Origin: Mycolicibacterium goodii
GTDB taxonomy: Bacteria > Actinomycetota > Actinomycetes > Mycobacteriales > Mycobacteriaceae
DNA: 64,000 nt
Assembly (NCBI RefSeq): GCF_001187505.1
Contig: NZ_CP012150.1
Location: forward strand, 1,116,001-1,180,000
Reading direction: 5' to 3'
A program made the position numbers and the translations under genes. Shown here piece after piece: positions 1-64,000 of the stretch; position 1 is the first letter of the stretch, and each line of letters starts with the position of its first letter. The notes under the pieces are model-generated. The model ran no database searches and was not told where the DNA came from. It was given only the letters and a program-made list of their open reading frames with translations.

Positions 1-677
1 CCGCCGTCGGCGTCATTTCGATCATGACCAACACCGACGTCATCCCCAACCCGCCCCGATCCTTCGCCGATCTGCTCAAACCGGAATACAAAGGCAAGGT
101 CTCGATTTCGAACCCGGTCACCTCGGGCACCGGACAGGCGACGGTGTTCTCCACCGCGGCGGCGCTGTCGAAGAACAAGGGGCAGTTCGACCTCGACGCC
201 GCCATGGACTACTGGGCCGAGTTCTACAAGCTCGGTCAGCGCAACGAGGCGGAGTTCTCGGCGGCCTCGTTCGAGCGCGGCGAGACCCCCATCCGGCTCG
301 CGTACGACTTCGTCAACATCCAGACCGCGAACCTGGTGAAGGACAAGGGCATCCGCACCGAGAACGTGATCCCGTCCGAGGGCGGTGTGTGGCAACCCTC
401 GGCGACGATGTGCAACAAGAAGACCGAGGATCCCGACCTGGCGAAACTCGTCCTCGACCACACCCTTTCGAAGGAAGGGCAGCTGACCTTCGCCAAGGTG
501 GGCGCTCGCCCGGTGCTCTACACCCTGGGCAAGCTCGACGTGCCCGCCGAGCTGAAGGCCAACTGGCTGCCGGAAAGCCAGTACGCCAATGTCATCCAGT
601 ACCCCGATGACACGTGGCCGGATCCCTCGGTGGTCGCCGACCGCTGGGAGAACGACGTCCTCACCGCGGGCGGATGA
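1..677 (+). CDS. ABC transporter substrate-binding protein (3' part)
   Basis: The frame is already open at base 3 and ends at TGA 675-677, so the 5' end and signal peptide lie outside the window. About 225 residues are visible. They resemble the C-terminal half of family 1 solute-binding proteins of the iron/polyamine/aminoethylphosphonate type, with the segment KPEYKGKVSISNP and a closing TWPDPSVVADRWENDV. It would bind the ligand outside the membrane and deliver it to the two permeases that follow. The stop codon overlaps the next start as ATGA, so the genes form one operon. The ligand cannot be read from the sequence; a phosphonate or phosphoester is inferred from the hydrolase at the operon's end. 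Confidence 0.85.
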   Translation, partial: AVGVISIMTNTDVIPNPPRSFADLLKPEYKGKVSISNPVTSGTGQATVFSTAAALSKNKGQFDLDAAMDYWAEFYKLGQRNEAEFSAASFERGETPIRLAYDFVNIQTANLVKDKGIRTENVIPSEGGVWQPSATMCNKKTEDPDLAKLVLDHTLSKEGQLTFAKVGARPVLYTLGKLDVPAELKANWLPESQYANVIQYPDDTWPDPSVVADRWENDVLTAGG

Positions 678-1627
678 CGACCGTCAGCCGTGAGGTGGCC
701 GGCCCCACCGACGACGTCTCGGTGGGGCCCGGCTTCTCGTCCGTGACGCCCCGGCGCGGATTCGACGCGGTCCGGCGCATCGTCACCCAGTGGGGCCCGG
801 CGGTGCCGTTCCTGGTCACCGCGGGCGGAGTGCTTGTCGCAGCGGCGCTCTGGCTGATCCGCACGAGTTTCTCCGGGCCGGGCGGCGGGTGGACCCTGCA
901 GCCGTGGCAGGACATCTTCGCCCAGCAGATCACCCGCGCCGCCATGGTGCGCTCACTCGGGTTGTCCGCGGTCGTGGCGACGCTGTGCCTGGTGATGGGG
1001 TCGGTGCTGGCGTACCTGGTCTCGGGGCTGGCCCGCCGTGGCCGCACCGCCGCGCAAGCACTGCTGAACGTGGCGGCCAACTTCGGTGGCGCCTCGCTGG
1101 CGATCGCGATGGTCTCGACACTGGGCGCAGTCGGTTTCGTGCGTCTGCTGCTGCAGGACTGGTTCGGGTACACGCTGGGTTTCGACCTGTACTCGTTCTG
1201 GGGTCTGGTGGTCACCTACCTGTACTTCATCCTGCCGCTCTACGTGCTGCTGGTGTTGCCCGCCATGTCGGTGCTGCGTGCCGAATGGTGGGACGCCGTG
1301 CAGGCCGCGGGCGGGACCCGGTGGCACTACTGGCGCCGCGTCGGGCTGCCGGTGTTGTTCCCGTTCCTGCTGTCGGGCTGGGTCCTGACCTTCGCGTGGT
1401 CGCTGGGCCAGTTCTCGGTGCCGTACGCACTTCTCGGTGATACGTCGGCGACATCGCTGATCACGACCCGGTTGGGCAATTTCCTGTTCTCGGCGACGGG
1501 CGGGACGAACCGCTTCGAGCGCGCCGCGGCGCTGGCCGTCTTCCTGATGGCGATCTCGGCGGTGGCGCTGGTGCTCTATCGGCTCATCGCCAACCGGATG
1601 CTGGCGCGATTGGAGAACCTGCGATGA
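674..1627 (+). CDS. ABC transporter permease, PotB-like
   Basis: A 317-residue inner-membrane permease. After a roughly 35-residue cytoplasmic N-terminus it has about six hydrophobic segments. A binding-protein-dependent transport loop, AVQAAGGTRWHYWRRVGLP, lies near two thirds of the length and should contact the ATPase. The ATG at 674 is chosen because it overlaps the previous stop as ATGA; the open frame runs on upstream to 614, but that part lies inside the binding-protein gene. It pairs with the second permease, whose start again overlaps by 4 bp. Family membership is clear from the membrane pattern and the EAA-type loop; substrate is unknown. Confidence 0.88.
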   Translation: MTTVSREVAGPTDDVSVGPGFSSVTPRRGFDAVRRIVTQWGPAVPFLVTAGGVLVAAALWLIRTSFSGPGGGWTLQPWQDIFAQQITRAAMVRSLGLSAVVATLCLVMGSVLAYLVSGLARRGRTAAQALLNVAANFGGASLAIAMVSTLGAVGFVRLLLQDWFGYTLGFDLYSFWGLVVTYLYFILPLYVLLVLPAMSVLRAEWWDAVQAAGGTRWHYWRRVGLPVLFPFLLSGWVLTFAWSLGQFSVPYALLGDTSATSLITTRLGNFLFSATGGTNRFERAAALAVFLMAISAVALVLYRLIANRMLARLENLR

Positions 1628-2448
1628 CCCGCGCGTCCCGCTGGGCGCTGCTCGGCCTGTGGGCGGTGTTCCTGGCGCTTCCCGTCGTCGCGACGGTCCT
1701 CTACTCGCTGGCCACGGTGTGGCGCGGACGGGCGTTCCCGGACGGATACACCCTCGGATGGTGGGTGAGTGCCTTCAGTGAGCCGCGGGTGGTCTCGGCG
1801 CTGCTGCGGTCGACCTGCCTGGCGCTTCTCACCGTCGTCGTGGTCGCGGCCGTCGTGCTGCCCGCCCTCTACTGGGGTCACATCCGCAATCCGCGCATCC
1901 GGACCCTGATGCAGTTGTGTGCCCTGCTGCCGTTCGCGTTGCCGTTCGTGGTGCTGGCGTACGGCATCAAACGCCTCGCCGGTGCCAGTGAGTTCACCCA
2001 GCCCTGGGAATCCAGCCCCGCGCTCGTGGTGCTGGGCCATGTCGCGCTGGCGTTCCCGTTCTTCCTGTGGCCGGTGGACGGCGCGATGTCCGCGGCGGGG
2101 GTACGGCGGCTGTCCGAGGCCGCCGAAACCTCCGGAGCTGCACCGGTGTCCACCCTGTTCCGGGTCGTCATCCCGAACATCCGCACCGGAATCCTCACCG
2201 GCGCGATCCTGACCTTCGCGACGTCGTTCGGTGAGTACTCCATCGCCAGGGTCATCACCGGCAGTTCCTTTGAGACGCTGCCGGTCTGGCAGGTCGCCGC
2301 GCTGCAGGACACGCGTGGCAACCCCAACGGCGTCGCCGTCATGGCGATCTTCACCTTCCTGCTCATGTTCATCGTCTCGGTGCTCATCGCGCGGACCGGC
2401 AAGGGCCAGCCCCTGCGCCTGCTGCCCGGCATCGGCAACACACGTTAG
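1624..2448 (+). CDS. ABC transporter permease, PotC-like
   Basis: A 274-residue permease with about six membrane segments and the EAA-type loop EAAETSGAAPVSTLFRVVIP, the ATPase docking site. It starts at ATG 1624, overlapping the stop of the first permease by 4 bp (ATGA), so the two are translationally coupled. It ends 9 bp before the ATPase gene. Together they form the heterodimeric channel typical of spermidine/putrescine, iron and aminoethylphosphonate importers. Confidence 0.88.
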   Translation: MTRASRWALLGLWAVFLALPVVATVLYSLATVWRGRAFPDGYTLGWWVSAFSEPRVVSALLRSTCLALLTVVVVAAVVLPALYWGHIRNPRIRTLMQLCALLPFALPFVVLAYGIKRLAGASEFTQPWESSPALVVLGHVALAFPFFLWPVDGAMSAAGVRRLSEAAETSGAAPVSTLFRVVIPNIRTGILTGAILTFATSFGEYSIARVITGSSFETLPVWQVAALQDTRGNPNGVAVMAIFTFLLMFIVSVLIARTGKGQPLRLLPGIGNTR

Positions 2449-2457
2449 GAGTCCCAC

Positions 2458-3513
2458 GTGCCCAGTGCGGTTCGGGTCGAATCGGCCACCAAGGTCTACG
2501 GGTCGAGCCACGGCTCGACCAAAGCCCTCGACAATGTCTCACTGCACATCGAGCCCGGCCAGATGGTCGCGCTGCTCGGGCCGTCCGGCTGCGGAAAGAC
2601 AACGCTGCTGCGGGCCATCGCGGGCCTCAACCCCATCGACCGCGGCGCCATCCGCATCGGTGATCGTGATGTCACCATGGTGCCTGCGCGGCTGCGCCCG
2701 ATCGGCATGGTGTTCCAGCACTACGCGCTGTTCCCGAACATGACGGTGGCGGAGAACATCTCGTTCCCGCTGACGATCCGCAAGCAGCGGCGCGCACAGC
2801 GTGCCCAGCGCGTCGGTGAACTGCTCGAGCTGATCGGTATGACGGCGTTGGCCGAGCGGTACCCCAACCAGCTGTCCGGCGGCCAGCAACAGCGGGTGGC
2901 GCTGGCTCGGGCACTGGCCCCCGAACCCGATGTGCTGCTGCTCGACGAACCACTCGCCGCACTCGACGCCGCGATCCGCAACGACCTGCGTGACGAGATC
3001 CGGCGCATCCAGCACCGGGTCGGCACCACAGCGGTTTTCGTGACGCACGACCAGTCCGAGGCGATGGCGGTGGCCGACCGCGTCGCGGTCATGGACCGCG
3101 GTCGCATCCTGGAAGTGGCTGCGCCTGCGGAGATCTACGAACGGCCCGCATCGCGCTTCGCGGCCACCTTCGTCGGCTCCTGCAATGCGCTGGAACTGCC
3201 CGTCGACGCCGACCGGGTGGTGCGGTGGGGCACGGCGTTCGAGGTTCCGGCCCCGCGTGAGGCCGATGGTACGGCTCTTGCGGTGTTCCGACCCGAGGAT
3301 GTGCGCCTCACCGCGCAGCAGGGCGTGACCGGGACGGTCGACGTGGTGGTGTTCCTCGGCGCGACGAGCCGGGTCTACGTCACCGTCGCCGGGGATCGAG
3401 GTGACCAGACCGTGCACGTCGATCTGCCGTCCCGTTCGGCGTCGAATTTCACGCCCGGGCAACGGGTTTGCGTGCTCGTTGCGCCGGAGAAGGTTCGGGT
3501 GTTCGCGTCATGA
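2458..3513 (+). CDS. ABC transporter ATP-binding protein, PotA-like
   Basis: A 351-residue ATPase starting with GTG. It has Walker A GPSGCGKTT (residues 41-49), Q-loop Q87, signature LSGGQ (139-143), Walker B ending DEP (about 159-165) and the H-loop H197 in FVTHDQSEA. The last ~100 residues form a TOBE-type regulatory domain, as in PotA/UgpC/MalK importers. It energises uptake by the two preceding permeases. A purine-rich stretch, GTTAGGAG, lies just upstream as ribosome-binding site. The next gene starts inside its stop codon (ATGA at 3510). Confidence 0.92.
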   Translation: MPSAVRVESATKVYGSSHGSTKALDNVSLHIEPGQMVALLGPSGCGKTTLLRAIAGLNPIDRGAIRIGDRDVTMVPARLRPIGMVFQHYALFPNMTVAENISFPLTIRKQRRAQRAQRVGELLELIGMTALAERYPNQLSGGQQQRVALARALAPEPDVLLLDEPLAALDAAIRNDLRDEIRRIQHRVGTTAVFVTHDQSEAMAVADRVAVMDRGRILEVAAPAEIYERPASRFAATFVGSCNALELPVDADRVVRWGTAFEVPAPREADGTALAVFRPEDVRLTAQQGVTGTVDVVVFLGATSRVYVTVAGDRGDQTVHVDLPSRSASNFTPGQRVCVLVAPEKVRVFAS

Positions 3514-4529
3514 CCGCGCCGATGGTGGTTCTGGTGATCCTCGACGGTGTCGGCGCGCGGCAGGTCCGGCCGGAGACGATGCCGACGCTGCACGCCCTCG
3601 CCACCGAGGGTGCTTGGCGTCCCGACGGTTCCGAGGCCGTGCTGTGCTCGGCGACCTACCCGAACATCCTGACGCTGGTGACGGGCAGTTCGCCGACGCA
3701 GCACCGGGTGTTCGCCAACCCGCTGTTCGGCCATGAACTCACCGCAACAGCCTCGCCGACAGCGATTTTCGAGCGTGTGGGCGGCCGCGACACGGAGTTC
3801 GTGGTCGGCGATCAGAACCTGATCGCCGTCGGGCGCGGGCGTACCGCGGGCCGGCACTGGCCACCGGACGGAATCCTGCCCGACGGCGCCCGCCGCGACG
3901 AGTTCGGCTACGCCGTCGACGCGGAGGTGCTGCCCCACGCGCTGGCCGCCGTAGAGCGTCGTCCCGATCTGCTCGTGGTGCACCTGAACGGCCCGGACAC
4001 GGCATCTCATCTGCACGGGCCGGACAGCGAGGCCGCCGTGGCGTCCTACCGCACCTCGGACACCGCGCTGGCATCCCTGGTGGATGCGCTGCGACCGCAC
4101 TGGGACCGCCTGTTGCTGCTGGTGGTCTCCGACCACGATCAGGAGACCATCCACGACGACCGGCGCATCGACCTCGCCGGGTTGGCGGGCGCGCGCGGCG
4201 TCGACGTGACGGTGTTCCACGAGGGCACCGCGGCCGTGGTCACCGGGCCGGGTGCCGCCGACGCGGGCTGGCTGTCGGGCGTGGCAGGCGTCGAGCGGTC
4301 GTGGCTGGTGGAGCCCGAGGTGCGGATCGTCGCGAGCGAGCCGCAGCACTGGTTCGCCCGGCCCGACAACGCCACCCGCGGTGGCGCCCACGGCGGTCCG
4401 AGGACCCGCGGGCAGGTCGCGGTGGCGGCAGGAGGGCACCCGATGGTCCCGCAGATCGCGCAGGCCTGGCGCGATCGGCGGCCGCGCGCCGAGCATTGGG
4501 CGGGTCTGGCGCTTTCGGTCTTCGCCTGA
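3510..4529 (+). CDS. Alkaline-phosphatase-superfamily phosphodiesterase/phosphonate hydrolase
   Basis: A 339-residue protein of the type I phosphodiesterase/nucleotide pyrophosphatase fold. Visible metal-site and nucleophile motifs are LVILDGVG (Asp near residue 12), CSATYPN (candidate nucleophile Thr), NGPDTASHLHG (Asp, His), VVSDHDQE (Asp-His) and RGGAHGG (His). The ATG at 3510 overlaps the ATPase stop (ATGA); a longer in-frame start at 3468 would run into the ATPase and is less likely. Members include phosphonoacetate hydrolase and phosphodiesterases. Its place at the end of an importer operon suggests that it cleaves the imported compound. No signal peptide is visible, so it probably acts in the cytosol. 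The exact substrate is unknown. Confidence 0.8.
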   Translation: MTAPMVVLVILDGVGARQVRPETMPTLHALATEGAWRPDGSEAVLCSATYPNILTLVTGSSPTQHRVFANPLFGHELTATASPTAIFERVGGRDTEFVVGDQNLIAVGRGRTAGRHWPPDGILPDGARRDEFGYAVDAEVLPHALAAVERRPDLLVVHLNGPDTASHLHGPDSEAAVASYRTSDTALASLVDALRPHWDRLLLLVVSDHDQETIHDDRRIDLAGLAGARGVDVTVFHEGTAAVVTGPGAADAGWLSGVAGVERSWLVEPEVRIVASEPQHWFARPDNATRGGAHGGPRTRGQVAVAAGGHPMVPQIAQAWRDRRPRAEHWAGLALSVFA

Positions 4530-4610
4530 TGCGGGTGCGGTGAGGAATCCGCGGTGTCCGCCCGGGCACGGGCGCGCCCGAATCAGGTCGCGGCCGTCTA
4601 CGGTCGAACG

Positions 4611-6074
4611 GTGAACTTCGACGAGTACCGCACCTTCGACGCCACCGGACTGGCCGAACTCGTCGCCGCCGGTGAGGTGACGGCGGCCGAGCTGCTGGAG
4701 GTGGCGCGGGCGCGCGCCGCCGCGGTGAACCCGAAGATCAACGCGATCGTGGCCGACGTCCCCCCGGCCGGCGCCACCGCGGGCCCGTTCGCCGGGGTGC
4801 CGTTCCTCATCAAGGACCTGGGCCAGGATTACAAGGGCCTGCCCACGTCGCGGGGTTGCCGTGCGTTGAAGTCGATTCCGGTGACCGAGCACGCCACGGT
4901 GGTGCAGCGTTGGCTCGACGCGGGCCTGGTGATCTTCGGCAAGACCAACACGCCGGAATTCGGCGCGAAGGGCATCACCGAACCCGAGGTGTGGGGCCCG
5001 ACCCGCAACCCGTGGGATCTGGGCCGGACTTCCGGCGGATCCTCGGGCGGTTCCGCGGCCGCCGTCGCCGCGGGCATCGTGCCGTGCGCAGGCGCCAACG
5101 ACGGCGGCGGGTCGATCCGCATCCCGGCCGCCTGCTGTGGGCTGGTGGGCCTCAAAGCGGGCCGCGGGTTGACGCCGATGGGCCCGGCCGTGGCGGAATC
5201 GCTACACGGCTCGGCGGTGCAGGGCGTCGTCTCCCGTACGGTGCGCGACACCGCGGCGATGCTCGACGTGATCAGCGGCGGTGAGTCGGGTGGGCCGTAT
5301 GCGCCGAAACTGCCCGAGGCGTCGTTCGCGTCGGCCGTCGGCGCCGACCCGGGCAGGCTGCGGATCGGGGTGCGGATCCCGTCCGCGATCAATCCCGACC
5401 CGCATCGTGAGGCGTATGCGGCGGTCGAGGCCACCATGCAGACGCTCACCGACCTCGGCCACCATGTCGAGGAGCTTCCGCAGGCACCGTTCGACGACGC
5501 GGCGCTGGCCCGCGAATTCCTGCTGTCCTGGTTCGTCTACATCGCATGGGAACTCGACGAGGCCAAGCGGATCTCGGGGGCAGGCGACGACGGGTTCGAG
5601 CGCGACACGCGCATCCTGGCCGCGATCGGTCGCGCCACCAGCAGCGTCGCCTATGTCGACGCCGTGCAGCGGCGCCACGACCACACCCGCCGGCTCACCA
5701 CGTTCTTCGAGAACTACGACCTGTTGCTGACGCCGACGCTGGCCACACCCCCACCCCGGATCGGCGAGTTCGATCTGCCCGCGCTGCTCAAGCACGGGTC
5801 GGATGTGCTGCTCAAGACCCGCACCGCGGGTCTGCTGCGCTTCACCAAGATCCTCGACGACAGCGTCGACGAGAATCTCGCGTGGGTGCCGTACACGCAG
5901 CTCGCCAACATCACCGGGCGGCCCGCGATCTCGCTGCCGCTGCACTGGACCGCCGAGGGCCTGCCGCTGGGCGTGCAGTTCGTCGCACCGCTGGAAGGTG
6001 AATCGCTGCTCATCAAGCTCGCGGCGCAACTCGAGGAGGCCAAGCCGTGGAAGGACCGCGTCGCCCCGGTGTAG
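4611..6074 (+). CDS. Amidase (amidase signature family)
   Basis: A 487-residue amidase hydrolysing a carboxamide to acid and ammonia. The Ser-cisSer-Lys triad is visible: Lys in VPFLIKDL, the Gly/Ser-rich TSGGSSGGSAAAVAAG with the cis-Ser, and the nucleophile Ser in DGGGSIRIPA. I place the start at GTG 4611 rather than GTG 4554, because TACGGT (4599-4604) lies 6 nt before it, the usual arrangement of a leaderless mycobacterial gene. The protein then begins MNFDEYRTFDATGLAELV, a normal amidase N-terminus. It lies 81 bp after the transporter operon and converges with the LysR gene. Substrate unknown. Confidence 0.9.
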   Translation: MNFDEYRTFDATGLAELVAAGEVTAAELLEVARARAAAVNPKINAIVADVPPAGATAGPFAGVPFLIKDLGQDYKGLPTSRGCRALKSIPVTEHATVVQRWLDAGLVIFGKTNTPEFGAKGITEPEVWGPTRNPWDLGRTSGGSSGGSAAAVAAGIVPCAGANDGGGSIRIPAACCGLVGLKAGRGLTPMGPAVAESLHGSAVQGVVSRTVRDTAAMLDVISGGESGGPYAPKLPEASFASAVGADPGRLRIGVRIPSAINPDPHREAYAAVEATMQTLTDLGHHVEELPQAPFDDAALAREFLLSWFVYIAWELDEAKRISGAGDDGFERDTRILAAIGRATSSVAYVDAVQRRHDHTRRLTTFFENYDLLLTPTLATPPPRIGEFDLPALLKHGSDVLLKTRTAGLLRFTKILDDSVDENLAWVPYTQLANITGRPAISLPLHWTAEGLPLGVQFVAPLEGESLLIKLAAQLEEAKPWKDRVAPV

Positions 6075-6968
6075 TCAGACGGTGAGTTCCAGAACCGTGC
6101 TGCGCAACCACAGGTGACTCGCGTCGTGGTCCATCCGCGGGTGCCACACGGCGTAGAACGGCAGCTGCGGAAAGCTTCTGGGCGCGTTCAGTATTCGCAC
6201 ACCCGAAGGGTTGGCGAGCTTGGCGACCAGGCGGGCCGGGAAGGTCACCACCAGGTCGGTCCCGGCCAGCATGTCCACCGCGAACGTGTAGAACGGCGTG
6301 GACACGGCCACTCTCCGCGGCCCGGGCAGGGCGTCCTCGATGAGGTGGGTGGTGCCCTGTTCGATCTCGATGCGGATGTGCGGAAACGCCAGGTAGTCGT
6401 TGATCGACAGCTGCCCGCGGTCGGCGAGCGGATGGTCGTGGGCGACCGCGCAGACGAAGTGGTCGGTGAACAGTTCCTGACGGGCGAACTGCGACGGCGT
6501 GGGCCTGCCGACCACCAGCAGGTCGATCCCACCCGCGTTCAACTCGGCGAAGGCTTCGTCGTCGAGTTGCTGGTACACCACCGACGATCCGGGTGAGCGC
6601 TGATGGATCGTGCGCGCCAGGTCGGCACCGAACAGGGCGACCGAGTAATCGCTGAGTGCCAGTCGGTAGGACTCGGTCGCGGTGGCCGGGTCGAAGTGTT
6701 CCGGCCCGAACAGCGCGTCGAGTTCCGGCATCACTCCCGCCATCCGGGCCCGTAACCGCTCGGCGCGCGGTGTCAGGGTGTAGCCGTCGCGGCCGGGCAC
6801 GAGCAACGCGTCGTCGAAGGTGCGCCGCAGTCGCTGCAGTGCGCGGCTCATCGCGGGCTGACTGAGGCCGACGCGCGCCGCGGCCCGCGACACCTGACGT
6901 TCTTCCAGCAGCGCGGACAGCGCGGGAAGCAAATTGAGGTCGACACCCGCTATATGCGTCTGACGCAT
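6075..6968 (-). CDS. LysR-family transcriptional regulator
   Basis: A 297-residue regulator with a winged helix-turn-helix at residues 10-65 (SALLEERQVSRAAARVGLS, then QPAMSRALQRLR) and a periplasmic-binding-protein-like effector domain from about residue 90. It looks leaderless: read on the minus strand, TAGTAT (6976-6981) stands 7 nt before the ATG. A perfect palindrome covers the first five codons and probably serves for autoregulation. It converges with the amidase gene, its stop lying 1 bp beyond the amidase stop. The likely target is its own gene and perhaps the amidase. Confidence 0.9.
   Translation of the reverse strand: MRQTHIAGVDLNLLPALSALLEERQVSRAAARVGLSQPAMSRALQRLRRTFDDALLVPGRDGYTLTPRAERLRARMAGVMPELDALFGPEHFDPATATESYRLALSDYSVALFGADLARTIHQRSPGSSVVYQQLDDEAFAELNAGGIDLLVVGRPTPSQFARQELFTDHFVCAVAHDHPLADRGQLSINDYLAFPHIRIEIEQGTTHLIEDALPGPRRVAVSTPFYTFAVDMLAGTDLVVTFPARLVAKLANPSGVRILNAPRSFPQLPFYAVWHPRMDHDASHLWLRSTVLELTV
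6954..6968. promoter_or_regulatory. Palindrome over the LysR start codon, T-N11-A type
   Basis: ATGCGTCTGACGCAT is a perfect inverted repeat (6-bp arms, 3-bp centre) containing the LysR-box pattern T-N11-A. It begins at the start codon of the leaderless LysR gene, so bound protein would sit at the transcription start. Operator role is inferred. Confidence 0.55.
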
Positions 6969-7233
6969 ACCGCCAATACTAGGAATTCATTGGGCAGATA
7001 GCACGGACACGCGCACTCTCTTGGTACGGCGACTGTCGGGTGAAAGGAATCGGTGATGCAACACCTCGCTCCCGATGTTCGCACCGGCCTCGCTGCGGGT
7101 ACCCCTTCAGAGCCTGTCCCAGCGCGACAAGCGGTTGCTGCGCGGTTGTCGACGTGGTCCAAACAGTCTGCTGACTCCAAGTGGGACCATGGAACGAGAC
7201 AGACCAGGAAGGGACCGGGGAAGGGAGGGAACA

Positions 7234-7893
7234 GTGCGCTCCCACGGCACCGACCACGAGGGTAGGACCACCTCGGGGTCGGCCGACGATCCAGGATTCT
7301 CCACGTTTGCTCTGCGGCCGCCACGATGGCCGGTCCTGGTGCGTCTGCGCGGCCGCGACCCCATGGTCCGTGCCATCGACCGCGTCGAGGCGCTGATCTT
7401 CGCCCTGGTTGTGGTGGCGGCGGTTCTCTGCGTACCGGTCGTCGGAGCGATCGGCACCGCGGTCCACGACGCACGCAGCCAGCACAACGCCCAGCTCGCC
7501 GCGAGCCGCACCGCGGTGCAGGCCACGGTCATCGATGTCACCACCGACCCCGGTGACGCCTTCGCCAACACCCGGACCGCGACGGGCCGATGGTCGGTCG
7601 ACGGCGCCGAGCACTCGGGCGTGGTTCCCGCACCACCGAACGTGGAAGTCGGTGACACCCTGCAGATCTGGGTCGACCAGTCGGGCGCCTGGGTTCCCGC
7701 GCCGCCGCCGGCATCAGGCGCCGCCGCGGACGCCATCACGGTCTCGGTGCTCACCCTGTTCGGGGTGGCCGGTGTCGCGCTGACGACGATGGTGCTGACC
7801 AGGAAGTGTTGCGACCGAGTCCGGTTCGCCCGCTGGCAGCACGGCATCGACGCCTTCATCGACCACGGCGACGGGCACACCAGCCGGTCCTAG
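7234..7893 (+). CDS. Rv1733c-like two-helix transmembrane protein
   Basis: A 219-residue membrane protein resembling the Rv1733c family. A cytoplasmic N-terminus of about 50 residues ends RDPMVRAIDRVEAL. Then come a membrane helix (about 52-74), an extracytoplasmic domain with RTAVQATVIDVTTDPG and VEVGDTLQIWVDQSGAWV, a second helix (about 168-190), and a short tail with RWQHGIDAFIDHG. I chose GTG 7234 because a strong ribosome-binding site, AAGGGAGGGA (7221-7230), stands just before it. An upstream in-frame ATG at 7189 lacks such a site. Rv1733c itself belongs to the DosR dormancy regulon; no convincing DosR box was seen here. Molecular function is unknown. Confidence 0.8.
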   Translation: MRSHGTDHEGRTTSGSADDPGFSTFALRPPRWPVLVRLRGRDPMVRAIDRVEALIFALVVVAAVLCVPVVGAIGTAVHDARSQHNAQLAASRTAVQATVIDVTTDPGDAFANTRTATGRWSVDGAEHSGVVPAPPNVEVGDTLQIWVDQSGAWVPAPPPASGAAADAITVSVLTLFGVAGVALTTMVLTRKCCDRVRFARWQHGIDAFIDHGDGHTSRS

Positions 7894-7910
7894 CCCGCCA
7901 CCCTGATGCC

Positions 7911-7929
7911 ACCCGAGTGCCACTCGGGT
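7911..7929. promoter_or_regulatory. Perfect 19-bp palindrome between Rv1733c-like and LuxR genes
   Basis: ACCCGAGTG, one C, then CACTCGGGT: perfect 9-bp arms, 18 bp after the Rv1733c-like stop and 43 bp before the LuxR start. It could fold as a terminator hairpin, though no T-run follows, or serve as an operator for the LuxR gene. Confidence 0.45.
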
Positions 7930-7971
7930 CAAACGACAACGACCGCAGCCCAGGCGGAGCACGATGGAACC

Positions 7972-9636
7972 GTGCCGCGACAACGGATGGGCACGGGAGC
8001 GCGCGCAGCCAGCCCCTTGGTCCGTGGTCGAGCGGCCTACCGACAGCGGGCATGGCGGCAGGCCGTCGACGAGTTGACCGCTGCCGATCACCACCGCCGG
8101 CTGTCACCGGCCGATCTGGAACTCCTCGGGATGTCGGCATACCTCGTCGACCGCGATGACGACGCCTTCGAGGCCTATGAGCGCGCGCACACGCTGTACC
8201 GCGAGCGCGGCGCGGCCACCGACGCCGCGCGGTGTGCGTTCTGGATGAGCCTTGGCCTGCTCAATCGAGGCGAACTGGCGCGTGCTCACGGTTGGGCGGC
8301 GCGCGGAGAGCGCCTGCTTTCCGCGCAGGATGCAACGTGCGCCGAACGCGGCTACCTGCTGGTGCCCGCCGTGCTGGTCAACCTGGGCGCCGGAGGCAAC
8401 CTGGACACCGCCTACACCGACGCGGTCACCGTCGCCCGGATCGGCGCACAATGCGACGACGTCGATCTGGTCTCGTTCGCGCTGCACGCGCAGGGCCGGG
8501 TTCTCATCAGGCGGGGCCGCATCGACGACGGGCTCGCACTGCTCGACGAGGCGATGGTCGCCGTTGCCGCAGGCGATCTCGCGTCGCCCATTTTCACGGG
8601 CCTGATCTACTGCCAGGTGATCGACGCCTGCGAAGAGGTGTTCGACGTGCGACGTGCCGAGGAGTGGACCGCCGCATTGGTCGGCTGGTGCGATGCACAG
8701 TCGCAGATGGCCACCTTCTCGGGCATCTGTCGCGCACACCGGGCCACGCTGTTGCAATGGCACGGCGCCTGGCCCGCGGCGGTCGACGAGGCCCGCGAGG
8801 CGTATGCCCGCTGCAGGCCCGGCAATGTGATCGCCGGGGCGGCGCGCTACCGGGAAGCCGAGATCCACCGGCTGCGTGGCGCATTCGCAAGTGCCGAACG
8901 CGCCTACCGGGAGGCCATCGAACTGGGCTGGGAACCGCAACCGGGACTGGCCCTGCTGCGGTTGGCCCAGGGCCGGACGGCGGATGCCGCGGCGGCCGTC
9001 CGCAGGCTGCTCTCCGAAACCGGTGACCGTGCGCGCCGCGTGCGCATTCTGCCCGCCTTCGTCGAGATCATGCTCGCCGCAGGCGATCTCGTGGAGGCCC
9101 GCCGGGGTTCTGACGATCTGTCGGCGATCGCCGCCGATTACGGGTGTGACGCGGTCACGGCGATGTCGCTGTCCGCCCTTGGCGCGGTGGCGCTCGCCGA
9201 GAACGACGCGGGCGCCGCACTGATCCTGCTGCGGCAGGCATGCCAGGCGTGGCAGAGCGTCAACGCACCGTACGAGGTGGCACGGGTGAGAACGCTGCTC
9301 GGCCTCGCGTGTCACGAACTCGGCGACAACGATTCCGCGGTGTGGGAGTTGACCGCCGCTCGCGACACATTCGACCGACTCGGCGCCGTACCCGACACGG
9401 CCCGGGTGACCGCCCTCGTCGACGACGCGGCAGCACCGGCAACCTGCGGGCTCAGCGGCCGGGAGCAGGAGGTGCTGCGACTGGTCGCCGAAGGCAAGTC
9501 CAACAAGGCCATCGCGGCCCAGCTGACGCTCAGTGAGCGCACCGTCGACCGCCATGTCAGCAACATCCTGGCCAAACTCGGGGTGCCGTCGCGCACCGCG
9601 GCGACCGCATACGCCTTCACCCACCGACTCGTGTGA
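7972..9636 (+). CDS. LuxR-family regulator with TPR-like repeats
   Basis: A 554-residue regulator. The first ~450 residues are helical repeats of TPR type (for example [20 protein letters not shown] and [19 protein letters not shown]). The C-terminus is a LuxR/GerE DNA-binding domain (about 495-550) with [20 protein letters not shown] and [20 protein letters not shown] 7972 is a modest choice; ATG 7906 and ATG 7987 are in frame as alternatives. No ATPase or response-regulator receiver domain is present. It stands 87 bp before an acyl-CoA-dehydrogenase-fold gene with a palindrome between them, so it probably controls that gene. Confidence 0.85.
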
Positions 9637-9637
9637 C

Positions 9638-9653
9638 TGGGTGAAATCACCCA
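9638..9653. promoter_or_regulatory. Palindrome downstream of the LuxR gene, candidate operator
   Basis: TGGGTGA-AA-TCACCCA, a perfect inverted repeat with 7-bp arms just after the LuxR stop and about 70 bp before the next start. A weaker related copy (GGGTGGTCACGCC) lies at 9675-9687. Two related sites before a gene suggest operators for the adjacent LuxR protein; this is inference. Confidence 0.5.
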
Positions 9654-9723
9654 TGCCGAGCCCTCCGCAGGTTTGGGTGGTCACGCCGATGCCGCCCGAG
9701 CGCGCCGCGGACATTCTTGACCC

Positions 9724-10878
9724 ATGCGAACCATCGATGTCCGATCCGCCGGTGACACAGCCGAGGCCGTGCGGCGCCTGGCGCCGAGGATCAGCGCCAT
9801 GGCGGCCGAGATCGAGGCGGCGCGACGGGTGCCCGACGATCTGTGGGCCGAGCTCAAGGCGGCCGGCTGCCTGCGAATGCTGCTGCCGCCCAGCCACGGT
9901 GGCCTGGGCGTGGCGCTGCCTGACGCGTTGCGCATCTGTTCCGAACTGGCCCGGGCCGACGCATCCGTCGCATGGACCGTGGGCAACTGCGCGGGCTCGT
10001 GGTGCGACATCGCCGGGCTGCCGCTGGACACCTTCGACGCGATCTTCGCCGAAGGTGCCGATGTGACGGTCGCGGGGGTCTTCGCGCCGTCGGGTGTCTC
10101 GATACGCGTCGACGGCGGCTATCGCGTGAGCGGGCGATGGGCCTTCGCCAGCGGTTGCCTGAACTGCAACTGGATCTACGGCAACTGCCTGGAGGATCTG
10201 GCGGGCGAGCAGCGCATGCGCACCGTGGTGTTCCCGGTCTCGGAGGTCACCGTCGAGGACACCTGGTCGGTATCCGGTCTCTGCGGAACCGGCAGCCACC
10301 ATTTCAGCGTCGACGACGTGTTCGTGCCGACCGCCCGCACGTGCGCGACGATGGAGGCCGAACCCTGTGTGGACGTGCCGTTGGTCCGGATTCCGCCGGT
10401 GTCGTTGTTCGCGCTGTCCATCACCGGCATCGCCGTCGGCATCGCGCGCGGAGCCCTCGATGACATCCTCGCGCTGGCCGGCCGCAAGACCCCGCTGTTG
10501 GCCACCCGGCCTTTGGCGGACAACCCGCTGTTCCAGTTCGAGTTGGCCACCGCCGACACCGATCTGCGGGCCGCGCGCGTACTTCTCGACGGGGAAGCCG
10601 GCGCCGCCTGGGCCACGGCCGTCAGCCGTGCGCCGTTCACGCTGGAACAACGCGCACGGATCCGGGCCACCGCGGCGTGGGCGACCGCCCGCGCCACGGC
10701 CGTCGTCGACTTCGCGTACCACTTCGGTGGCGGAACCGCGCTGTTCGCCACGAGCTCACTGCAGCGCCGGATGCGCGACATCCACGCGCTCACCCAGCAC
10801 TTTCTCATCAAGCCGGACACGCTCACCACGGTCGGGGCCGTACTCACCGGGCACGACGTCGATCTCCCGGTCTTCTGA
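9724..10878 (+). CDS. Acyl-CoA-dehydrogenase-fold flavin monooxygenase (HsaA/DszC-like)
   Basis: A 384-residue protein of the acyl-CoA dehydrogenase fold. It is closer in pattern to the two-component FMN-dependent monooxygenases (HsaA, DszC) than to true dehydrogenases. It has an N-terminal helical domain (RRLAPRISAMAAEIEAARRV), a middle beta domain with the substrate/flavin loop GRWAFASGCLNCNW and SGLCGTGSHHFSVDDVFVP, and a C-terminal helical domain ending in HALTQHFLIKPDTL. It lacks the usual catalytic Glu region of acyl-CoA dehydrogenases, consistent with an oxygenase needing a separate flavin reductase, which is not in this window. Controlled probably by the upstream LuxR protein. Confidence 0.75.
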   Translation: MRTIDVRSAGDTAEAVRRLAPRISAMAAEIEAARRVPDDLWAELKAAGCLRMLLPPSHGGLGVALPDALRICSELARADASVAWTVGNCAGSWCDIAGLPLDTFDAIFAEGADVTVAGVFAPSGVSIRVDGGYRVSGRWAFASGCLNCNWIYGNCLEDLAGEQRMRTVVFPVSEVTVEDTWSVSGLCGTGSHHFSVDDVFVPTARTCATMEAEPCVDVPLVRIPPVSLFALSITGIAVGIARGALDDILALAGRKTPLLATRPLADNPLFQFELATADTDLRAARVLLDGEAGAAWATAVSRAPFTLEQRARIRATAAWATARATAVVDFAYHFGGGTALFATSSLQRRMRDIHALTQHFLIKPDTLTTVGAVLTGHDVDLPVF

Positions 10879-10893
10879 ACCCGGGCTTCGAGT

Positions 10894-11754
10894 TCAGAGC
10901 CCGAGTTCGGCGACCTGGTGCAGAAACGCCCGCGCCGGGCCCGAGGCACTCGCCGAGACGGCCACCCCCAGGTTCCGGAACGTCGCCGGGGTCAACGGCC
11001 GGGTGAGCACCCCATCCGGCAGATCCGGTAACCCGGCGCTGGGCAGGATGCTCACGCCCAGACCCGCCCGCACGATCTCCAGCACGGCCGAAAGCCCACG
11101 CGCTTCGAAGGCGACGTCGAAGTCCACGCCCACGCTCTGGGCGACCGGCGTGAAGGTGTCGGCGCAGCCGCCCGTCGACCGGACGAACGGTTCCTTGGCC
11201 AGTTCGACGTAGTCGACCGCGTCCCATCCTGCGAAGCGGCTGTCGGCGGGCACCACCGCGACCATCTCCTGATCGCCCAGCACGGCGGATTCCAGGCCCG
11301 TGACGGGCAGGCTCACCACGCCGACCTCGGCGGCACCCTGATCGAGCCAGTCGCGCACCTCCTCCTCGCTGCCCTCGAGGAGCCGGACGACGACCGCGGG
11401 GTGGCGTTCCTCGAACTCCCGTATGTGTGGCGCGACAAGTGTCGGGGTCACGCTCGGCAGGCTGGCCAGGGTCAAGGTTCCGGTGAGCGAATCGGCGAGC
11501 GCCGCAATCTCTTTGCGCATCGAGGTGAGGTGACGGACGGCTTCCCGGGCGTGCACCAACGCGACTTCACCGGCCTCGGTCAACGACACCCCGCTGCGAT
11601 CGCGGACCAGCAACGGCACGGCCAGTTCCTTCTCCAGCGCGGCGACGGCGCGGCTGACGGCAGGCTGGGAGAGCCCCAGTTCCCGGCTCGCCGAAGTGAA
11701 GCCGCCCGCGTCCACCACCGCCACGAACGCCCTCAGCTGCAACAACGTGGACAT
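10894..11754 (-). CDS. LysR-family transcriptional regulator
   Basis: A 286-residue regulator: helix-turn-helix at residues 3-60 (MSTLLQLRAFVAVVDAGGFT, then LGLSQPAVSRAVAALEKEL) and a LysR substrate-binding domain. ATG 11754 is preferred; an in-frame GTG at 11769 would add five residues. It is divergent from the metallo-hydrolase gene, and the intergenic region holds an inverted repeat, so it likely regulates both. It converges closely (15 bp) with the preceding monooxygenase gene. Confidence 0.88.
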   Translation of the reverse strand: MSTLLQLRAFVAVVDAGGFTSASRELGLSQPAVSRAVAALEKELAVPLLVRDRSGVSLTEAGEVALVHAREAVRHLTSMRKEIAALADSLTGTLTLASLPSVTPTLVAPHIREFEERHPAVVVRLLEGSEEEVRDWLDQGAAEVGVVSLPVTGLESAVLGDQEMVAVVPADSRFAGWDAVDYVELAKEPFVRSTGGCADTFTPVAQSVGVDFDVAFEARGLSAVLEIVRAGLGVSILPSAGLPDLPDGVLTRPLTPATFRNLGVAVSASASGPARAFLHQVAELGL

Positions 11755-11777
11755 CGCGCCGCCTGACACACGATCGA

Positions 11778-11803
11778 CATACCTGTATATCGATAACGGT
11801 ATG
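11778..11803. promoter_or_regulatory. Inverted repeat between LysR and metallo-hydrolase genes
   Basis: CATACC and GGTATG arms (6 bp, perfect) are separated by 14 bp of AT-rich sequence, midway between the divergent genes. A LysR operator is the simplest reading. Confidence 0.5.
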
Positions 11804-11863
11804 CAAATTACTCCCGTTCAGCGCGTTTCAGAAAAGACACCGAAACACGCCACAGGAGGAACC

Positions 11864-12844
11864 ATGCCGCCACCGCAGCAACACACGATCGGCCGCGCCG
11901 CCGACCCCGCCGCCGTGCGGACCCTGACCTTCGACGGCGTCGCCGTCACCTACGCCGTGGACGGCGTGATCGCGCTGCGCCCCGAGGTGTTCTTCCCCGC
12001 GATCCCCACCGACGCCTGGACGGACCTGCGGACCGCGAACGGGGACCTGCTGATGAGCGCCGGCGGGCTGCTGGTCGAGATCGCAGGGTCCGTCGTGCTG
12101 ATCGACGCAGGCGTCGGCGAGATGACAGCGCAGCTCTCGTTCGGCGACGTCGACTGCGGTTCACTGATCGATGGGCTCGGCACGCTGGGCGTGCACCCCG
12201 GCGACATCGACGTGGTGGCGTTCACCCATCTGCATTTCGACCATGCCGGCTGGGCGTTCGCCGATGGCACCAAGACGTTTCCCAATGCGCGCTATGTGGT
12301 GGCGGCCGCCGAACTCGCGCCGTATGCCGCCGCCGAGCGGGGTGACGACCCGACGGTGCCGTGGGACGTCATCGCGCAACTGGCCGGGGGCGGCCGCGAT
12401 GTCGTGCTCGTGGGCGATGGCGAGCAGGTGGTGCCGGGTGTGCACGCGGTGGTCACGGGCGGTCACACGCCGGGCCACACGTCCTATGTCATCACCTCGG
12501 CCGCGGGTCATCGACTCGTCGTGTTCGGCGATGCGTTCCACACGCCGGCCCAGATCACGCATCTCGACTGGCTGTCAGCCGTGGATCCGGATGCCGACAG
12601 CGTCGCGCGTGCCCGCCGCCTGCTGCTGACCGAGCTGCACCGGCCCGACACGCTCGGGTTCGCGTTCCATTTCGGCGATCAGCCGTTCGGCCGCGTCGTC
12701 CCCGACGCGTCCGGAGCCACGGTGTGGGATCCGGTGCCGTCGCACGTGGTCGCCCCGGCGCCGCGATGGGGGATCACCGCACGCGGGCCCGCATCGCCTC
12801 ACCGAGGCTCCACACCGACACCCCGATCAACACCAGATCTTTGA
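11864..12844 (+). CDS. MBL-fold metallo-hydrolase
   Basis: A 326-residue metallo-beta-lactamase-fold protein. The metal motif HxHxDH is visible as THLHFDHAGW (about residues 120-129). Further ligands are His in GGHTPGHTSY, Asp in FGDAFHTP and His in FAFHFGDQPFG. ATG 11864 follows AGGAGGA (11854-11860), an excellent ribosome-binding site; the frame stays open upstream but has no such site. Relatives include lactonases and other hydrolases, so the substrate is open. Divergent LysR neighbour implies inducible expression. Its 3' end overlaps the DUF417 gene on the other strand by 71 bp. Confidence 0.85.
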   Translation: MPPPQQHTIGRAADPAAVRTLTFDGVAVTYAVDGVIALRPEVFFPAIPTDAWTDLRTANGDLLMSAGGLLVEIAGSVVLIDAGVGEMTAQLSFGDVDCGSLIDGLGTLGVHPGDIDVVAFTHLHFDHAGWAFADGTKTFPNARYVVAAAELAPYAAAERGDDPTVPWDVIAQLAGGGRDVVLVGDGEQVVPGVHAVVTGGHTPGHTSYVITSAAGHRLVVFGDAFHTPAQITHLDWLSAVDPDADSVARARRLLLTELHRPDTLGFAFHFGDQPFGRVVPDASGATVWDPVPSHVVAPAPRWGITARGPASPHRGSTPTPRSTPDL

Positions 12845-13244
12845 GCAGGAACTGGCCCGGCATACCGGACAGCACCGGGATCGGGCCCGCGTGGGTGGCG
12901 ATGACACCGGGAGTGGTGAACAGGAAGCTCAGCGTGCCGAGGAACAACACGATCGCCATCGCACTGCCGATCACCGTGGCGCGGGCCGAGAACGGGCGCG
13001 CGGCAATGAGAATCGCGGCGACGATCTCCGCGGTCCCCAGGCAGTAGGCGACAGTGGTCACGCTGAGGAAGTCGTACAGCCAGCTCATCAGCGGGCTGTG
13101 TTCGATCAGCACCCGGCTTTCCATCTTCACGTACTTGCCCACACCGATCCAGGCCAGCACGACCACCAGGCCGTACCGGCAGATCAGCTGCCCGGCGGTG
13201 GTGATCCGATCGGCGATGGCGCGGTCGGCGGTGGTGATGGTCAT
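12774..13244 (-). CDS. DUF417 (RclC/YkgB-like) inner-membrane protein
   Basis: A 156-residue membrane protein with about four helices (LICRYGLVVVLAWIGVGKYV, LSVTTVAYCLGTAEIVAAIL, SAMAIVLFLGTLSFLFTTPG, and a C-terminal helix). Family signatures are GKYVKMESRVLIEHSPLMSW and GRFLLKD-like GQFLLKDLVLIG. The E. coli relative RclC is part of the reactive-chlorine response. Here it is the last gene of an operon with an anti-sigma factor and an ECF sigma factor (3-bp gap from the anti-sigma gene), so expression in an oxidative-stress regulon is a good inference. Confidence 0.8.
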   Translation of the reverse strand: MTITTADRAIADRITTAGQLICRYGLVVVLAWIGVGKYVKMESRVLIEHSPLMSWLYDFLSVTTVAYCLGTAEIVAAILIAARPFSARATVIGSAMAIVLFLGTLSFLFTTPGVIATHAGPIPVLSGMPGQFLLKDLVLIGVSVWSLGEAMRARVR

Positions 13245-13247
13245 CGA

Positions 13248-13478
13248 TCAGGCTCCCTCGGCTCCGGTGTCCTCCGCGGCGATGGCGGCCAACAACCCGT
13301 CGAAGTCCTCCGCGCACGGCCCACACGCGCACAGGTGGGCAGCGACGCCCGGATACCGCCGGGCGCGTACACCGGCCGGCAGGTCGGCGTAGACGTGCAG
13401 AACCTCCATCGCCTCATCGCAACCGACGTCGCGCGGATCGGTCGCGAGGAACCGCTGAATTCGGGTCCATCCGGTCAC
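13248..13478 (-). CDS. ZAS-type anti-sigma factor
   Basis: A 76-residue protein whose only recognisable feature is the zinc anti-sigma motif H-x3-C-x2-C: H48, C52, C55 within AAHLCACGPC. C20 and H28 could be a further ligand. Such ZAS proteins bind their cognate ECF sigma factor and often release it when the cysteines are oxidised. The GTG start overlaps the sigma gene stop by 4 bp (GTGA), which fits a sigma/anti-sigma pair. It is shorter than many anti-sigma factors and has no membrane helix, so it is a soluble sensor. Confidence 0.8.
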   Translation of the reverse strand: MTGWTRIQRFLATDPRDVGCDEAMEVLHVYADLPAGVRARRYPGVAAHLCACGPCAEDFDGLLAAIAAEDTGAEGA

Positions 13479-14098
13479 GGTCGTTCCAATGCCACGTGGT
13501 TGGTCAGATACTGGTTGGTGACGAGAAATTCGCGGATCTTACGTCGCGCGTCGAAAATCGTTTTGTAGACGGCGTTCCGGCTCACGCCGAGCTTGTCGAC
13601 GAGCGCGTCCAGCGGGATCCCCTGCACCACGATGGCCACGAACATCTGCCGCTGCCGCTCGGTCAGGGTCGCCTCGACGGCGTGGCGGATGGCCGCCGAC
13701 AATTCGGCGGCTTCGGCGTGCTCGCTCGGATCGATGCCGAAACGTTCCGGCAACCGGTTCCATTCCTCGGTGTCCAGCGCGACGGGCGGGTTGCGCCAGT
13801 AGTGCCTGCCGAGCTTGTTCGACACCTCGAGGATCACGAACTTGTATGCCCATGTCGTGAAGCGGCTCTCACCACGGAAACTGTCGAGTTTGCCCAGAAT
13901 CGACAGTGTCGCGTCCGACGCCGCCTGCTGCGCGATGTCGTCGAGTTCGGTGCCCGCGATCGCGGTGTGGCGCCTGCGCACCTCACGCCGTGCCACCTGC
14001 AGCAGCACCTCGTGCAGGCGCTCGATCGCAATCCTGCGATCAGCGCCACACGCGCCGGCGTCGAGAAGCCGCAGCCATTCGCGGGACTCGGCGTCCAC
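13475..14098 (-). CDS. ECF-family RNA polymerase sigma factor
   Basis: A 207-residue sigma factor. Region 2 (about 50-100) carries LDDIAQQAASDATLSILGKL and FRGESRFTTWAYKFVILEVS for -10 recognition. Region 4 (about 145-195) carries LTERQRQMFVAIVVQGIPLD and GVSRNAVYKTIFDARRKIR for -35 recognition. GTG 14098 is chosen because GGAGGAG stands about 6 nt before it; a longer frame reaches 14161 without a ribosome-binding site. The upstream region has an ECF-type promoter (GAACC-16-CGTT), suggesting autoregulation. Partner genes are the ZAS anti-sigma factor and the DUF417 protein downstream, and a divergent peroxiredoxin. Confidence 0.92.
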   Translation of the reverse strand: MDAESREWLRLLDAGACGADRRIAIERLHEVLLQVARREVRRRHTAIAGTELDDIAQQAASDATLSILGKLDSFRGESRFTTWAYKFVILEVSNKLGRHYWRNPPVALDTEEWNRLPERFGIDPSEHAEAAELSAAIRHAVEATLTERQRQMFVAIVVQGIPLDALVDKLGVSRNAVYKTIFDARRKIREFLVTNQYLTNHVALERP

Positions 14099-14129
14099 CG
14101 TTGACTCCTCCGGTCGTCGTCGCTGTTCC

Positions 14130-14154
14130 AACGAGGCACACCCTCGAAAGGTTC
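14130..14154 (-). promoter_or_regulatory. ECF-type promoter of the sigma-factor operon
   Basis: On the minus strand GAACC (14154-14150) is followed after 16 nt by CGTT (14133-14130), the -35/-10 pair and spacing typical of ECF sigma factors, 32 bp before the GTG start. It suggests positive autoregulation. Confidence 0.6.
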
Positions 14155-14173
14155 GTGTCACCGGCGCGACCGT

Positions 14174-14203
14174 GTCTTACCGAGTCTTACCGAGTTCGGT
14201 GAG
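14174..14203. repeat. Tandem 10-bp repeat and imperfect palindrome between sigma and peroxiredoxin genes
   Basis: Two tandem copies of GTCTTACCGA (14174-14193) run into CTTACCGA-GT-TCGGTGAG (14186-14203), an inverted repeat matching in 7 of 8 positions. It lies between the divergent sigma and peroxiredoxin genes and may be a regulator site. Confidence 0.45.
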
Positions 14204-14248
14204 ATTTTTCGTCGTAAGAAGAGTGGCTCGACAGGTCACCAACGATGT

Positions 14249-14728
14249 ATGACCCTGCTGCATCCCGGTGACCCGTTCCCCCACCTGCGGGTGGAACCCT
14301 CCGACGCCCCCGCCATCGACCTGCCGGACCACCTCCATGGTCGCTTCGGGGTCGTGCTGTTCTTCCGCGGCGCGTGGTGCCCCTACTGCGTGGCCCAACT
14401 GCGTGCCTTCGGCCACGCCGCGGACGAACTGCGGCAAAACGACATCGGGGTGGTCGCGATGTCGGTCGATGACGAGGCCACCACGGCGAAACTGATCGCC
14501 GAGCACCGCCTGGCATTCCCGGTCGGGCACAGCGCCGACGCCCGCGCCATCGCCGATCGGACCGGCGCCTTCGTCAACGCCGAACCACTGCACCTGCAGT
14601 CGACCGGCTTCGTGCTCGATCCGGTCGGGCGCGTCGCGGTCAGTGTCTATTCGAGCGGCGCCATCGGGCGGTTGGTGCCGTCGGACGTCGTCGGTATGGT
14701 CCGGTATCTGCGCGAACACGCTGGCTGA
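14249..14728 (+). CDS. AhpC/TSA-family peroxiredoxin
   Basis: A 159-residue thioredoxin-fold peroxidase. The active site FFRGAWCPYC places the likely peroxidatic and resolving cysteines at C44 and C47, and the following VVAMSVDDEATTAKLIAEH is typical of the AhpC/TSA family. It would reduce peroxides or disulfide-linked substrates in the cytosol. It is divergent from the ECF sigma operon across a region holding repeated motifs, so it may be part of that stress regulon. The start ATG at 14249 has no clear ribosome-binding site. Confidence 0.85.
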   Translation: MTLLHPGDPFPHLRVEPSDAPAIDLPDHLHGRFGVVLFFRGAWCPYCVAQLRAFGHAADELRQNDIGVVAMSVDDEATTAKLIAEHRLAFPVGHSADARAIADRTGAFVNAEPLHLQSTGFVLDPVGRVAVSVYSSGAIGRLVPSDVVGMVRYLREHAG

Positions 14729-14730
14729 CA

Positions 14731-14747
14731 CCCGCCCGTCCGGCGGG
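14731..14747 (+). terminator. Possible terminator hairpin after the peroxiredoxin gene
   Basis: CCCGCC-CGTCC-GGCGGG can form a 6-bp GC stem just after the stop at 14728. No T-run follows, as is common in mycobacteria. Confidence 0.35.
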
Positions 14748-14847
14748 CAACGCTGCCCTTGTCCGGAATTCTTGAGATGGACGTGATGTACATGCCGTGA
14801 TGCTTGATTGTCCGTGACGGCGGTGCGCAACCAACCGCATCCGTGTC

Positions 14848-14853
14848 TAGGCT
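14848..14853 (+). promoter_or_regulatory. Leaderless -10 element of the aminotransferase operon
   Basis: TAGGCT ends 7 nt before the ATG at 14861. The TANNNT pattern at this distance is the usual mycobacterial leaderless promoter. Confidence 0.6.
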
Positions 14854-14860
14854 CACGGCC

Positions 14861-16213
14861 ATGACAGCCACACTGATGGGCGGCCCCGACCTGCAGCAGG
14901 CCCGCCGGATCCAGACCGAAATCCCCGGCCCGCGGTCCCGTGAACTGGCCGAACGCCGCAGCGCCGCACTTCCCGCAGGCCTGGTCAGCTCGGCAGGCGT
15001 CTATGTGGCGGCCGCGGGCGGCGGCGTCGTCGTCGACGTCGACGGCAACTCGTTCATCGACCTCGGCAGCGGGATCGCGGTCACCACCGTCGGCAACGCC
15101 GCACCCGCCGTCGTGTCCCGGGCCGGCCGGCAACTCGCGCAGTACACCCACACGTGCTTCCTGGCCACACCGTACGAGCCCTACATCGAGGTCGCCGAGC
15201 GGCTCAACGCCCTGACCCCCGGCGACCACGAGAAGCGCACCGCACTGTTCAGCACGGGCGCCGAGGCCGTCGAGAACGCCGTCAAATACGCACGCGCTGC
15301 GACCGGTCGCGACGCCGTCGTGGTGTTCGACCACGCCTTCCACGGCCGGTCGCTGCTGACCATGACCATGACGGCCAAGAACCAGCCCTACAAACACGGT
15401 TTCGGCCCGTTCGCCCCCGAGGTGTACCGCGCCCCGATGGCCTACCCCTACCGGTGGCCGTCGGGTCCGCAGAACTGCGCAGACGAGGCGTTCGGCATGT
15501 TCACCCAACTCGTCGACGCGCAGATCGGCGCCGACCAGGTGGCCTGCGTGATCGTCGAACCGATCCAGGGCGAGGGCGGCTTCATCGTCCCGGCCGAGGG
15601 CTTCCTGCCGCGGGTCGCCGAGTTCTGCCGTGAGCGCGGCATCCTGTTCGTCGCCGACGAGGTGCAGAGCGGCGTCGCGCGCACCGGCGCCTGGTTCGCC
15701 AGCGAGCACGAGAACCTGGTGCCCGACCTGATCGCCACGGCCAAGGGTCTGGGTGGGGGCCTGCCGCTGGCCGCGGTCACCGGACGGGCCGAAATCATGG
15801 ACGCCGCACACGCAGGCGGCATCGGCGGCACCTACGCGGGCAACCCCGTGGCGTGCGCCGCGGCGCTCGGCGTGTTCGACGAGATCGACAACGGCGGCCT
15901 CATCGAGCGCGCCACCGCGATCGGCGACGTCATCATGCGGGAACTGCGCAGCATCGCCGAAACCACCGACATCGTCGGCGAGATCCGTGGCCGCGGCGCC
16001 ATGATCGCCGTCGAACTGGTCAAACCAGGCACCCGCGAACCCAACAAGGACGCGGTGGCGGTGCTGGTCAAGCACTGCCAGGACAACGGCGTGCTGACCT
16101 TGACCGCAGGCACGTTCGGCAACGTGCTGCGCTTCCTGCCGCCGCTGTCCATCTCCGACGACCTGCTCGCCGAGGCCTTCGGCGTCATCCGCGACGGCTT
16201 CGCCGCCCTCTAG
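14861..16213 (+). CDS. gabT: Class III omega-amino-acid aminotransferase (GabT/DavT-like)
   Basis: A 450-residue PLP-dependent class III aminotransferase. Family marks are FSTGAEAVENAVKYARAATG (phosphate site), FDHAFHGRSLLTMTMT, VIVEPIQGEGGFIVP, ILFVADEVQSGVARTG (Asp against the PLP ring) and TAKGLGGGLPLAAV with the Schiff-base Lys. The enzyme would move the terminal amino group of GABA or 5-aminovalerate to 2-oxoglutarate, giving a semialdehyde. The start at 14861 is leaderless. Next in the operon are glutaryl-CoA dehydrogenase, an aldehyde dehydrogenase and a CoA-transferase, which favours 5-aminovalerate (C5) as substrate, with GABA also possible. Confidence 0.9.
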   Translation: MTATLMGGPDLQQARRIQTEIPGPRSRELAERRSAALPAGLVSSAGVYVAAAGGGVVVDVDGNSFIDLGSGIAVTTVGNAAPAVVSRAGRQLAQYTHTCFLATPYEPYIEVAERLNALTPGDHEKRTALFSTGAEAVENAVKYARAATGRDAVVVFDHAFHGRSLLTMTMTAKNQPYKHGFGPFAPEVYRAPMAYPYRWPSGPQNCADEAFGMFTQLVDAQIGADQVACVIVEPIQGEGGFIVPAEGFLPRVAEFCRERGILFVADEVQSGVARTGAWFASEHENLVPDLIATAKGLGGGLPLAAVTGRAEIMDAAHAGGIGGTYAGNPVACAAALGVFDEIDNGGLIERATAIGDVIMRELRSIAETTDIVGEIRGRGAMIAVELVKPGTREPNKDAVAVLVKHCQDNGVLTLTAGTFGNVLRFLPPLSISDDLLAEAFGVIRDGFAAL

Positions 16214-16232
16214 AAACCAACAGGAGCCCACC

Positions 16233-17438
16233 ATGACCCTCACCGCACCCTCGGCCAAGAAGTCCAGCTACGCGCCGCTGGAACTGTTCGACACCGACCG
16301 TCTGCTCGATCAGGACGAACGTGACATCGCCGCCACCGTCCGGCAGTTCGTCGACACCCGGCTCAAGCCCAACATCGAGGGCTGGTTCGAATCGGCGACC
16401 CTGCCGCGCGAACTGGCCAAGGAATTCGGCAATCTCGGCGTGCTCGGCATGCACCTGCAGGGCTACGGCTGCGCAGGCACCAACGCCGTCAGCTACGGGC
16501 TGGCCTGTATGGAGCTGGAGGCCGGCGACAGCGGCTTCCGCAGCTTCGTGTCGGTGCAGGGCTCGCTGTCGATGTTCTCGATCTACCGCTACGGCTCCGA
16601 AGAGCAGAAGAACGAGTGGCTGCCGCGGCTGGCCGCGGGCGACGCGATCGGCTGCTTCGGCCTCACCGAACCCGACTTCGGCTCCAACCCGGCCGGCATG
16701 CGCACCCGCGCCCGCCGCGACGGCAGCGACTGGATCCTCAACGGCACCAAGATGTGGATCACCAACGGCAACCTGGCCGATGTCGCCACCGTGTGGGCGC
16801 AGACCGACGAGGGCAGCGGGGGAGTCAAGGGCTTCCTGGTCCCCACCGACACACCGGGATTCACCGCCAACGCGATCCACCGCAAGCTGTCGCTGCGGGC
16901 CTCGGTGACCTCCGAACTGGTGCTCGACAACGTGCGTCTGCCCGCCTCGGCGCAGCTGCCGCTGGCCGAGGGGCTCTCCGCGCCGTTGTCGTGCCTCAAC
17001 GAGGCCCGGTTCGGCATCGTGTTCGGCGCGCTCGGCGCCGCCCGCGACAGCCTGGAGACGACGATCGCCTACACGCAGTCGCGTGAGGTGTTCGACAAGC
17101 CGCTGTCGCACTATCAGCTGACCCAGGAAAAACTGGCCAACATGACCGTCGAACTCGGCAAGGGCATGCTGCTGGCGATTCACCTGGGCCGCATCAAGGA
17201 TGCCGAGGGGGTACGCCCCGAGCAGATCAGCCTGGGCAAGCTCAACAACGTCCGCGAGGCCATCGCGATCGCCCGCGAATGCCGAACCCTGTTGGGCGGC
17301 AGCGGGATCACGCTCGAGTACTCGCCGCTGCGGCACGCCAACAACCTGGAGTCGGTGCTCACCTACGAGGGCACCTCCGAGATGCATCTGCTGTCCATCG
17401 GCAAGGCCCTCACCGGACGGGCGGCGTTCCGCTCATGA
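16233..17438 (+). CDS. gcdH: Glutaryl-CoA dehydrogenase (acyl-CoA dehydrogenase family)
   Basis: A 401-residue FAD enzyme. Acyl-CoA dehydrogenase signatures are CFGLTEPDFGSNPAGM, WILNGTKMWITNGNLADV, LLGGSGITLEYSPLRHANN and LTYEGTSEMHLLSIGKALTG with the catalytic Glu in YEGT, a pattern characteristic of glutaryl-CoA dehydrogenases. It would oxidise and decarboxylate glutaryl-CoA to crotonyl-CoA. AGGAG lies 8 nt before the ATG. It is 19 bp after the aminotransferase and overlaps the aldehyde dehydrogenase start by 4 bp. Placement with a C5 aminotransferase and a CoA-transferase supports the glutarate role. Confidence 0.88.
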   Translation: MTLTAPSAKKSSYAPLELFDTDRLLDQDERDIAATVRQFVDTRLKPNIEGWFESATLPRELAKEFGNLGVLGMHLQGYGCAGTNAVSYGLACMELEAGDSGFRSFVSVQGSLSMFSIYRYGSEEQKNEWLPRLAAGDAIGCFGLTEPDFGSNPAGMRTRARRDGSDWILNGTKMWITNGNLADVATVWAQTDEGSGGVKGFLVPTDTPGFTANAIHRKLSLRASVTSELVLDNVRLPASAQLPLAEGLSAPLSCLNEARFGIVFGALGAARDSLETTIAYTQSREVFDKPLSHYQLTQEKLANMTVELGKGMLLAIHLGRIKDAEGVRPEQISLGKLNNVREAIAIARECRTLLGGSGITLEYSPLRHANNLESVLTYEGTSEMHLLSIGKALTGRAAFRS

Positions 17439-18898
17439 GCCCGGTGACCATCAACCACCTCGTCGCAGGCGAATGGGTGGCCGGTGCCGGTGACGCGCTC
17501 GCCAGCGTCAACCCGGCCAGGCCCGCCGACGTGGTGGCCGAAGGGCACAACGCGACCACCTCGCAGGTCGACGCCGCGGTCACCGCGGCCGCCGAGGCGT
17601 TGCGCCCGTGGGCGGCGACGCCGACACACCAGCGCGGCGCGGTGCTGCTGGCCGCGGCGCAGATCGTCGACCGCAACGCCGAAACCTGGGGTCTGGAACT
17701 GGCCACCGAGGAGGGCAAGACCAGGGCCGAGGGCATCGGCGAGGTCCGCCGCGCCGCACAGATCCTGCGGTACTACGGCAACGAGGGTGACCGGCAGGCC
17801 GGGGAGATCTTCTCCTCGCCCCGCGCAGGCGAACAGATCCTGGTGACGCGCAAGCCACTCGGCGTGGTCGCCGTCATCACGCCGTTCAACTTTCCCATCG
17901 CGATCCCGGCGTGGAAGATCGCGCCCGCGCTGGTGTACGGCAACACCGTGGTGTGGAAGCCCGCGAGCACCGTTCCGGTGCTGGCGATCCGCCTCGCGCA
18001 GGCGCTCACCGAGGCGGGCCTGCCCGCGGGCGTGCTCAACCTGGTGATCGGCGACGCCGAGACCGGCACCGCGATCGTCGACCATCCCCGCATCGACGGC
18101 CTGACCTTCACCGGGTCCACCACGGTGGGCCGTCGCCTCGCGGCCGTGGCCGCCTCATGCGGCATCCCGATGCAGGCCGAGATGGGCGGCAAGAACGCCG
18201 CCGTGGTGCTCGACGACGCCGACCTGGACGTGGCCGTCGAGCAGGTGCTGCTCGGCGCGTTCCGGTCGACCGGCCAGAAGTGCACCGCCACCTCACGTTT
18301 GATCGTCACCGACGGAATCGCCGAACGGTTCACCGAGGCGGTGGTGGAGCGGGCCCGTGCGCTGCGCGTCGGCGACCCCACCGACGACGCGACCGAGATG
18401 GGTCCGGTGATCACCGGCGCCGCCCGCAGCTCCATCACGGCGGGCATCGACACGGCCATCGCGCAGGGCGCCACGGTGCTGGCCGGCGGGCAGCCCTACA
18501 CCGAGGGGCCGCTCGCCGACGGATACTTCGTGGCCCCGACCGTCCTGGAGCTCGACGGCTCACCGGCCAAGGTGTGGAGCGAGGAACTGTTCGGCCCGGT
18601 GCTGGCGATCCGCCGCGCCGCCGACGCCGACGCGGCGTTCGAACTCGCCAACGACAGCGAGTTCGGCTTGTCCGCAGCGGTTTTCACCCAGGACCTGACG
18701 CGGGTGTTGCAGGCCATGGAGCAGATCGACGTCGGTGTGCTGCACGTGAACTCCGAATCGGCGGGGGCGGATCCGCATGTGCCGTTCGGCGGGGACAAGA
18801 AGAGCGGCCTCGGCCCCAAGGAGCAGGGTGCCGCCGCGCGCGACTTCTTCACCCACACCACCACCGTGTACCTGCGGGGCGGGCGGCCGGGCGCATGA
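17435..18898 (+). CDS. NAD(P)-dependent semialdehyde dehydrogenase
   Basis: A 487-residue aldehyde dehydrogenase. It has the cofactor loop VITPFNFPIAIPAWKIAPAL, the Gly motif FTGSTTVGRRLA, the general base Glu in AEMGGKNAAVV and the nucleophile Cys in STGQKCTATSR. In this operon the natural substrate would be glutarate semialdehyde (or succinate semialdehyde) formed by the aminotransferase. ATG 17435 overlaps the gcdH stop (ATGA) and is preferred to upstream in-frame starts inside gcdH. It overlaps the CoA-transferase start by 4 bp. Confidence 0.88.
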   Translation: MSPVTINHLVAGEWVAGAGDALASVNPARPADVVAEGHNATTSQVDAAVTAAAEALRPWAATPTHQRGAVLLAAAQIVDRNAETWGLELATEEGKTRAEGIGEVRRAAQILRYYGNEGDRQAGEIFSSPRAGEQILVTRKPLGVVAVITPFNFPIAIPAWKIAPALVYGNTVVWKPASTVPVLAIRLAQALTEAGLPAGVLNLVIGDAETGTAIVDHPRIDGLTFTGSTTVGRRLAAVAASCGIPMQAEMGGKNAAVVLDDADLDVAVEQVLLGAFRSTGQKCTATSRLIVTDGIAERFTEAVVERARALRVGDPTDDATEMGPVITGAARSSITAGIDTAIAQGATVLAGGQPYTEGPLADGYFVAPTVLELDGSPAKVWSEELFGPVLAIRRAADADAAFELANDSEFGLSAAVFTQDLTRVLQAMEQIDVGVLHVNSESAGADPHVPFGGDKKSGLGPKEQGAAARDFFTHTTTVYLRGGRPGA

Positions 18899-19998
18899 GC
18901 GGGGCCGCCCTTGAGGGCATCGTGGTCGCGGACTTCAGCCGGGTGCTGGCCGGCCCGTACGCCACCATGATGCTCGCCGACTTCGGCGCCGAGGTCATCA
19001 AGGTCGAGCGGCCCGGCACCGGGGACGACACCAGGCACTGGGGTCCGCCGTACGACTCCACCGGTGTGGCAACGTATTTCAACTCGGTCAACCGCAACAA
19101 GCGCTCCGTCGCACTGGATCTGGGCAGCGAGGAAGGGCGCGAGCAGGCGCGCGGGCTGATCCGCCGCGCCGACATCGTGGTCGAGAACTTCCGGCCGGGC
19201 ACCATGGAGAAACTCGGCCTGGGCTACGACGACATCCGCGCGATCCGCCCCGACGTCATCTACTGCTCGATCACCGGATTCGGCCACGGCGGCGGCGCGG
19301 GCCTGCCCGGATACGACCTGCTGGTGCAGGCCGTCGGCGGACTGATGAGCGTCACCGGCACCGAACCGGGTGATCCCACCAAAGCCGGTGTGGCGCTGGT
19401 GGATGTGCTGGCCGGTATGCACGCGCTCAGCGGCATACTGGTCGCGCTGGCCCACCGGGACCGCACCGGCGAGGGACAGCGCGTGGACACCAACCTGTTC
19501 TCGGTGCTGCTGTCGTCGATGGTGAACCAGGCGTCGGGCTATCTGGGCGCCGGTGTGGTGCCGGGCATCATGGGCAACCGCCACCCGAGCATCGCGCCGT
19601 ACCAGACCTTCGACACCGCCGACCGGCCGATCGCGGTCGCGGTGGGCAACGACAAGCAGTTCCGCGCGTTCAGCGAGGTGATCGGCAACCCCGAACTGGC
19701 CGACGATCCGCGGTTCGCGACCAACCCGCAACGGGTGGCCAACCGGGATGTGTTGTGTCCCTTGATCGAGACCGCGCTCAACGTGCACGGTGCCGATCAC
19801 TGGTATCACGCGCTGAATGCGGTCGGGGTGCCTGCCGGACCGATCAACGACCTGTCCGAGGCGTTCGCGTTCGCCGAGGAACTCGGCATCGAGGCCGTGG
19901 TGCAGATGCCGGACGGCCCCACCCCGCAGGTCGCCAACCCGATCACGCTGTCGGCGACCCCGGTGACCTACCGCAACAGCCCGCCTCCGCTCAGCTGA
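18895..19998 (+). CDS. Family III (CaiB/BaiF) CoA-transferase
   Basis: A 367-residue class III CoA-transferase. Visible motifs are VVADFSRVLAGPYATMMLAD, GAEVIKVERPGTGDDTR, ENFRPGTMEKLGLGYDDIR and SITGFGHGGGAGLPGYDLL, where the catalytic Asp sits in PGYD. In the glutarate pathway this family activates glutarate with succinyl-CoA; that role is inferred from gcdH in the same operon. ATG 18895 overlaps the preceding stop (ATGA). The gene ends the operon and overlaps the convergent pucR stop by 8 bp. Confidence 0.87.
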   Translation: MSGAALEGIVVADFSRVLAGPYATMMLADFGAEVIKVERPGTGDDTRHWGPPYDSTGVATYFNSVNRNKRSVALDLGSEEGREQARGLIRRADIVVENFRPGTMEKLGLGYDDIRAIRPDVIYCSITGFGHGGGAGLPGYDLLVQAVGGLMSVTGTEPGDPTKAGVALVDVLAGMHALSGILVALAHRDRTGEGQRVDTNLFSVLLSSMVNQASGYLGAGVVPGIMGNRHPSIAPYQTFDTADRPIAVAVGNDKQFRAFSEVIGNPELADDPRFATNPQRVANRDVLCPLIETALNVHGADHWYHALNAVGVPAGPINDLSEAFAFAEELGIEAVVQMPDGPTPQVANPITLSATPVTYRNSPPPLS

Positions 19999-21502
19999 GG
20001 CCGGGCCGCTCGCGGCTCACCAGCAGCTGCCAGGCGCGCACCGCGAGCCACAGCTGGGCGCGGGTGTCCGCGGTGTCGAGGTCGTCGGCGAGCAGATCGC
20101 CGATGCGCCGCATCCGGTTTCGCATGGTGTGGCGGTGGATCTGCAGTTCGCTCGCCGCGGCTTCGAGCTGACCGTTGTGCCGCAGGAACGCCGTCAGGGC
20201 GTCGAGAAGTTCGTCACCACCGGCCAGCACCGGTTCCAGCGGCTGGGCCAGCACGCGCAGCTCGGCCGTGCTGCGACCGCCCAACAGCGTGCCGAACACC
20301 TTCACGTCGGCGAACTCGGTGATACCGCGCCGGGATTTCGAATACGCGGCGATCCGGGCCTGTTCGACGCCGACGACCGCATCGGCCAGGCGCACCGGCC
20401 TGCTGGCCCCGCCGCTGACGGTGCGCCCGGTGACCCGACCGAACTCCTCGACCGCGGCGTAGACCCGCCTGCGCCGCGCCGCGGGCACGATGATGGCGAA
20501 CTCGTCGCCGGTGCTCGTCATCAGATACGCACCGGCAGGCGCGAGGCGCTGCCCGAGATCGTCCTGCGCCGTGAGCAGCGGCGTGAAGCCGGTCAGCAAC
20601 AGCACCACGACCTCGTCGTCGGGCCGAAACCCCAGATAGCGCAACACGGCGGTGTCGGTGGTCCCGGTTCCGGACAGGAGGTCGCGGGTGACCGCCGAGC
20701 GCAACCGGTCCTCGGCGTCCACCACGCGTGCGGGTTTCTCCAGTTCGATCGAGATCAGCGACACAGCATGGGCCACCAACAGCCGCTGCGAATTCGACAT
20801 GGGCTGCCCGGTGCGCACCGCGAGATGCCCACGGACAACCTGGGCGGCGCGCAGGCTCTGTACGGTCACGAAACCTTCGGCGTCGGCGACCACGCTCGCC
20901 TGGGTGCGGGCGCCGGTGCGCCGCGACGATTCCAGCACGTCGATCAGTTGTTCATCGGCGCCGCCGCGGGTGGCCAGGATGCGGCCCTCGATGTCGGCGA
21001 CCACGACTGTGCCGGACAGGCATTCGGCGAGCGCGTTCACCACGGCGGGGATGCCGCCGCGCAAGGTGGCCCGCACCAGCACCTGCTGCTGGTCGACCAC
21101 CCGTTGCACGGCGCGCAGTTCGTCGGCCTTGACCGCGTCGATCACGACGCGCGCGATCGCGATGAACGGTGTGGAGGCAGGCACCGCGAGCACCGGCAGC
21201 CCCAGTTCGTCACCGGCGGCCAGCACGGCAGCCGGGACCTCCCGCAGCGTGGTGCCGGTGTCGACGGCGAGCGCCGCGATGCCCGCCGCCGCCAGCCGTG
21301 CCACGTAGTCGCGTTGTTCGGCGGCCCCGGCACCGATGTTGATGCCGGTGGTCATGACGAGTTCGCCGCCCTCCAGATACGGTGTGGGATCTGCCAACTC
21401 GTTGGCGTGGGCCCAGGTGATCTCCCGGTCCGCGCCGTGGGCTCCCGCGAGCAGCACCAGGCCGAGCGCGTCGACCTGTGCCAGCCCGCGCGCGGTGATC
21501 AC
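19991..21502 (-). CDS. PucR-family transcriptional regulator
   Basis: A 503-residue regulator: N-terminal PucR domain (ARGLAQVDALGLVLLAGAHG, LEGGELVMTTG), a middle GGDEF-like domain, and a C-terminal helix-turn-helix (LEAAASELQIHRHTMRNRMR). GTG 21502 overlaps the puuD stop as GTGA; a longer frame to 21619 would lie inside puuD and is rejected. PucR-type proteins control purine, polyamine and amino-acid catabolism. It is the last gene of the minus-strand amine operon and faces the glutarate operon, so it probably regulates one or both. Confidence 0.88.
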   Translation of the reverse strand: MITARGLAQVDALGLVLLAGAHGADREITWAHANELADPTPYLEGGELVMTTGINIGAGAAEQRDYVARLAAAGIAALAVDTGTTLREVPAAVLAAGDELGLPVLAVPASTPFIAIARVVIDAVKADELRAVQRVVDQQQVLVRATLRGGIPAVVNALAECLSGTVVVADIEGRILATRGGADEQLIDVLESSRRTGARTQASVVADAEGFVTVQSLRAAQVVRGHLAVRTGQPMSNSQRLLVAHAVSLISIELEKPARVVDAEDRLRSAVTRDLLSGTGTTDTAVLRYLGFRPDDEVVVLLLTGFTPLLTAQDDLGQRLAPAGAYLMTSTGDEFAIIVPAARRRRVYAAVEEFGRVTGRTVSGGASRPVRLADAVVGVEQARIAAYSKSRRGITEFADVKVFGTLLGGRSTAELRVLAQPLEPVLAGGDELLDALTAFLRHNGQLEAAASELQIHRHTMRNRMRRIGDLLADDLDTADTRAQLWLAVRAWQLLVSRERPGLS

Positions 21503-22308
21503 TCCGCCGGTGCCGCCGCGACAGCTGTGGACTGGCGGGCCTGTTCGGCCGCGTCGACGAACGCGCCGAACAACCGCATCCGGTCGGCCGGTGAACCGTC
21601 GGTGTCCTCGGGATGCCACTGCACGCCCAGATAGAAGCGGTCAGGGTCCTCGATGCCTTCGGTGATGCCGTCGAGCGCCCGTGCGGCCACCACCAGATTG
21701 CGCCCGAGGCGGTCGACGGCCTGGTGGTGTCCGTTGCGGCCGACCACGCGTTCGGCGCCGAGGATCGCGGCGAGTCGCGTACCCGCGACCACATCGATGG
21801 GCTCGTCGACGAACACCGGTTCTCCGGGTCCGCCGTGGTGCAGTCGGTAGTCCTCGATGTCACCGATCAGGGAGCCGCCGCGGGCGACGTTGAGCAGCTG
21901 CGAACCCCGGCAGATCCCGAAGATCGGCCTGCCGGCGGATTCGGCCGCGGCGATCACGGCGAACGCGTCGCGGTCGGCACGCAGGTCGACCCCGTAGGAC
22001 TTCGGGTTGGGTTCGCACACGCCGTAACAGGACCCGTCGACATCGCCGCCGCCGAGCAGCAGTACACCGTTGAAATCGGCTGCCGCCGAAGGGTTTTCCA
22101 GCGGCGTGCTGGTGTCCCACAGCTCGAACGACGCACCGAGTGAGACCAGGGTCTCCAATGCGGTGCGGGTGAACCGCCTGACCAGTCCGGCGTCGTGCTC
22201 GTCGATGTCGGGATAGTTCAACGAGGCCAGGACGCACACGTGGGCGCGCGCCGACGCCGGTTCCGACGGGTTCGGGATGACGTCTTCGCGCCGTACCCGA
22301 ATGGTCAT
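21499..22308 (-). CDS. puuD: Gamma-glutamyl-GABA hydrolase-like protein 1
   Basis: A 269-residue class I glutamine-amidotransferase-like hydrolase. The nucleophile elbow is FGICRGSQLLN with C133; the catalytic His and Glu are in VQWHPEDT. PuuD-type enzymes remove glutamate from gamma-glutamylated GABA or related omega-amino acids. ATG 22308 overlaps the stop of the upstream puuD copy, and its own stop overlaps the pucR start. Tandem duplication with a second PuuD suggests two different glutamyl substrates. Confidence 0.88.
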   Translation of the reverse strand: MTIRVRREDVIPNPSEPASARAHVCVLASLNYPDIDEHDAGLVRRFTRTALETLVSLGASFELWDTSTPLENPSAAADFNGVLLLGGGDVDGSCYGVCEPNPKSYGVDLRADRDAFAVIAAAESAGRPIFGICRGSQLLNVARGGSLIGDIEDYRLHHGGPGEPVFVDEPIDVVAGTRLAAILGAERVVGRNGHHQAVDRLGRNLVVAARALDGITEGIEDPDRFYLGVQWHPEDTDGSPADRMRLFGAFVDAAEQARQSTAVAAAPAE

Positions 22309-23018
22309 CGCGATGCCTTTCTCTTACGGGCCCGGTCGACCAGGTCGGCGAACAGGGCGGCGTCGGTGTCGGAAGTGGCATGCCGGTCCTCGGGATGCCA
22401 CTGCACGGCGAGGATATCCGCCCTGGAGTGCTCGACGGCCTCGATCACCCCGTCGGCGGCCACACCCGTCACCGTCAGACCGCCACCCAGTCGGTCGATC
22501 GACTGGTGGTGATACGACGAAACCTCGACGGTCTCGGTGCCCACGATCGAGTGCAGCCGCGAACCGCCGACCACCCACACGGGATGGATGGCGTTGTGAT
22601 GCGGCGTCGTGGTCTCGGTGATGTGCTGCACCAGGGTGCCGCCGAGCGCCACGTTGAGCACCTGCAGGCCGCGGCAGATCGCCAGGGTGGGCAGCTCCAG
22701 ATCGAGCACGGCGCGGGTCACCCCCAGGTCGAAGTCGTCCTGGAACGCGACGGTGTCCTTGGTCTCGGGTGCCGGTTCGGCGCCGTAGCGGCACGGTTCG
22801 ACATCGGCACCGCCGGGCAGCAGCGCCCCGTCGAACCCGCCCAGCCGCTGCGGCAGTTCGGCGAGCGGGTCGGCGGCGGGCCCGTGCAGGATCACCGGCT
22901 CACCGCCTGCCGCCCACACCGCCTCGCAGATGGCCTCGGCGGCCAGGGTCGCCGAGAACCGCAGGATCGGCACGCTCTCGGCACGCCGGCCCGGCACCCC
23001 GATCAGCGGGCGGTTCAC
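22305..23018 (-). CDS. Gamma-glutamyl-GABA hydrolase-like protein 2
   Basis: A 237-residue class I amidotransferase-fold protein with nucleophile C115 in LAICRGLQVLN and catalytic His-Glu in VQWHPEDR. It has HHQSIDRLG, as in PuuD. GTG 23018 overlaps the preceding stop (GTGA), which decides the start; a much longer open frame upstream is in the coding sequence of the binding-protein gene and is not real. It is about 30 residues shorter than the neighbouring copy and clearly diverged from it. Confidence 0.87.
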   Translation of the reverse strand: MNRPLIGVPGRRAESVPILRFSATLAAEAICEAVWAAGGEPVILHGPAADPLAELPQRLGGFDGALLPGGADVEPCRYGAEPAPETKDTVAFQDDFDLGVTRAVLDLELPTLAICRGLQVLNVALGGTLVQHITETTTPHHNAIHPVWVVGGSRLHSIVGTETVEVSSYHHQSIDRLGGGLTVTGVAADGVIEAVEHSRADILAVQWHPEDRHATSDTDAALFADLVDRARKRKASR

Positions 23019-23734
23019 TCGCCGAAGGGGTAGTCGAGGGTCGGCAGCCACTCCTTCCAGACATCGCGCAGCCGCCCCGTCTCGATGAGACGCGCGAGCG
23101 CCCCGTCGATTTCGGCGAGGGTGTCCGGACGGTCCTTCGACACCGCGATGCCCCACTTGTTGGCCGTCTGCACCGTGAACGCGAGTTCGTAGTCGGGATG
23201 CGTCGCGCCGAGCGGCACGAACACCACGTCGTCGTCGACGACGGCGTCGACCTCTTCGGCCAGCAGCGCCGCGAGCATGTCCGCGTACACGTCGTCCGAG
23301 CCCGCACCGAACGGCACGCCGATGGCACCGGTGAAGGTCTCGACGAGCTTCATGTTGGTGCTGTTCTCGATCGCGGCCACCTTGCGGCCGACGAGATCCT
23401 CTGGACTCCTGATGCCGGTTCCGCGACGGATCAGCACACCCTCGTGGAACACCGCGTAGGGGCGGGTGAAGTCGACCTGCGCCTGCCGCTGCGGGGTGAT
23501 GCCCTGACCGCACAGCACGGCGTCGGCGTCACCGCGCTGCACCGCCGGGATCATGTCGACCCACGGGACCCGCACCCATTCGACGGGCCTGCCGAGTTCG
23601 GCACCGAGCGCCTCGGCGACGCCGGGCTCATACCCGGTGCGGCCCTCCTCGGGTGTCCACAGCGAGAACAGCGGCGGGGCCTCGGCGTCGAGGCAGGCCA
23701 GCCGCAGTGGCTTGCGGGTTGCGGTTTCGGTCAC
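23015..23734 (-). CDS. Family 3 solute-binding-protein-like protein without signal peptide
   Basis: A 239-residue protein resembling polar amino-acid binding proteins of ABC importers: YEPGVAEALGAELGRPVEWV, QVDFTRPYAVFHEGVLI, LVGRKVAAIENSTNMKLVE and a C-terminal EIDGALARLIETGRLRDVW. The start GTG 23734 overlaps the glutamine-synthetase stop (GTGA). From this start the protein begins VTETATRKPLRLACLDAE with no hydrophobic signal sequence or lipobox, and no permease or ATPase gene is nearby. It is therefore probably cytosolic, either an amine sensor or a ligand carrier for the operon's enzymes. That role is inference. Confidence 0.8.
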   Translation of the reverse strand: MTETATRKPLRLACLDAEAPPLFSLWTPEEGRTGYEPGVAEALGAELGRPVEWVRVPWVDMIPAVQRGDADAVLCGQGITPQRQAQVDFTRPYAVFHEGVLIRRGTGIRSPEDLVGRKVAAIENSTNMKLVETFTGAIGVPFGAGSDDVYADMLAALLAEEVDAVVDDDVVFVPLGATHPDYELAFTVQTANKWGIAVSKDRPDTLAEIDGALARLIETGRLRDVWKEWLPTLDYPFGE

Positions 23735-25116
23735 GGTGCGTCGCTCCAATACATTTCGCGTTCCCACTCGGTCACATAGCCACAGAACCGGGCCCACTCG
23801 TCGGCGTGGAAGTCGACGAGCAGCGACGAGAGGTCCGGACCGAGCGCCTGGGTGAGCACCTCGTCGGCGCGGAAGGCGTCGATGGCCTCGCCGAGCGTCA
23901 ACGGCAGTGCCGGGAAGCGGTCGTCGACCGGCGCGTCATAGGACGATCCCTGCGTCGGCTCACCCGGGTCGATGGCGTTCTTCATGCCGTCCTCACAGGC
24001 CGCCAGGATGACCGCGTGCGACAGATAGGGGTTGACCGCGGCGTCGGGCAGCTTGTACTCCAGGCGCCCGACCGCGGACAGCCGCACGGTGCAGGTCTTG
24101 TTGTCCAGACCCCAGTTGATCCGCGACGGCGCGAATTGTCCGGCGTCCCAATACCGTTTGTACGAGTTCACCGTGGAACCGTTGATCAGCATGGCCCCTG
24201 CCGAGTGCGCCAGCAGACCGCCGAGCGCGTGCTGACCGAGTTCGGACAGGTGCAGTTGGGTGACACCCGGCTCGGCGAGGACGTTGACGTCGTCGCGCCA
24301 CAGGCTGAAGTTGTGGTGGCAACCGTTGCCCATCATGCCGGTCGCGGGCTTGGGCATGAAGCTCGCCTCGATGCCCAGCTCACGCGCCACCTGCTTGCAG
24401 ATCTGGCGGTAGGTGATCAGCCGGTCGGCGGTGAGGTCGGCCCGGTCGTACATGAAGTTGAGCTCCACCTGGAACTCGTCTTCGTAGTCACCCTCGATCA
24501 TGTCGAGGCCGAGCGCCTGGGCGTATTCGATGACCTTCTTGACGATCGGGCGGTTCCGCTCGAGATGCTCGATGTGGTAGGCCGGGCTGGAGCCCGGACG
24601 GAACTGCGCCTGCAGGCCTTCGCCCTGCCAGGTCATCTCCGGCTCGCAGCCGGTGCGCAGCTCCAGACCGGTACGGTCGGTGAAGCCCGCATGCATCCGG
24701 CGCAGCACTCCCCGTGAGTCGCAAGCGAATTCGGCACCGGCACGTTCGGGAAGGTGGTCGGGTTCATACAGGCGGCAGAACACCCTGGCGAAGCTCGGGT
24801 CCCACGGCAGCACCGCGAACGTCTCCAGGTCCGGGATGGCCGTGTACTCAGGGGCGTTCACGCCGCCGGCGAGCAGCACACCCTCGCGGGTGCCCTGCAG
24901 GTTGGCCACCGCGGTCTGGTGTTGCTGCACACCCTTGACGGCGAGGCGTTCAAAGTGCCTGGCGGGAGCGACCTTTCCCACGACCCGGCCGGTGATGGTG
25001 ACGGCCTGGAAGTAGACGAACTCGACTCCCCGGTCGGCGATGGTCTCCAACGCGGCGGCGAGGTGCGGGCTGGTGGCATTGGCCTGCCGGTGCACGTCAA
25101 GGGGTGAGATGGTCAT
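23731..25116 (-). CDS. Glutamine-synthetase-family gamma-glutamyl-amine ligase
   Basis: A 461-residue member of the glutamine synthetase superfamily. It has the N-terminal beta-grasp part (VEFVYFQAVTITGRVVGKVA), the metal-site motif GCEPEMTW, EGDYEDEFQVELNF, the ATP loop PKPATGMMGNGCHHNFSLW, and NSYKRYWDAGQFAPSRINWG with the family Arg. Context (two PuuD hydrolases, amine-type P450, PucR) points to a PuuA-like enzyme joining glutamate to an amine rather than ammonia. Such ligases also occur in mycobacterial cyclic-amine loci. The gene is 5 bp after the ferredoxin gene in the same operon. Confidence 0.87.
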   Translation of the reverse strand: MTISPLDVHRQANATSPHLAAALETIADRGVEFVYFQAVTITGRVVGKVAPARHFERLAVKGVQQHQTAVANLQGTREGVLLAGGVNAPEYTAIPDLETFAVLPWDPSFARVFCRLYEPDHLPERAGAEFACDSRGVLRRMHAGFTDRTGLELRTGCEPEMTWQGEGLQAQFRPGSSPAYHIEHLERNRPIVKKVIEYAQALGLDMIEGDYEDEFQVELNFMYDRADLTADRLITYRQICKQVARELGIEASFMPKPATGMMGNGCHHNFSLWRDDVNVLAEPGVTQLHLSELGQHALGGLLAHSAGAMLINGSTVNSYKRYWDAGQFAPSRINWGLDNKTCTVRLSAVGRLEYKLPDAAVNPYLSHAVILAACEDGMKNAIDPGEPTQGSSYDAPVDDRFPALPLTLGEAIDAFRADEVLTQALGPDLSSLLVDFHADEWARFCGYVTEWEREMYWSDAP

Positions 25117-25121
25117 GGTGA

Positions 25122-25310
25122 TCAGTCCTCGATCGTGATGGCCTGGAGCGGGCAGACGTCGGCGGCCTCCTCGACCACGGACCGCTCGGAATCAGAAGGC
25201 GTGCTGATGTATTCGAGCACGCCTTCGTCGGTCATGGAGAACACCGATGGTGCGGCGATGACGCACTGGCCGTGGTCCTGACAGCGGGTGAGATCAACCG
25301 AGACACGCAT
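25122..25310 (-). CDS. 3Fe-4S-type ferredoxin
   Basis: A 62-residue ferredoxin with three cysteines, C10, C16 and C53, in CQDHGQC and VCPLQAI, with His 13 where a fourth ligand could be. This spacing is that of single-cluster ferredoxins that pass electrons to bacterial P450s. It lies 36 bp after the P450 gene and 5 bp before the glutamine-synthetase-like gene. No ferredoxin reductase is in the window, so a reductase from elsewhere must serve. Confidence 0.9.
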   Translation of the reverse strand: MRVSVDLTRCQDHGQCVIAAPSVFSMTDEGVLEYISTPSDSERSVVEEAADVCPLQAITIED

Positions 25311-25346
25311 TTTCGATCCTTTCTGAGCGGGTGGGCTGTTGCGGAT

Positions 25347-26549
25347 TCAGGGGGCGGGGGTGAAGCCGATCGGCAGAATGCTCGGCCCGGTGTTGCCCGA
25401 GTCGGGCAGCCAGGTCGCGCCGGGCAGTTGGTAGGGGTCGCGCAGGCGGCGGGCCAGCAGCGGCAGCGCCTCGCTCATGTCCGAGCGGGCCACGAAGTGG
25501 CCGAGGCAGTGGTGCACGCCGCCGCCGAAACCGAAGTGCGGCTTGCGTTCTGCGGCGATGTCGAAGCCGGGTTCGAACACCCGCGGGTCGGTGCCCGCCG
25601 ATTCGCTGTACAGATGCACGGTGGTCCCGGCGGTCAGCGTCACGCCTTCGTACTCGAAATCCTCGATCACCTCGCGGGTCACCCACCGCACCGTGGGGTT
25701 GACCCGCATGACCTCCTCGACGGCCTTGCCGCCGAGGTCGGGACGTTCGGCGAGCAGCCGCCACTGGTCCGGGTTCTTCATGAACGTCTGCATCGCCAGG
25801 CCGAGCTGGTTGCGGGTGGTGTCGAAGCCGCCGAAGATCAACAGCAGGATGGCATCTCGCAGCTCGGTGTCGGTGAGCCTGCCGTCATCCGGGCGCGACG
25901 CGTTGACCAGCGTGGTCATGAAGTCGTCGCGCGGGTTGGCGCGACGGTCGGCGATCAGCTCGTCGCTGTACTCGTAGAGCCGCTGCACGGCCGCCTCGAT
26001 CTTGGGCAGGTCCTCGCGCAGGGTGACGCCAAGGGACAGGCCGATCGTGGTGGACTCGGTCGAGATGACCTTCCACTCCTGTTCCGGCAGGCCGAGCATG
26101 ATCGCGATGACCCTGGCCGCGTACGGCTCGGCGAACTCGCTGACGAACTCGCAGCGGTCGGGTTCTGCGAAGTTGTCGATGAGTTCGTTGGCCAGCGCCT
26201 GGAATCGGGGCACCAGCGATCCGATCAGCTTGGGCGAGAACGCCGGGTTCATCAGCCGGCGCAGCCGGTGGTGTTCCTCGCCTTCCTTGTTGAGGATCCA
26301 GCTGGCGAACCACTCGGCGAACGGCCCCTCGGTGACGCCGTTGTGGGCCGGCCACGCGGCGCTGCCCTGACGCAGTTTGGGGTGTTTGATCAAGCGGCTG
26401 ACCTGCTCGTAACGCAGGACGGCGATCCCGTACGGGGTCGTTGCGTACCAGCTCTTCTCGCGGGCCTGATGGACCTCATCGGACGTGATCGAAAATGCCG
26501 GGTCCGTGACATCAAAGCTGGGGACGGAGTCGAGTGTGGTCGACGACAT
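25347..26549 (-). CDS. Cytochrome P450
   Basis: A 400-residue soluble bacterial P450. The I-helix oxygen-activation motif is GGFDTT (240-245), the K-helix ExxR is EVMR (279-282), and the haem loop is FGFGGGVHHCLG with the thiolate C348. ATG 26549 has GGAGGT a few bases upstream. It heads the operon P450-ferredoxin-ligase-binding protein-puuD-puuD-pucR. By context it may hydroxylate the carbon next to nitrogen in a secondary or cyclic amine to open the ring, like CYP151 (PipA/MorA); the subfamily cannot be told by eye, so this stays a hypothesis. Confidence 0.92.
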   Translation of the reverse strand: MSSTTLDSVPSFDVTDPAFSITSDEVHQAREKSWYATTPYGIAVLRYEQVSRLIKHPKLRQGSAAWPAHNGVTEGPFAEWFASWILNKEGEEHHRLRRLMNPAFSPKLIGSLVPRFQALANELIDNFAEPDRCEFVSEFAEPYAARVIAIMLGLPEQEWKVISTESTTIGLSLGVTLREDLPKIEAAVQRLYEYSDELIADRRANPRDDFMTTLVNASRPDDGRLTDTELRDAILLLIFGGFDTTRNQLGLAMQTFMKNPDQWRLLAERPDLGGKAVEEVMRVNPTVRWVTREVIEDFEYEGVTLTAGTTVHLYSESAGTDPRVFEPGFDIAAERKPHFGFGGGVHHCLGHFVARSDMSEALPLLARRLRDPYQLPGATWLPDSGNTGPSILPIGFTPAP

Positions 26550-26591
26550 CAGTGCTACCTCCGAGAGTTCGCGACCGGGCGGTCACCAAAT

Positions 26592-26618
26592 ACTCTAAAA
26601 GTAGATTGTTAAAGTCAA
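26592..26618 (-). promoter_or_regulatory. Promoter of the P450 operon
   Basis: On the minus strand TTGACT (26618-26613) and TAGAGT (26597-26592) resemble SigA -35 and -10 hexamers, with a short 15-nt spacer, about 43 bp before the P450 start in an unusually AT-rich stretch (26590-26690). GTTAAAG occurs twice nearby (near 26608 and 26671) and may mark regulator sites. Confidence 0.45.
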
Positions 26619-26696
26619 TAGCTCGACGACGGTCAATTTCCGGCGATTTCGTCAAAGCTGGATTACGCCTGTTAAAGAGCTGTTACCGGCCGGTAG

Positions 26697-27416
26697 TCAG
26701 CGGGCGATCGCGACGACCCAGCCGGTGCCGAGCGGCATCTCGGCCACCTCGCCGAACTCACCGGCGTCCTTCCCGGACGCCGTCCGCGGCATCTCGGCGA
26801 GCCGTGATCCGACGAACCATCGCGGCGTGTTCGCGGCCAGCACCCGGCGCTCGGTGTTGACCACCACGGCGTCGCGGCCGGTCTGGCGCAGCACCGCGAG
26901 CAGACTGCGCTCCACCTCGCCGACCACGAGGTCCGCCCCGGCGATCCCGAGGAAGGTGCCATCGGCGACCACCGGAACCGTGGCCGTGATCGTGTACATG
27001 TCGGAGCCGCTGTAGTCGACATAGGGCCCGTAGGCCACCCGCGCCTGCCCGCGTTGTGCCAGTTGGTAGAAGTCCATCTGCAGGTAGTCGTAGACGTCGA
27101 CGCTGGTCGGGTCGAAGTTGAGCCGCAGCCGGGCCACCCGGTCGTCGGCGCGACGCTGCCACCAGGCCAGATAGCGCTCCTTGCCCTCGACCACGAACGG
27201 CGCGGCGATGAACCCCATGCCCCACACGTCGTGCCTGCCGTGCAGCACGTCGGCCAGCCGGCGCTGCAGTCCGCCGAAGTGCGCCTCGGTCAGCGGTGCG
27301 CGCGGCGGCCTGCTGCGCAGCACCTCCTCGGCGATGCTCTCGAGCAGCCGGTACAGCGGCTCGAGCGCGTCCGACGCCTCCCGGGCCAGGTGCCGGGCCA
27401 GCTGGTTCTCGCTCAT
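26697..27416 (-). CDS. Soluble Cache-domain sensor-like protein
   Basis: A 239-residue protein with a PDC/Cache-like sensory fold: VWGMGFIAAPFVVEGKERYL, LAWWQRRADDRVARLRLNFD, VAYGPYVDYSGSDMYTITAT, PVVADGTFLGIAGADLVVGE. Such domains are normally extracellular in chemoreceptors and kinases; this one has no membrane helix or output domain. Its GTG/ATG start lies in a 4-bp overlap with the GntR gene stop (27413-27416), so both are made together. A cytosolic ligand-binding partner of the GntR regulator is an attractive inference. Confidence 0.75.
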   Translation of the reverse strand: MSENQLARHLAREASDALEPLYRLLESIAEEVLRSRPPRAPLTEAHFGGLQRRLADVLHGRHDVWGMGFIAAPFVVEGKERYLAWWQRRADDRVARLRLNFDPTSVDVYDYLQMDFYQLAQRGQARVAYGPYVDYSGSDMYTITATVPVVADGTFLGIAGADLVVGEVERSLLAVLRQTGRDAVVVNTERRVLAANTPRWFVGSRLAEMPRTASGKDAGEFGEVAEMPLGTGWVVAIAR

Positions 27417-28150
27417 CCGCCGGCCTCCTTCGCCGTGAGATCCAGGTTGATCCGGGTCAGGCGGGCGAGCTGGCCCATCACATGAGCCTCGGCCAGTTCG
27501 CGGGCCTCTGCGGCCTTTTCGGCGGCGATGGCGGCAGAGATCGCGTGCTTCTCCTCCACATAGGCGGCGACGTCGATGGCGGGTCCGATCGGCAGCCAGA
27601 TCAGGCCGGACACCTCAGCCTGCAGGTTCGCCTCGCGGCGCGCCAGCCGGGCCGACTGGGCCGCGACCGCGACCTGGATGTGGAACCGGCTGTCGGCGCG
27701 GATCCGGTCCCGCAGCGACGTCGCGGTGTCGAGTTGATCGGTCAGCGCGAACAGCCGCCGCACGGTCGACGGCGCCGCCCGCTCCGCGGCCAGCCGGGCC
27801 GCCTGACCCGCGACCGCGGTGTGCTCGTCGAACAGATCACGCAGGTCAGAGGCGCTCATGGCGGCAAGCCGGGCGGTCAGCGTCTCGACCGGCGGGCCCG
27901 CGGGTCGGCGCACGAAGGACCCGCCGCTGCGGCCGCGACGGGTCTCCACCAGTTCCAGTTCGCGCAGTGTCGCCAGCGCCTCGCGCACGGTCATCGGGGC
28001 GACGCCGAACTGCGCGGCGAGATCGACCTCCACCGGCAGACGCTCGCCGTCGTCCAGCAATCCCAGGTGGATGGCCTCGGTGATGCGTTGCACGATCTCG
28101 TCGGCGCGGCCCACCGGGGCCTCGGGCGCGACGAGCGGCGACAGCGACAC
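27413..28150 (-). CDS. GntR-family (FCD) transcriptional regulator
   Basis: A 245-residue regulator: winged helix at 15-80 (IVQRITEAIHLGLLDDGERL, FGVAPMTVREALATLRELEL) and an all-helical FCD ligand domain from about 100. The start is GTG 28150, with AGAGGAG about 9 nt upstream. It is divergent from the amino-acid permease, and the shared 220-bp region holds a strong inverted repeat. A GntR regulator (PipR) controls the P450 of the M. smegmatis piperidine locus, as I recall; whether this protein is its counterpart needs comparison. Confidence 0.88.
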   Translation of the reverse strand: MSLSPLVAPEAPVGRADEIVQRITEAIHLGLLDDGERLPVEVDLAAQFGVAPMTVREALATLRELELVETRRGRSGGSFVRRPAGPPVETLTARLAAMSASDLRDLFDEHTAVAGQAARLAAERAAPSTVRRLFALTDQLDTATSLRDRIRADSRFHIQVAVAAQSARLARREANLQAEVSGLIWLPIGPAIDVAAYVEEKHAISAAIAAEKAAEARELAEAHVMGQLARLTRINLDLTAKEAGG

Positions 28151-28295
28151 CGGCGCTTACTCCTCTTCTTCGTGGTCTTCTTCGTGGTCAGAGAGGTCTT
28201 GTCCAGGTACAGGCGGGCGATCCCAGCGGGACCGGTTGGCCGTGCCGGCCCGTTCGATGTCGGCAATCTACCCGATTTGCGACGAATTCTGCCGT

Positions 28296-28322
28296 TCCTA
28301 TTGCTCGATAAACAATAGGAAT
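28296..28322. promoter_or_regulatory. Strong inverted repeat between GntR and permease genes
   Basis: TTCCTATTG and CAATAGGAA are perfect 9-bp arms separated by 9 bp (CTCGATAAA). It lies about 50 bp before the permease start and is AT-rich against the local background. Most likely the operator of the adjacent GntR protein. Confidence 0.6.
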
Positions 28323-28370
28323 GTAGTTTTTCGCTCACTTGGCGCAGCACCTCCAGCAGAAAGCAGGCTG

Positions 28371-29867
28371 ATGTCTATTTCCAAGTCCCCTGTCAGCCCC
28401 TCGGAAGGGGCTCCCGCGTCCGATCCGGACGCCGCGCATCTGGACCAGCTCGGCTACAAGTCCGAGTTCAAACGCGATATGAGCCCGTGGGCCAACTTCT
28501 CGCTCGGATTCACCTACCTGTCGCCCGTGGTCGGCATCTACACGCTGTTCGCCTACGCCCTGGCCACCGGCGGACCGCCGATGATCTGGAGCCTCCTGAT
28601 CGTCGGCGTGGGCCAGCTGCTGGTCGCGCTGGTGTTCAGCGAGGTCGTCGCCCAGTTCCCGGTCGCCGGTGGCGTCTACCCCTGGGCACGCCGACTCTGG
28701 GGACGCAAATACGCCTGGATGACCGGGTGGGTGTACCTGGTGGCCCTGCTGGTGACGATCGCGTCGGTGACCTACGGCTCCGGTCCGTTCATCGCCGCGA
28801 CCTTCGGCATCGACGCCACCGTGAACAACACCATCGCCTTCGCGCTGCTGCTGCTCGCCCTGGCCACGATCATCAACTTCATGGGCACGAAAGTCCTCGC
28901 CAAGGCGGCGATCATCGGTTTCACGGCCGAGATCATCGGTGCGCTGGTGGTCGGCGGCTGGCTGCTGATCGCACACCGCGAGCACAACCTCGGCGTCATC
29001 TTCGACAGCTTCGGCGCAGGCGGTGACGGCAGCTACCTGTGGGCGTTCGCGGCCGCGGCGCTGATCGGCGTGTACCAGTACTACGGTTTCGAGGCCTGCG
29101 GCGACGTCGCGGAAGAGGTGCCCGATCCGGGGCGCCTGATCCCCAAGGCCATGCGCCGCACCATCTACATCGGCGGTGCCGCAGCCACTTTCGTGTGCCT
29201 GTCGCTGGTTCTCGCGGTCACCGACATCCCCGCGGTGATCGCCGGTGAGGACGTCGACCCGGTCAGCACCGTGCTCACCGAGGCATTCGGCCCGATCGGC
29301 TCGAAGGTCATCCTGGTCATCGTCCTGCTCTCGTTCCTGTCCTGCGCGATGAGCCTGCAGGCCGCCGCGAGCCGGCTGGCCTACTCGTACGGCCGCGACG
29401 GCATGATCATGGGCAGCAGCCTGCTCAAGAAGTTCTCGGCCTCGCGTCACGTCCCGCCGTACGCGCTGATCCTGGCCGCCATCGTGCCCGCGATCATCAT
29501 CATCGGGTCGAAGATCTCCACCGACGCGATCACCAAGATCATCAGCTTCGCCGCCTTCGGCATCTACCTGGGCTTCCAGATGGTCGTGCTGGCCGCACTG
29601 CGGGCCCGGCTGAAGGGCTGGGTGCCGTCCGGAAAGTACACGCTGGGCACGTGGGGTGTGCCGGTCAACATCGCGGCACTGGTGTACGGGGTGATCGCGA
29701 TGATCAACATGGCGTGGCCGCGCACCCCCGACGCGCCCTGGTACGACAACTGGATCGTCGCCCTGTCGGCGGCCGTGGTCGTGGTGACCGGCCTGGTGTA
29801 CATGGCCGTGCACCCGCTGCACGACCGCAGCACCGCGCCGTACTCCGACGCCATCCCTTCGAGGTAG
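28371..29867 (+). CDS. Amino-acid/amine permease (APC superfamily)
   Basis: A 498-residue transporter with about 12 membrane helices. APC features are FSLGFTYLSPVVGIYTLFAY, FPVAGGVYPWARRLWGRKYA and ACGDVAEEVPDPGRLIPKAM, characteristic of GABA/choline-type permeases. ATG 28371 is chosen because the protein then starts with a short cytoplasmic tail and helix 1 is complete; upstream in-frame starts would lie in the GntR gene. It would import GABA, an omega-amino acid or an amine for the neighbouring catabolic operons. The following aldehyde dehydrogenase gene is 38 bp downstream, probably cotranscribed. Confidence 0.88.
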   Translation: MSISKSPVSPSEGAPASDPDAAHLDQLGYKSEFKRDMSPWANFSLGFTYLSPVVGIYTLFAYALATGGPPMIWSLLIVGVGQLLVALVFSEVVAQFPVAGGVYPWARRLWGRKYAWMTGWVYLVALLVTIASVTYGSGPFIAATFGIDATVNNTIAFALLLLALATIINFMGTKVLAKAAIIGFTAEIIGALVVGGWLLIAHREHNLGVIFDSFGAGGDGSYLWAFAAAALIGVYQYYGFEACGDVAEEVPDPGRLIPKAMRRTIYIGGAAATFVCLSLVLAVTDIPAVIAGEDVDPVSTVLTEAFGPIGSKVILVIVLLSFLSCAMSLQAAASRLAYSYGRDGMIMGSSLLKKFSASRHVPPYALILAAIVPAIIIIGSKISTDAITKIISFAAFGIYLGFQMVVLAALRARLKGWVPSGKYTLGTWGVPVNIAALVYGVIAMINMAWPRTPDAPWYDNWIVALSAAVVVVTGLVYMAVHPLHDRSTAPYSDAIPSR

Positions 29868-29905
29868 GCGCAACCGTCCGCCCGCTCACGATCGAAAGAA
29901 ATGAC

Positions 29906-31270
29906 TTGACCACCACCACTCAGCCGCCGTACCGCAGCACCAACCCGGCCACCGGTGAAGTTCTCGCCGAGTTCGCCACCACCACCGACGATGAGGTCGC
30001 GGCGGCCATCGCCGCCGCCGACGAGGCGTTCCGGTCCTGGCGCACAACGCCTTTGGATGAGCGCGTCGACGTCGTTCGGACCGTCGGGAAGCTGCTGCGC
30101 GAACGTGCCGACGACTTCGCGAAGTTGGCCCAGCTGGAGATGGGCAAGAAACCCCGTCAGGGTTCCGGCGAAACCCGGTTCTCTGCATCGATTTTCGAGT
30201 TCTACGCCGACCGTGGCGCCGACCTGCTCGCCGACGAGCGCATTCCCACGTTCACCGGCGGGCAGGCGGTGATCCGGCGTCAGCCGGTCGGTGTCCTGCT
30301 CGGCGTCATGCCGTGGAACTTCCCGGTCTATCAGATCGCGCGCTTCGCGGCGCCGAACCTGGTGCTGGGAAACACCCTGCTGCTCAAGCACGCCGAGTCG
30401 GTTCCGCAGTGCGCACTGGCGTTCGCCGAGTTGATGCGCGACGCCGGTGTGCCCGACGGGGTGTACACCAACCTGTTCGCGACGTTCGACCAGGTCGCGA
30501 CGATCATTGCCGACCCACGGGTGCAGGGAGTCTCGGTCACCGGGTCCGAACGGGCCGGCGCGGCCGTGGCGGGGTTGGCCGGGCAGGCGCTGAAGAAGTG
30601 TGTGCTGGAGTTGGGCGGATCGGATCCGTTCATCGTGCTCGACGGTGATCCGAAGGCGCTGGCCGCCACCGCGTGGAACTTCCGGATGCACAACATGGGG
30701 CAGGCATGCAACTCCAACAAGCGGATCATCGTCCTCGACGACATCTACGACCAGTTCTTGGCCGAGTTGGTCGCCGCCGCAGCGGCTTTCACCGGTGACG
30801 AGGTGGCACCGCTGTCCTCGCGCGCGGCCGCGGAGAACCTCGCCGCGCAGGTCGCCGACGCGGTGGACAAGGGAGCGACGTTGCACACCGGCGGGGTGCT
30901 GTCCGAGGCACCCAAGGCCTTCTACACGCCAGCCGTGCTGACCGGTGTGACACCGGGCATGCGCGCCTACACCGAGGAGTTGTTCGGCCCGGTGGCCGTC
31001 GTGTACCGCGTCGCCGACGAAGAAGCGGCGATCAGGCTCGCCAACTCGACCGAGTTCGGGCTCGGCGCCTCGGTTTTCAGCTCCGACACCGCACGCGCCG
31101 AAGCCGTGGCACGCCGCCTCGAGGCGGGTATGGTCAACGTCAACACCCCCTCCGGTGACGGTCCGGACATCCCGTTCGGCGGCATCAAGCGGTCGGGCTT
31201 CGGCCGTGAGCTCGGCACCCTGGGCATCGACGAGTTCGTCAACAAGCAGGTCTACGTCGTCGCCGATTGA
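29906..31270 (+). CDS. Aldehyde dehydrogenase, succinate-semialdehyde type
   Basis: A 454-residue aldehyde dehydrogenase. Visible are GVMPWNFPVYQIARFAAPNL, the Gly motif VTGSERAGAAV, the general base Glu in LELGGSDPFIV and the nucleophile Cys in NMGQACNSNKR. Its length and motifs match short SSADH-type enzymes (GabD2/Sad). The only fitting start is TTG 29906 with a weak GAAAG before it; the nearby ATG 29901 meets a stop after two codons. It would oxidise a semialdehyde made from the amine imported by the permease. Confidence 0.87.
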   Translation: MTTTTQPPYRSTNPATGEVLAEFATTTDDEVAAAIAAADEAFRSWRTTPLDERVDVVRTVGKLLRERADDFAKLAQLEMGKKPRQGSGETRFSASIFEFYADRGADLLADERIPTFTGGQAVIRRQPVGVLLGVMPWNFPVYQIARFAAPNLVLGNTLLLKHAESVPQCALAFAELMRDAGVPDGVYTNLFATFDQVATIIADPRVQGVSVTGSERAGAAVAGLAGQALKKCVLELGGSDPFIVLDGDPKALAATAWNFRMHNMGQACNSNKRIIVLDDIYDQFLAELVAAAAAFTGDEVAPLSSRAAAENLAAQVADAVDKGATLHTGGVLSEAPKAFYTPAVLTGVTPGMRAYTEELFGPVAVVYRVADEEAAIRLANSTEFGLGASVFSSDTARAEAVARRLEAGMVNVNTPSGDGPDIPFGGIKRSGFGRELGTLGIDEFVNKQVYVVAD

Positions 31271-31376
31271 ACCGGCAGGGAACACCGGCGGCGCGGGCGC
31301 GGTTGAGTCGAAACGTGGCCCCATCGCCGCGGTGAACGCATTCGGGCGATTCGCCGATGGCCGCGCCGCGCAGCCC

Positions 31377-31382
31377 TATGTT
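31377..31382 (+). promoter_or_regulatory. -10 element of the iclR gene
   Basis: TATGTT, 39 bp before the ATG at 31421, with a clear ribosome-binding site (GGAAGGAG, 31408-31415) following. No operator-like palindrome was seen in 31271-31420. Confidence 0.4.
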
Positions 31383-31420
31383 TGTGGGTAGCCGACACAT
31401 CCGCCCGGAAGGAGTCCCCC

Positions 31421-32167
31421 ATGGCCGGCAACACCAGCGTCCCCGGAGCGACCGTGGGAAGCCGGCTGTTGGCGGTCCTCGACTGCTTCGATGTGGACCA
31501 CCGTGAACTCACCCTGACCGAGATCGCCCAGCGCGCCGAGCTGCCGCTGTCGACCGCACGCCGACTCATCACCGAACTCACCGAATGGGGTGGTCTGGAA
31601 CGACTCCCCAGCGGCTCATACCGGATCGGGGTCCGCCTGTGGCAGGTGGGTTCTCTTGCTCCCCAGGCCCGCAACCTGCGCGAGGCCGCCCTGCCGTACA
31701 TGCATGACCTGTTCCAGGCGACCCGGGAGAATGTCCAGTTGGCCGTGCTGGACGGCATCCAGGCGCTGTGCATCGAGAAGATCACCGGCAGCAAGGCCGT
31801 ACCCACCGTCACTCACGTCGGTGGGCGGCTTCCGCTGCACACCACCGGCGTCGGGAAGATCTTCCTCGCATTCTCGCCGCGTGATCTGCTCGAAGCCGCT
31901 GTGGCCCAGGGGCTGGAACGCAGCACCATCCACTCGATCACCGAGCCGGGCCGGCTGGCGACGGCATTGGAGCGGGTCCGTCACACCGGGCTGGCCTACT
32001 CCTACGAGGAGATGACACTCGGGGCGATCTCGGTGGCGAGCCCGATCATCCACGCGGGCAGACTGTCCGGCGCCATCGGCATCGTCACGCACTCCGGCAC
32101 GTCGCTCGACAGGCTCGCCCCCGCGGTTCGCACCGCGGCGCTGGGCATCTCCCGCAGTCTGTTCTAA
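31421..32167 (+). CDS. IclR-family transcriptional regulator
   Basis: A 248-residue regulator: winged helix (GSRLLAVLDCFDVDHRELTL, EIAQRAELPLSTARRLITEL) and an IclR effector domain (THVGGRLPLHTTGVGKIFLA, GLAYSYEEMTLGAISVASPI). ATG 31421 follows GGAAGGAG. It converges with the AroE-like gene, overlapping by 4 bp tail to tail. IclR proteins often activate aromatic pathways by binding palindromes upstream of the -35 region; two matching palindromes flank this cluster and this is the only regulator inside it. Confidence 0.9.
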   Translation: MAGNTSVPGATVGSRLLAVLDCFDVDHRELTLTEIAQRAELPLSTARRLITELTEWGGLERLPSGSYRIGVRLWQVGSLAPQARNLREAALPYMHDLFQATRENVQLAVLDGIQALCIEKITGSKAVPTVTHVGGRLPLHTTGVGKIFLAFSPRDLLEAAVAQGLERSTIHSITEPGRLATALERVRHTGLAYSYEEMTLGAISVASPIIHAGRLSGAIGIVTHSGTSLDRLAPAVRTAALGISRSLF

Positions 32168-32994
32168 GGCGCACCGTTGGGCCGCGACGACACGGGTACG
32201 GCCGCGACCTCCCGGTAACCGAAGAAGGACGCCATGTGTCCCGCCTGAGCGTCGGTCATCTGCGCGCCCACCTGTACCCGGCAACCGCGCCGGGTCGCCT
32301 CCTCGATCAGCGGGGTGACGGCAGGGTCGGTGATGACATCGGCCACTGCCGCGTCGGCGCCCACACCGCCCAGGTCCACCGGGACGGGGTCGGTGCCACG
32401 CATCCCCGCCGGGCTCGCGTTGACGATGAGGTCGTAACCCCGCCCCAGCGGGGCCACGGGCCGCGACGCCACCCCGGCCGCGGCAGTGCGTTCGGCGAGT
32501 GCCGACGCGCGCCCGTCGTCGACGTCGGACACGTCGACCGCGGCGGCGCCGCCGTCGGCGAGTGCCAGCGCGATCGCCGAACCCGCTCCGCCGCAACCGA
32601 TCACCAGGGCACGGCGCCCCTCGACGGGTCCGATGCCGTTCTCGAAGGCGGTGACGAAGCCGACTCCGTCCAGCATGTCCGCGACCCAGCCGCCCGGACC
32701 GGGCTTGAGGCAGTTGACGGCGCCGACCCGCCTGGCCCGCTCGGACAGTTGCGTGGCGAACCGCATCGCGGCGCCCTTGTGCGGCACCGTGATGAGCAAC
32801 CCGTCCAGATTGCGCCAACGGCTCGCACCGTCGAGAAACGCCGCGAGGTCGTCCGGCCTGACATGGAACGGCACGCACACCGCGTCGATGCCGAGCGTGC
32901 CGAACTTTTCACTCCACAGTTCCGGTGCCCGCACCTGCGCGACGGGATCACCCACGACGCCCAGAAGACGGGTCCGTCCGGTCAACTTGGTCAC
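32164..32994 (-). CDS. Shikimate-dehydrogenase-like oxidoreductase (AroE fold)
   Basis: A 276-residue protein. The catalytic Lys is in ITVPHKGAAM, the Asn in GAVNCL, the Asp in MLDGVGF, and the dinucleotide loop is VIGCGGAGSAIALALA. The Ser-x-Ser shikimate-binding motif expected near residue 20 (pattern HSxSPxxHN) is replaced by VAQVRAPELW, so the ring substrate is probably not shikimate itself. GTG 32994 gives a normal N-terminus; the frame runs to 33033. It is divergent from the hydrolase operon across an IclR-type palindrome and probably belongs to the aromatic/alicyclic pathway here. Confidence 0.82.
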   Translation of the reverse strand: MTKLTGRTRLLGVVGDPVAQVRAPELWSEKFGTLGIDAVCVPFHVRPDDLAAFLDGASRWRNLDGLLITVPHKGAAMRFATQLSERARRVGAVNCLKPGPGGWVADMLDGVGFVTAFENGIGPVEGRRALVIGCGGAGSAIALALADGGAAAVDVSDVDDGRASALAERTAAAGVASRPVAPLGRGYDLIVNASPAGMRGTDPVPVDLGGVGADAAVADVITDPAVTPLIEEATRRGCRVQVGAQMTDAQAGHMASFFGYREVAAVPVSSRPNGAP

Positions 32995-33036
32995 CGCCCC
33001 ATGCTCGCCCCGCCGTCGCCGATCACCGAGCACTCT

Positions 33037-33053
33037 TTGCCGCTCAGCGGCAA
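33037..33053. promoter_or_regulatory. Palindromic operator A of the aromatic cluster
   Basis: TTGCCGCTCAGCGGCAA, palindromic apart from its central base. A -10 element TAGCGT (33084-33089) of the hydrolase operon follows 31 bp after its right end, so the site is centred near -51, where activators bind. A near-identical site lies at 39687-39705. Confidence 0.65.
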
Positions 33054-33116
33054 CTCGTTGTTCGTATCGCGGTGGTGCCGCCGTAGCGTCGACCCCGACC
33101 AGGGAGGGAACGACAC

Positions 33117-34010
33117 ATGCTGCACGACCCGATCAACAGGGTGACCGTCAATGACGTCGAACTGGCGTACCGAGTGCGCGGCGACGGCCAGGAGCCGATC
33201 GTCCTGCTGCACGGCTGGCCCCAGACCGGGCTGTGCTGGCGCAAACTCGTCGAACCGCTGTCCGAGCGGTACACCGTGATCGTGCCCGATCTGCGCGGCT
33301 ACGGCGCCTCGGGGTTGGCCCCCTCGGGTTACGACAAACGGACCACCGCGTCCGACCTCAGTGCGCTGCTGCACCACCTCGACCTCGACAGCGCGATCGT
33401 GGTCGGGCACGACCGCGGTGCCCGCGTCGCGCACAGGTGGGCACTGGACCACCCGTCGCAGGTCAGTGCGCTCGCGCTGCTCGATGTGCTGCCGACCCGG
33501 GTCGTCATGCGTTCGTTCGACCGGCATTCCGCGGCGGCGATGTGGCACTGGTTCTTCCACCTCCAACCCGATCTGCCCGAACTGCTGGTGGCGGCCAACC
33601 CCGAGGCCTATCTGCGGCACTTCCTGCGCGGCGTGCTCGAATCGGGCGCCGTCGACGAGGTGACCTTCCGGCATTACGTCGACGCCTGTTCCGATCCGGA
33701 CCACCTGCACGCGACGTTCGAGGACTACCGCGCCGGTTTCACCTCCGACCTCGCGCTCGACGATTCCGACCACGCACGCGGGGTGCGGTTGCACTGTCCC
33801 CTGCTGTTGTTGTGGGGCGCCGAAGGCGGACTCGCCGGAGCCGACGTGCTGGGCATCTGGCGTGAGCACCACGCGGATCCGGCCGCGGTAAGCGGAACAC
33901 CGGTGCCCGGCGGTCATTACCTCCCCGAAGAGGCACCGCAAGCGGTGCTCGACAGCCTCGACCACTTCCTCGCAGAATCACCACGAAAGGAACCGAACCC
34001 ATGCGGTTAG
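33117..34010 (+). CDS. Alpha/beta hydrolase resembling fluoroacetate dehalogenase
   Basis: A 297-residue alpha/beta hydrolase. The oxyanion motif is HGWPQTG, the nucleophile D99 is in VGHDRGARV, and the base His is in GGHYLPEEAP. R100 and R103, which hold the carboxylate, and H144-W145 in AMWHWFF, which bind the halide in fluoroacetate dehalogenase, are present; DYRAGF supplies the Tyr. This set fits a 2-haloacid dehalogenase; epoxide hydrolases share the Asp nucleophile but not the HW pair. GGGAGGG stands before the ATG. It heads an operon with SDR (10-bp overlap) and esterase genes. Confidence 0.82.
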   Translation: MLHDPINRVTVNDVELAYRVRGDGQEPIVLLHGWPQTGLCWRKLVEPLSERYTVIVPDLRGYGASGLAPSGYDKRTTASDLSALLHHLDLDSAIVVGHDRGARVAHRWALDHPSQVSALALLDVLPTRVVMRSFDRHSAAAMWHWFFHLQPDLPELLVAANPEAYLRHFLRGVLESGAVDEVTFRHYVDACSDPDHLHATFEDYRAGFTSDLALDDSDHARGVRLHCPLLLLWGAEGGLAGADVLGIWREHHADPAAVSGTPVPGGHYLPEEAPQAVLDSLDHFLAESPRKEPNPCG

Positions 34011-34753
34011 CAGGCAAGATCGCGCTCATCACCGGCGCGGCCAACGGAATGGGCTGCGCCACCGCCGAGACCTTCAGCCGTGAGGGCGCCGTCGTCGTCG
34101 TTGCCGACGTGGACGACGAGGAAGGCGTCCGGGTCGCCAAGCAGATCAAGTCCTCCGGTGGCACAGCGGATTACGTCCACCTCGATGTCACCGATGAAGC
34201 CGCGTGGACCTCGGCCGTCGACGGCGTGCTCGCCGGATATGAACGCCTCGACATCCTGGTGAACAACGCAGGCATCAGCGGCACCTTCGACCCCGACCCG
34301 ACCAGCACCGAGTTCTTCGACCGGCTCATCGCGGTCAATGCCCGGGGTGTGTTCCTCGGTATCAAGCACGGCGCGGCGGCGATGAAACCCACCGGCGGCG
34401 GATCCATCGTGAACCTGTCCTCGATCTCGGCGCACATCGGCCAGCTCGGCGTGCACCTCGGGTACGGCGCATCCAAGGCCGCGGTGAAGGCCATGACGAC
34501 AACAGCGGCAGTGCATTACGCCGGTGACGGTATCCGCGTGAACGCCGTCGCACCGGGCATGCTGCCGCCGATGCGCACCTCGCGCGGGTCGGCCGATCCG
34601 GCGTGGCGGGCCGCGCAGATCGCCGGGGTGCCCCTGAAGCGGGAGGGCAAGGTGCAGGAGGTCGCCGATGCGGTCCTCTTCCTGGCCAGCGACGAGGCCT
34701 CCTATGTGACCGGAACCGAACTCATGGTGGACGGCGGCCTGACGGCCGTCTGA
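34001..34753 (+). CDS. Short-chain dehydrogenase/reductase
   Basis: A 250-residue classical SDR: cofactor loop TGAANGMG (about 11-18), ADVDD at the end of strand 2 (favouring NAD), NNAG, catalytic Ser in LSSIS, and YGASK (Tyr, Lys). The C-terminal DEASYVTGTELMVDGGLTAV is typical. AAAGGA lies before the ATG, which starts 10 bp inside the hydrolase gene. Substrate unknown; an alcohol or cyclic diol of the same pathway is likely. Confidence 0.92.
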   Translation: MRLAGKIALITGAANGMGCATAETFSREGAVVVVADVDDEEGVRVAKQIKSSGGTADYVHLDVTDEAAWTSAVDGVLAGYERLDILVNNAGISGTFDPDPTSTEFFDRLIAVNARGVFLGIKHGAAAMKPTGGGSIVNLSSISAHIGQLGVHLGYGASKAAVKAMTTTAAVHYAGDGIRVNAVAPGMLPPMRTSRGSADPAWRAAQIAGVPLKREGKVQEVADAVLFLASDEASYVTGTELMVDGGLTAV

Positions 34754-34767
34754 CGAAGGGAAATCTG

Positions 34768-35610
34768 GTGAACCAATCACACTCCACCCTGGTCGTGTTG
34801 GTGCACGGCGCCTGGCACTCGTCGGTGCACTGGGCGGCCACCCAACGCGGCCTGGCCCGGCGCGGTGTCGCGAGCGTCGCCGTCGACCTTCCCGGTCACG
34901 GTCTCGATGCGCCGGTGCCGTCGGGATACCTGTCGCCCGGACAACCGGGGCTGGCGAGCGAGAAGTCGGCACTGGCCGACGTCACGATGGACGATCTCGC
35001 CGACGCGGTCCTCTATGTCCTGGCCGGCGTCCGGCCCAGGTTCACCCGCGTCGTGCTCGTGGCGCACAGCGCAGGTGGTGGCCCGTGCTCGCTGGCGGCG
35101 GAACGGGCGCCCGAACTCGTCGACCACCTGGTGTACCTGGCGGCGTTCGTGCCCGCCGGACGACCCCGCTTCACCGACTACACCACCGCGCCGGAGAATG
35201 CCGGCGCCGTCGCGCTGCCGACCTTCCCGAACGCCGCCGAGCTCGGCGCCTACCGCCTGAACCCGTTGTCGACCAACACGATCGAGGTCGAGACGATCCG
35301 GCGTGCGTTCCTCGACGATCTGCCGTCCGACGCTTCGGAGGGGTGGCGTCAGCTGCTGCATCCCGACGAGCCGTATGCCAGCCTGTCGGCACCGGCGCCC
35401 GTGAGCCCGCAGCGGTGGGGACGCGTCCCGCGCACCTACATCCGCCTCGAGGACGACAGGGCGCTGCCGCCGGTGACCCAGAACCTGATGATCGCCGAGG
35501 CCGATCAGGTCGCCCCGGAAACCCCGTTCGACGTGCGTTCGATGACCGGTGGCCACTCGCCCATGGCGGTGCGGCCCGACGAACTGGCCGAGCTGCTGGC
35601 CGCTATCTGA
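34768..35610 (+). CDS. Alpha/beta hydrolase (salicylate-esterase/pyrethroid-hydrolase type)
   Basis: A 280-residue alpha/beta hydrolase: oxyanion motif HGAWHSSVHW, nucleophile Ser in VAHSAGGGP, and His in TGGHSPM near the end. The pattern matches the hydroxynitrile-lyase/methylsalicylate-esterase branch, so it probably cleaves a small ester. The GTG at 34768 follows GAAGGG; the frame extends upstream into the SDR gene. It is the last gene of the plus operon, followed by a strong terminator. Confidence 0.85.
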   Translation: MNQSHSTLVVLVHGAWHSSVHWAATQRGLARRGVASVAVDLPGHGLDAPVPSGYLSPGQPGLASEKSALADVTMDDLADAVLYVLAGVRPRFTRVVLVAHSAGGGPCSLAAERAPELVDHLVYLAAFVPAGRPRFTDYTTAPENAGAVALPTFPNAAELGAYRLNPLSTNTIEVETIRRAFLDDLPSDASEGWRQLLHPDEPYASLSAPAPVSPQRWGRVPRTYIRLEDDRALPPVTQNLMIAEADQVAPETPFDVRSMTGGHSPMAVRPDELAELLAAI

Positions 35611-35620
35611 CCGGCACACA

Positions 35621-35659
35621 ACGAAAGCCGCCCCGGTTTCGCGCCGGGGCGGCTTTCGT
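35621..35659. terminator. Bidirectional intrinsic terminator
   Basis: A perfect 16-bp stem, ACGAAAGCCGCCCCGG against CCGGGGCGGCTTTCGT, with a 7-nt loop. The AAAG/CTTT ends supply a short T-run in both directions. It separates two convergent operons. Confidence 0.9.
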
Positions 35660-35667
35660 ATCAGCGC

Positions 35668-37035
35668 TCACGCGGGCAGTTGCGCCTCCGTCGAGTCCGC
35701 GGACGACACGTGGACGGCGCCCGCGGTACGCGCGTACCTGCCCTTGGCCGCGACGGCCGCGATGCACACCGCAACCGGGATCAGCAGCGCGAGGAACACC
35801 TGTTGATAATGCATGCCGAACGCGACGAGCACCGTGCCCGCCGCCGCTCCGGCGATGGCGCCGAACCGGGCGACGCCGGTGGCCCAGCTGGTGCCGGTGG
35901 CCCGGATCGCCGTCGGGTAGAACGCCGCCGCCAGGATCGGGAACCCGGTGGCCACCGAGTTGGTGAACATGCCGAGCACGAAGATCAGGACACCGATGAC
36001 CACGACCTCCTGCGGGGCCACCGAGATGAGTGCCAGCAGCACCCCGGCACAGCCCATCCCGATCGCGACGATGCGGTGCAACCCGAATCGGTCCATCAGC
36101 CAGCCGATTCCGATGTTGCCGATGGTGCCGCCGACCTGCAGCAGCAGGCCTATGGTGGCCGCGGTGCTCAGCGCGAAGCCGACATCGGTCATCAGGATGG
36201 GCAGCCAGCTGTTCATCAGATAGACGATGAAGAATGCCGCGATGAAACCGGTCCAGATGGTCAGCGTGCCCAACCGGAACCGCCCGCCCAGCAGGGCCAC
36301 GAACGGTGCGCGGCTGCCTGCGGGCGGCTCATCCAGCATGAACTGGGTGTCGGCCGGAATGGGTTCGGGCACAACACGGTCCATCAGGGCGTTGAGTTCG
36401 GCACGCCGTTCGGGCATGCGGGCCAGGTATTTCGGTGACTCCGGCAGGGCTGCAGCGATCACCACGGCGTAGATCAGCGGGAGCACGCCGCCGACCACCA
36501 GAACCCAGTGCCAGCTCGCGATGTCGACGATGACACTCGTCAGGTAGCCGGCGATCGCCGAGCCCAACGTCATACCGCAGTACGTGATGGCCATCATCGC
36601 GCTGCGCCGTCGGGCCGGTGCGTACTCGGAGACCAGTGTCGTCGCGTTCGGCATGGCCGCACCCAGACCGAAACCGGTGAGCACCCGCAGGAGCGAGAAT
36701 TCCAGGACACCACCGGCCAGGGCGGTGGCGGCGCTCATCAGCCCGAAGAACACCAGCGACCCGATGATGATCCTGCGGCGGCCGAACCGGTCCGCCAGCG
36801 GGCCTGCGACCAGCGACCCGACCGCCAGGCCGAGCAGTCCGCTGGTGACCACCGGACCGAGCTGAGCCTTGCTGATACCCCAGTCGGCGATCAACGACGG
36901 CGCGATGAAACTCACGACGGCGACATCGATTCCGTCGAGTACCAGTACGCCGAGGCACAACAGCAGCACCCTGCGTTGCAGCCGCCCGACGGGGTGACGG
37001 TCGATGACGTTCTGTAGCTCCAATGTGGTTGACAT
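35668..37035 (-). CDS. MFS transporter, aromatic-acid:H+ symporter type
   Basis: A 455-residue transporter with 12 predicted membrane helices. Family marks are LVLDGIDVAVVSFIAPSLIA (helix 1 Asp of AAHS transporters), GPLADRFGRRRIIIGS between helices 2 and 3, and MDRFGLHRIVAIGM in the second half. ATG 37035 gives a full helix 1; the longer open frame upstream overlaps the reductase gene and is not real. It is the last gene of the operon with maleylacetate reductase (8-bp gap) and the ring-cleaving dioxygenase, so it should import the aromatic growth substrate. Confidence 0.9.
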   Translation of the reverse strand: MSTTLELQNVIDRHPVGRLQRRVLLLCLGVLVLDGIDVAVVSFIAPSLIADWGISKAQLGPVVTSGLLGLAVGSLVAGPLADRFGRRRIIIGSLVFFGLMSAATALAGGVLEFSLLRVLTGFGLGAAMPNATTLVSEYAPARRRSAMMAITYCGMTLGSAIAGYLTSVIVDIASWHWVLVVGGVLPLIYAVVIAAALPESPKYLARMPERRAELNALMDRVVPEPIPADTQFMLDEPPAGSRAPFVALLGGRFRLGTLTIWTGFIAAFFIVYLMNSWLPILMTDVGFALSTAATIGLLLQVGGTIGNIGIGWLMDRFGLHRIVAIGMGCAGVLLALISVAPQEVVVIGVLIFVLGMFTNSVATGFPILAAAFYPTAIRATGTSWATGVARFGAIAGAAAGTVLVAFGMHYQQVFLALLIPVAVCIAAVAAKGRYARTAGAVHVSSADSTEAQLPA

Positions 37036-37043
37036 CGCGGTCC

Positions 37044-38123
37044 TTATCGTGGGGTGGGTTCGGTATGCGGGGCAAGGCCCGCGAAGGCGTTGCCGAGAAG
37101 GTGATGCAGTTCGGTTTCGGTGATGCGCACGGGATTGTGGTAGGGCGCTGCCAGCACCTGTTGCCCGACGGCGGCCGATCCGGTCTCGGGCATGCCGAGG
37201 TTTTTCAGCGCCATCTCGGCGCCGAGACCTCCGGCGAGTTCGAACAATCGCGCCGCCGGATCGTCGGCGTCGAGGGCACGCTGCAGGGCGTTGCGGGCGT
37301 GCGGTGCGGCGCTGAGGTTCAGCGCGAGCACATGTGGCAGGACAGCGGTGTGGGTCTCGGCGTGCGGCAGATCGAATGTGCCGCCGAGGATGTGGCACAG
37401 CTGATGGTGCAGCGACATCGTGGTCGCGCCGAGCGCCACGCCCGCCAACCAGGCACCGTAGAGCGCCTCGGACCTGGCGTCGAGATCCTCTGGGTCGGCG
37501 ACCACGCGGGGCAGAGCACCGGCGAGGGCGCGCACCGACTCCGCGGCCACCAGCGCCGTCACGGGTGAGCAGTCCGGCGCGTACAGCGCCTCGGCGGAGT
37601 GCGCGATCGCGTTGAACCCGCTCGCGACCGACGTCGCGGGCGGCACCGCCACGGTGAGTTCGGGGTCGTAGACCACCACCGCGGGCAGTACCCGGTCGTC
37701 GCGGCCGGTGCTCTTGCGGCGTCCATCGGTCACCCCCCACACCGTCGTCATCTCCGAACCCGCGTACGTCGTGGGCACGGCGACGATCGGGATCCCGGTT
37801 TCGCGCGCAAGGGCCTTGGCCAGTCCGATCGCCGATCCCCCGCCGACGGCGAGGCAGCCGTCGGCGTCCACCCGCCGGGCTTGGGTGACAGCCGCGTCGG
37901 CGATCGCGCGCGGGACGTGCATCGCCGCGTGCGGATGGACGGCGGCGACCCGCTGACCGAGCGGGGCGGTGACCGCGGCCGCCAGCCCGCTCTGGCCCGG
38001 GGTGGACACCACGATCAGCCGTCGTATGCCCAGACGCGTGACTTCCCGGTCGATCAGGTTCCGGGCCCCTGGTGCGAAAACCACCCTGGCAGGGCGGCTT
38101 TCGTGGACGAACTCATGGATCAT
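37044..38123 (-). CDS. Maleylacetate reductase (iron-alcohol-dehydrogenase family)
   Basis: A 359-residue enzyme: AVGGGSAIGLAKALA (cofactor loop), VAVPTTYAGSEMTTVWG (the maleylacetate reductase hallmark), ASGFNAIAHSAEALYAPD and HHQLCHILGGTFDLPHAETH with His residues of the metal-site region. It would reduce maleylacetate to 3-oxoadipate with NAD(P)H, following hydroxyquinol ring cleavage by the dioxygenase upstream. The ATG lies in a 4-bp overlap with the dioxygenase stop. Confidence 0.92.
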   Translation of the reverse strand: MIHEFVHESRPARVVFAPGARNLIDREVTRLGIRRLIVVSTPGQSGLAAAVTAPLGQRVAAVHPHAAMHVPRAIADAAVTQARRVDADGCLAVGGGSAIGLAKALARETGIPIVAVPTTYAGSEMTTVWGVTDGRRKSTGRDDRVLPAVVVYDPELTVAVPPATSVASGFNAIAHSAEALYAPDCSPVTALVAAESVRALAGALPRVVADPEDLDARSEALYGAWLAGVALGATTMSLHHQLCHILGGTFDLPHAETHTAVLPHVLALNLSAAPHARNALQRALDADDPAARLFELAGGLGAEMALKNLGMPETGSAAVGQQVLAAPYHNPVRITETELHHLLGNAFAGLAPHTEPTPR

Positions 38124-38995
38124 GCCGTCACCCGGTCCAGGATGACGTCGAACTCGATGAGGCGGAACGGGTTGGCGATCTGATAGTGCTCGGCACGCTG
38201 CGGGTCATCGACCAGCACCACCGGTCGGATCAACGACTCCTTCACCCCGAACACCGTGTCGGAATCCAGATACGGGCTGTCCTCGACGAACACGTGGGTG
38301 GTCACCGGTGCGTGACCGTCGGCCTCGGCGATGACGTGGATGTGAGCGGGCCGGTTGGGGTGCCGTTTCGTCGCCGCCAATAGTCGGCCGACCGGGCCGT
38401 CGTCGGGGATCGGGTAGTACCGCGGAACCACCGTCCGCAACCAGAAGCGGCCGTCGTCGTCGGCGACGAACAGGCCACGCAGATTCCGTTCCGGTTGCAG
38501 CCCGGGTTGTTGGACGTCGTAGAAGCCTGCGCCGTTGGCCTGCCACACGTCCACCCGCGCACCGCCCAAGGGGGTGCCGTCGGACGAGCGCACCTGCCCG
38601 GCGAACACACAGGGCTCCCCGACCGCGTCGAGTGAGATGTTGGCGCCGAGGTCACGGGGCGGTGAGGCGACCATGTGGAACGGCCCGAGGACCGTGGTGT
38701 CGGTGGCGGTGGCGGATCTGCGGTTGTTGATCGCATCGACGAGCATCGACACCCCCAGCACGTCGGAGAGCAGTACGAACTCCTGGCGGGTGTCGTCGCA
38801 CATGTGCCCGACCTCGGTCAGGAAGGCGATGCCGCGCTCCCATTCGGCGTGGGTCAGGTCGACGTCCTTGACGAATCCGTGCAGATGCTCGACCAGACTG
38901 CTCAGCACCGCCTTGAGTCGCTCGTCGGGGGTGTCGCGCAGGCTCTGCACGACGACTTGGGCCGAGTTCTCCTCGCGCAGGCCGGTGACGGTCAT
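38120..38995 (-). CDS. Intradiol ring-cleavage dioxygenase, hydroxyquinol type
   Basis: A 291-residue non-haem Fe(III) dioxygenase. It has an N-terminal helical dimer domain (ENSAQVVVQSLRDTPDERLK), then the beta-sandwich with the ligands: Tyr in GAGFYDVQ, Tyr in VVPRYYPIPDDG, and two His in RPAHIHVIAEAD. The pattern is that of hydroxyquinol 1,2-dioxygenases, which convert hydroxyquinol to maleylacetate, matching the reductase that follows. ATG 38995 overlaps the SnoaL-like stop (ATGA); a longer frame to 39031 is less likely. Confidence 0.9.
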   Translation of the reverse strand: MTVTGLREENSAQVVVQSLRDTPDERLKAVLSSLVEHLHGFVKDVDLTHAEWERGIAFLTEVGHMCDDTRQEFVLLSDVLGVSMLVDAINNRRSATATDTTVLGPFHMVASPPRDLGANISLDAVGEPCVFAGQVRSSDGTPLGGARVDVWQANGAGFYDVQQPGLQPERNLRGLFVADDDGRFWLRTVVPRYYPIPDDGPVGRLLAATKRHPNRPAHIHVIAEADGHAPVTTHVFVEDSPYLDSDTVFGVKESLIRPVVLVDDPQRAEHYQIANPFRLIEFDVILDRVTA

Positions 38996-39609
38996 CGGGG
39001 ATCCCCCGGGGTCTGCGACCCGGCCAGCCACTTCTCGCCTTCCTCGTAGAGACGCTGCACCGCTTCACCTTTCAGGCCGGGTAACCCCGGTTTCACCGTG
39101 AAACCGGCCTTGGTCTGCAGATAGCCCAGATGGCGGTAACCGACCGGGAACCGCGCGAGCAGGTCGGCATCCAAGGTGAGCGTCGCCGACGGATCGACCA
39201 CGTCGAGACGGTCCTTTTCGTAGATGGGCTGGCGCCGCACAATGGTCCACCTGCCGCCGTGCCGCGTCAGGAAGTCGTAGAAGCGGCCCGTGCAGGTGAC
39301 GTCCACTTCCACACCGTCGACCACGGCGCGCTGGCTGATGGTCATCTTGGTCTGCGCAATCGCGCGGTCGTAGGCGATGTCGGCCGTGTGGCCGCCGAGG
39401 AAGTGCAGGATCGACACGCCTGCGTCGAAGCCGCGACGGCTCTGCTCGATGAATTCCGTGGCGGGTCCCTGGAACCACGTCGCGCTCATCCATCCGTCAT
39501 CGGGATGCCATACCGTGGCGAACCGCTCCCAGTCGCCGGCGTCACGCCACATGACCCAGTTCTCGATCAGGTGGCGGATGGCCGTTCGGTCCAAGTCTGT
39601 GTCGGGCAA
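38992..39609 (-). CDS. SnoaL-like/NTF2-fold protein
   Basis: A 205-residue protein of the SnoaL/NTF2 cone fold: TAIRHLIENWVMWRDAGDWE, FATVWHPDDGWMSATWF, HFLGGHTADIAYDRAIAQTK, GRFYDFLTRHGGRWTIVRRQ. Relatives are small cyclases, isomerases and the beta subunits of ring hydroxylases. The start is TTG 39609, because GGAGG sits 5 nt before it; frames further upstream lack a site. First gene of the dioxygenase-reductase-transporter operon. A role on a ring substrate is inferred, not shown. Confidence 0.78.
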   Translation of the reverse strand: MPDTDLDRTAIRHLIENWVMWRDAGDWERFATVWHPDDGWMSATWFQGPATEFIEQSRRGFDAGVSILHFLGGHTADIAYDRAIAQTKMTISQRAVVDGVEVDVTCTGRFYDFLTRHGGRWTIVRRQPIYEKDRLDVVDPSATLTLDADLLARFPVGYRHLGYLQTKAGFTVKPGLPGLKGEAVQRLYEEGEKWLAGSQTPGDPR

Positions 39610-39686
39610 TTTGACCTCCGGTGGTGTGAAAGTTCGTTGTGCTGCACTGCATCGTGCGGCCCGAGTGGAGACGGGGAACACACCCG

Positions 39687-39705
39687 ACTGCCGCTGAGTG
39701 GCAGT
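39687..39705. promoter_or_regulatory. Palindromic operator B of the aromatic cluster
   Basis: ACTGCCGCTGAGTGGCAGT, sharing TGCCGCTNAGNGGCA with operator A at 33037-33053. A -10 element TACAGT (39736-39741) of the TIM-barrel gene follows 31 bp after its right end, the same spacing as at site A. Confidence 0.65.
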
Positions 39706-39803
39706 TTGCGGGTGGTCGATGCCGTCGGGCGGGCCTACAGTCGCTATGACGGGATACGACCGATCGAATCCCGTGGCCCCAGCACAGAAGGATCGCCTGG
39801 CTC

Positions 39804-40643
39804 ATGTCGGAACAAATTGCCGCGCAGCACCTTTCGCTGCACCACCTGACAAGGCTCAATGCCACGCCGGTGGAGCTCGTCGACGCCGCCGCCGACGGCG
39901 GATTCGACATGTGCGGCGTGCGCATCGTCCCGGTGGACAAGGGAGAGCGGGTGTTCGACCTCGTCGGCGATTCGCAGCTGCGTCGGCGATTCGCGCGCCG
40001 CCTACACGAGCGCGGAGTGCGGCTGCTCGACGTCGAAGCGGTGTGGATCCGGCCGGAAACCGAGGTCAAGAGCCTGGTTCCGGCACTTCGGACCGCCGCC
40101 GAGTTGGGCGCGCAGTACGTGCTGACGGTCGGCTACGACGAAAACCGGACCCGGCTGGTGGACACCCTGGGACAGTTCGCGGACCGCGCCGCGGAATACG
40201 GCTTGACGGTGCCGATCGAGTTCATCACCTATTCGGCGATCACCGGTCTCGCCGACGCCGTCGACGTGACGCGCGCGGTCGGTCGCGGCAACCTCGCGGT
40301 GCTCATCGACTTCCTGCAGTTCTTCCGCGCGGGAGCGGAGTGGGACGTGCTGGCCGGCATTCCGACGTCGGCGCTGCCGTACGCACAGATCAGCGACGGA
40401 CCGGCCGCGGCCCCGCCCACGGTGGACGCGCTCCGCCGGGAAGCCCGGTCGGCCCGGATGGTCCCCGGCACCGGTGAACTCGACCTCGAGCGGCTCATCG
40501 CCGCCCTGCCTCCCGGCATTCCCCTGTCGGTCGAGGCCCCCACGGTGGAGTTGGCCGAACAACCGTTGGGTGCCGCGGCACGCATCCTGGGCGAGGCGAC
40601 CCGCAAAGTCCTCGCGGCATCGGCCGCGAACGCGAGGTCGTGA
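39804..40643 (+). CDS. TIM-barrel sugar-phosphate-isomerase/epimerase-family protein
   Basis: A 279-residue protein of the xylose-isomerase-like (AP endonuclease 2) TIM barrel family: RLHERGVRLLDVEAVWIRPE, AAELGAQYVLTVGYDENRTR, VPIEFITYSAITGL (metal Glu), LAVLIDFLQFFRAGAEWDVL (Asp) and LPYAQISDGPAAAPP. Relatives include 3-dehydroshikimate dehydratases, which make protocatechuate, and inosose-type isomerases. Divergent from the SnoaL operon across operator B and with its own -10, so it belongs to the IclR-linked cluster. A dehydratase acting after the AroE-like enzyme is a hypothesis. Confidence 0.8.
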   Translation: MSEQIAAQHLSLHHLTRLNATPVELVDAAADGGFDMCGVRIVPVDKGERVFDLVGDSQLRRRFARRLHERGVRLLDVEAVWIRPETEVKSLVPALRTAAELGAQYVLTVGYDENRTRLVDTLGQFADRAAEYGLTVPIEFITYSAITGLADAVDVTRAVGRGNLAVLIDFLQFFRAGAEWDVLAGIPTSALPYAQISDGPAAAPPTVDALRREARSARMVPGTGELDLERLIAALPPGIPLSVEAPTVELAEQPLGAAARILGEATRKVLAASAANARS

Positions 40644-40718
40644 CCGCCCGCTGAACAAAGCGCCGAAAACTGAGAACGAGTGTGTGCAGTTTTGGTGGAT
40701 CTGTGACACCATCAACCC

Positions 40719-41654
40719 GTGGGCACGACCCGACGCCAAAGGGGACAGGTCATGCGGCGGAGGCAGACGCCGGTGGAGCTGGCAGATCTGCTGACCGTGG
40801 TGGGTCTGACCAATCAGGTGGCAAACATCATCATGCAGCTGGCCATGCCCGGCGTCGGCCACGGCGTCCACGAGAGCCGGGTGGTCTCCGGCAGTCCGCG
40901 ACGGCACCCGATCAAGCGGGCCCGCACCACCGGGCAATACCTCGCGCTGGCGCTGATGGGCAGTGCCGAGGACCGCGACGCGTACCGCCGTGAACTCGCG
41001 CTCGTCCACGCGGCCGTGCACGCCACACCCACCAGCCCCGTCCGCTACAGCGGAAATGCGCAGCAACTCCAAAAGTGGGTCGCCGCATGCCTGTTCCGGT
41101 ACTACCTCGACCAGTACACGTTGCTGTACGGGCCGCTCGACACCGAGACACTGGACCGTCTGACGGTCGCGGCGGCGCCGCTGGCCACCGGCGTCAACGT
41201 GGAACACGGTGACTGGCCGCGAAACTGGGCCGAATTCACGCGGTACTGGGAGCAGCAGTTGCCCCAGCTGTCGATCGCGCCGGAAGTCCGTGAGGATTTG
41301 GTCTCGCTGGCGAATCTGCGCTTCCTGGAAGAGGCCTGGGGCAGGCCGGCCCGGATCGTCACCAGACCGCTGGGCGGGCTGTTCTCCTTCGGCACCCGCG
41401 CCAGCCTGCCGCCGGAGTTCCTGGATCTGATGGGCTGGACCTTCAGCGACGCCGACCGACGCCGGTACGCGCTGCTGCTGGACGCCCTGCGGATGGTCGA
41501 CGTCCTCAATCCCTTTGTGCTCAAATCCTTTTACCGGGCCTACATCGTCGATCTGCGGCTGCGTCGCCGGCTCCGCCGAGACCCGACGACGCCGATCCTC
41601 GGCAGGCTCGAGGTCAGGTTTCAACGGCCGACCTCGCCTGATCACCGTTCGTAA
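40719..41654 (+). CDS. MpaB/DUF2236-family oxygenase
   Basis: A 311-residue member of the MpaB/DUF2236 haem oxygenase-like family (latex-clearing protein relatives). Characteristic segments are the N-terminal helices (ELADLLTVVGLTNQVANIIM), GHGVHESRVVSGSPRRHPIK, HAAVHATPTSPVRYSGNAQQ and AACLFRYYLDQYTLLYGPL, which should line a haem pocket. Two starts are possible: GTG 40719, with a weak leaderless-type CACCAT 6 nt before it, or ATG 40752, with GGGGA about 6 nt before it. Single gene, closed by a strong terminator. Substrate unknown. Confidence 0.82.
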   Translation: MGTTRRQRGQVMRRRQTPVELADLLTVVGLTNQVANIIMQLAMPGVGHGVHESRVVSGSPRRHPIKRARTTGQYLALALMGSAEDRDAYRRELALVHAAVHATPTSPVRYSGNAQQLQKWVAACLFRYYLDQYTLLYGPLDTETLDRLTVAAAPLATGVNVEHGDWPRNWAEFTRYWEQQLPQLSIAPEVREDLVSLANLRFLEEAWGRPARIVTRPLGGLFSFGTRASLPPEFLDLMGWTFSDADRRRYALLLDALRMVDVLNPFVLKSFYRAYIVDLRLRRRLRRDPTTPILGRLEVRFQRPTSPDHRS

Positions 41655-41697
41655 CACCACGGCGGAAAATCGGCCGGATTTCCGCCGTGGCGTTACG
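41650..41697. terminator. Long hairpin terminator containing a stop codon
   Basis: CGTAAC and GTTACG form the base, and CCACGGCGGAAA pairs with TTTCCGCCGTGG above it. The TAA stop of the MpaB-like gene lies in the left arm. It also sits 22 bp past the end of the convergent kinase-like gene, so it can serve both. Confidence 0.85.
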
Positions 41698-41718
41698 AGC
41701 GAGAACGGCACACGAGAA

Positions 41719-42237
41719 TCAGGTCGGCACCACCACATCGGCCACGGCGCGCGGATCGTGGCGGGCGATGAACTCCTCTTCCTGTTTGGCCCATCGGTCC
41801 CAGTGCGGTGCATAGGTTTCACCGTCGCGCAGCAGTGCCCGGCGCTTGCGGTCGGGTCCGGCAGCCTCCAGCCAGATGCCGAGGTCGGCCAGCGCCCGGT
41901 TCGCCGCGGTCAAAGCGCCGACGCCCTCGACGACGACCCGCTGGTGTGGGTCGACGGTGTGCCACTCGGCCGGGCGCCCACCGGCCCAGTCCCAGCGCCG
42001 CCACCGGCCGGCCCGCCCGAGCGCGCGAGGTTCCAGCAGATGGCCCCGGATGTGCTCGACGGCCCAGGCCAGTCCATCCCAACCGGGATAGATGTCGTCG
42101 AGGCTCACCACCACGCTGGACGCCCAATCCCGGCTCAACTGCCGGGCCAGCGTCGTCTTGCCGGAGCCGGAGCGGCCGTCGATCAGCACCGTGCGCGCGT
42201 CGTCGCCCAGCACGGCCAGCACGTCAGCGGTGTCCAA
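41719..42237 (-). CDS. Uridine-kinase-like P-loop protein
   Basis: A 172-residue nucleoside-kinase-like P-loop protein: Walker A DGRSGSGKTTLAR (about 20-32), VVVSLDDIYPGWDGL with the catalytic Asp region, and VVVEGVGAL as Walker B. Start is TTG 42237 (GTG 42222 is an alternative). It overlaps the end of the ECF T-component gene by 14 bp, so it is the fourth gene of the vitamin transporter operon. A role in phosphorylating the imported pyrimidine or vitamin precursor is possible but not shown. Confidence 0.78.
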   Translation of the reverse strand: MDTADVLAVLGDDARTVLIDGRSGSGKTTLARQLSRDWASSVVVSLDDIYPGWDGLAWAVEHIRGHLLEPRALGRAGRWRRWDWAGGRPAEWHTVDPHQRVVVEGVGALTAANRALADLGIWLEAAGPDRKRRALLRDGETYAPHWDRWAKQEEEFIARHDPRAVADVVVPT

Positions 42238-43006
42238 TGAAATTCCAGTGCCCGGTGCTGACGGACACCGCGATCGCCACCGCCACGATCACGAAAGCCG
42301 CCAATATCAACAGCGATTCCCGCATGCCGAATCGCGACGGCCGGGCCCAGGTCCGGGTGCGGTGGGCGCCGAACCCGCGGGCCTCCATCGCGGTGGCCAA
42401 CATCGAGCCCCGGCGTACCGCCGAGACCAGCAGCGCGAAACCCTGTGCGGTGAAACGGCGCAACCGGTCCTGATCGGCGACCCCCCTGGCGCGGCGCGCA
42501 TAGCCGAGATAACGCCAGTCCTGGCCGAGCAACCCGACCAGCCGCAGCCCGGCCAGCGCGCCCAGCACGAACCTGGCGGGCAACCGCAACACCTGCCCGA
42601 GTCCGTCGGCGAGTTCGGTCGGATCGGTGTCGACGAACAGGATCACCGACGGCAGCGCGATCGCCAGCACGCGAAGAAATGTGGCCAGCGCCAACGAGAT
42701 CGACCCGTCGCTGACCGTGACGAGCAGAAAATGCCAGTGCACGGTGCCGCTCGGTTCGCCGTACAGCAGGATCGTGATCCCGGTCAGCGCCGCGGCGAGC
42801 AGCACGAAAACACCGCGAGTCAGCATCGTGCGCAGGGGTATCCGCAACACCACCATGAGCAGGACTTCCAGCACCAGCGCGGTCGCGGCCGACACCCAGT
42901 CGACGCTGAACACCAGACCCAACGCGATGACGAGGGCGGCCGCGAGTTTCGCGACCGGGTTGATCCCGACGCGCCGGATCGGCGCACCGTCGACGGTGAT
43001 GCTCAC
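42224..43006 (-). CDS. ECF transporter T component (EcfT/CbiQ-like)
   Basis: A 260-residue membrane protein with about five helices. It contains the cytoplasmic coupling Ala-Arg-Gly motif, seen once in GYARRARGVADQDRLRR and again in AMEARGFGAHRTRTW. It scaffolds the S component and the ATPases. The GTG start overlaps the ATPase stop by 4 bp (GTGA). It acts with the fused ATPase and S component upstream to import thiamine or its pyrimidine precursor. Confidence 0.9.
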   Translation of the reverse strand: MSITVDGAPIRRVGINPVAKLAAALVIALGLVFSVDWVSAATALVLEVLLMVVLRIPLRTMLTRGVFVLLAAALTGITILLYGEPSGTVHWHFLLVTVSDGSISLALATFLRVLAIALPSVILFVDTDPTELADGLGQVLRLPARFVLGALAGLRLVGLLGQDWRYLGYARRARGVADQDRLRRFTAQGFALLVSAVRRGSMLATAMEARGFGAHRTRTWARPSRFGMRESLLILAAFVIVAVAIAVSVSTGHWNFIGHR

Positions 43007-44478
43007 AGCCCGGCCTTCGCGAGCGCCTCGGGCGCCGAAATCTCGACGTGCCGGTCGGCCAGCAGCTCGGCGAAGTCGAGGTCGTGGGTGACCGCCACCA
43101 CCGCGGTGCCGTCATCGGCGATCTCGGCGAGCAGGCGCACCAGCTCCTCCCAGGTGGTGCGGTCCTGCCCGAAGGTGGGCTCGTCGAGGACGATCAGGTG
43201 GGGCTGGGTGGCCAGCACCGTGGCCACCGACAGGCGGCGCTTCTGCCCGCCCGACAGGGTGTAGGGGTTCACGTCGGCCAGCTCCGCCAGGTGCAGGCGC
43301 TCCAGCAGTGCGTCGCAGGCCGCGGTGACCGACGCCGGGTCGCGCTTGAGTGCGCGGGGGCCGAGCGCCAACTCGTCGCGCACGGTGCCGGTGAGGAACT
43401 GGTGCTCGGGGTTCTGGAACACGCTGCCGATGCGGGTCAGCAGTTCGCGCGAACGCCAGCGCACGGGTTCACACCGGTTCGGGGCGGGCGCGAACGCTGT
43501 GTCGGCGCAGAACCGTCCGCCGCGGGGTGGTAGCAGACCGCCGAGTGTCAGTGCGAGAGCGGACTTTCCGGCCCCGTTGGGACCGGTGACGACGGTGGTG
43601 GCCGCGCGGTCGACGTCGAAGGTGAGCCGCTCGGTGACCGGTCCCCCGCGGTGGCCGACGGCCAGCTCGGACGCGGACAGCAGCGCTGGCCCGGGTTTTC
43701 CCGCGCGTGCGATCCGCGGCAGCTCGACACCGGGCACCCACACACCTGCGCGGGTCAGCTGATCTTGTTGCTGGGCAAGGGTTTCCGCGGCTGGTCCGTC
43801 GGCGATGAGCTCACCCGCCGCACCAAGCACGATGACCCGATCCACCACGGGAAGCCATACCGCGGTGCGATGTTCGACCACGATCAGGGTGGCACCGGTC
43901 TGGTCGGCGGCCGCGGCAACGGCGTCACGAACCTCCAGCACACCGGCCGGGTCGAGGTTGGCGGTCGGCTCGTCGAGCAGGATCAGGCCGGGGTCCATCG
44001 CGAGCACGCCTGCCAGTGCCAACCGCTGCTGTTGGCCGCCGGAGAGCCGACCGGTGTCGTGCAGCAGCGGAAGCGTCAACCCCACCGCGGCGAGCGCGCG
44101 TCGCACCCTGGGCCAGATGGCCTGCGGCGCGACGTTGAAGTTCTCCATGCCGAACGCCACGTCGTCGCCGACCCGCGACAGGATGACCTGCGAGTCCGGG
44201 TTCTGCAGCACCATGCCGATCCGGTCGCGGCGCTTTGCGGGCGGCACGCCGTCGACCAGCAGCCGACCGGCTTCGTCGCCGTCCTCGCTGTCACCGAGCA
44301 GGCCGGCCAGGCCGTGCAGCAGCGTCGACTTGCCCGAACCGCTGGCGCCGAGCAACAGCACCCGCTCACCCGGTTCGATCGCCACGTCGAAATCCCGCAG
44401 CGCCCAGCGCGACCGTCCGGCGTGGCGCCAGGACCAGCCGTTCGCTGCGACGGCCGCGCCGCCGGTCCGCGCGCTCAT
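43003..44478 (-). CDS. ECF transporter ATPase, two domains fused
   Basis: A 491-residue protein with two ABC ATPase domains. The first has GASGSGKSTLLHG, MVLQNPDSQVI, LSGGQQQRLALAGVL and LILLDEPTANLD; the second has GPNGAGKSALALT, VFQNPEHQFL, LSGGQKRRLSVATVL and LIVLDEPTFGQD. It thus combines EcfA1 and EcfA2 in one chain. ATG 44478 overlaps the S-component stop (ATGA). The long upstream frame lies in the S-component gene and is not real. Confidence 0.93.
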   Translation of the reverse strand: MSARTGGAAVAANGWSWRHAGRSRWALRDFDVAIEPGERVLLLGASGSGKSTLLHGLAGLLGDSEDGDEAGRLLVDGVPPAKRRDRIGMVLQNPDSQVILSRVGDDVAFGMENFNVAPQAIWPRVRRALAAVGLTLPLLHDTGRLSGGQQQRLALAGVLAMDPGLILLDEPTANLDPAGVLEVRDAVAAAADQTGATLIVVEHRTAVWLPVVDRVIVLGAAGELIADGPAAETLAQQQDQLTRAGVWVPGVELPRIARAGKPGPALLSASELAVGHRGGPVTERLTFDVDRAATTVVTGPNGAGKSALALTLGGLLPPRGGRFCADTAFAPAPNRCEPVRWRSRELLTRIGSVFQNPEHQFLTGTVRDELALGPRALKRDPASVTAACDALLERLHLAELADVNPYTLSGGQKRRLSVATVLATQPHLIVLDEPTFGQDRTTWEELVRLLAEIADDGTAVVAVTHDLDFAELLADRHVEISAPEALAKAGL

Positions 44479-45131
44479 CTGGATGCGTCGGTGCGCGCCC
44501 CCACCCGGCCGGACGCGAACCGGGACAGGGCACCGGTCTTGGCCAGGCCGCGCACCGCGTACCACGACAGGCCCCCGGCGACGACGGCGCCGGACACCAC
44601 GGCCGAGATCGTGTAGATGAGCGAGAACGTCGCCGCCGAGCCCGGATACCAGAGGATGAGGTCGTTGATCGCCAGTGCGAGGCCGGCGACCGCACCCGAC
44701 AGGATCGCCACCGGCAGGTTCCACGCGCGGTACAGGAACACCGCGAACACGAGCTCGGCACCGATCCCCTGCACGAGCCCCGATTCGAGGGTGAGCGCGC
44801 CCCACTGATTGCCGACGAGCGCCGACACCGTCGCGGCGACCATCTCGCCGTACAGCGCGGCGCCCGGCTTGCGGATCACCAGGGCGGTGAGCACACCGGC
44901 GAACAGCCAACCGCCACCGAGCAGGGCCTGCAGTCCGGGCAGCGCCGCCGACAGCGGCGCCCCGATCGGGTTGGACGCGATGTTCCACATCACGAACACC
45001 AGACCCGCGGCGACCGCGAGCACGCTGGCAACCACGATGTCGATGACGCGCCAGCGGTAGGAGCGCGGCCGCTCGCCTGCCGCGAAGCGCACCGGATCGG
45101 ACCCGGAATCGGGTCGGGAAATATCGGTCAT
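44475..45131 (-). CDS. ECF transporter S component, YkoE-type (thiamine/HMP)
   Basis: A 218-residue membrane protein with about six helices. It carries the YkoE-family pattern RVIDIVVASVLAVAAGLVFV, GLQALLGGGWLFAGVLTALV, KPGAALYGEMVAATVSALVG and LESGLVQGIGAELVFAVFLY. It captures thiamine or its hydroxymethylpyrimidine precursor. The TPP riboswitch directly before the start confirms the vitamin. First gene of a four-gene operon. Confidence 0.93.
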   Translation of the reverse strand: MTDISRPDSGSDPVRFAAGERPRSYRWRVIDIVVASVLAVAAGLVFVMWNIASNPIGAPLSAALPGLQALLGGGWLFAGVLTALVIRKPGAALYGEMVAATVSALVGNQWGALTLESGLVQGIGAELVFAVFLYRAWNLPVAILSGAVAGLALAINDLILWYPGSAATFSLIYTISAVVSGAVVAGGLSWYAVRGLAKTGALSRFASGRVGARTDASR

Positions 45132-45137
45132 CGCGTC

Positions 45138-45235
45138 ACACTCCCTACGCCGGCATTACCCGGACAGGTTCATACGGTCGACGGCCCTCAGCCGTCCTCT
45201 CAGCGCACTCGGTGTGCACTCCCGCGTGGGTTGTC
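45138..45235 (-). promoter_or_regulatory. TPP riboswitch
   Basis: Read on the minus strand the THI-box elements are clear: CTGAGAGGACGG (P2/P3 side with the conserved CTGAGA), then GAACCTG, then CCGGGTAATGCCGGCGTAGG. The 3' end lies about 7 nt before the ATG at 45131, and GGGAG, the ribosome-binding site, is inside the aptamer's 3' arm. Bound TPP should therefore block translation of the thiamine-precursor importer. Confidence 0.95.
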
Positions 45236-45337
45236 GCTGACAAACCTACCCGAAGTCGCAGCCTGTGTGCGTATCGGCGGGCTTCGGTGGGTACCCCTCA
45301 CCGGCGCTGCGTGCGCGAGGGGCTACGGGAGGAAGAC

Positions 45338-46684
45338 ATGACCGCAGAGGCGACGGCACACGAAAACACCGGGGGCAGGTCCGACACCAAGCTCGCCAGG
45401 AGGATCACCGGTCCGCTGCTGTTCCTGTTCATCCTCGGCGATGTGCTCGGGGCAGGGATATATGCGCTGATGGGCGTGCTGGCAGGCAAGGTCGGCGGCG
45501 CGGTGTGGGCGCCGCTGCTCGCGGCGCTGGTGCTGGCGCTGCTCACCGCGGGGTCGTATGCCGAACTGGTCACGAAGTATCCAAGGGCCGGTGGCGCCGC
45601 GGTGTTCGCCGAACGCGCCTTCAAGCTTCCCCTGGTCTCGTTCCTCGTCGGTTTCAGCATGCTCGCGGCGGGGGTGACCAGCGCGGCCGGCCTGTCGCTG
45701 GCGTTCGCCGGTGACTACCTCGCGACGTTCATCGACGTTCCGGCAATACCGGCGGCGATCGTGTTCCTCGCGCTCATCGCGGCGCTCAACGCCCGCGGCA
45801 TCAGCGAATCGGTGAAGAGCAACGTCGTCATGACGGTCATCGAGTTGAGCGGCCTGCTGATCGTGATCATCGCGGGCGCGGTGATGGTCGGCGGCGGGCG
45901 CGGCGATCTCGGCAGGCTCGGCCAGTTCCAGGAGGGCACGGCACCGGCGCTGGCCATCCTCGCCGGCGCGATCATCGCGTACTACTCGTTCGTGGGGTTC
46001 GAGACGTCGGCCAACGTCGCCGAGGAGATCCGCAACCCCAGCAAGGTGTATCCGGCGGCGCTGTTCGGATCGCTCATCACCGCCGGTGTGGTCTACGTGC
46101 TCGTGGGCATGGCCAGCGCCGCCGTGCTGACCCCGGGTGAGCTGGCGGAGTCGTCCGGGCCGCTGCTCGACGTCGTCTCCGCATCGGGTCTCGGGGTTCC
46201 CGACTGGGTGTTCAGCGCGATCGCCCTCATCGCCGTCGCCAACGGCGCGCTGCTGACCATGATCATGGCGAGCCGGTTGGCCTTCGGCATGTCCGAGCAC
46301 CGTTTGCTGCCCGGCGTTCTCAGCCGTGTCCTGCCCAAACGGCGCACGCCGTGGGTCGCGATCCTCGCGACGACCGCGGTGGCGATGGTGCTCACCCTGA
46401 TCGGAGAGCTGTCGACGCTCGCCGAGACGGTCGTGTTGCTGCTGTTGTTCGTGTTCATGTCGACCAACATCGCCGTGCTGGTACTGCGCCGGGACACGGT
46501 GGACCACGACCATTTCCGGGTTTGGACGGCCGTGCCCGTGCTGGGTGTGGCGTCGTGTGTCCTGCTGCTGACCCAGCAGACGGCCAAGGTGTGGATGTTC
46601 GCGGGCATCCTGATGGCAATCGGGGTGGTGCTCTATTTCGTGGCCCGCGCGGCGACCAACCGCACCGCGGCCGAAACCGCGTGA
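45338..46684 (+). CDS. APC-superfamily amino-acid permease
   Basis: A 448-residue transporter with about 12 helices: FILGDVLGAGIYALMGVLAG (helix 1 with the broken Gly region), AELVTKYPRAGGAAVFAERA, YSFVGFETSANVAEEIRNPS (helix 6 loop) and MIMASRLAFGMSEHRLLPGV. ATG 45338 follows GGGAGGA; an upstream frame overlaps the riboswitch region and is less likely. It stands alone with its own promoter region, divergent from the riboswitch. Substrate unknown. Confidence 0.88.
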   Translation: MTAEATAHENTGGRSDTKLARRITGPLLFLFILGDVLGAGIYALMGVLAGKVGGAVWAPLLAALVLALLTAGSYAELVTKYPRAGGAAVFAERAFKLPLVSFLVGFSMLAAGVTSAAGLSLAFAGDYLATFIDVPAIPAAIVFLALIAALNARGISESVKSNVVMTVIELSGLLIVIIAGAVMVGGGRGDLGRLGQFQEGTAPALAILAGAIIAYYSFVGFETSANVAEEIRNPSKVYPAALFGSLITAGVVYVLVGMASAAVLTPGELAESSGPLLDVVSASGLGVPDWVFSAIALIAVANGALLTMIMASRLAFGMSEHRLLPGVLSRVLPKRRTPWVAILATTAVAMVLTLIGELSTLAETVVLLLLFVFMSTNIAVLVLRRDTVDHDHFRVWTAVPVLGVASCVLLLTQQTAKVWMFAGILMAIGVVLYFVARAATNRTAAETA

Positions 46685-46687
46685 GCC

Positions 46688-47176
46688 GTGCAGACATTCC
46701 TACCGTGTGCCGACTTCGCCGAGACCGCGCGGGTGCTCGATCCGCGCCGGCTTGGGAAACAACGCGCGGAGACCATCCAGGTGCTGCGGGCGCTCACCGT
46801 GCCGGGCTACGGGTGGCGGCACCACCCGGCCGCGGCGATGTGGGCGGGGTATGAGGAGGCGCTGGTGCGGTACGGCCTCGCGGTGTGTGAGGAATGGATC
46901 GCCCGCGGCCACGCGGACACCAGCGCGGCCACCCTGCTGCTCGACCTGCAGACCGGGACGGGCCTGACCGCGCCGCGGGGACAGCAGGAACTGGCGCTCA
47001 CGGCGGATCTGCCACCGTGGCTCGGGGACAGGGACTTTCACCTCAGCCACCAGTCGTCGCTGGTGCGCAAGGATCCCGTGTTCTATCGGCCGCACTTCCC
47101 GGACGTCCCCGACGACCTGCCCTATGTGTGGCCGAAGTCGGACCGCGAGCGCCGCGTGCCGATCACCAAGGTGTGA
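46688..47176 (+). CDS. Pyrimidine-dimer DNA glycosylase-like protein (Pyr_excise)
   Basis: A 162-residue protein beginning MQTFLPCADFAETARVLDPR RLGKQRAE. The N-terminal pattern (residue 2 after Met, D/E then LDPRRLGKQR) is that of the Pyr_excise family related to T4 endonuclease V, which excises UV-made pyrimidine dimers by attack of the N-terminal amine. The GTG start is 3 bp after the permease stop, so they are probably cotranscribed. The middle LRALTVPGYGWRHHPAAAMW fits the family. Glycosylase activity is not established for mycobacterial members. Confidence 0.75.
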   Translation: MQTFLPCADFAETARVLDPRRLGKQRAETIQVLRALTVPGYGWRHHPAAAMWAGYEEALVRYGLAVCEEWIARGHADTSAATLLLDLQTGTGLTAPRGQQELALTADLPPWLGDRDFHLSHQSSLVRKDPVFYRPHFPDVPDDLPYVWPKSDRERRVPITKV

Positions 47177-47265
47177 CCGGGTCTGGGGGGACGAAACGCA
47201 CCCCCTCACCTGCGGCGGCCCCGGCCTAGCTTGGGAGTCGACCAGCTATCGAGCAAAGGATTCCC

Positions 47266-48171
47266 ATGACCGCCACCGCATATCGCGAAACCTTCGACAT
47301 CGCCGGAAAGACCGTGTCACGGCTCGGATTCGGGACCATGCGCTTCACCGGCCGCGGCATATGGGGTGAGCCCGCCGACCGCGCCGAGTGCATCGCGGTG
47401 ATGCGGCGCGCGGTCGAACTCGGTGTGCAGTTCATCGACACCGCGAACTCCTACGGACCGTATGTCGCCGAGGAGATCGTCAAAGAGGCGCTGCACCCCT
47501 ACCCCGACGACATCGTCATCGCGACCAAGGCGGGTCTGACCCGCAACGGCCCCGACGTGATCGACACCCCGGACGGCCCCAAGCGCCTCGGCCCGGCCGC
47601 ATGGCCACCGGTCGGACGCCCCGAGTACCTGCGCCAGGAGGTGCTCATGAGCCTGCGCAGGCTCGGGCTCGAGCAGATCGATCTGCTCCAACTGCACCGG
47701 GTGGATCCCAAGGTGCCGCTGGCCGATCAGGTGGGCGAGCTCAAGGCTCTGCAGGACGAGGGCAAGATCGTCACGATCGGCCTGTCACAGGTGACTCCCG
47801 AACAGCTCGCCGAGGCCCGGCAGATCGCCGAGATCGTCACGGTGCAGAACCGGTACAACGTCATCGACCGCGGTTCGCAGGCGGTGCTGGAGATCTGTGA
47901 ACGCGACGGCCTCGGGTTCATCTCGTGGGCCCCGGTCGCGCAGGGTGGCCTGGGCCAGGCCGGCGACGTCCTCGCCGAGATCGCCCGCGCACACGGATGC
48001 ACCGTCGAGCAGGTGGCGATCGCGTGGCTGCTCCAGGTGTCGCCGGTGATGATTCCCATTCCGGGCACATCCCAGCGCGGGCATCTGGAGGAGAATCTGG
48101 CCGCCGCCGAGGTTCAGCTGAGCGCCGACGAGCTGGCCCGGCTCTCCCGATCCGGCTCATCGGGCAGCTGA
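47266..48171 (+). CDS. Aldo/keto reductase
   Basis: A 301-residue AKR barrel. Visible tetrad parts are Asp and Tyr in GVQFIDTANSYGPYVAEEIV, Lys in IVIATKAGL and His in DLLQLHRVDPKV. The C-terminal MIPIPGTSQRGHLEENLAAA is the NADPH site. AAAGGA precedes ATG 47266 and a -10 TAGCTT lies at 47227-47232. It stands alone. Physiological substrate unknown. Confidence 0.92.
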   Translation: MTATAYRETFDIAGKTVSRLGFGTMRFTGRGIWGEPADRAECIAVMRRAVELGVQFIDTANSYGPYVAEEIVKEALHPYPDDIVIATKAGLTRNGPDVIDTPDGPKRLGPAAWPPVGRPEYLRQEVLMSLRRLGLEQIDLLQLHRVDPKVPLADQVGELKALQDEGKIVTIGLSQVTPEQLAEARQIAEIVTVQNRYNVIDRGSQAVLEICERDGLGFISWAPVAQGGLGQAGDVLAEIARAHGCTVEQVAIAWLLQVSPVMIPIPGTSQRGHLEENLAAAEVQLSADELARLSRSGSSGS

Positions 48172-48238
48172 GTGCGGTTCCGGCACACCGAACGTCTGGT
48201 GCCCTTCCCGTCCGGGCGACGCGCTGAGACTTGTGCGT

Positions 48239-48256
48239 CTACCTACCACTAGGTAG
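48239..48256. promoter_or_regulatory. TetR operator at the tetR promoter
   Basis: CTACCTA-CCAC-TAGGTAG, a perfect inverted repeat, overlaps the leaderless -10 element TAGGCT (48254-48259), which stands 7 nt before GTG 48267. The core CTACCT-N6-AGGTAG recurs at 48897-48914. Confidence 0.75.
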
Positions 48257-48266
48257 GCTGCGTTTC

Positions 48267-48845
48267 GTGCCCACCGCGACCGACACCGCCGATGACATCC
48301 TGCGCTGTGCGCGCACGCTCATCATCGTCGGCGGCTACAACGGCTTCAGCTACGCCGACATCGCCGCAGTCGTCGGCATCCGCAAGGCGAGCATCCACCA
48401 CCATTTCCCCACCAAGGTCGACCTCGTCCGCACGCTGCTGCAGCGGTACCGCGCCGAGGTCGACGCGGGCATCGCCGAGTTCGAACGCCGCTACCCCAAC
48501 CCGCTCGACCAGTTGCGCGCCTACGTCGGCTACTGGGAGTCCTGCGTCGGGGATCCGACCACGAGTTTCTGTGTATGTGCTCTGCTCGCGACGCAGATTC
48601 CGGTGCTGCCACAGGAGCTCGTCCTGGAGTTGCGTGCTTACTTCCGCACGCTGTCGGCGTGGTTGGCCTCGGCGCTCGAGCGCGGCGTCGAGCAGGGCAC
48701 GATCACCTTGACCAGCACCGCGCACGCCGAGGCCGAGACCTTCATGGCCACGATGCACGGCGCGATGCTCTCGGCGCGCGCCTACGGCGACCCGGCGATC
48801 TTCCAGAAGATCACCACACCGCTCATCGAACGGCTCGCCGCCTGA
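48267..48845 (+). CDS. TetR-family regulator
   Basis: A 192-residue regulator: TetR DNA-binding helices (ADDILRCARTLIIVGGYNGF, YADIAAVVGIRKASIHHHFP) and a TetR_C ligand domain. GTG 48267 is leaderless; an in-frame start at 48231 lies within the operator. The two copies of its putative operator, one at its own promoter and one at the next gene, predict autorepression and control of the membrane protein downstream. Confidence 0.9.
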   Translation: MPTATDTADDILRCARTLIIVGGYNGFSYADIAAVVGIRKASIHHHFPTKVDLVRTLLQRYRAEVDAGIAEFERRYPNPLDQLRAYVGYWESCVGDPTTSFCVCALLATQIPVLPQELVLELRAYFRTLSAWLASALERGVEQGTITLTSTAHAEAETFMATMHGAMLSARAYGDPAIFQKITTPLIERLAA

Positions 48846-48895
48846 CCCGATCGGCCCCTGCCCGCCCAGCCTGCGCCTCACCGCGCCCGCAGTCT

Positions 48896-48915
48896 CCTAC
48901 CTTCCGATAGGTAGG
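48896..48915. promoter_or_regulatory. Second TetR operator, before the DUF308-like gene
   Basis: CCTACCT-TCCGAT-AGGTAGG, perfect 7-bp arms, sharing CTACCT-N6-AGGTAG with the site at the tetR promoter. It lies 36 bp before ATG 48951. Confidence 0.75.
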
Positions 48916-48950
48916 TACATCCCGCCCGAACCGCGACGAACAGGAAGTTC

Positions 48951-49535
48951 ATGGCAAATCACACCGTTTCGAACCCGAGTCCCACCGCCACCGACGATCA
49001 GTGGCTGCAGTCGTACTACCTGCTGCGCGCCGCCGTCGCAGGCGTGTGGGTCGCGGCCGCCTTCATCGTCGGCACGCAGGTGTCCGCGGTCGCCGCGGCG
49101 CTCCTGCTCATCTACCCGGCCTGGGACGCGTTCGCCAACTACCTTGATGCGCAACGCACCGGCGGTCTGCGCCACAACCCCACGCAGGCGCTGAACGTCG
49201 CGGTCAGCGTACTGACCACCATCGCGGTGGCGGCAGGGCTCGCGATGAGCATGAACGCCGTGCTCGGGGTGTTCGGTGTGTGGGCGTCACTGTCCGGCCT
49301 GTTCCAGCTCTCGACCGGTGTGCGCCGGTGGAAAGGCCATGGCGCGCAGTGGGCGATGATCCTCAGCGGCGCGCAGTCCGCGCTCGTCGGCGTGATGTTC
49401 CTCAAGCAGGCCGGCGCACCCGAGGTGCCCGGTATCGCCGACATCGCCCCCTACGCCGCGTTCGGCGCGCTGTACTTCCTCATCTCGGCCGTGTGGTTGC
49501 TGATCGCCGGGGCACGCCGCCGCCTGCCTGCCTGA
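48951..49535 (+). CDS. DUF308-like (HdeD-type) membrane protein
   Basis: A 194-residue membrane protein with six short hydrophobic segments in three pairs (LRAAVAGVWVAAAFIVGTQ, AAALLLIYPAWDAFANYLDA, AVSVLTTIAVAAGLAMSMNA, WASLSGLFQLSTGVRRWKG, MILSGAQSALVGVMFLKQ, AAFGALYFLISAVWLLIAGA). The segment LFQLSTGVRRW resembles DUF308/HdeD proteins. CAGGAAG precedes ATG 48951. Under the adjacent TetR by the shared operator. Function unknown; a stress or efflux-linked role is a guess. Confidence 0.75.
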   Translation: MANHTVSNPSPTATDDQWLQSYYLLRAAVAGVWVAAAFIVGTQVSAVAAALLLIYPAWDAFANYLDAQRTGGLRHNPTQALNVAVSVLTTIAVAAGLAMSMNAVLGVFGVWASLSGLFQLSTGVRRWKGHGAQWAMILSGAQSALVGVMFLKQAGAPEVPGIADIAPYAAFGALYFLISAVWLLIAGARRRLPA

Positions 49536-50336
49536 TCAGGTCAACCGGTACAACTCCGGCCGCCGGTGCCTCAGGTAGTCGACAGCGTCATCGGTAGGGG
49601 TGTCGGGACGCAGTGTCACCCGGCACCGCGCCACCGATATCCCGCCACCGCATTCGGCGACCACTTGCCCGTCGCCGCTGACCACCCGCGATCCGCCCAC
49701 GAATTCGAGACCGGCCTCGGCGCCCACCAGGTTGGAATACACCAGCGGAGTACGGTTCTCCAGCGCCCGCGACAGACACGCCACGCGGTGATCGTGGTGG
49801 TAGGGGTGCATGTTGGCCGACGAGACCACCAACAGGTCCACGCCCGAAAGCGCCAGTGTGCGAGCGATTTCCGGAAACTCGACGTCGAAGCAGATCATCG
49901 GCCCGAGGCGCAGCCCGGCCACCTCGATCGGCTCGATACGGTCCCCGGCGGCGAAGGCGTCGCATTCGGCACCGAACAGGTGCGTCTTGCGGTAGACACC
50001 GGCCACCGCACCGGTGCGGTCGATGCACAACAGCGAGTTGTACACCAGATCGCCTGCCCGCTCGGCAAATCCGCCGATGACGACGGTGTCGTTCTCGGCG
50101 GCCGCCGCACACAGGTCGGCGACCGGCCCCGATTCCGGGGCCGAGGTCACCTCGATCGCGGCGTCCGCCACGACGTCGAGGCGGTATCCGCACAGGAACA
50201 ACTCGGGCAGCACGACGAGGTCGGCGCCCCGATGCTCGGCGAGGACCGCCGCCGTACGACCTACGTTGGCGGCCACGTCGCCGGCAACCGCGGGCTCCTG
50301 GACCACCGCCACATCGAGGGCGCGAATGTCAGTCAC
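49536..50336 (-). CDS. Carbon-nitrogen hydrolase (nitrilase superfamily)
   Basis: A 266-residue nitrilase-fold hydrolase with the Glu-Lys-Cys triad: E45 in VVLPELFLCGY, K117 in VYRKTHLFG, C149 in MICFDVEFPE. It would hydrolyse an amide or nitrile-derived compound. GTG 50336 is chosen because TAACCT (plus-strand 50343-50348) stands 6 nt before it, as in leaderless genes; the neighbouring GTG 50339 would leave only 3 nt. Single gene, substrate unknown. Confidence 0.9.
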   Translation of the reverse strand: MTDIRALDVAVVQEPAVAGDVAANVGRTAAVLAEHRGADLVVLPELFLCGYRLDVVADAAIEVTSAPESGPVADLCAAAAENDTVVIGGFAERAGDLVYNSLLCIDRTGAVAGVYRKTHLFGAECDAFAAGDRIEPIEVAGLRLGPMICFDVEFPEIARTLALSGVDLLVVSSANMHPYHHDHRVACLSRALENRTPLVYSNLVGAEAGLEFVGGSRVVSGDGQVVAECGGGISVARCRVTLRPDTPTDDAVDYLRHRRPELYRLT

Positions 50337-50352
50337 CACGCGAGGTTAGCGC

Positions 50353-50486
50353 TCAGAATTCGCGGAGCGTCTCGCGCAGGGTCTTCTGGGTGTATTCGGT
50401 GCGCACCACATCCGTCGCTGCAGTTCCGGGACCAAACCGTCGGTGACCTCGATGACGTGCCTGCGGCTCACGCCATGGGCGCTCAA
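50353..50486 (-). pseudogene. Remnant of an LLM-class flavin monooxygenase (C-terminus)
   Basis: Read on the minus strand, 50486 to about 50415 gives RRHVIEVTDGLVPELQRR. The other frame then gives DVVRTEYTQKTLRETLREF and a stop at 50353-50355. Together these match the C-terminal end of DszA/NtaA-type LLM monooxygenases (VTDxLVPELQRRG..RTEYxGxTLRExL), with a frameshift near 50405-50418. Only about 43 residues remain of some 440, squeezed between the TetR stop and the nitrilase promoter. It is a decayed gene, too short for an intact-ORF scan. Confidence 0.7.
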
Positions 50487-50487
50487 T

Positions 50488-51054
50488 CTAGGCGACCTCG
50501 ACCGGTCCGGTCAGCAATTGTCCGATCACCGGCGCGGTCCAGCGGATCAGGTCATCGCGGGAGAGCCGCGCGACCGCGGGATTGGCCAGGACGTAGCGCG
50601 TGGTGGCCAACCCGATGACGAACGCACCGAGCAGGCCCGCCCGTTCGGCGGGATGGTCGGGCGTGACCGCGGTGAGCGCGGGCGCAACCTGCGTGGCGAA
50701 CACCGTGCGCATGGTCTCGGCCGCGGTCGCACTCGTCATCGCTGCCCGCAACAACGCCAGGAACGTGGTGTCCTCCTCCCACACCGCGAAGAACGTGGAC
50801 ACCAGCGCCCCGGCGAGTCGGTCCGGCGGCAGCGCTGCCAGATCGGGGAACTCGATGGTGAACTCCGCTGCGGCCGCGAACAGATCCTGCTTGCTGCCGA
50901 AATAGCGGATCACCAGCGCGGGGTCGACACCGACGTCGGCGGCCACCGCCCGCAGCGTGGTGCGTTCGTAGCCCTCGGCACCGAAGCGTGCCCGGGCGGC
51001 GGCCAGGATGTCGGCCCGCGTGGCGTCGGCATTGCGGGGGCGGGTTGTCGGCAT
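50488..51054 (-). CDS. TetR-family regulator
   Basis: A 188-residue regulator: helix-turn-helix (TRADILAAARARFGAEGYER, TLRAVAADVGVDPALVIRYF) and a C-terminal ligand domain of the TetR_C type. Leaderless: TAGGAT (51061-51066, minus strand) is 6 nt before ATG 51054. Divergent from the operon at 51146, with two matching operators between, so it should repress itself and that operon. Confidence 0.9.
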   Translation of the reverse strand: MPTTRPRNADATRADILAAARARFGAEGYERTTLRAVAADVGVDPALVIRYFGSKQDLFAAAAEFTIEFPDLAALPPDRLAGALVSTFFAVWEEDTTFLALLRAAMTSATAAETMRTVFATQVAPALTAVTPDHPAERAGLLGAFVIGLATTRYVLANPAVARLSRDDLIRWTAPVIGQLLTGPVEVA

Positions 51055-51067
51055 ACCGCGATCCTAT

Positions 51068-51083
51068 GTCACCAACGGTTGAC
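51068..51083. promoter_or_regulatory. TetR operator copy 1
   Basis: GTCACC-AACG-GTTGAC, an inverted repeat with one mismatched pair. It lies directly behind the tetR -10 element (51061-51066). Confidence 0.7.
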
Positions 51084-51111
51084 TTGGCCTCCGGCAGGTC
51101 GTAGCGTTCAG

Positions 51112-51127
51112 GTCACCGAGTGTTGAC
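51112..51127. promoter_or_regulatory. TetR operator copy 2
   Basis: GTCACC-GAGT-GTTGAC, the same arms as copy 1, starting 44 bp further on and 19 bp before the ATG at 51146. It would cover the promoter of the monooxygenase operon. Confidence 0.7.
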
Positions 51128-51145
51128 TTATAGCTGGGAGGTCTC

Positions 51146-51556
51146 ATGTCCCGTGTCACCGCCATCCAGATCGGCCTCGACCCCGAGGTGATCGACTACT
51201 CCTCGCCCGACTTCGCGCAATTCGAAGGCCTGTCCAGGCAACGGCTTCGGGCCGCCAACGATGACAATGTCGCCGGGTTGCGCGCGGCCGGATACGACGT
51301 CGACAACTGTCTGATCGACTTCGGCGAGGCGGGCGCCGAGAAGGCCGGGCAGTGGCTGGCCGCCAAACGCTACGACGCCGTGCTGATCGGCGCCGGGGTG
51401 CGCCTCGTCGCGGCCAACACCCTGCTGTTCGAAGCGATCGTGAACGCCGCGCACACACTGCAGCCCGGGTGCCGGTTCGTCTTCAACCGCGGCGCGGCGT
51501 CCACCCCGGACGACATCCGGCGGTGGTACCCGGATCCCCGAGGAGCGCTGCGATGA
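51146..51556 (+). CDS. Conserved hypothetical protein coupled to an FAD monooxygenase
   Basis: A 136-residue protein not recognised by motif. It has a mixed alpha/beta look: IQIGLDPEVIDYSSPDFAQF, LRAAGYDVDNCLIDFGEAGA, KRYDAVLIGAGVRLV, and ends RRWYPDPRGALR. GGGAGG precedes the ATG. Its stop overlaps the next start (ATGA), so it is translated with the monooxygenase. Its role is likely tied to that enzyme; nothing more can be said. Confidence 0.75.
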   Translation: MSRVTAIQIGLDPEVIDYSSPDFAQFEGLSRQRLRAANDDNVAGLRAAGYDVDNCLIDFGEAGAEKAGQWLAAKRYDAVLIGAGVRLVAANTLLFEAIVNAAHTLQPGCRFVFNRGAASTPDDIRRWYPDPRGALR

Positions 51557-53007
51557 ACGTCGTCGATGTCGTGGTGGTGGGCGCGGGCCCGGCGGGTCTG
51601 ACCGTCGCCGGGGACCTCGCCCGCACGGGGCGCTCCGTCGTCGTGCTCGAACGCCGCGGCGCCGTCAACCCGGCGAGTCGCGCGTTCGCCGTCATGCCCC
51701 GCACGCTCGAACTGCTCGATGCGCGCAGCCTTGCCGACGACCTGATCGCCACCGGACACCGTGCCCCGGGTGTGCGCCTGTTCGCGGGTGCCCGCGTCGA
51801 CCTCACCCATCTCGATTCGCGATATCCCTTCGTGCTGATCACCCCGCAGACGAATGTCGATGCGGCACTGGACCGTTACGCCACCGCGCAGGGCGCCGAG
51901 GTACGCCGCGGCCTCGAGGTGACCGGACTGCGGCAGGACGCCGACGGGGTCACCGTGACGGCGCAGCCGGCCGACGGCGGGCCGAACCTGCAGTGGCGCG
52001 CCCGCTACGCGGTCGGTGCCGACGGAGCCCACAGCACCGTCCGCACCCTGCTCGGCGTCGAGTTCCCCGGAAGGACCGTGCTGACCTCGATCGTGCTGGC
52101 CGACGTCAAGCTCGCCGACGGCCCCACCGACGGCGGGTTGACCGTGGGCAGTACCCGCGACGTCTTCGGGTTCCTGGCGCCCTACCGCCGCAGCGACGCC
52201 GACGGATCCTGGTACCGCGCCATGCTGTGGGACCGTCACCGCCAGGTGCCCGATTCGGTCCCGCCGTCCGACGCCGAGATCGCCGACGTCCTCGCCAGGG
52301 CGCTGGGTCCCGGGCTCGGCCTGCTCGACGTCAGTTGGCGGTCGCGGTTCCACTGCGACGAACGGCAGGTGGACAACTACCGCCACGGTCGGGTGTTCCT
52401 CGTCGGCGACGCCGCCCACGTGCACTCCCCCATGGGCGGGCAGGGCATGAACACCGGGATCCAGGACGCGGTCAACCTGGCCTGGAAGATCGACGCGGTG
52501 CTCGGTGGGGCCCCGGAGCGCCTCCTGGACACCTATCAGGACGAACGGCACCCGATCGGCAGACGCGTACTGCTGCAGTCGGGTCTGATGGCGCGCGGCA
52601 TCACCCTGCATCCACGTCCGGCACGGTGGCTACGGAACCTCTTGGTACCGCGGTTGTTTCGGATCCCGCGGATTCGCGATGCCGTCGCGGGCTCGTTCTC
52701 CGGCATCACGCTGCGCTATCCGCGCGTTCGCGGGGCGAACGCACTGGTCGGGACCCGCGCGGCCCAGATCCCGCTGGTAGCCGGGCGGCTCACCGAGATT
52801 CAGCGTCGTGCGGGTTTCGTGCTGGTACGCGAACACGGCAGCGACCCGGTCGACGGGCATGACCTGGTGCAGGCCGAACGCGCCGATTCCGGCCCGGCAC
52901 TGCTGGTCCGCCCGGACGGCTACATCGGCTGGGTGGGTGATTCGACGAGCACCGTCGAGGTGATTTCGGCACTGCGCCAAGGCGGAACACGTGTGCTTGC
53001 TCGCTAA
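51553..53007 (+). CDS. FAD-dependent aromatic-ring monooxygenase
   Basis: A 484-residue flavoprotein hydroxylase. FAD motifs are GxGxxG in VVVGAGPAGLTVAGDLARTG (8-27), the DG-type motif AVGADGAHSTVRTLLG (about 155-170) and the GD motif VFLVGDAAHVHSPMGGQGMN (about 275-294). It is of the PheA/MhpA/tetracycline-hydroxylase branch and has a C-terminal thioredoxin-like tail (WVGDSTSTVEVIS). It would hydroxylate a ring with NAD(P)H and oxygen. ATG 51553 overlaps the previous stop; TetR control by the double operators upstream. Confidence 0.92.
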   Translation: MNVVDVVVVGAGPAGLTVAGDLARTGRSVVVLERRGAVNPASRAFAVMPRTLELLDARSLADDLIATGHRAPGVRLFAGARVDLTHLDSRYPFVLITPQTNVDAALDRYATAQGAEVRRGLEVTGLRQDADGVTVTAQPADGGPNLQWRARYAVGADGAHSTVRTLLGVEFPGRTVLTSIVLADVKLADGPTDGGLTVGSTRDVFGFLAPYRRSDADGSWYRAMLWDRHRQVPDSVPPSDAEIADVLARALGPGLGLLDVSWRSRFHCDERQVDNYRHGRVFLVGDAAHVHSPMGGQGMNTGIQDAVNLAWKIDAVLGGAPERLLDTYQDERHPIGRRVLLQSGLMARGITLHPRPARWLRNLLVPRLFRIPRIRDAVAGSFSGITLRYPRVRGANALVGTRAAQIPLVAGRLTEIQRRAGFVLVREHGSDPVDGHDLVQAERADSGPALLVRPDGYIGWVGDSTSTVEVISALRQGGTRVLAR

Positions 53008-53075
53008 GCGTGGCAGGCGGGGGCGATCCTGGTCGACAATCGAGGTATGCGAACCACTCGGCCGCTGGGTTGTCG

Positions 53076-53951
53076 ATGAGCTGTCCGTACTGCGGCTTCG
53101 AGGTCGACACCGACGGCACCTGCAGTCGGTGTGGCCGCGCAGAGTCGTCGATCTCGTTGTCCGGATGGCGTCCGGACCCGACCGCGCGGTACGAGGGGCG
53201 GTACTACACGGCCGGGCGTCCGACGAACCGGGTACGCAACGGCAAGGACGAATCGTCCGATCCGGTCGGTGGCCGGATGCTGCCCGACTACGTCGAACTG
53301 CCCGCGTCGCGGTCGAGCATCCGCTCGACGTGGATCACCACCGGCGCGGTCACCGTGATCATCGTGATGGCCGCGGCGATGGCGTGGGGTCTGCTGGTGG
53401 CACACCGGCGCCCGCCGCCACCACCCGAAACGGGTTACCTCGCGGCGCTGCGCGACAGCGGGCTGATGAAGGAGTTCAACTCCGACGCCAACGCCATCGC
53501 ACACGGACATCAGGTGTGCCGGCGGTTGGAGGACGGTGAACCGCAACAGGGTCTGCCCGCCGACAAGATCGCCGTCGACACGTTCTGCCCGCACTTCGCG
53601 CAGGGATTCCGCGTGCTCGACACCGTCAAGGTGCCCGGGATCTTCGTGCTCAGCGACAGCGTGGGTGCCGGCGGGATCGTCGTCGACGGATCGGCGTGCA
53701 CCGGAGCCAGCGGCTACTCCGACATCGGCCCCAATACCGACGTGACCGTGAAGAACGGCAAGGGAGAGATCCTGACCACCACGGCGCTGGGCCAGGGAAC
53801 GGGTGATTCTGCCGAATGCCGGTTCTCGTTCGCGTTCCCGGTCACCGAGGGTGAGGACCTCTACGTCGTCTCGGTGGGCCGTCGCGGCGAGTTCCGCTAC
53901 AGCTTCGATCAACTCCGCAGCCACGGCGTGCAGGTCCACCTGGGCACCTGA
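53076..53951 (+). CDS. Zinc-ribbon DUF2510/DUF732 membrane protein
   Basis: A 291-residue mycobacterial-type protein. In order: zinc ribbon (C3, C6, C16, C19 in CPYCGF and CSRCG), DUF2510 segment GWRPDPTARYEGRYYTAGRP (30-49), a membrane helix (86-109), a Pro-rich linker (PPPPP), then an extracytoplasmic DUF732-like domain (YLAALRDSGL, VCRRLEDGEPQQGLPADKIA) and a beta-rich tail. ATG 53076 is chosen over the frame start at 53010, which would add unlike residues. Function unknown. Confidence 0.78.
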   Translation: MSCPYCGFEVDTDGTCSRCGRAESSISLSGWRPDPTARYEGRYYTAGRPTNRVRNGKDESSDPVGGRMLPDYVELPASRSSIRSTWITTGAVTVIIVMAAAMAWGLLVAHRRPPPPPETGYLAALRDSGLMKEFNSDANAIAHGHQVCRRLEDGEPQQGLPADKIAVDTFCPHFAQGFRVLDTVKVPGIFVLSDSVGAGGIVVDGSACTGASGYSDIGPNTDVTVKNGKGEILTTTALGQGTGDSAECRFSFAFPVTEGEDLYVVSVGRRGEFRYSFDQLRSHGVQVHLGT

Positions 53952-53957
53952 CGGCCC

Positions 53958-54626
53958 TCAACTGGTGGCGTTCAGTTGGTCGACGAGGCGCGACAGCGTC
54001 TGCCAGTTCTGCTCGGTGGCGGCCGCGGCCCCTTCGGCGTCGCGCTTGCGGCACAGGCTCACGATCTTGCGGTGCTGCTCGATGGACTCGCGGCCGGAAA
54101 GCGCTGAGAAGCGCAGATATTCGAGGCGCCGCAGGACCGGGGTGACCTGTTCGAGCACGTGCTGGATCACCTCGTTGCGGCTGGCCTGCACGGCGACACC
54201 GTGGAAATCGTCGTCGCTGCGCATGGCGGCCTCGGCGTCACCACGCGAAATCGCTTGGGCGAATGCATCGTTGGCCGCGGTCATGGCATCGAAGTCGCTC
54301 TTGTCCATGAGCGGCACCGCGGTGCGAACCGCGAGTGCGTGCATGGCCGCGGCGACGCTCTGCGCGTTGAGCACCGCCTGCGGTTCGATCGCGGCGACCA
54401 CGGTGGACCGACCCGGCGTGGTGTGGACCAGGCCTGCGGTCTCCAACCGGGCCAGCGCCTCACGGATCGGTGTGCGGCTGATGCCCAGCCATTCCTCGAG
54501 CTCGGGGTCCCGCAGTTTCTCTCCGGGAGCCAGGGTGCCGTTGACGATGGCATCGCGTATCGAGGCGTAGGCCTGATCGCGCAACAGCGACCTGCGGTGC
54601 TTACCGCGCTCTATGGGCACCGGCAT
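53958..54626 (-). CDS. GntR-family (FCD) regulator
   Basis: A 222-residue regulator: winged helix at about 10-75 (AYASIRDAIVNGTLAPGEKL, LGISRTPIREALARLETAGL) and an FCD domain (ALAVRTAVPLMDKSDFDAMT, DDDFHGVAVQASRNEVIQHV). Leaderless: TACGAT (plus-strand 54634-54639) is 7 nt before ATG 54626. It is divergent from the unknown 150-residue gene and lies near acdS, whose promoter has a GntR-like palindrome. Confidence 0.9.
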   Translation of the reverse strand: MPVPIERGKHRRSLLRDQAYASIRDAIVNGTLAPGEKLRDPELEEWLGISRTPIREALARLETAGLVHTTPGRSTVVAAIEPQAVLNAQSVAAAMHALAVRTAVPLMDKSDFDAMTAANDAFAQAISRGDAEAAMRSDDDFHGVAVQASRNEVIQHVLEQVTPVLRRLEYLRFSALSGRESIEQHRKIVSLCRKRDAEGAAAATEQNWQTLSRLVDQLNATS

Positions 54627-54785
54627 GCGACGTATCGTATATCGCTCTTTGCTGGGGGCGGCCTGTCGGTGGTCTGTGGCCTACTTGTTACGCAAGTTTG
54701 TCCCATCCGTCACAGGGGTAACTTTGATAACAGACGCGGAGAACGCGCCCACCGTCACGAAGAAAGAGTCGAATGGAACACGCTC

Positions 54786-55238
54786 ATGAACACCGTCCTG
54801 TACCTCAGCGCCTCCGGCGCGACCTATGAAACCGATGCATACACCCCAGCCGATATCACCCGCCTGGTGCGCGGCCACGGTCTGCATTCCCTGAGCAGTT
54901 CCGATCTGCAGTTCGATTTCTGGTTCAGCCCGGTCCTGACCGGTTGCCAGCGCCGCGTCAACCACGTCGCCACCGAGTTGCTGCTGGCCACAACCGGCTT
55001 CACCCCGAAAGACGTTCCGATGCTGCGCGGTGCGGTGGTGGTCGCCACCCATGACGGCGACGGCGACCTCGACGGTCTCAGTTGGCAGCAACTCGATGCC
55101 CTGGTGGCCCGGCACCGCGCAGTGAGCAAGCGCGACCGCAAGGCTTTGCGCCGACGCATTGCCCGCGACGCGCGTCGTCACCCCGTCATGGACCCCGCGA
55201 TCACCCCGCAGGCAGGTCGCCCGCACGCGCCGGCCTAG
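54786..55238 (+). CDS. Hypothetical protein
   Basis: A 150-residue protein, family not recognised. It starts [20 protein letters not shown] and ends with a basic tail ([20 protein letters not shown]). GTAACTTTGATAAC near 54718-54731 may belong to its promoter. ATG 54786 is used; the frame is open far upstream inside the GntR gene antisense. No membrane helix or signal peptide. It may be cotranscribed with acdS, 113 bp further on, but the palindrome there suggests a separate promoter. Confidence 0.6.
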
Positions 55239-55278
55239 CGCACGGGCCGATCGACCGCTTGACACGCCGGCTGAGAGA

Positions 55279-55296
55279 TGTCCAATATATTGCACA
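55279..55296. promoter_or_regulatory. Near-perfect palindrome before acdS, candidate GntR operator
   Basis: TGTCCAATATATTGCACA: 9-bp arms with one mismatch. AT-rich core CAATATATTG resembles GntR-type operators. It lies 56 bp before the acdS ATG. Confidence 0.55.
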
Positions 55297-55351
55297 TCAT
55301 CAGCCTGATGGTCGGTCCGTCGGGTGCGTCCGCACAGAGTCAGGAGAACCC

Positions 55352-56356
55352 ATGGCGATCGCCGACTTTCCCCGCTACCCGCTGACCTTCGGCCCCAGCC
55401 CGATCCACCCGCTGGAACGGCTGAGCAAGCACCTCGGCGGCGCCCAGATCTGGGCCAAGCGCGAAGACGTCAACTCCGGACTCGCCTACGGCGGCAACAA
55501 GACCCGCAAGCTGGAGTACCTCGTCCCTGACGCCATCGCGCAGGGCGCCGACACCCTGGTGTCGATCGGCGGCGTGCAGTCCAACCACACCCGCCAGGTC
55601 GCCGCCGTCGCCGCCAAACTCGGCATGAAAGCCGTTCTGGTACAGGAAAAATGGGTGGACTGGCCGGATTCGGTCAACGACAAGGTCGGCAACATCCTGC
55701 TGTCGCGGATCATGGGCGCCGAGGTCCGGCTCGACGCGTCCGGATTCGGCATCGAGTTCAAGGACAGCTGGCGCAACGCCATCGAGGACGTGAGAAACGC
55801 CGGCGGCACCCCGTACGCCATCCCCGCCGGGGCGTCCGATCATCCGCTCGGTGGGCTCGGCTTCGCGAACTGGGCCTACGAGGTGCAACAGCAGGAGCAG
55901 GAACTCGGCGTCTTCTTCGACACCATCGTCGTCTGCACCGTCACCGGTTCCACCCACGCGGGCATGATCGCCGGTTTCGCGGGCCAGGACCGTGCGCGCC
56001 GCGTCATCGGCATCGACGCGTCGGCGACCATCGACAAGACCCGCGAGCAGGTCACGCGGATCGCGCGCAACACCGCCGAGCTCATCGGGGTGGGACGCGA
56101 CCTGCGCGACGACGAGATCACCGTGCTCGAGGGCTGGGCCGGCGACCTGTACGGGATTCCGGTGCCGTCGACCATCGACGCCATCACGCTCACGGGCCGC
56201 CTCGAAGGCGTCATCCTCGACCCGGTCTACGAGGGCAAGTCCATGGCCGGGCTCATCGACCTGGTCTGCTCCGGTGAGATCCCGCCGTCGTCGAATGTCC
56301 TCTACGCGCACCTCGGCGGCCAGCCGGCACTCAACGCCTACAGCGGCATCTTCTGA
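55352..56356 (+). CDS. acdS: 1-aminocyclopropane-1-carboxylate deaminase
   Basis: A 334-residue PLP enzyme of the tryptophan-synthase-beta fold. The Schiff-base Lys is K50 in [12 protein letters not shown], with S77 in QSNHTRQ. E294 in PVYEGKSM and L321 in [10 protein letters not shown] match Glu295 and Leu322, which separate true ACC deaminases from D-cysteine desulfhydrases. Y267 and Y293 are present. It would open the cyclopropane ring to 2-oxobutyrate and ammonia. AGGAG lies 7 nt before ATG 55352, and a palindrome sits in the promoter. Confidence 0.88.
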
Positions 56357-56366
56357 ACCGGCGGAA

Positions 56367-57065
56367 TCAGTCCCGGGACTCGATGATCTGCGTGGCGATC
56401 TCGGCCAGCCGCGTGTTGTTGTGCTGGGACAGTTGCCGCATGATCTCGAACGCCTGGACGTCGCCGACCTTGTAGCGCTCCATGATGATGCCCTTGGCCT
56501 GCCCGATCCGGTCCCGGCTCAGCAGCGCGGTTTTCAGCTGCTCTTCCTGACGGCTCGCGACGATCGCGGATGCGGCATGCGCGGCCAGCACCATGCCGGT
56601 GGTCACCGAGTCCTCATCCCATTGGTTGGCGCTGAAGCCGAACAGGTTGAGCGCACCCGCGGTGCGGTCAGCGGTGTAGAGCTTGAACGACAGGCCGCTG
56701 AGCACCCCGAGTTCGACGCTGGCCGGCGAGAAGTGCGGCCAGCGCTCTTCGCGCCGGAAATCGTCGGTGCGCACGACGACGTCCTGCAGGGCCGCCTGGC
56801 GGCATGGGCCCTCGTCGAAGCGCATCTGCAACTCGTCGAGTTCGTGCGGGATGTCGTCGAGGACGGCGAGCGACTCGAAGCTGTTGCCCGGCCCGATCAG
56901 CAGGACACCCGCGGTGTCGACGCCGGGAATCAACTCCTTGGCCGCGGCGGTGACCCCGGCGAGGACGTCGTGGAGGCTGCGGGGACTGGCGACGGCACGC
57001 GCCAGGTCGGCCATGCGCATCGCGAGTTCGCGGTTCTGCCTTTCCTCCATCCCGGCATTCTGCAT
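56367..57065 (-). CDS. GAF-ANTAR domain protein
   Basis: A 232-residue protein: GAF domain at about 25-165 (LAVLDDIPHELDELQMRFDE, GPCRQAALQDVVVRTDDFRR) and a C-terminal ANTAR RNA-binding domain (about 175-230: SRDRIGQAKGIIMERYKVGD, VQAFEIMRQLSQHNNTRLAE). ANTAR proteins bind paired RNA hairpins as antiterminators. ATG 57065 gives a normal start; the frame runs upstream to 57272 within the CGNR gene region and is not real. Its RNA target is not in view. Confidence 0.87.
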   Translation of the reverse strand: MQNAGMEERQNRELAMRMADLARAVASPRSLHDVLAGVTAAAKELIPGVDTAGVLLIGPGNSFESLAVLDDIPHELDELQMRFDEGPCRQAALQDVVVRTDDFRREERWPHFSPASVELGVLSGLSFKLYTADRTAGALNLFGFSANQWDEDSVTTGMVLAAHAASAIVASRQEEQLKTALLSRDRIGQAKGIIMERYKVGDVQAFEIMRQLSQHNNTRLAEIATQIIESRD

Positions 57066-57099
57066 GACACCGCCGTCGGCGGATCGGCGGATGCCGATC

Positions 57100-57678
57100 T
57101 CAGCGTCCGGGTCGGCGGGAACTCGCAGCGTGCCGCGTCTTGGCATAGTGCCGCGCGGCGCGCGCCCGGTTGCCGCAGGTGTTGCTGCACCATTCGCGGC
57201 GGCCGTCGGACAGGAAATAGAGGATGCAGTTCGGTCCGGGACAGCCGCGCAGGTCGTAGCGCATCGGACCACCGAAGATCTCGATCGCGTTGTCGGCGAT
57301 GACGGCCAGTGCGGTCTGGACGGCGCTGCCGCTGCTGCGCTGGGTCACCCGCGGTTCGGGTTCGACGGTGAGTTCGCGCCACCGCGCCGGGGCGGCCGCG
57401 TGCGCGTTGAGCGTCGCGACGGCCCTGGCATCCCACTGCCCGCCGTCGGTGGCGGCGGCCGCGATCGCCCGGATCGCCGTGCGCAGCGCCCGCGCGGCGT
57501 CGAGATCGCCGACGGTGACATCCTCGGCCGCAAAACCCTTGTCCTGCAGCCAGTCTGCCAGCGACCGCGGTGACTCCAGCCCCTCGGTGGGGCGTCCGCG
57601 CACGGCGAACACCGTGTTGGCGAACTCGATGGCCACCGGCTCACCCAAGAGCGGCGCGCCTCCCCTCGACCTCTGCAT
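57100..57678 (-). CDS. CGNR zinc-finger (ABATE) transcriptional regulator
   Basis: A 192-residue regulator. It has an N-terminal ABATE domain (PLLGEPVAIEFANTVFAVRG) and a C-terminal CGNR zinc finger (GCPGPNCILYFLSDGRREWC, SNTCGNRARAARHYAKTR) with four Cys ligands. Leaderless: TAGCAT (plus-strand 57686-57691) is 7 nt before ATG 57678, inside the first operator. Divergent from the glyoxalase-fold operon; duplicated operators between predict control of both. Confidence 0.88.
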   Translation of the reverse strand: MQRSRGGAPLLGEPVAIEFANTVFAVRGRPTEGLESPRSLADWLQDKGFAAEDVTVGDLDAARALRTAIRAIAAAATDGGQWDARAVATLNAHAAAPARWRELTVEPEPRVTQRSSGSAVQTALAVIADNAIEIFGGPMRYDLRGCPGPNCILYFLSDGRREWCSNTCGNRARAARHYAKTRHAASSRRPGR

Positions 57679-57681
57679 CTT

Positions 57682-57713
57682 TCTAATGCTACCGAAGTGT
57701 TGACAGCGTTAGA
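57682..57713. promoter_or_regulatory. CGNR operator copy 1
   Basis: TCTAATG (57682-57688) and CGTTAGA (57707-57713), inverted arms separated by 18 bp. It overlaps the leaderless cgnr -10 element. Confidence 0.65.
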
Positions 57714-57728
57714 AACATATGCCTACTC

Positions 57729-57760
57729 TCTAATGTGTCGACAGACTTCAAAGCATTAGA
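57729..57760. promoter_or_regulatory. CGNR operator copy 2
   Basis: TCTAATG (57729-57735) and CATTAGA (57754-57760), the same arms and exactly the same 25-bp offset as copy 1, ending 10 bp before the VOC gene start. Confidence 0.65.
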
Positions 57761-57770
57761 AAGGGTTCTC

Positions 57771-58229
57771 ATGGTTGCCTTCTCGCTGGGACACGCCGGG
57801 ATCAACGTGACCGACCTGTCCCGCTCGAAATCCTTCTACCAAGCGGTCTTCGGCTTCGACGTGCTGCGTGAACACAGCGACGGCGACAAGCGGTTCGCGT
57901 TCCTCGGCGCCGACGGCGAACTCGCCGTGACGCTGTGGGAGCAGAGCAGCGGCGTCTTCGCCACCGACCGGCCGGGCCTTCACCACCTGGCGTTCCTGGT
58001 CGAGGACATCGAAGCGGTCCGCGCGGCCGAAACCCGGGTGCGCGACGCGGGTGCTGAGGTGCTGCACGGCGGCGTCGTCCCGCATCGGGAGGGCGCCGGG
58101 TCCGGCGGCATCTTCTTCACCGACCCCGACGGCACCCGCATCGAGATCTACGCGACGTCCGGGGCCGACACGTTGGCCAACGCCGGGGCGGCGCCGTTCG
58201 GCGACGCCCCCACCTGCGGATTCTTCTGA
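57771..58229 (+). CDS. VOC-family (glyoxalase/dioxygenase fold) protein
   Basis: A 152-residue VOC protein with two beta-alpha-beta modules: LGHAGINVTDLSRSKSFYQA (His metal ligand), FAFLGADGELAVTLWEQSSG, GLHHLAFLVEDIEAV (His) and GIFFTDPDGTRIEIYATSG (Glu). It could be a glyoxalase, dioxygenase or resistance-type protein. AAAGGG precedes ATG 57771. The next gene's ATG overlaps its stop by 1 bp (TGATG). Confidence 0.88.
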   Translation: MVAFSLGHAGINVTDLSRSKSFYQAVFGFDVLREHSDGDKRFAFLGADGELAVTLWEQSSGVFATDRPGLHHLAFLVEDIEAVRAAETRVRDAGAEVLHGGVVPHREGAGSGGIFFTDPDGTRIEIYATSGADTLANAGAAPFGDAPTCGFF

Positions 58230-59083
58230 TGAAGCATCCGGGTGAAACCGACCTGCAGGGCCGCGCCGGCATGTCCGGGCGGCCCTGGGGGTCGGCACAC
58301 GTCGGCCCGACGATCCCCCCGATCGCCGCGGAGTTCCTGAGCGCGCAGCGGTTCGCCGTCGTCGGCGCCCGCGACGACGCGGGACACGTCTGGGCCGGCG
58401 CGTTGACCGGGTCGCCGGGTTTCCTCTCCGCCCCGGACGAGACCACCGTGGTCGCCGACGCGCTGCCCGCGCCGCTGGATCCGCTGGCGGGCGCGTTCGA
58501 CACGGCGCGCTCCGTGGGCATGCTGGTCATCGACTTCACCGCCCGCAGGCGCATGCGGATCAACGGCGTCGCGACGCGTCAAGGCGAGCGCCTGGTGGTC
58601 GAAACCGATCAGGTGTATGCCAACTGCCCCAAGTACATTCAGTTGCGCGAGCCCGCCGACGCCCCGGCGCCGCTGCACCCGGATCGCACTGTCGGCGGGG
58701 AACTCACGGTGGCCCAACGCGAGTGGATCGAATCGGCGGACACATTCTTCGTCGCCACCCAGGCCGATCCGTACGGAACCGACGCGTCGCATCGCGGTGG
58801 ACACCCGGGCTTCGTCACCACCTCCTCGGCCCACCGCCTGTCCTGGCCCGAGTATTCGGGCAACCTGATGTACATGACACTGGGCAACCTGCAGGTCGAT
58901 GCGCGGGCCGGATTGCTGTTCGTCGACTGGGAGCAGGGGGCGACGCTGCAGCTGACCGGGCGCGCACGGACCGACTGGGAACGCCAGGTGGTCGATTTCG
59001 ACATCGAACAGGTGGTCCAGATCGACGCGGCCTTGCCGCTGACGTGGAGGTTCGTCGAGTACTCGAAGTTCAACCCGGCGTAA
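58229..59083 (+). CDS. PNPOx-fold flavin-dependent oxidoreductase
   Basis: A 284-residue protein of the pyridoxamine-phosphate-oxidase split-barrel fold: SAQRFAVVGARDDAGHVWAG, LVIDFTARRRMRINGVATRQ, VYANCPKYIQLREPADAP and FVATQADPYGTDASHRGGHP. It likely binds FMN or F420. Translationally coupled to the VOC gene. Substrate unknown; co-control by the CGNR operator suggests detoxification of a small reactive molecule. Confidence 0.82.
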   Translation: MKHPGETDLQGRAGMSGRPWGSAHVGPTIPPIAAEFLSAQRFAVVGARDDAGHVWAGALTGSPGFLSAPDETTVVADALPAPLDPLAGAFDTARSVGMLVIDFTARRRMRINGVATRQGERLVVETDQVYANCPKYIQLREPADAPAPLHPDRTVGGELTVAQREWIESADTFFVATQADPYGTDASHRGGHPGFVTTSSAHRLSWPEYSGNLMYMTLGNLQVDARAGLLFVDWEQGATLQLTGRARTDWERQVVDFDIEQVVQIDAALPLTWRFVEYSKFNPA

Positions 59084-59115
59084 TCGTCCGGCAACGACGG
59101 GGTTCGGCCCACTTG

Positions 59116-59121
59116 TATAGT
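59116..59121 (+). promoter_or_regulatory. Leaderless -10 element of the GntR/UTRA gene
   Basis: TATAGT, 7 nt before GTG 59129, a near-consensus mycobacterial leaderless promoter. CTTGTATAG around it may also bind the regulator. Confidence 0.65.
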
Positions 59122-59128
59122 CAGGCGC

Positions 59129-59872
59129 GTGGCCGAGGCACTGCACGTCAAGATCGCTCAGGACCTCCGCGACCGGGTCCGCCGCGGCGACCTGGCGCTG
59201 GGTGGCGCGCTGCCGTCGGAATCCCAGTTGTGCGCGCAATGGAAGTCATCCCGGGGCCCGGTGCGGCAGGCACTGGCCACCCTGCGGGCCGAGGGACTGA
59301 TCACCGGCGGCCCGGGCAAGCCGCCGGTGGTGTGCTCTACGGCCGTCGGCCAGCCCTTCGACACCCTGCTGTCCTATTCGGCCTGGGCGCACTCGATCGG
59401 GCGCACACCCGGCCAGCACACATTGGAACTCAGCCTGCGCAAGGCCGACGAACATGCCGCGGCGAACCTGCACATCGAGGTGGGAACCCCCGTGGTGCAG
59501 GTGCTGCGTCTGCGTCTGCTCGACGGCGCCCCCGCGATGCTGGAGCGCGCAATGCTGGTCGAGCGGGTCGGTAGGCTGCTGTTCGACTTCGACTGCGACT
59601 CCGGATCGATCTGGTCCTTCCTGCAGTCCCGCGGCGTTAAACTGGCGACCGCGTCCCACACCATCGACGCCGTCGGAGCCGATCCGATCGACGCGGCGAA
59701 CCTCCAAGTGCCCGAAGGCACTCCGCTGCTGCGGCAGCGCCGCACCACCCGGGGCGGCGACGGCGAGGTCATCGAGTTCCACGACGACCGCTACCTGCCC
59801 GGGGTCATAACCTTCACCCTGGAGAACACGTTGGACACGCGAACCTCGCTGGCCCGCAACGCGACATCGTAG
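59129..59872 (+). CDS. GntR-family (UTRA/HutC-type) regulator
   Basis: A 247-residue regulator: winged helix (HVKIAQDLRDRVRRGDLALG, LCAQWKSSRGPVRQALATLR) and a UTRA ligand domain (VGTPVVQVLRLRLLDGAPAM, LLFDFDCDSGSIWSFLQSRG). GTG 59129 is leaderless. No clear target; the neighbouring reductase genes are candidates. It converges with the aldo/keto reductase gene, 3 bp apart. Confidence 0.9.
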   Translation: MAEALHVKIAQDLRDRVRRGDLALGGALPSESQLCAQWKSSRGPVRQALATLRAEGLITGGPGKPPVVCSTAVGQPFDTLLSYSAWAHSIGRTPGQHTLELSLRKADEHAAANLHIEVGTPVVQVLRLRLLDGAPAMLERAMLVERVGRLLFDFDCDSGSIWSFLQSRGVKLATASHTIDAVGADPIDAANLQVPEGTPLLRQRRTTRGGDGEVIEFHDDRYLPGVITFTLENTLDTRTSLARNATS

Positions 59873-59875
59873 CGG

Positions 59876-60946
59876 TCAGACGTCGGAGCTCTCGCGCCAC
59901 AAATCGATGCCGGAATCCTTTGCGTACTGGTCGATCTGGCTGAGCTCCTCATCGGAGAACTCCAGATTGTCCAGTGCACCGAGGTTTTCGTCGAGCTGCT
60001 CGACGCTTGACGCACCGATCAGCGTCGAGGCCACCGTGGGCTCACGCAGCACCCAGGCCAGCGCCAGCTGAGCCAGCGTCTGCCCGCGTCGCTTGGCGAT
60101 CTCCGCCAGGCCGCGCAGCTGCTCGCGGACCTGATCGGTGACCTTGTCGTCGTCGAACGTCGGGCGCGCGGTGGCGCGGTCGATCTCGCCCGCCGGTTTC
60201 TGCAGGTAGCGGTCGGTCAACAGGCCCTGGGCCAGCGCGGTGAACGCGATGGCACCCATGCCCGCCCCGCGGAGCTCGTCGGTGAGCCCGCCCTCGATCC
60301 AGCGGTTGAGCAGCGAGTACGACGGCTGGTGGATCACCAGCGGGGTGCCAAGCCGCTTCGCGATCTCGGCTGCCTCGGCGGTCTTGGCGGCGGAGTAGGA
60401 CGAGACGCCGACGTAGCGCGCCTTGCCCGCGCGCACCGCGGTGTCGAGCGCACCGATGGTTTCCTCCAGCGGCGTCACCGGGTCGATCCGGTGCGAATAG
60501 AAGATGTCGACGTAGTCGATGCCCATCCGGTCGAGCGACTCGTCAAGGCTGGCAAGCAGATACGCCCGGCTGCCGAGCTGGCCGTACGGGCCCGGCCACA
60601 TGTCCCAGCCGGCCTTGGTCGAGATGATCAGCTCGTTGCGGTACGGCTTGAAGTCGCGCCGCAGCATCCGGCCGAAGTTCTCCTCGGCCGAACCGTAGGG
60701 CGGGCCGTAGTTGTTGGCCAGATCGAAGTGCGTGATGCCCCGGTCGAACGCGCGGCGCAGCACCGCACGCTGCACGTCGAACGGGCGGTTGTCGCCGAAG
60801 TTGTACCAGAGCCCCAGGGAGATGGCGGGCAATAGCAGCCCCGAGGTTCCCACCCGCCGATAGGGCATGGTGTCGTAGCGGTTTCGGGACGCCGCCCAGG
60901 GGTCGTGCGTGAAAGGAACGTCGGAAATCACCAGATCGTCGGCCAC
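59876..60946 (-). CDS. Aldo/keto reductase (YghZ/MgrA-like)
   Basis: A 356-residue AKR: GITHFDLANNYGPPYGSAEE (Asp, Tyr), LIISTKAGWDMWPGPYGQLG (Lys) and DYVDIFYSHRIDPVTPLEET (His). The C-terminal STLIGASSVEQLDENLGALD is the NADPH site. The long form, with the WPGPYG insert, is YghZ/Kv-beta-type, often acting on methylglyoxal-like aldehydes. GTG 60946 is leaderless, with TACGAT 6 nt before it (plus-strand 60953-60958) and an inverted repeat TCGTA-TCG-TACGA around it. Confidence 0.88.
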   Translation of the reverse strand: MADDLVISDVPFTHDPWAASRNRYDTMPYRRVGTSGLLLPAISLGLWYNFGDNRPFDVQRAVLRRAFDRGITHFDLANNYGPPYGSAEENFGRMLRRDFKPYRNELIISTKAGWDMWPGPYGQLGSRAYLLASLDESLDRMGIDYVDIFYSHRIDPVTPLEETIGALDTAVRAGKARYVGVSSYSAAKTAEAAEIAKRLGTPLVIHQPSYSLLNRWIEGGLTDELRGAGMGAIAFTALAQGLLTDRYLQKPAGEIDRATARPTFDDDKVTDQVREQLRGLAEIAKRRGQTLAQLALAWVLREPTVASTLIGASSVEQLDENLGALDNLEFSDEELSQIDQYAKDSGIDLWRESSDV

Positions 60947-61061
60947 GTTCGTATCGTACGACTCCGCCGAGCGGTGTCGGGCCCGGCAGAGCCTCGCCTC
61001 GGTGGAGTAAATGCACCGGCTTGTGTGTTGGGACAGACACCTCGACGATTGGAGAGCGCAG

Positions 61062-61979
61062 ATGCCTCGTACCGTGCAGTTTGCCGAATACGGCGATCCC
61101 GAAGTACTGACCGTTGTGGACACCCCGGCGCCCGAGCCCGGGCCCAACCAGGTGGGGGTCCAGGTCCGGGCCGCGGGACTCAATCCAATCGACTGGAAGA
61201 TCGTCGCAGGGTTCATGCGTGAGATCCAGCCCATCGATTTGCCCGCGGGTGTCGGATCGGACGTGGCCGGCGTCGTCGACGCGGTCGGGTCCGAGGTGAC
61301 CGGATGGGCGGTGGGCGATGCGGTGCTGGGCCGCTCGGTCACCGGCGCGTTCGCCGAGTACGCCCTCGCCGAGGCGGGCGAACTCGTCGCCAAACCCGAC
61401 GGAATCGACTGGGACGTCGCGGGATCGCTCGCGGGTGCGGGCGGCACGGCGTACGCGGTCCTCGACGAGCTCGACCTCAAAAGCGGTGAGACGCTGCTCA
61501 TCCACGCCGCCGCGGGCGGTGTCGGCACGTTCGCGGTCCAGCTCGCCCGCGCCAGGGGCGTCAACGTCATCGGCACCGCGAGCGAGGGCAACCACGACCA
61601 TCTCCGGTCCATCGGTGCCACGCCCGTGCTCTACGGTGACGGCCTGCTCGAGCGGGTGCGCGCGGTGGCACCGCAGGGCGTCGACGCGGTGCTCGACGCG
61701 TCCGGGCACGGCGAGATCCCGCTGTCCATCGAGCTCACCGGGAACCCCAAGCGGGTGCTCACGATCGTCGCGTTCGATCAGGCAGACAAGGGGATCCAGG
61801 TCCATGTCGGCGGTGCGGGCGCCTCGCTGGGCAAGGCGCTCGGCGATATCGTCGCGCTCATCTCCGATGGGCGGCTGCAGGTTTCGGTCAGTGCCAGTTA
61901 TCCGCTGGAGCAGGCCGCCGCTGCGCTCGCGGCCAGCCGCACCGGGCACGCCACCGGCAAGATCGTCGTCCTCCCCTGA
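61062..61979 (+). CDS. Zinc-independent MDR quinone oxidoreductase-like protein
   Basis: A 305-residue MDR reductase: N-terminal GroES-like part (VVDTPAPEPGPNQVGVQVRA, GLNPIDWKIVAGFMREIQPI), then the Rossmann loop HAAAGGVGTFAVQLARARG and a C-terminal RTGHATGKIVVLP. No zinc-binding Cys are seen. It would reduce quinones or enones with NADPH. GGAG precedes ATG 61062; the frame extends upstream to 61011 but is less likely. Divergent from the aldo/keto reductase. Confidence 0.9.
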   Translation: MPRTVQFAEYGDPEVLTVVDTPAPEPGPNQVGVQVRAAGLNPIDWKIVAGFMREIQPIDLPAGVGSDVAGVVDAVGSEVTGWAVGDAVLGRSVTGAFAEYALAEAGELVAKPDGIDWDVAGSLAGAGGTAYAVLDELDLKSGETLLIHAAAGGVGTFAVQLARARGVNVIGTASEGNHDHLRSIGATPVLYGDGLLERVRAVAPQGVDAVLDASGHGEIPLSIELTGNPKRVLTIVAFDQADKGIQVHVGGAGASLGKALGDIVALISDGRLQVSVSASYPLEQAAAALAASRTGHATGKIVVLP

Positions 61980-62012
61980 CCCCCTGGTTACCGCTTCACG
62001 GCGAACCAACAA

Positions 62013-62351
62013 CTACAGCGCGTACAGCAGCGCCACCAGGACCGCCAACGCGAAACCGGCCGTGGCCGCACCCATCAGCAGAACCTCCACGCCGGGGACG
62101 GGCAACGATGTTCGGCCAGGGACAGATGGGGCGGATCCGATCCGGCGGGACCGGTGGTAGCCCAGCCCAAGGACCAGCAGCGCCAGCAGCGCCGCGAGAA
62201 TCGCCAGCAGGGTTCGCGTCATGCTCAGCGGACCGTGGTGGCGTATCAGCAGCAGGGCACCGCCCACCAGGAACCCGAAAGAGCTTCGCTCCCAGGACAA
62301 CAGGGTGCGCTCGGCAGGCAAGCCGGGCTTGCTGGGTTCGCGGCGCGCCAT
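62013..62351 (-). CDS. DUF202 membrane protein
   Basis: A 112-residue DUF202 protein with three helices: ERTLLSWERSSFGFLVGGAL, RTLLAILAALLALLVLGLGY and VEVLLMGAATAGFALAVLVA. The signature AERTLLSWERSS is that of YidH-like proteins. The start is 1 bp from the stop of the preceding DUF202 gene. Function unknown. Confidence 0.85.
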   Translation of the reverse strand: MARREPSKPGLPAERTLLSWERSSFGFLVGGALLLIRHHGPLSMTRTLLAILAALLALLVLGLGYHRSRRIGSAPSVPGRTSLPVPGVEVLLMGAATAGFALAVLVALLYAL

Positions 62352-62352
62352 C

Positions 62353-62736
62353 TCACTGCCCGGCCGGCGGCCACACGATCAACACCACGACCACCGAAAC
62401 GGTGACCAGGAAGATCGCACCGCCCAACAACAGCGGGACATGGGTGGGTGGTAGATCCTCGTCGCGGCGAATGGCCGCCTGGACGCGTTGCCACCGCCGC
62501 ACCGCCAGGGCAGCCAGCAATCCGCCGCCCGCGGTCAGCGCAATGCTGAGACCATGGCGCACCCCGGGAATCCCGAACGACGGCACGAACTGCACGACGG
62601 CGATCCCACCGGCGATCAACGCCAGTGCGGTCCGGATCCACGCCAGAAACGTCCGCTCGTTGGCCAGCGTGAAGCGGTAGTCGGGCTCCTGCTCGGCCGC
62701 CGGGTCACCCGGTCGGTCCTGATCGCGGGAACTCAC
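62353..62736 (-). CDS. DUF202 (YidH-like) membrane protein
   Basis: A 127-residue protein with three helices. It has the family motif LANERTFLAWIRTALALIAG near residue 25, then the basic HxWQRV-like VRRWQRVQAAIRRDEDLPP, and PLLLGGAIFLVTVSVVVVLI. GTG 62736 is chosen since the protein then has a normal N-terminus; the frame is open to 62979. First of a tandem DUF202 pair. Confidence 0.82.
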   Translation of the reverse strand: MSSRDQDRPGDPAAEQEPDYRFTLANERTFLAWIRTALALIAGGIAVVQFVPSFGIPGVRHGLSIALTAGGGLLAALAVRRWQRVQAAIRRDEDLPPTHVPLLLGGAIFLVTVSVVVVLIVWPPAGQ

Positions 62737-62808
62737 CGGTTCGCATTTCTGCGGGCACACATCGCTGTCAGGGTACGTCGCCTCCTCCGGGTGGGTACCC
62801 GGCACAGC

Positions 62809-63030
62809 ATGGAGGAGAACTGGGAGGTCGTGGTCGCCGGTTCGAATACCTTCGGCGACCCACACGACACCAAAGAAGAGATCCTGATGCGCGGGTCCGA
62901 GGACGAGGCGCGACGGGTGTACGTCGACAGGACGGCCGACGCGGCCGAGCACGGCCACGCCTACGTCAAACTGCGGCACGACGGCACCGACGTGGAGACA
63001 TGGCCCCAGTTGACGGGCTGGACCGTGTGA
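62809..63030 (+). CDS. Small hypothetical protein
   Basis: A 73-residue acidic soluble protein, unrecognised: MEENWEVVVAGSNTFGDPHD, TKEEILMRGSEDEARRVYVD, HGHAYVKLRHDGTDVETWPQ, LTGWTV. The even charge pattern and alternating hydrophobics fit a small beta-sheet fold. ATG 62809 is preceded by weak spacing only. It is convergent with the cellulase gene, 3 bp apart. Confidence 0.6.
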   Translation: MEENWEVVVAGSNTFGDPHDTKEEILMRGSEDEARRVYVDRTADAAEHGHAYVKLRHDGTDVETWPQLTGWTV

Positions 63031-63033
63031 CGG

Positions 63034-64000
63034 CTACCGTCCGGCGTTGCGCGCGAGGTCGATCGCGTACTGGCTGACGAATGTGCCCGCCGAGGGTTGC
63101 CCGTTGCAGGATCCGTCGGACTCACCGGGCCGCTTCACCCACAGGTAGGCATCCGCGTGCGGGCCTGCGGTCGCGGTGGTCGGCGGGGAGCCGAGTGCCC
63201 GGCCCGGCGGGTTGCACCACGAGTCACTGTCGACGGGGCCCACCCCGTTGCGTGACGTGTCGATCACGTAGTGCGCGCCGTTGGTGAGGCCCGAGATCGC
63301 CTCGCCGTAGCCGATCTCCTCCTCGGTGGTGAAGAAGTTCGCGGTGTTGAGGGAGAAGCCCCGCGCCTTGGCCACCCCGACGTCGTTGAGCCGGGCGGCC
63401 ATGTCCTCGGCCTTCACCCAACGGGAGTGCCCCGCGTCGACGTACACGGCCGTGGCCGGGTTGCGGGTCAGGGTGTCGACGGCGTAGCGGATCAGGTCGA
63501 AGCGTTCCTGCCGCTGGTCAGCGGACAGGCAGTCGGCCATCGCGAGCGCGTCGGGTTCGAGGATCACCGCGGCCGGGCCGGACCCGATCGCGCCGGCGAC
63601 CCCGTCGATCCACCCCCGGTACGCCGCGGCCGAACCGAAGCCGCCCGCCGCATAGCTGCCGCAGTCGCGGTTCGGGATGCCGTACAGCGCCAGGATCGGC
63701 ATGGTGCCGGCGGCCTGCGCCGTCTGGATGTACTTGGCGTCGACCGCGAACGTCGACACGTTGTCCATCCAGTACGCGTGCGGCGTGTTCGCGATCATCT
63801 GCAGCTCGGGGCTGGGGTCGCTCTTGGCGGCACGCATCGCCTTCGAGTTCGGGTCGACGTAGAACGTCTGCCCGGCCAGCGGGTTGCCGTCGCTGGCGAG
63901 GTGCACCTCGATCACGGCACCGGGATGCACCGGTTGCGCGAGCGCACCGGCACCGGCGAGCGCTGTCACGGCAAAGAGCGGGGCGATCCATCGCGTGGCT
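63034..64000 (-). CDS. Secreted GH6 cellulase (3' part)
   Basis: About 320 residues of a glycoside hydrolase family 6 enzyme, open through the window's end. The N-terminal RWIAPLFAVTALAGAGALA, then QPVHPGAV, is a signal peptide with cleavage near ALA-QP, so the start codon lies just past base 64000. GH6 motifs: YVDAGHSRW, AAVILEPDALAMAD (catalytic-Asp region), LNTANFFTTEEEIGYGE, VIDTSRNGVGP, WCNPPGRALG, LWVKRPGESDG. The enzyme is exported and cleaves beta-1,4-glucan from chain ends or within. It resembles M. tuberculosis Rv0062. No cellulose-binding module is visible. Confidence 0.9.
   Translation of the reverse strand, partial: ATRWIAPLFAVTALAGAGALAQPVHPGAVIEVHLASDGNPLAGQTFYVDPNSKAMRAAKSDPSPELQMIANTPHAYWMDNVSTFAVDAKYIQTAQAAGTMPILALYGIPNRDCGSYAAGGFGSAAAYRGWIDGVAGAIGSGPAAVILEPDALAMADCLSADQRQERFDLIRYAVDTLTRNPATAVYVDAGHSRWVKAEDMAARLNDVGVAKARGFSLNTANFFTTEEEIGYGEAISGLTNGAHYVIDTSRNGVGPVDSDSWCNPPGRALGSPPTTATAGPHADAYLWVKRPGESDGSCNGQPSAGTFVSQYAIDLARNAGR

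Follow-up and report, generated by a model that had tools for sequence, protein, structure and literature searches.

In the Puu pathway of E. coli, gamma-glutamyl capping is followed by aldehyde oxidation and PuuD hydrolysis, and in Pseudomonas the catabolism of glutarate and 5-aminovalerate is encoded by davTD-gcdHG. The threshold for the CYP151 family is about 40% identity to PipA. The pip locus, with pipR and pipA, was reportedly described by Poupin et al. in 1999 in Mycolicibacterium smegmatis mc2 155, the species of the published PipA. For PAH-degrading mycobacteria, the cited passages describe an operon in which a P450 (CYP151-pipA, CYP150 or CYP51) is followed by fdx and then by glnA (PMC10516948).

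We analyzed a window of 64,000 nucleotides from Mycolicibacterium goodii, which carries what appears, from its gene families, to be a complete-looking bacterial gene set for the catabolism of small cyclic amines such as piperidine. The gene identities are based on Pfam, NCBIfam and PDB searches. The features are, in window coordinates:

14861..16213, plus strand: class-III aminotransferase, GabT/DavT-like (Pfam Aminotran_3), proposed 5-aminovalerate aminotransferase; its start is the ATG selected at 14861 inside the ORF 14804-16213
16233..17438, plus strand: glutaryl-CoA dehydrogenase GcdH (860 bits to the solved structure 3swo, 'Glutaryl-CoA dehydrogenase')
17435..18898, plus strand: aldehyde dehydrogenase 1, ALDH1 (Pfam Aldedh), proposed glutarate-semialdehyde dehydrogenase
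18895..19998, plus strand: family III CoA-transferase (Pfam CoA_transf_3), proposed succinyl-CoA:glutarate CoA-transferase
19991..21502, minus strand: PucR-type regulator (Pfam PucR and HTH_30), last gene of the P450 operon
21499..22308, minus strand: PuuD1, gamma-glutamyl hydrolase-like (Pfam Peptidase_C26)
22305..23018, minus strand: PuuD2, gamma-glutamyl hydrolase-like (Pfam Peptidase_C26)
23015..23734, minus strand: SBP_bac_3 protein (SBP) of amino-acid-binding fold (Pfam), lacking a signal peptide and predicted to be cytosolic
23731..25116, minus strand: glutamine synthetase (GS)-like protein (Pfam Gln-synt_C), proposed gamma-glutamyl-amine ligase
25122..25310, minus strand: small ferredoxin (sequence motif CxxHxxC...CP)
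25347..26549, minus strand: cytochrome P450, PipA/CYP151-type by kinship (Pfam p450)
26588..26618, minus strand: P450 promoter, a TTGAC box and a conserved palindrome with the core TCTANNNNTAGA (26594-26605)
26697..27416, minus strand: Cache-domain protein (Pfam MCP-like_PDC_1), lacking an N-terminal membrane anchor and predicted to be cytosolic
27413..28150, minus strand: GntR regulator (NCBIfam GntR-family matches), PipR counterpart by position
28309..28332, minus strand: element GAAAAACTACANTCCTATTGTTTA between GntR and permease, by conservation
28371..29867, plus strand: APC-family permease (Pfam AA_permease_2), proposed for amine uptake
29906..31270, plus strand: aldehyde dehydrogenase 2, ALDH2 (Pfam Aldedh), proposed gamma-glutamyl-aminoaldehyde dehydrogenase

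All enzymes that an earlier sequence-only reading had named within 14861..31270 were found, at about the coordinates it gave. It did not list PucR, the SBP, the Cache-domain protein or an IclR gene at 31382-32167, just beyond its range, and it overlooked the missing signal peptide, the anchor-less Cache domain beside GntR and the palindrome of the P450 promoter.

The GntR, P450, ferredoxin and GS-like genes stand in the same order as in the M. smegmatis pip locus and the PAH-degrader operon, as far as the cited passages describe them (PMC10516948), the ferredoxin and then the GS-like gene following the P450. With a P450 of M. smegmatis (P0003), which itself carries no PipA label, the P450 shares 96% identity, and a placement outside the amine-oxidizing subfamilies was not encountered. 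The ferredoxin, to which no NCBIfam model matched, is by its motif presumably of the 3Fe-4S type; its homologue was detected in only 46 of 69 P450 loci, and no ferredoxin reductase gene lies in the locus (five candidates exist elsewhere in the genome), both of which count against the reading that we prefer. According to passages on the MorA system of Mycobacterium sp. HE5, a P450 and a ferredoxin act on a saturated N-heterocycle, as is proposed here, but there together with a reductase, whose gene does not adjoin the P450 here (PMC9477822). The pipA/bioI clusters of Gulosibacter molinativorax resemble our locus in having a P450, an electron-transfer protein and, at a neighboring locus number, a GS; however, a reductase adjoins, the GS was interpreted as nitrogen assimilation, and the cited passages propose no gamma-glutamyl or glutaryl-CoA route (PMC9477822).

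The plus-strand operon contains the same four enzyme classes as Pseudomonas davTD-gcdHG, but in a single gene run that is convergent with the P450 operon and meets its PucR gene, whose GTG start overlaps the PuuD1 stop. The aminotransferase exceeds the cut-off of the GABA transaminase model TIGR00700 (572 bits against 507), and GcdH is nearly identical to 3swo, with 354 bits to 1siq/1sir as well. The CoA-transferase has CaiB/BaiF-type proteins and SUGCT as solved relatives, and its best NCBIfam model, succinate-glutarate CoA-transferase NF052585, gives 361 bits, below the cut-off of 750. ALDH1 reaches no cut-off among its best 25 models listed, and the best model of ALDH2 is of SSADH type, also under cut-off. 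The closest solved structure to the GS-like protein is the glutamate-methylamine ligase 9qur, and the score of the GS-like protein against the gamma-glutamylputrescine synthetase PuuA model NF045547 is 200 bits against a cut-off of 650. PuuD1 and PuuD2 score 50.6 and 72.4 bits against the PuuD equivalog NF008471 (cut-off 266) and retain Cys, His and Glu: C133, H232 and E234 in at least 97% of 46 rows and C115, H208 and E210 in at least 97% of 51 rows, respectively. The solved relatives of PuuD2 include PuuD. That both ALDHs, the CoA-transferase and both PuuDs stay under the NCBIfam cut-offs among the models listed counts against the preferred reading. The logic is that of the E. coli Puu pathway, whereas a P450 replaces the PuuB oxidase and the proteins are under the Puu equivalog cut-offs.

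The SBP model (pLDDT 90.5), together with Pfam and solved-structure matches, shows an SBP_bac_3 receptor fold that retains an amino-acid-type head (R83, D167-D169). No signal peptide and no sign of an extracytoplasmic location was found in its sequence: no 19-residue stretch within the first 45 amino acids exceeds a hydropathy of 1.12 in 50/50 sequences, and the start codon lies 2-19 residues ahead of the first strand motif in 69/71 rows, some of which have extra in-frame starts upstream, within the GS gene. Among 148 congeneric genomes the SBP occurs in 18, exactly those with this P450. The ligand of a cytosolic SBP would be an alpha-amino acid, and most likely one of the gamma-glutamyl intermediates.

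The Cache protein, whose gene is paired with that of GntR, is predicted as a double-Cache fold (pLDDT 92.7) and has no other domain in Pfam. Its top solved-structure matches are mostly amine receptors, polyamine receptors among them. It does not resemble a membrane-receptor sensor, with a hydropathy of at most 1.31 in the first 60 amino acids of 40/40 sequences. The most hydrophobic stretch is internal, at residues 147-165 in the window protein (hydropathy 1.62), where the model has a strand, and begins at 140-149 in 34/41 rows; in one row it rises to 2.01, compared with at least 2.33 in permeases, which counts against the preferred reading. In our own alignment to the amine motif, the terminal Asp (D162) and the Ser/Thr position (T144) are kept in 41/41 rows, while T142 is Thr in 23/41 where the motif wants a hydrophobic residue, again a point against. 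The protein shares fold and terminal Asp with the dCache_1AM amine sensors, as described in the cited passages, but lacks an N-terminal membrane anchor and a signaling domain and matches the motif incompletely (PMC10104139). The best NCBIfam models for GntR are LldR/PdhR, every match being under cut-off; as in pip loci it is linked to the P450, with a homologue in 47/50 SBP loci. The palindrome core is exact in 31/50 SBP loci and is the sole match in the 7.1-Mb genome at up to 3 mismatches; its inexact form in the other 19/50 counts against the preferred reading. The 20-base core of GAAAAACTACANTCCTATTGTTTA was found, with up to 2 mismatches, in 23/37 regions.

The earlier note suggested that the two routes together with a glutarate operon had not been described, yet the locus is not unique and represents the conserved pip-type locus of environmental actinobacteria. 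The P450 was used to fetch 69 loci, and in 50 of them, the ones bearing the SBP, this block is present again; it is more than chance, and its arrangement varies between clades. GcdH or CoA-transferase lies inside the fetched flank in 24/50 SBP loci; these loci are mutually related and the 24 cases are therefore not independent events. Neither gene is in the flank in 26/50, 17 of them with full flanks, and the 19 SBP-less loci all have P450 and GS-like genes but, at our thresholds, GcdH, CoA-transferase and aminotransferase in 0/19 and ALDH1-like and permease genes in one each, both of which count against the preferred reading. Synteny with G077, an M. goodii-like genome, extends over both the P450 operon and the convergent aminotransferase-GcdH-ALDH-CoA-transferase operon.

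Pip/mor-type catabolism of a cyclic amine to glutaryl-CoA is the best-supported reading, as had been proposed, by the P450 kinship, the P450-ferredoxin-GS order and the closeness of GcdH to 3swo. We consider it likely that the locus serves growth on a cyclic secondary amine, with piperidine (C5) the most probable one. The permease would bring the amine into the cell, and P450 and ferredoxin would hydroxylate the carbon adjoining the nitrogen. The hemiaminal would open to 5-aminopentanal, which equilibrates with the cyclic imine, and the GS-like ligase would add glutamate to the amine of 5-aminopentanal as a gamma-glutamyl amide, blocking ring re-closure; the Puu pathway handles 4-aminobutanal with the same cap. 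ALDH2 would then convert the capped aldehyde to the acid, a PuuD hydrolase would strip the glutamate to give 5-aminovalerate, and aminotransferase, ALDH1, CoA-transferase and GcdH would lead through glutarate semialdehyde, glutarate and glutaryl-CoA to crotonyl-CoA and CO2. The oxidative and gamma-glutamyl genes do stand together, as noted before, but probably form one route and not two parallel ones. GntR may repress the P450 promoter at the palindrome, perhaps informed by the Cache protein.

One other explanation, which we regard as rather unlikely, is that the glutarate operon is an independent neighbor for the breakdown of lysine, cadaverine or 5-aminovalerate, and that the P450 operon is there for pyrrolidine or a different amine. 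The 26/50 loci mentioned above and the separate PucR and GntR regulators speak for it; however, the linkage is repeated in differing arrangements in Mycolicibacterium, Streptomyces, Nocardioides and Microtetraspora loci, and the 7.1-Mb genome has only 3 GcdH-like genes at 66% identity or more, the locus copy included. M. smegmatis reportedly also uses pyrrolidine (C4), by the title of the cited study, which counts against piperidine because glutaryl-CoA is not needed for C4. The sequence-only reading had left a cyclic amine or a diamine open; the former stands, and a diamine (cadaverine) is weaker because no P450 is needed for it. A Puu-like putrescine or cadaverine pathway with an incidental P450 would fit the ligase, ALDH and PuuD set and the Cache matches to polyamine receptors, among others, yet a Pfam scan found no PuuB-like oxidase in the 20 proteins of 13475-34753, and the P450, with a promoter of its own, is the first gene of the run that ends in PucR, in a block that is kept together; we consider this very improbable.

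The phenylalanine F328 occupies the position of the ammonium-site E327 in 51/51 rows of the GS-like ligase (Trp in 4 lower-scoring alphaproteobacterial rows), and an aromatic residue is also found there in the aligned glutamate-methylamine ligase 7cql. This argues against the ligase merely assimilating ammonium from amine breakdown, with no gamma-glutamyl route, as do the PuuD2 in 50/50 loci and the 5 further GS-like genes in the genome; in spite of the nitrogen use and ammonium assimilation to which the GS beside the Gulosibacter pip genes was tied in the cited passages (PMC9477822), we find this improbable. Similarly improbable is that the ligase acts first, the SBP holding the gamma-glutamylated ring amine by its amino-acid head while the P450 hydroxylates the bound conjugate. 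The retained head and the strict linkage of SBP and P450 suit such an order, but 19 loci have P450 and ligase and no SBP, and MorA with ferredoxin and reductase oxidizes free morpholine, as the cited passages report (PMC9477822).

For the piperidine route, a tentative and somewhat doubtful extension is that two normally extracellular folds were drawn into the cytosol, the SBP as carrier or enzyme for gamma-glutamyl intermediates and the Cache protein as amine co-sensor of GntR. As a carrier, the SBP would take over the capped amino-aldehyde, which is reactive, from the ligase and deliver it to the dehydrogenase and then to the hydrolase, and the Cache protein would sense amines inside the cell for the repressor of the palindrome-controlled P450 promoter.

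The core of the locus is already known, and its extended anatomy appears to be a new form of it. The pip descriptions, in the passages used here, name regulator, P450, ferredoxin and GS, so that the mycobacterial locus to which ours corresponds is described in part, and to these ours adds the SBP, two PuuDs, Cache, PucR, permease, ALDHs and the glutarate operon; of these the SBP and the amine-sensor-like Cache domain seem undescribed. The extra genes may well be present in M. smegmatis too, as they are in G077. If the reading is true, it would complete a pathway that has been characterized chiefly by its first enzyme, and the GS gene beside pipA would be explained as encoding the ligase that caps the amine after ring opening. 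Drugs, pesticides and industrial effluent often contain piperidine, pyrrolidine and morpholine rings, and the gene set and promoter element could therefore be used as markers of degraders. Since the signal-less SBP is strictly paired with a single P450 group, it would offer a clean test for a cytosolic carrier or enzyme role of such folds, and the Cache-GntR pair a test of ligand sensing by Cache domains within the cell.

The locus lies in the 7.1 Mb, single-contig genome of M. goodii and consists of two gene runs set tail to tail: a rightward run of four enzymes (aminotransferase, GcdH, the aldehyde dehydrogenase ALDH1 and CoA-transferase) and a leftward block of nine genes (GntR, Cache, P450, ferredoxin, GS-like, SBP, PuuD2, PuuD1, and PucR). 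The permease and the second aldehyde dehydrogenase, ALDH2, are divergent from GntR. Every gene junction from GS-like through PucR is a 4-base overlap, which fits a single operon. The features are as follows:

17435-18898, ALDH1
23015-23734, minus strand, SBP_bac_3 protein without signal peptide (SBP)
26588-26618, minus strand, palindrome of the P450 promoter, core 26594-26605
26697-27416, minus strand, Cache-domain protein
29906-31270, ALDH2

Elsewhere in the window, a DUF417/MauE-like membrane protein lies next to a small ORF and a protein with sigma-70 region 4 (12774-14161), an IclR regulator faces a shikimate-dehydrogenase-like gene (31382-33033), and a gene encodes a catechol-type (intradiol) dioxygenase (38120-39031).

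The sequence-only reading saw here a cyclic-amine or diamine catabolic superlocus that ends in glutaryl-CoA and recalls the pip/mor loci. Its gene calls are borne out in the four-enzyme run, the P450 block and the permease/ALDH2 pair, and so is the kinship: the P450 is 95-96% identical to P450s of M. smegmatis and M. goodii (96% to the one labelled M. smegmatis), and the P450, ferredoxin and GS order is the one given in PMC10516948, where the operon runs from P450 (CYP151-pipA, CYP150 or CYP51) through ferredoxin to glnA. According to PMC9477822, piperidine induces PipA of M. smegmatis, and morpholine is oxidised by MorA and its partners. By kinship with the M. smegmatis protein, the P450 may be named PipA/CYP151-type. 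The locus shows no ferredoxin reductase, and the genome encodes five Reductase_C proteins at other sites.

What, then, may the GS-like protein do? Its nearest solved relatives are glutamate-methylamine ligase (215 bits) and type III glutamate-ammonia ligase (180 bits). Where true GS has its ammonium-site Glu (E327), the aligned residue is Phe in all 51 higher-scoring sequences and Trp in the 4 lower-scoring ones; the residues of the glutamate site are kept. The genome holds five further GS-like genes (≤36% identity). In the Puu pathway the amino-aldehyde is capped and cannot re-cyclise, and downstream of the GS-like gene lie two hydrolases of the Peptidase_C26 family, in both of which a Cys, a His and a Glu are conserved. 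Taken together, these points suggest that the GS-like protein may be a gamma-glutamyl ligase. PuuD1 and PuuD2 both score under the PuuD equivalog cut-off, and for this reason we call them predicted PuuD-like hydrolases. A diamine-only Puu pathway was set aside, as no PuuB-like gene was found among the Pfam-scanned proteins of the locus.

Scanning named genomes with the P450 as query gave 69 loci, in which the presence of each gene was decided by score cut-offs of our choice. P450 identity to the window protein is mostly 71-90% in Mycolicibacterium loci, mostly 67-83% in Streptomyces, Nocardioides, and other actinobacteria, and 53-60% in proteobacteria and Brevibacterium. SBP is found in 50 of the 69 loci, together with GS-like and PuuD2 (50 each), permease (48), GntR and Cache (47 each), PuuD1 (45), and an ALDH (35). 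The 19 loci lacking SBP (18 assigned to the alphaproteobacteria from title or genus, and one whose title says just Proteobacteria) all have P450 and GS-like, with one ALDH1-like gene, one permease and none of the remaining queried genes at the same thresholds; an annotated example, L050, carries a reductase, two GS-like genes, an ALDH, a permease, and a GATase. In a class-level sample SBP was found in the M. goodii genome alone (1/197 at E 1e-30), yet it nonetheless occurs in named Streptomyces and Nocardioides. For the congeneric genomes, the line for "this P450" was drawn at 58% identity after a gap was seen (58% then 39%, among the matches listed, best first). The congeneric genome G077 has 15 of 17 queried genes in conserved order (88-97% identity) and also the promoter palindrome. 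The edge of the fetched region cuts ALDH2 and leaves IclR outside, and on the far side of the aminotransferase no AhpC was found. Two congeneric genomes carry two P450-SBP loci each (G033, C11 and C17; G041, C2 and C13), with P450 identities of 87-88% versus 62%, possibly reflecting two cyclic-amine specificities. M. chlorophenolicum also has two loci in one species (L013:1-9000 and L070), and the L013 contig holds an additional GS-SBP-PuuD set that looks broken. In L067:10001-11190 (M. litorale F4) and G056:C1:2866581-2867767 the P450 is split in two frames near residue 219 with the SBP gene still present; the split may be sequence error, decay or something regulated.

Another question is whether the substrate is a C5 compound. 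GcdH and 3swo are nearly identical proteins (860 bits), the relatives of the CoA-transferase include CaiB/BaiF-type and SUGCT proteins, and the linkage of these genes to the P450 repeats in differing arrangements.

Arrangement of the GcdH/CoA-transferase linkage to the P450
L003-L006 and similar loci: convergent
L037-L042: upstream, across the permease
Streptomyces L022/L026: upstream, same direction as the P450
L025/L036: downstream

On these grounds a C5 substrate is favoured. GcdH or CoA-transferase is found in 24 of the 50 SBP loci; among the 35 whose flanks are complete, the number is 18. Against the C5 reading, both are missing from the flank in the other 26, and the breakdown of pyrrolidine (C4) would need neither enzyme. 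The aminotransferase has two other relatives in the genome (58-61%).

In loci ranging from Mycolicibacterium to Streptomyces and Humibacillus, a TTGAC box ahead of the P450 is followed by a palindrome with the core TCTANNNNTAGA. Of 31 promoter regions, 20 carry an exact match to TCTANTTNTAGA and 8 more differ from it at one position, compared with 6 of 1519 shuffled regions at ≤1 mismatch, and the exact core occurs 32 times in 1,369,978 bases of loci versus 3.1 expected, shuffles and expectation both being mononucleotide-based. Thirty of these cores lie 4-91 bp ahead of a called P450 start; of the remaining two, one precedes the split P450 in L067, and the other, in the Streptosporangiales MAG locus L043, is a second palindrome copy near additional P450 fragments around 8760. 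The longer pattern (≤3 mismatches) occurs once in the M. goodii genome. Nineteen of the 50 SBP loci, including the L037-L042 group, lack the exact core, as do all 19 loci without SBP. Since it sits over the P450 promoter, the palindrome suits a candidate repressor site, and from gene linkage we infer GntR as its binder. In the GntR-permease gap no perfect 6+6 palindrome is shared among six sequences viewed; the shared element there is not a clean palindrome and hence is not called an operator.

The SBP was considered as part of an ABC importer, which was set aside as the operon has no permease or ATPase gene and the protein no signal peptide, and as a cyclohexadienyl-dehydratase-like enzyme, also set aside: AncCDT-1 is among its matches, but so are many plain binding proteins. 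Its start-codon alignment has 71 rows, some being the same genomic place twice, with the start motif mislocated in two (L004 and L082); hydropathy was scored on 50 sequences from 49 loci.

Among the matches listed in open-licence literature, we recognised no gamma-glutamyl or glutaryl-CoA route tied to piperidine or the P450, and no description of cytosolic SBP or Cache proteins of this type; the complete route, the predicted cytosolic SBP and Cache proteins, and the putative operator were not found described there. These would join a pip core that is already known, since 1999 as cited in PMC9477822. On the genes of the locus and on its pip/mor kinship the sequence-only reading was right.
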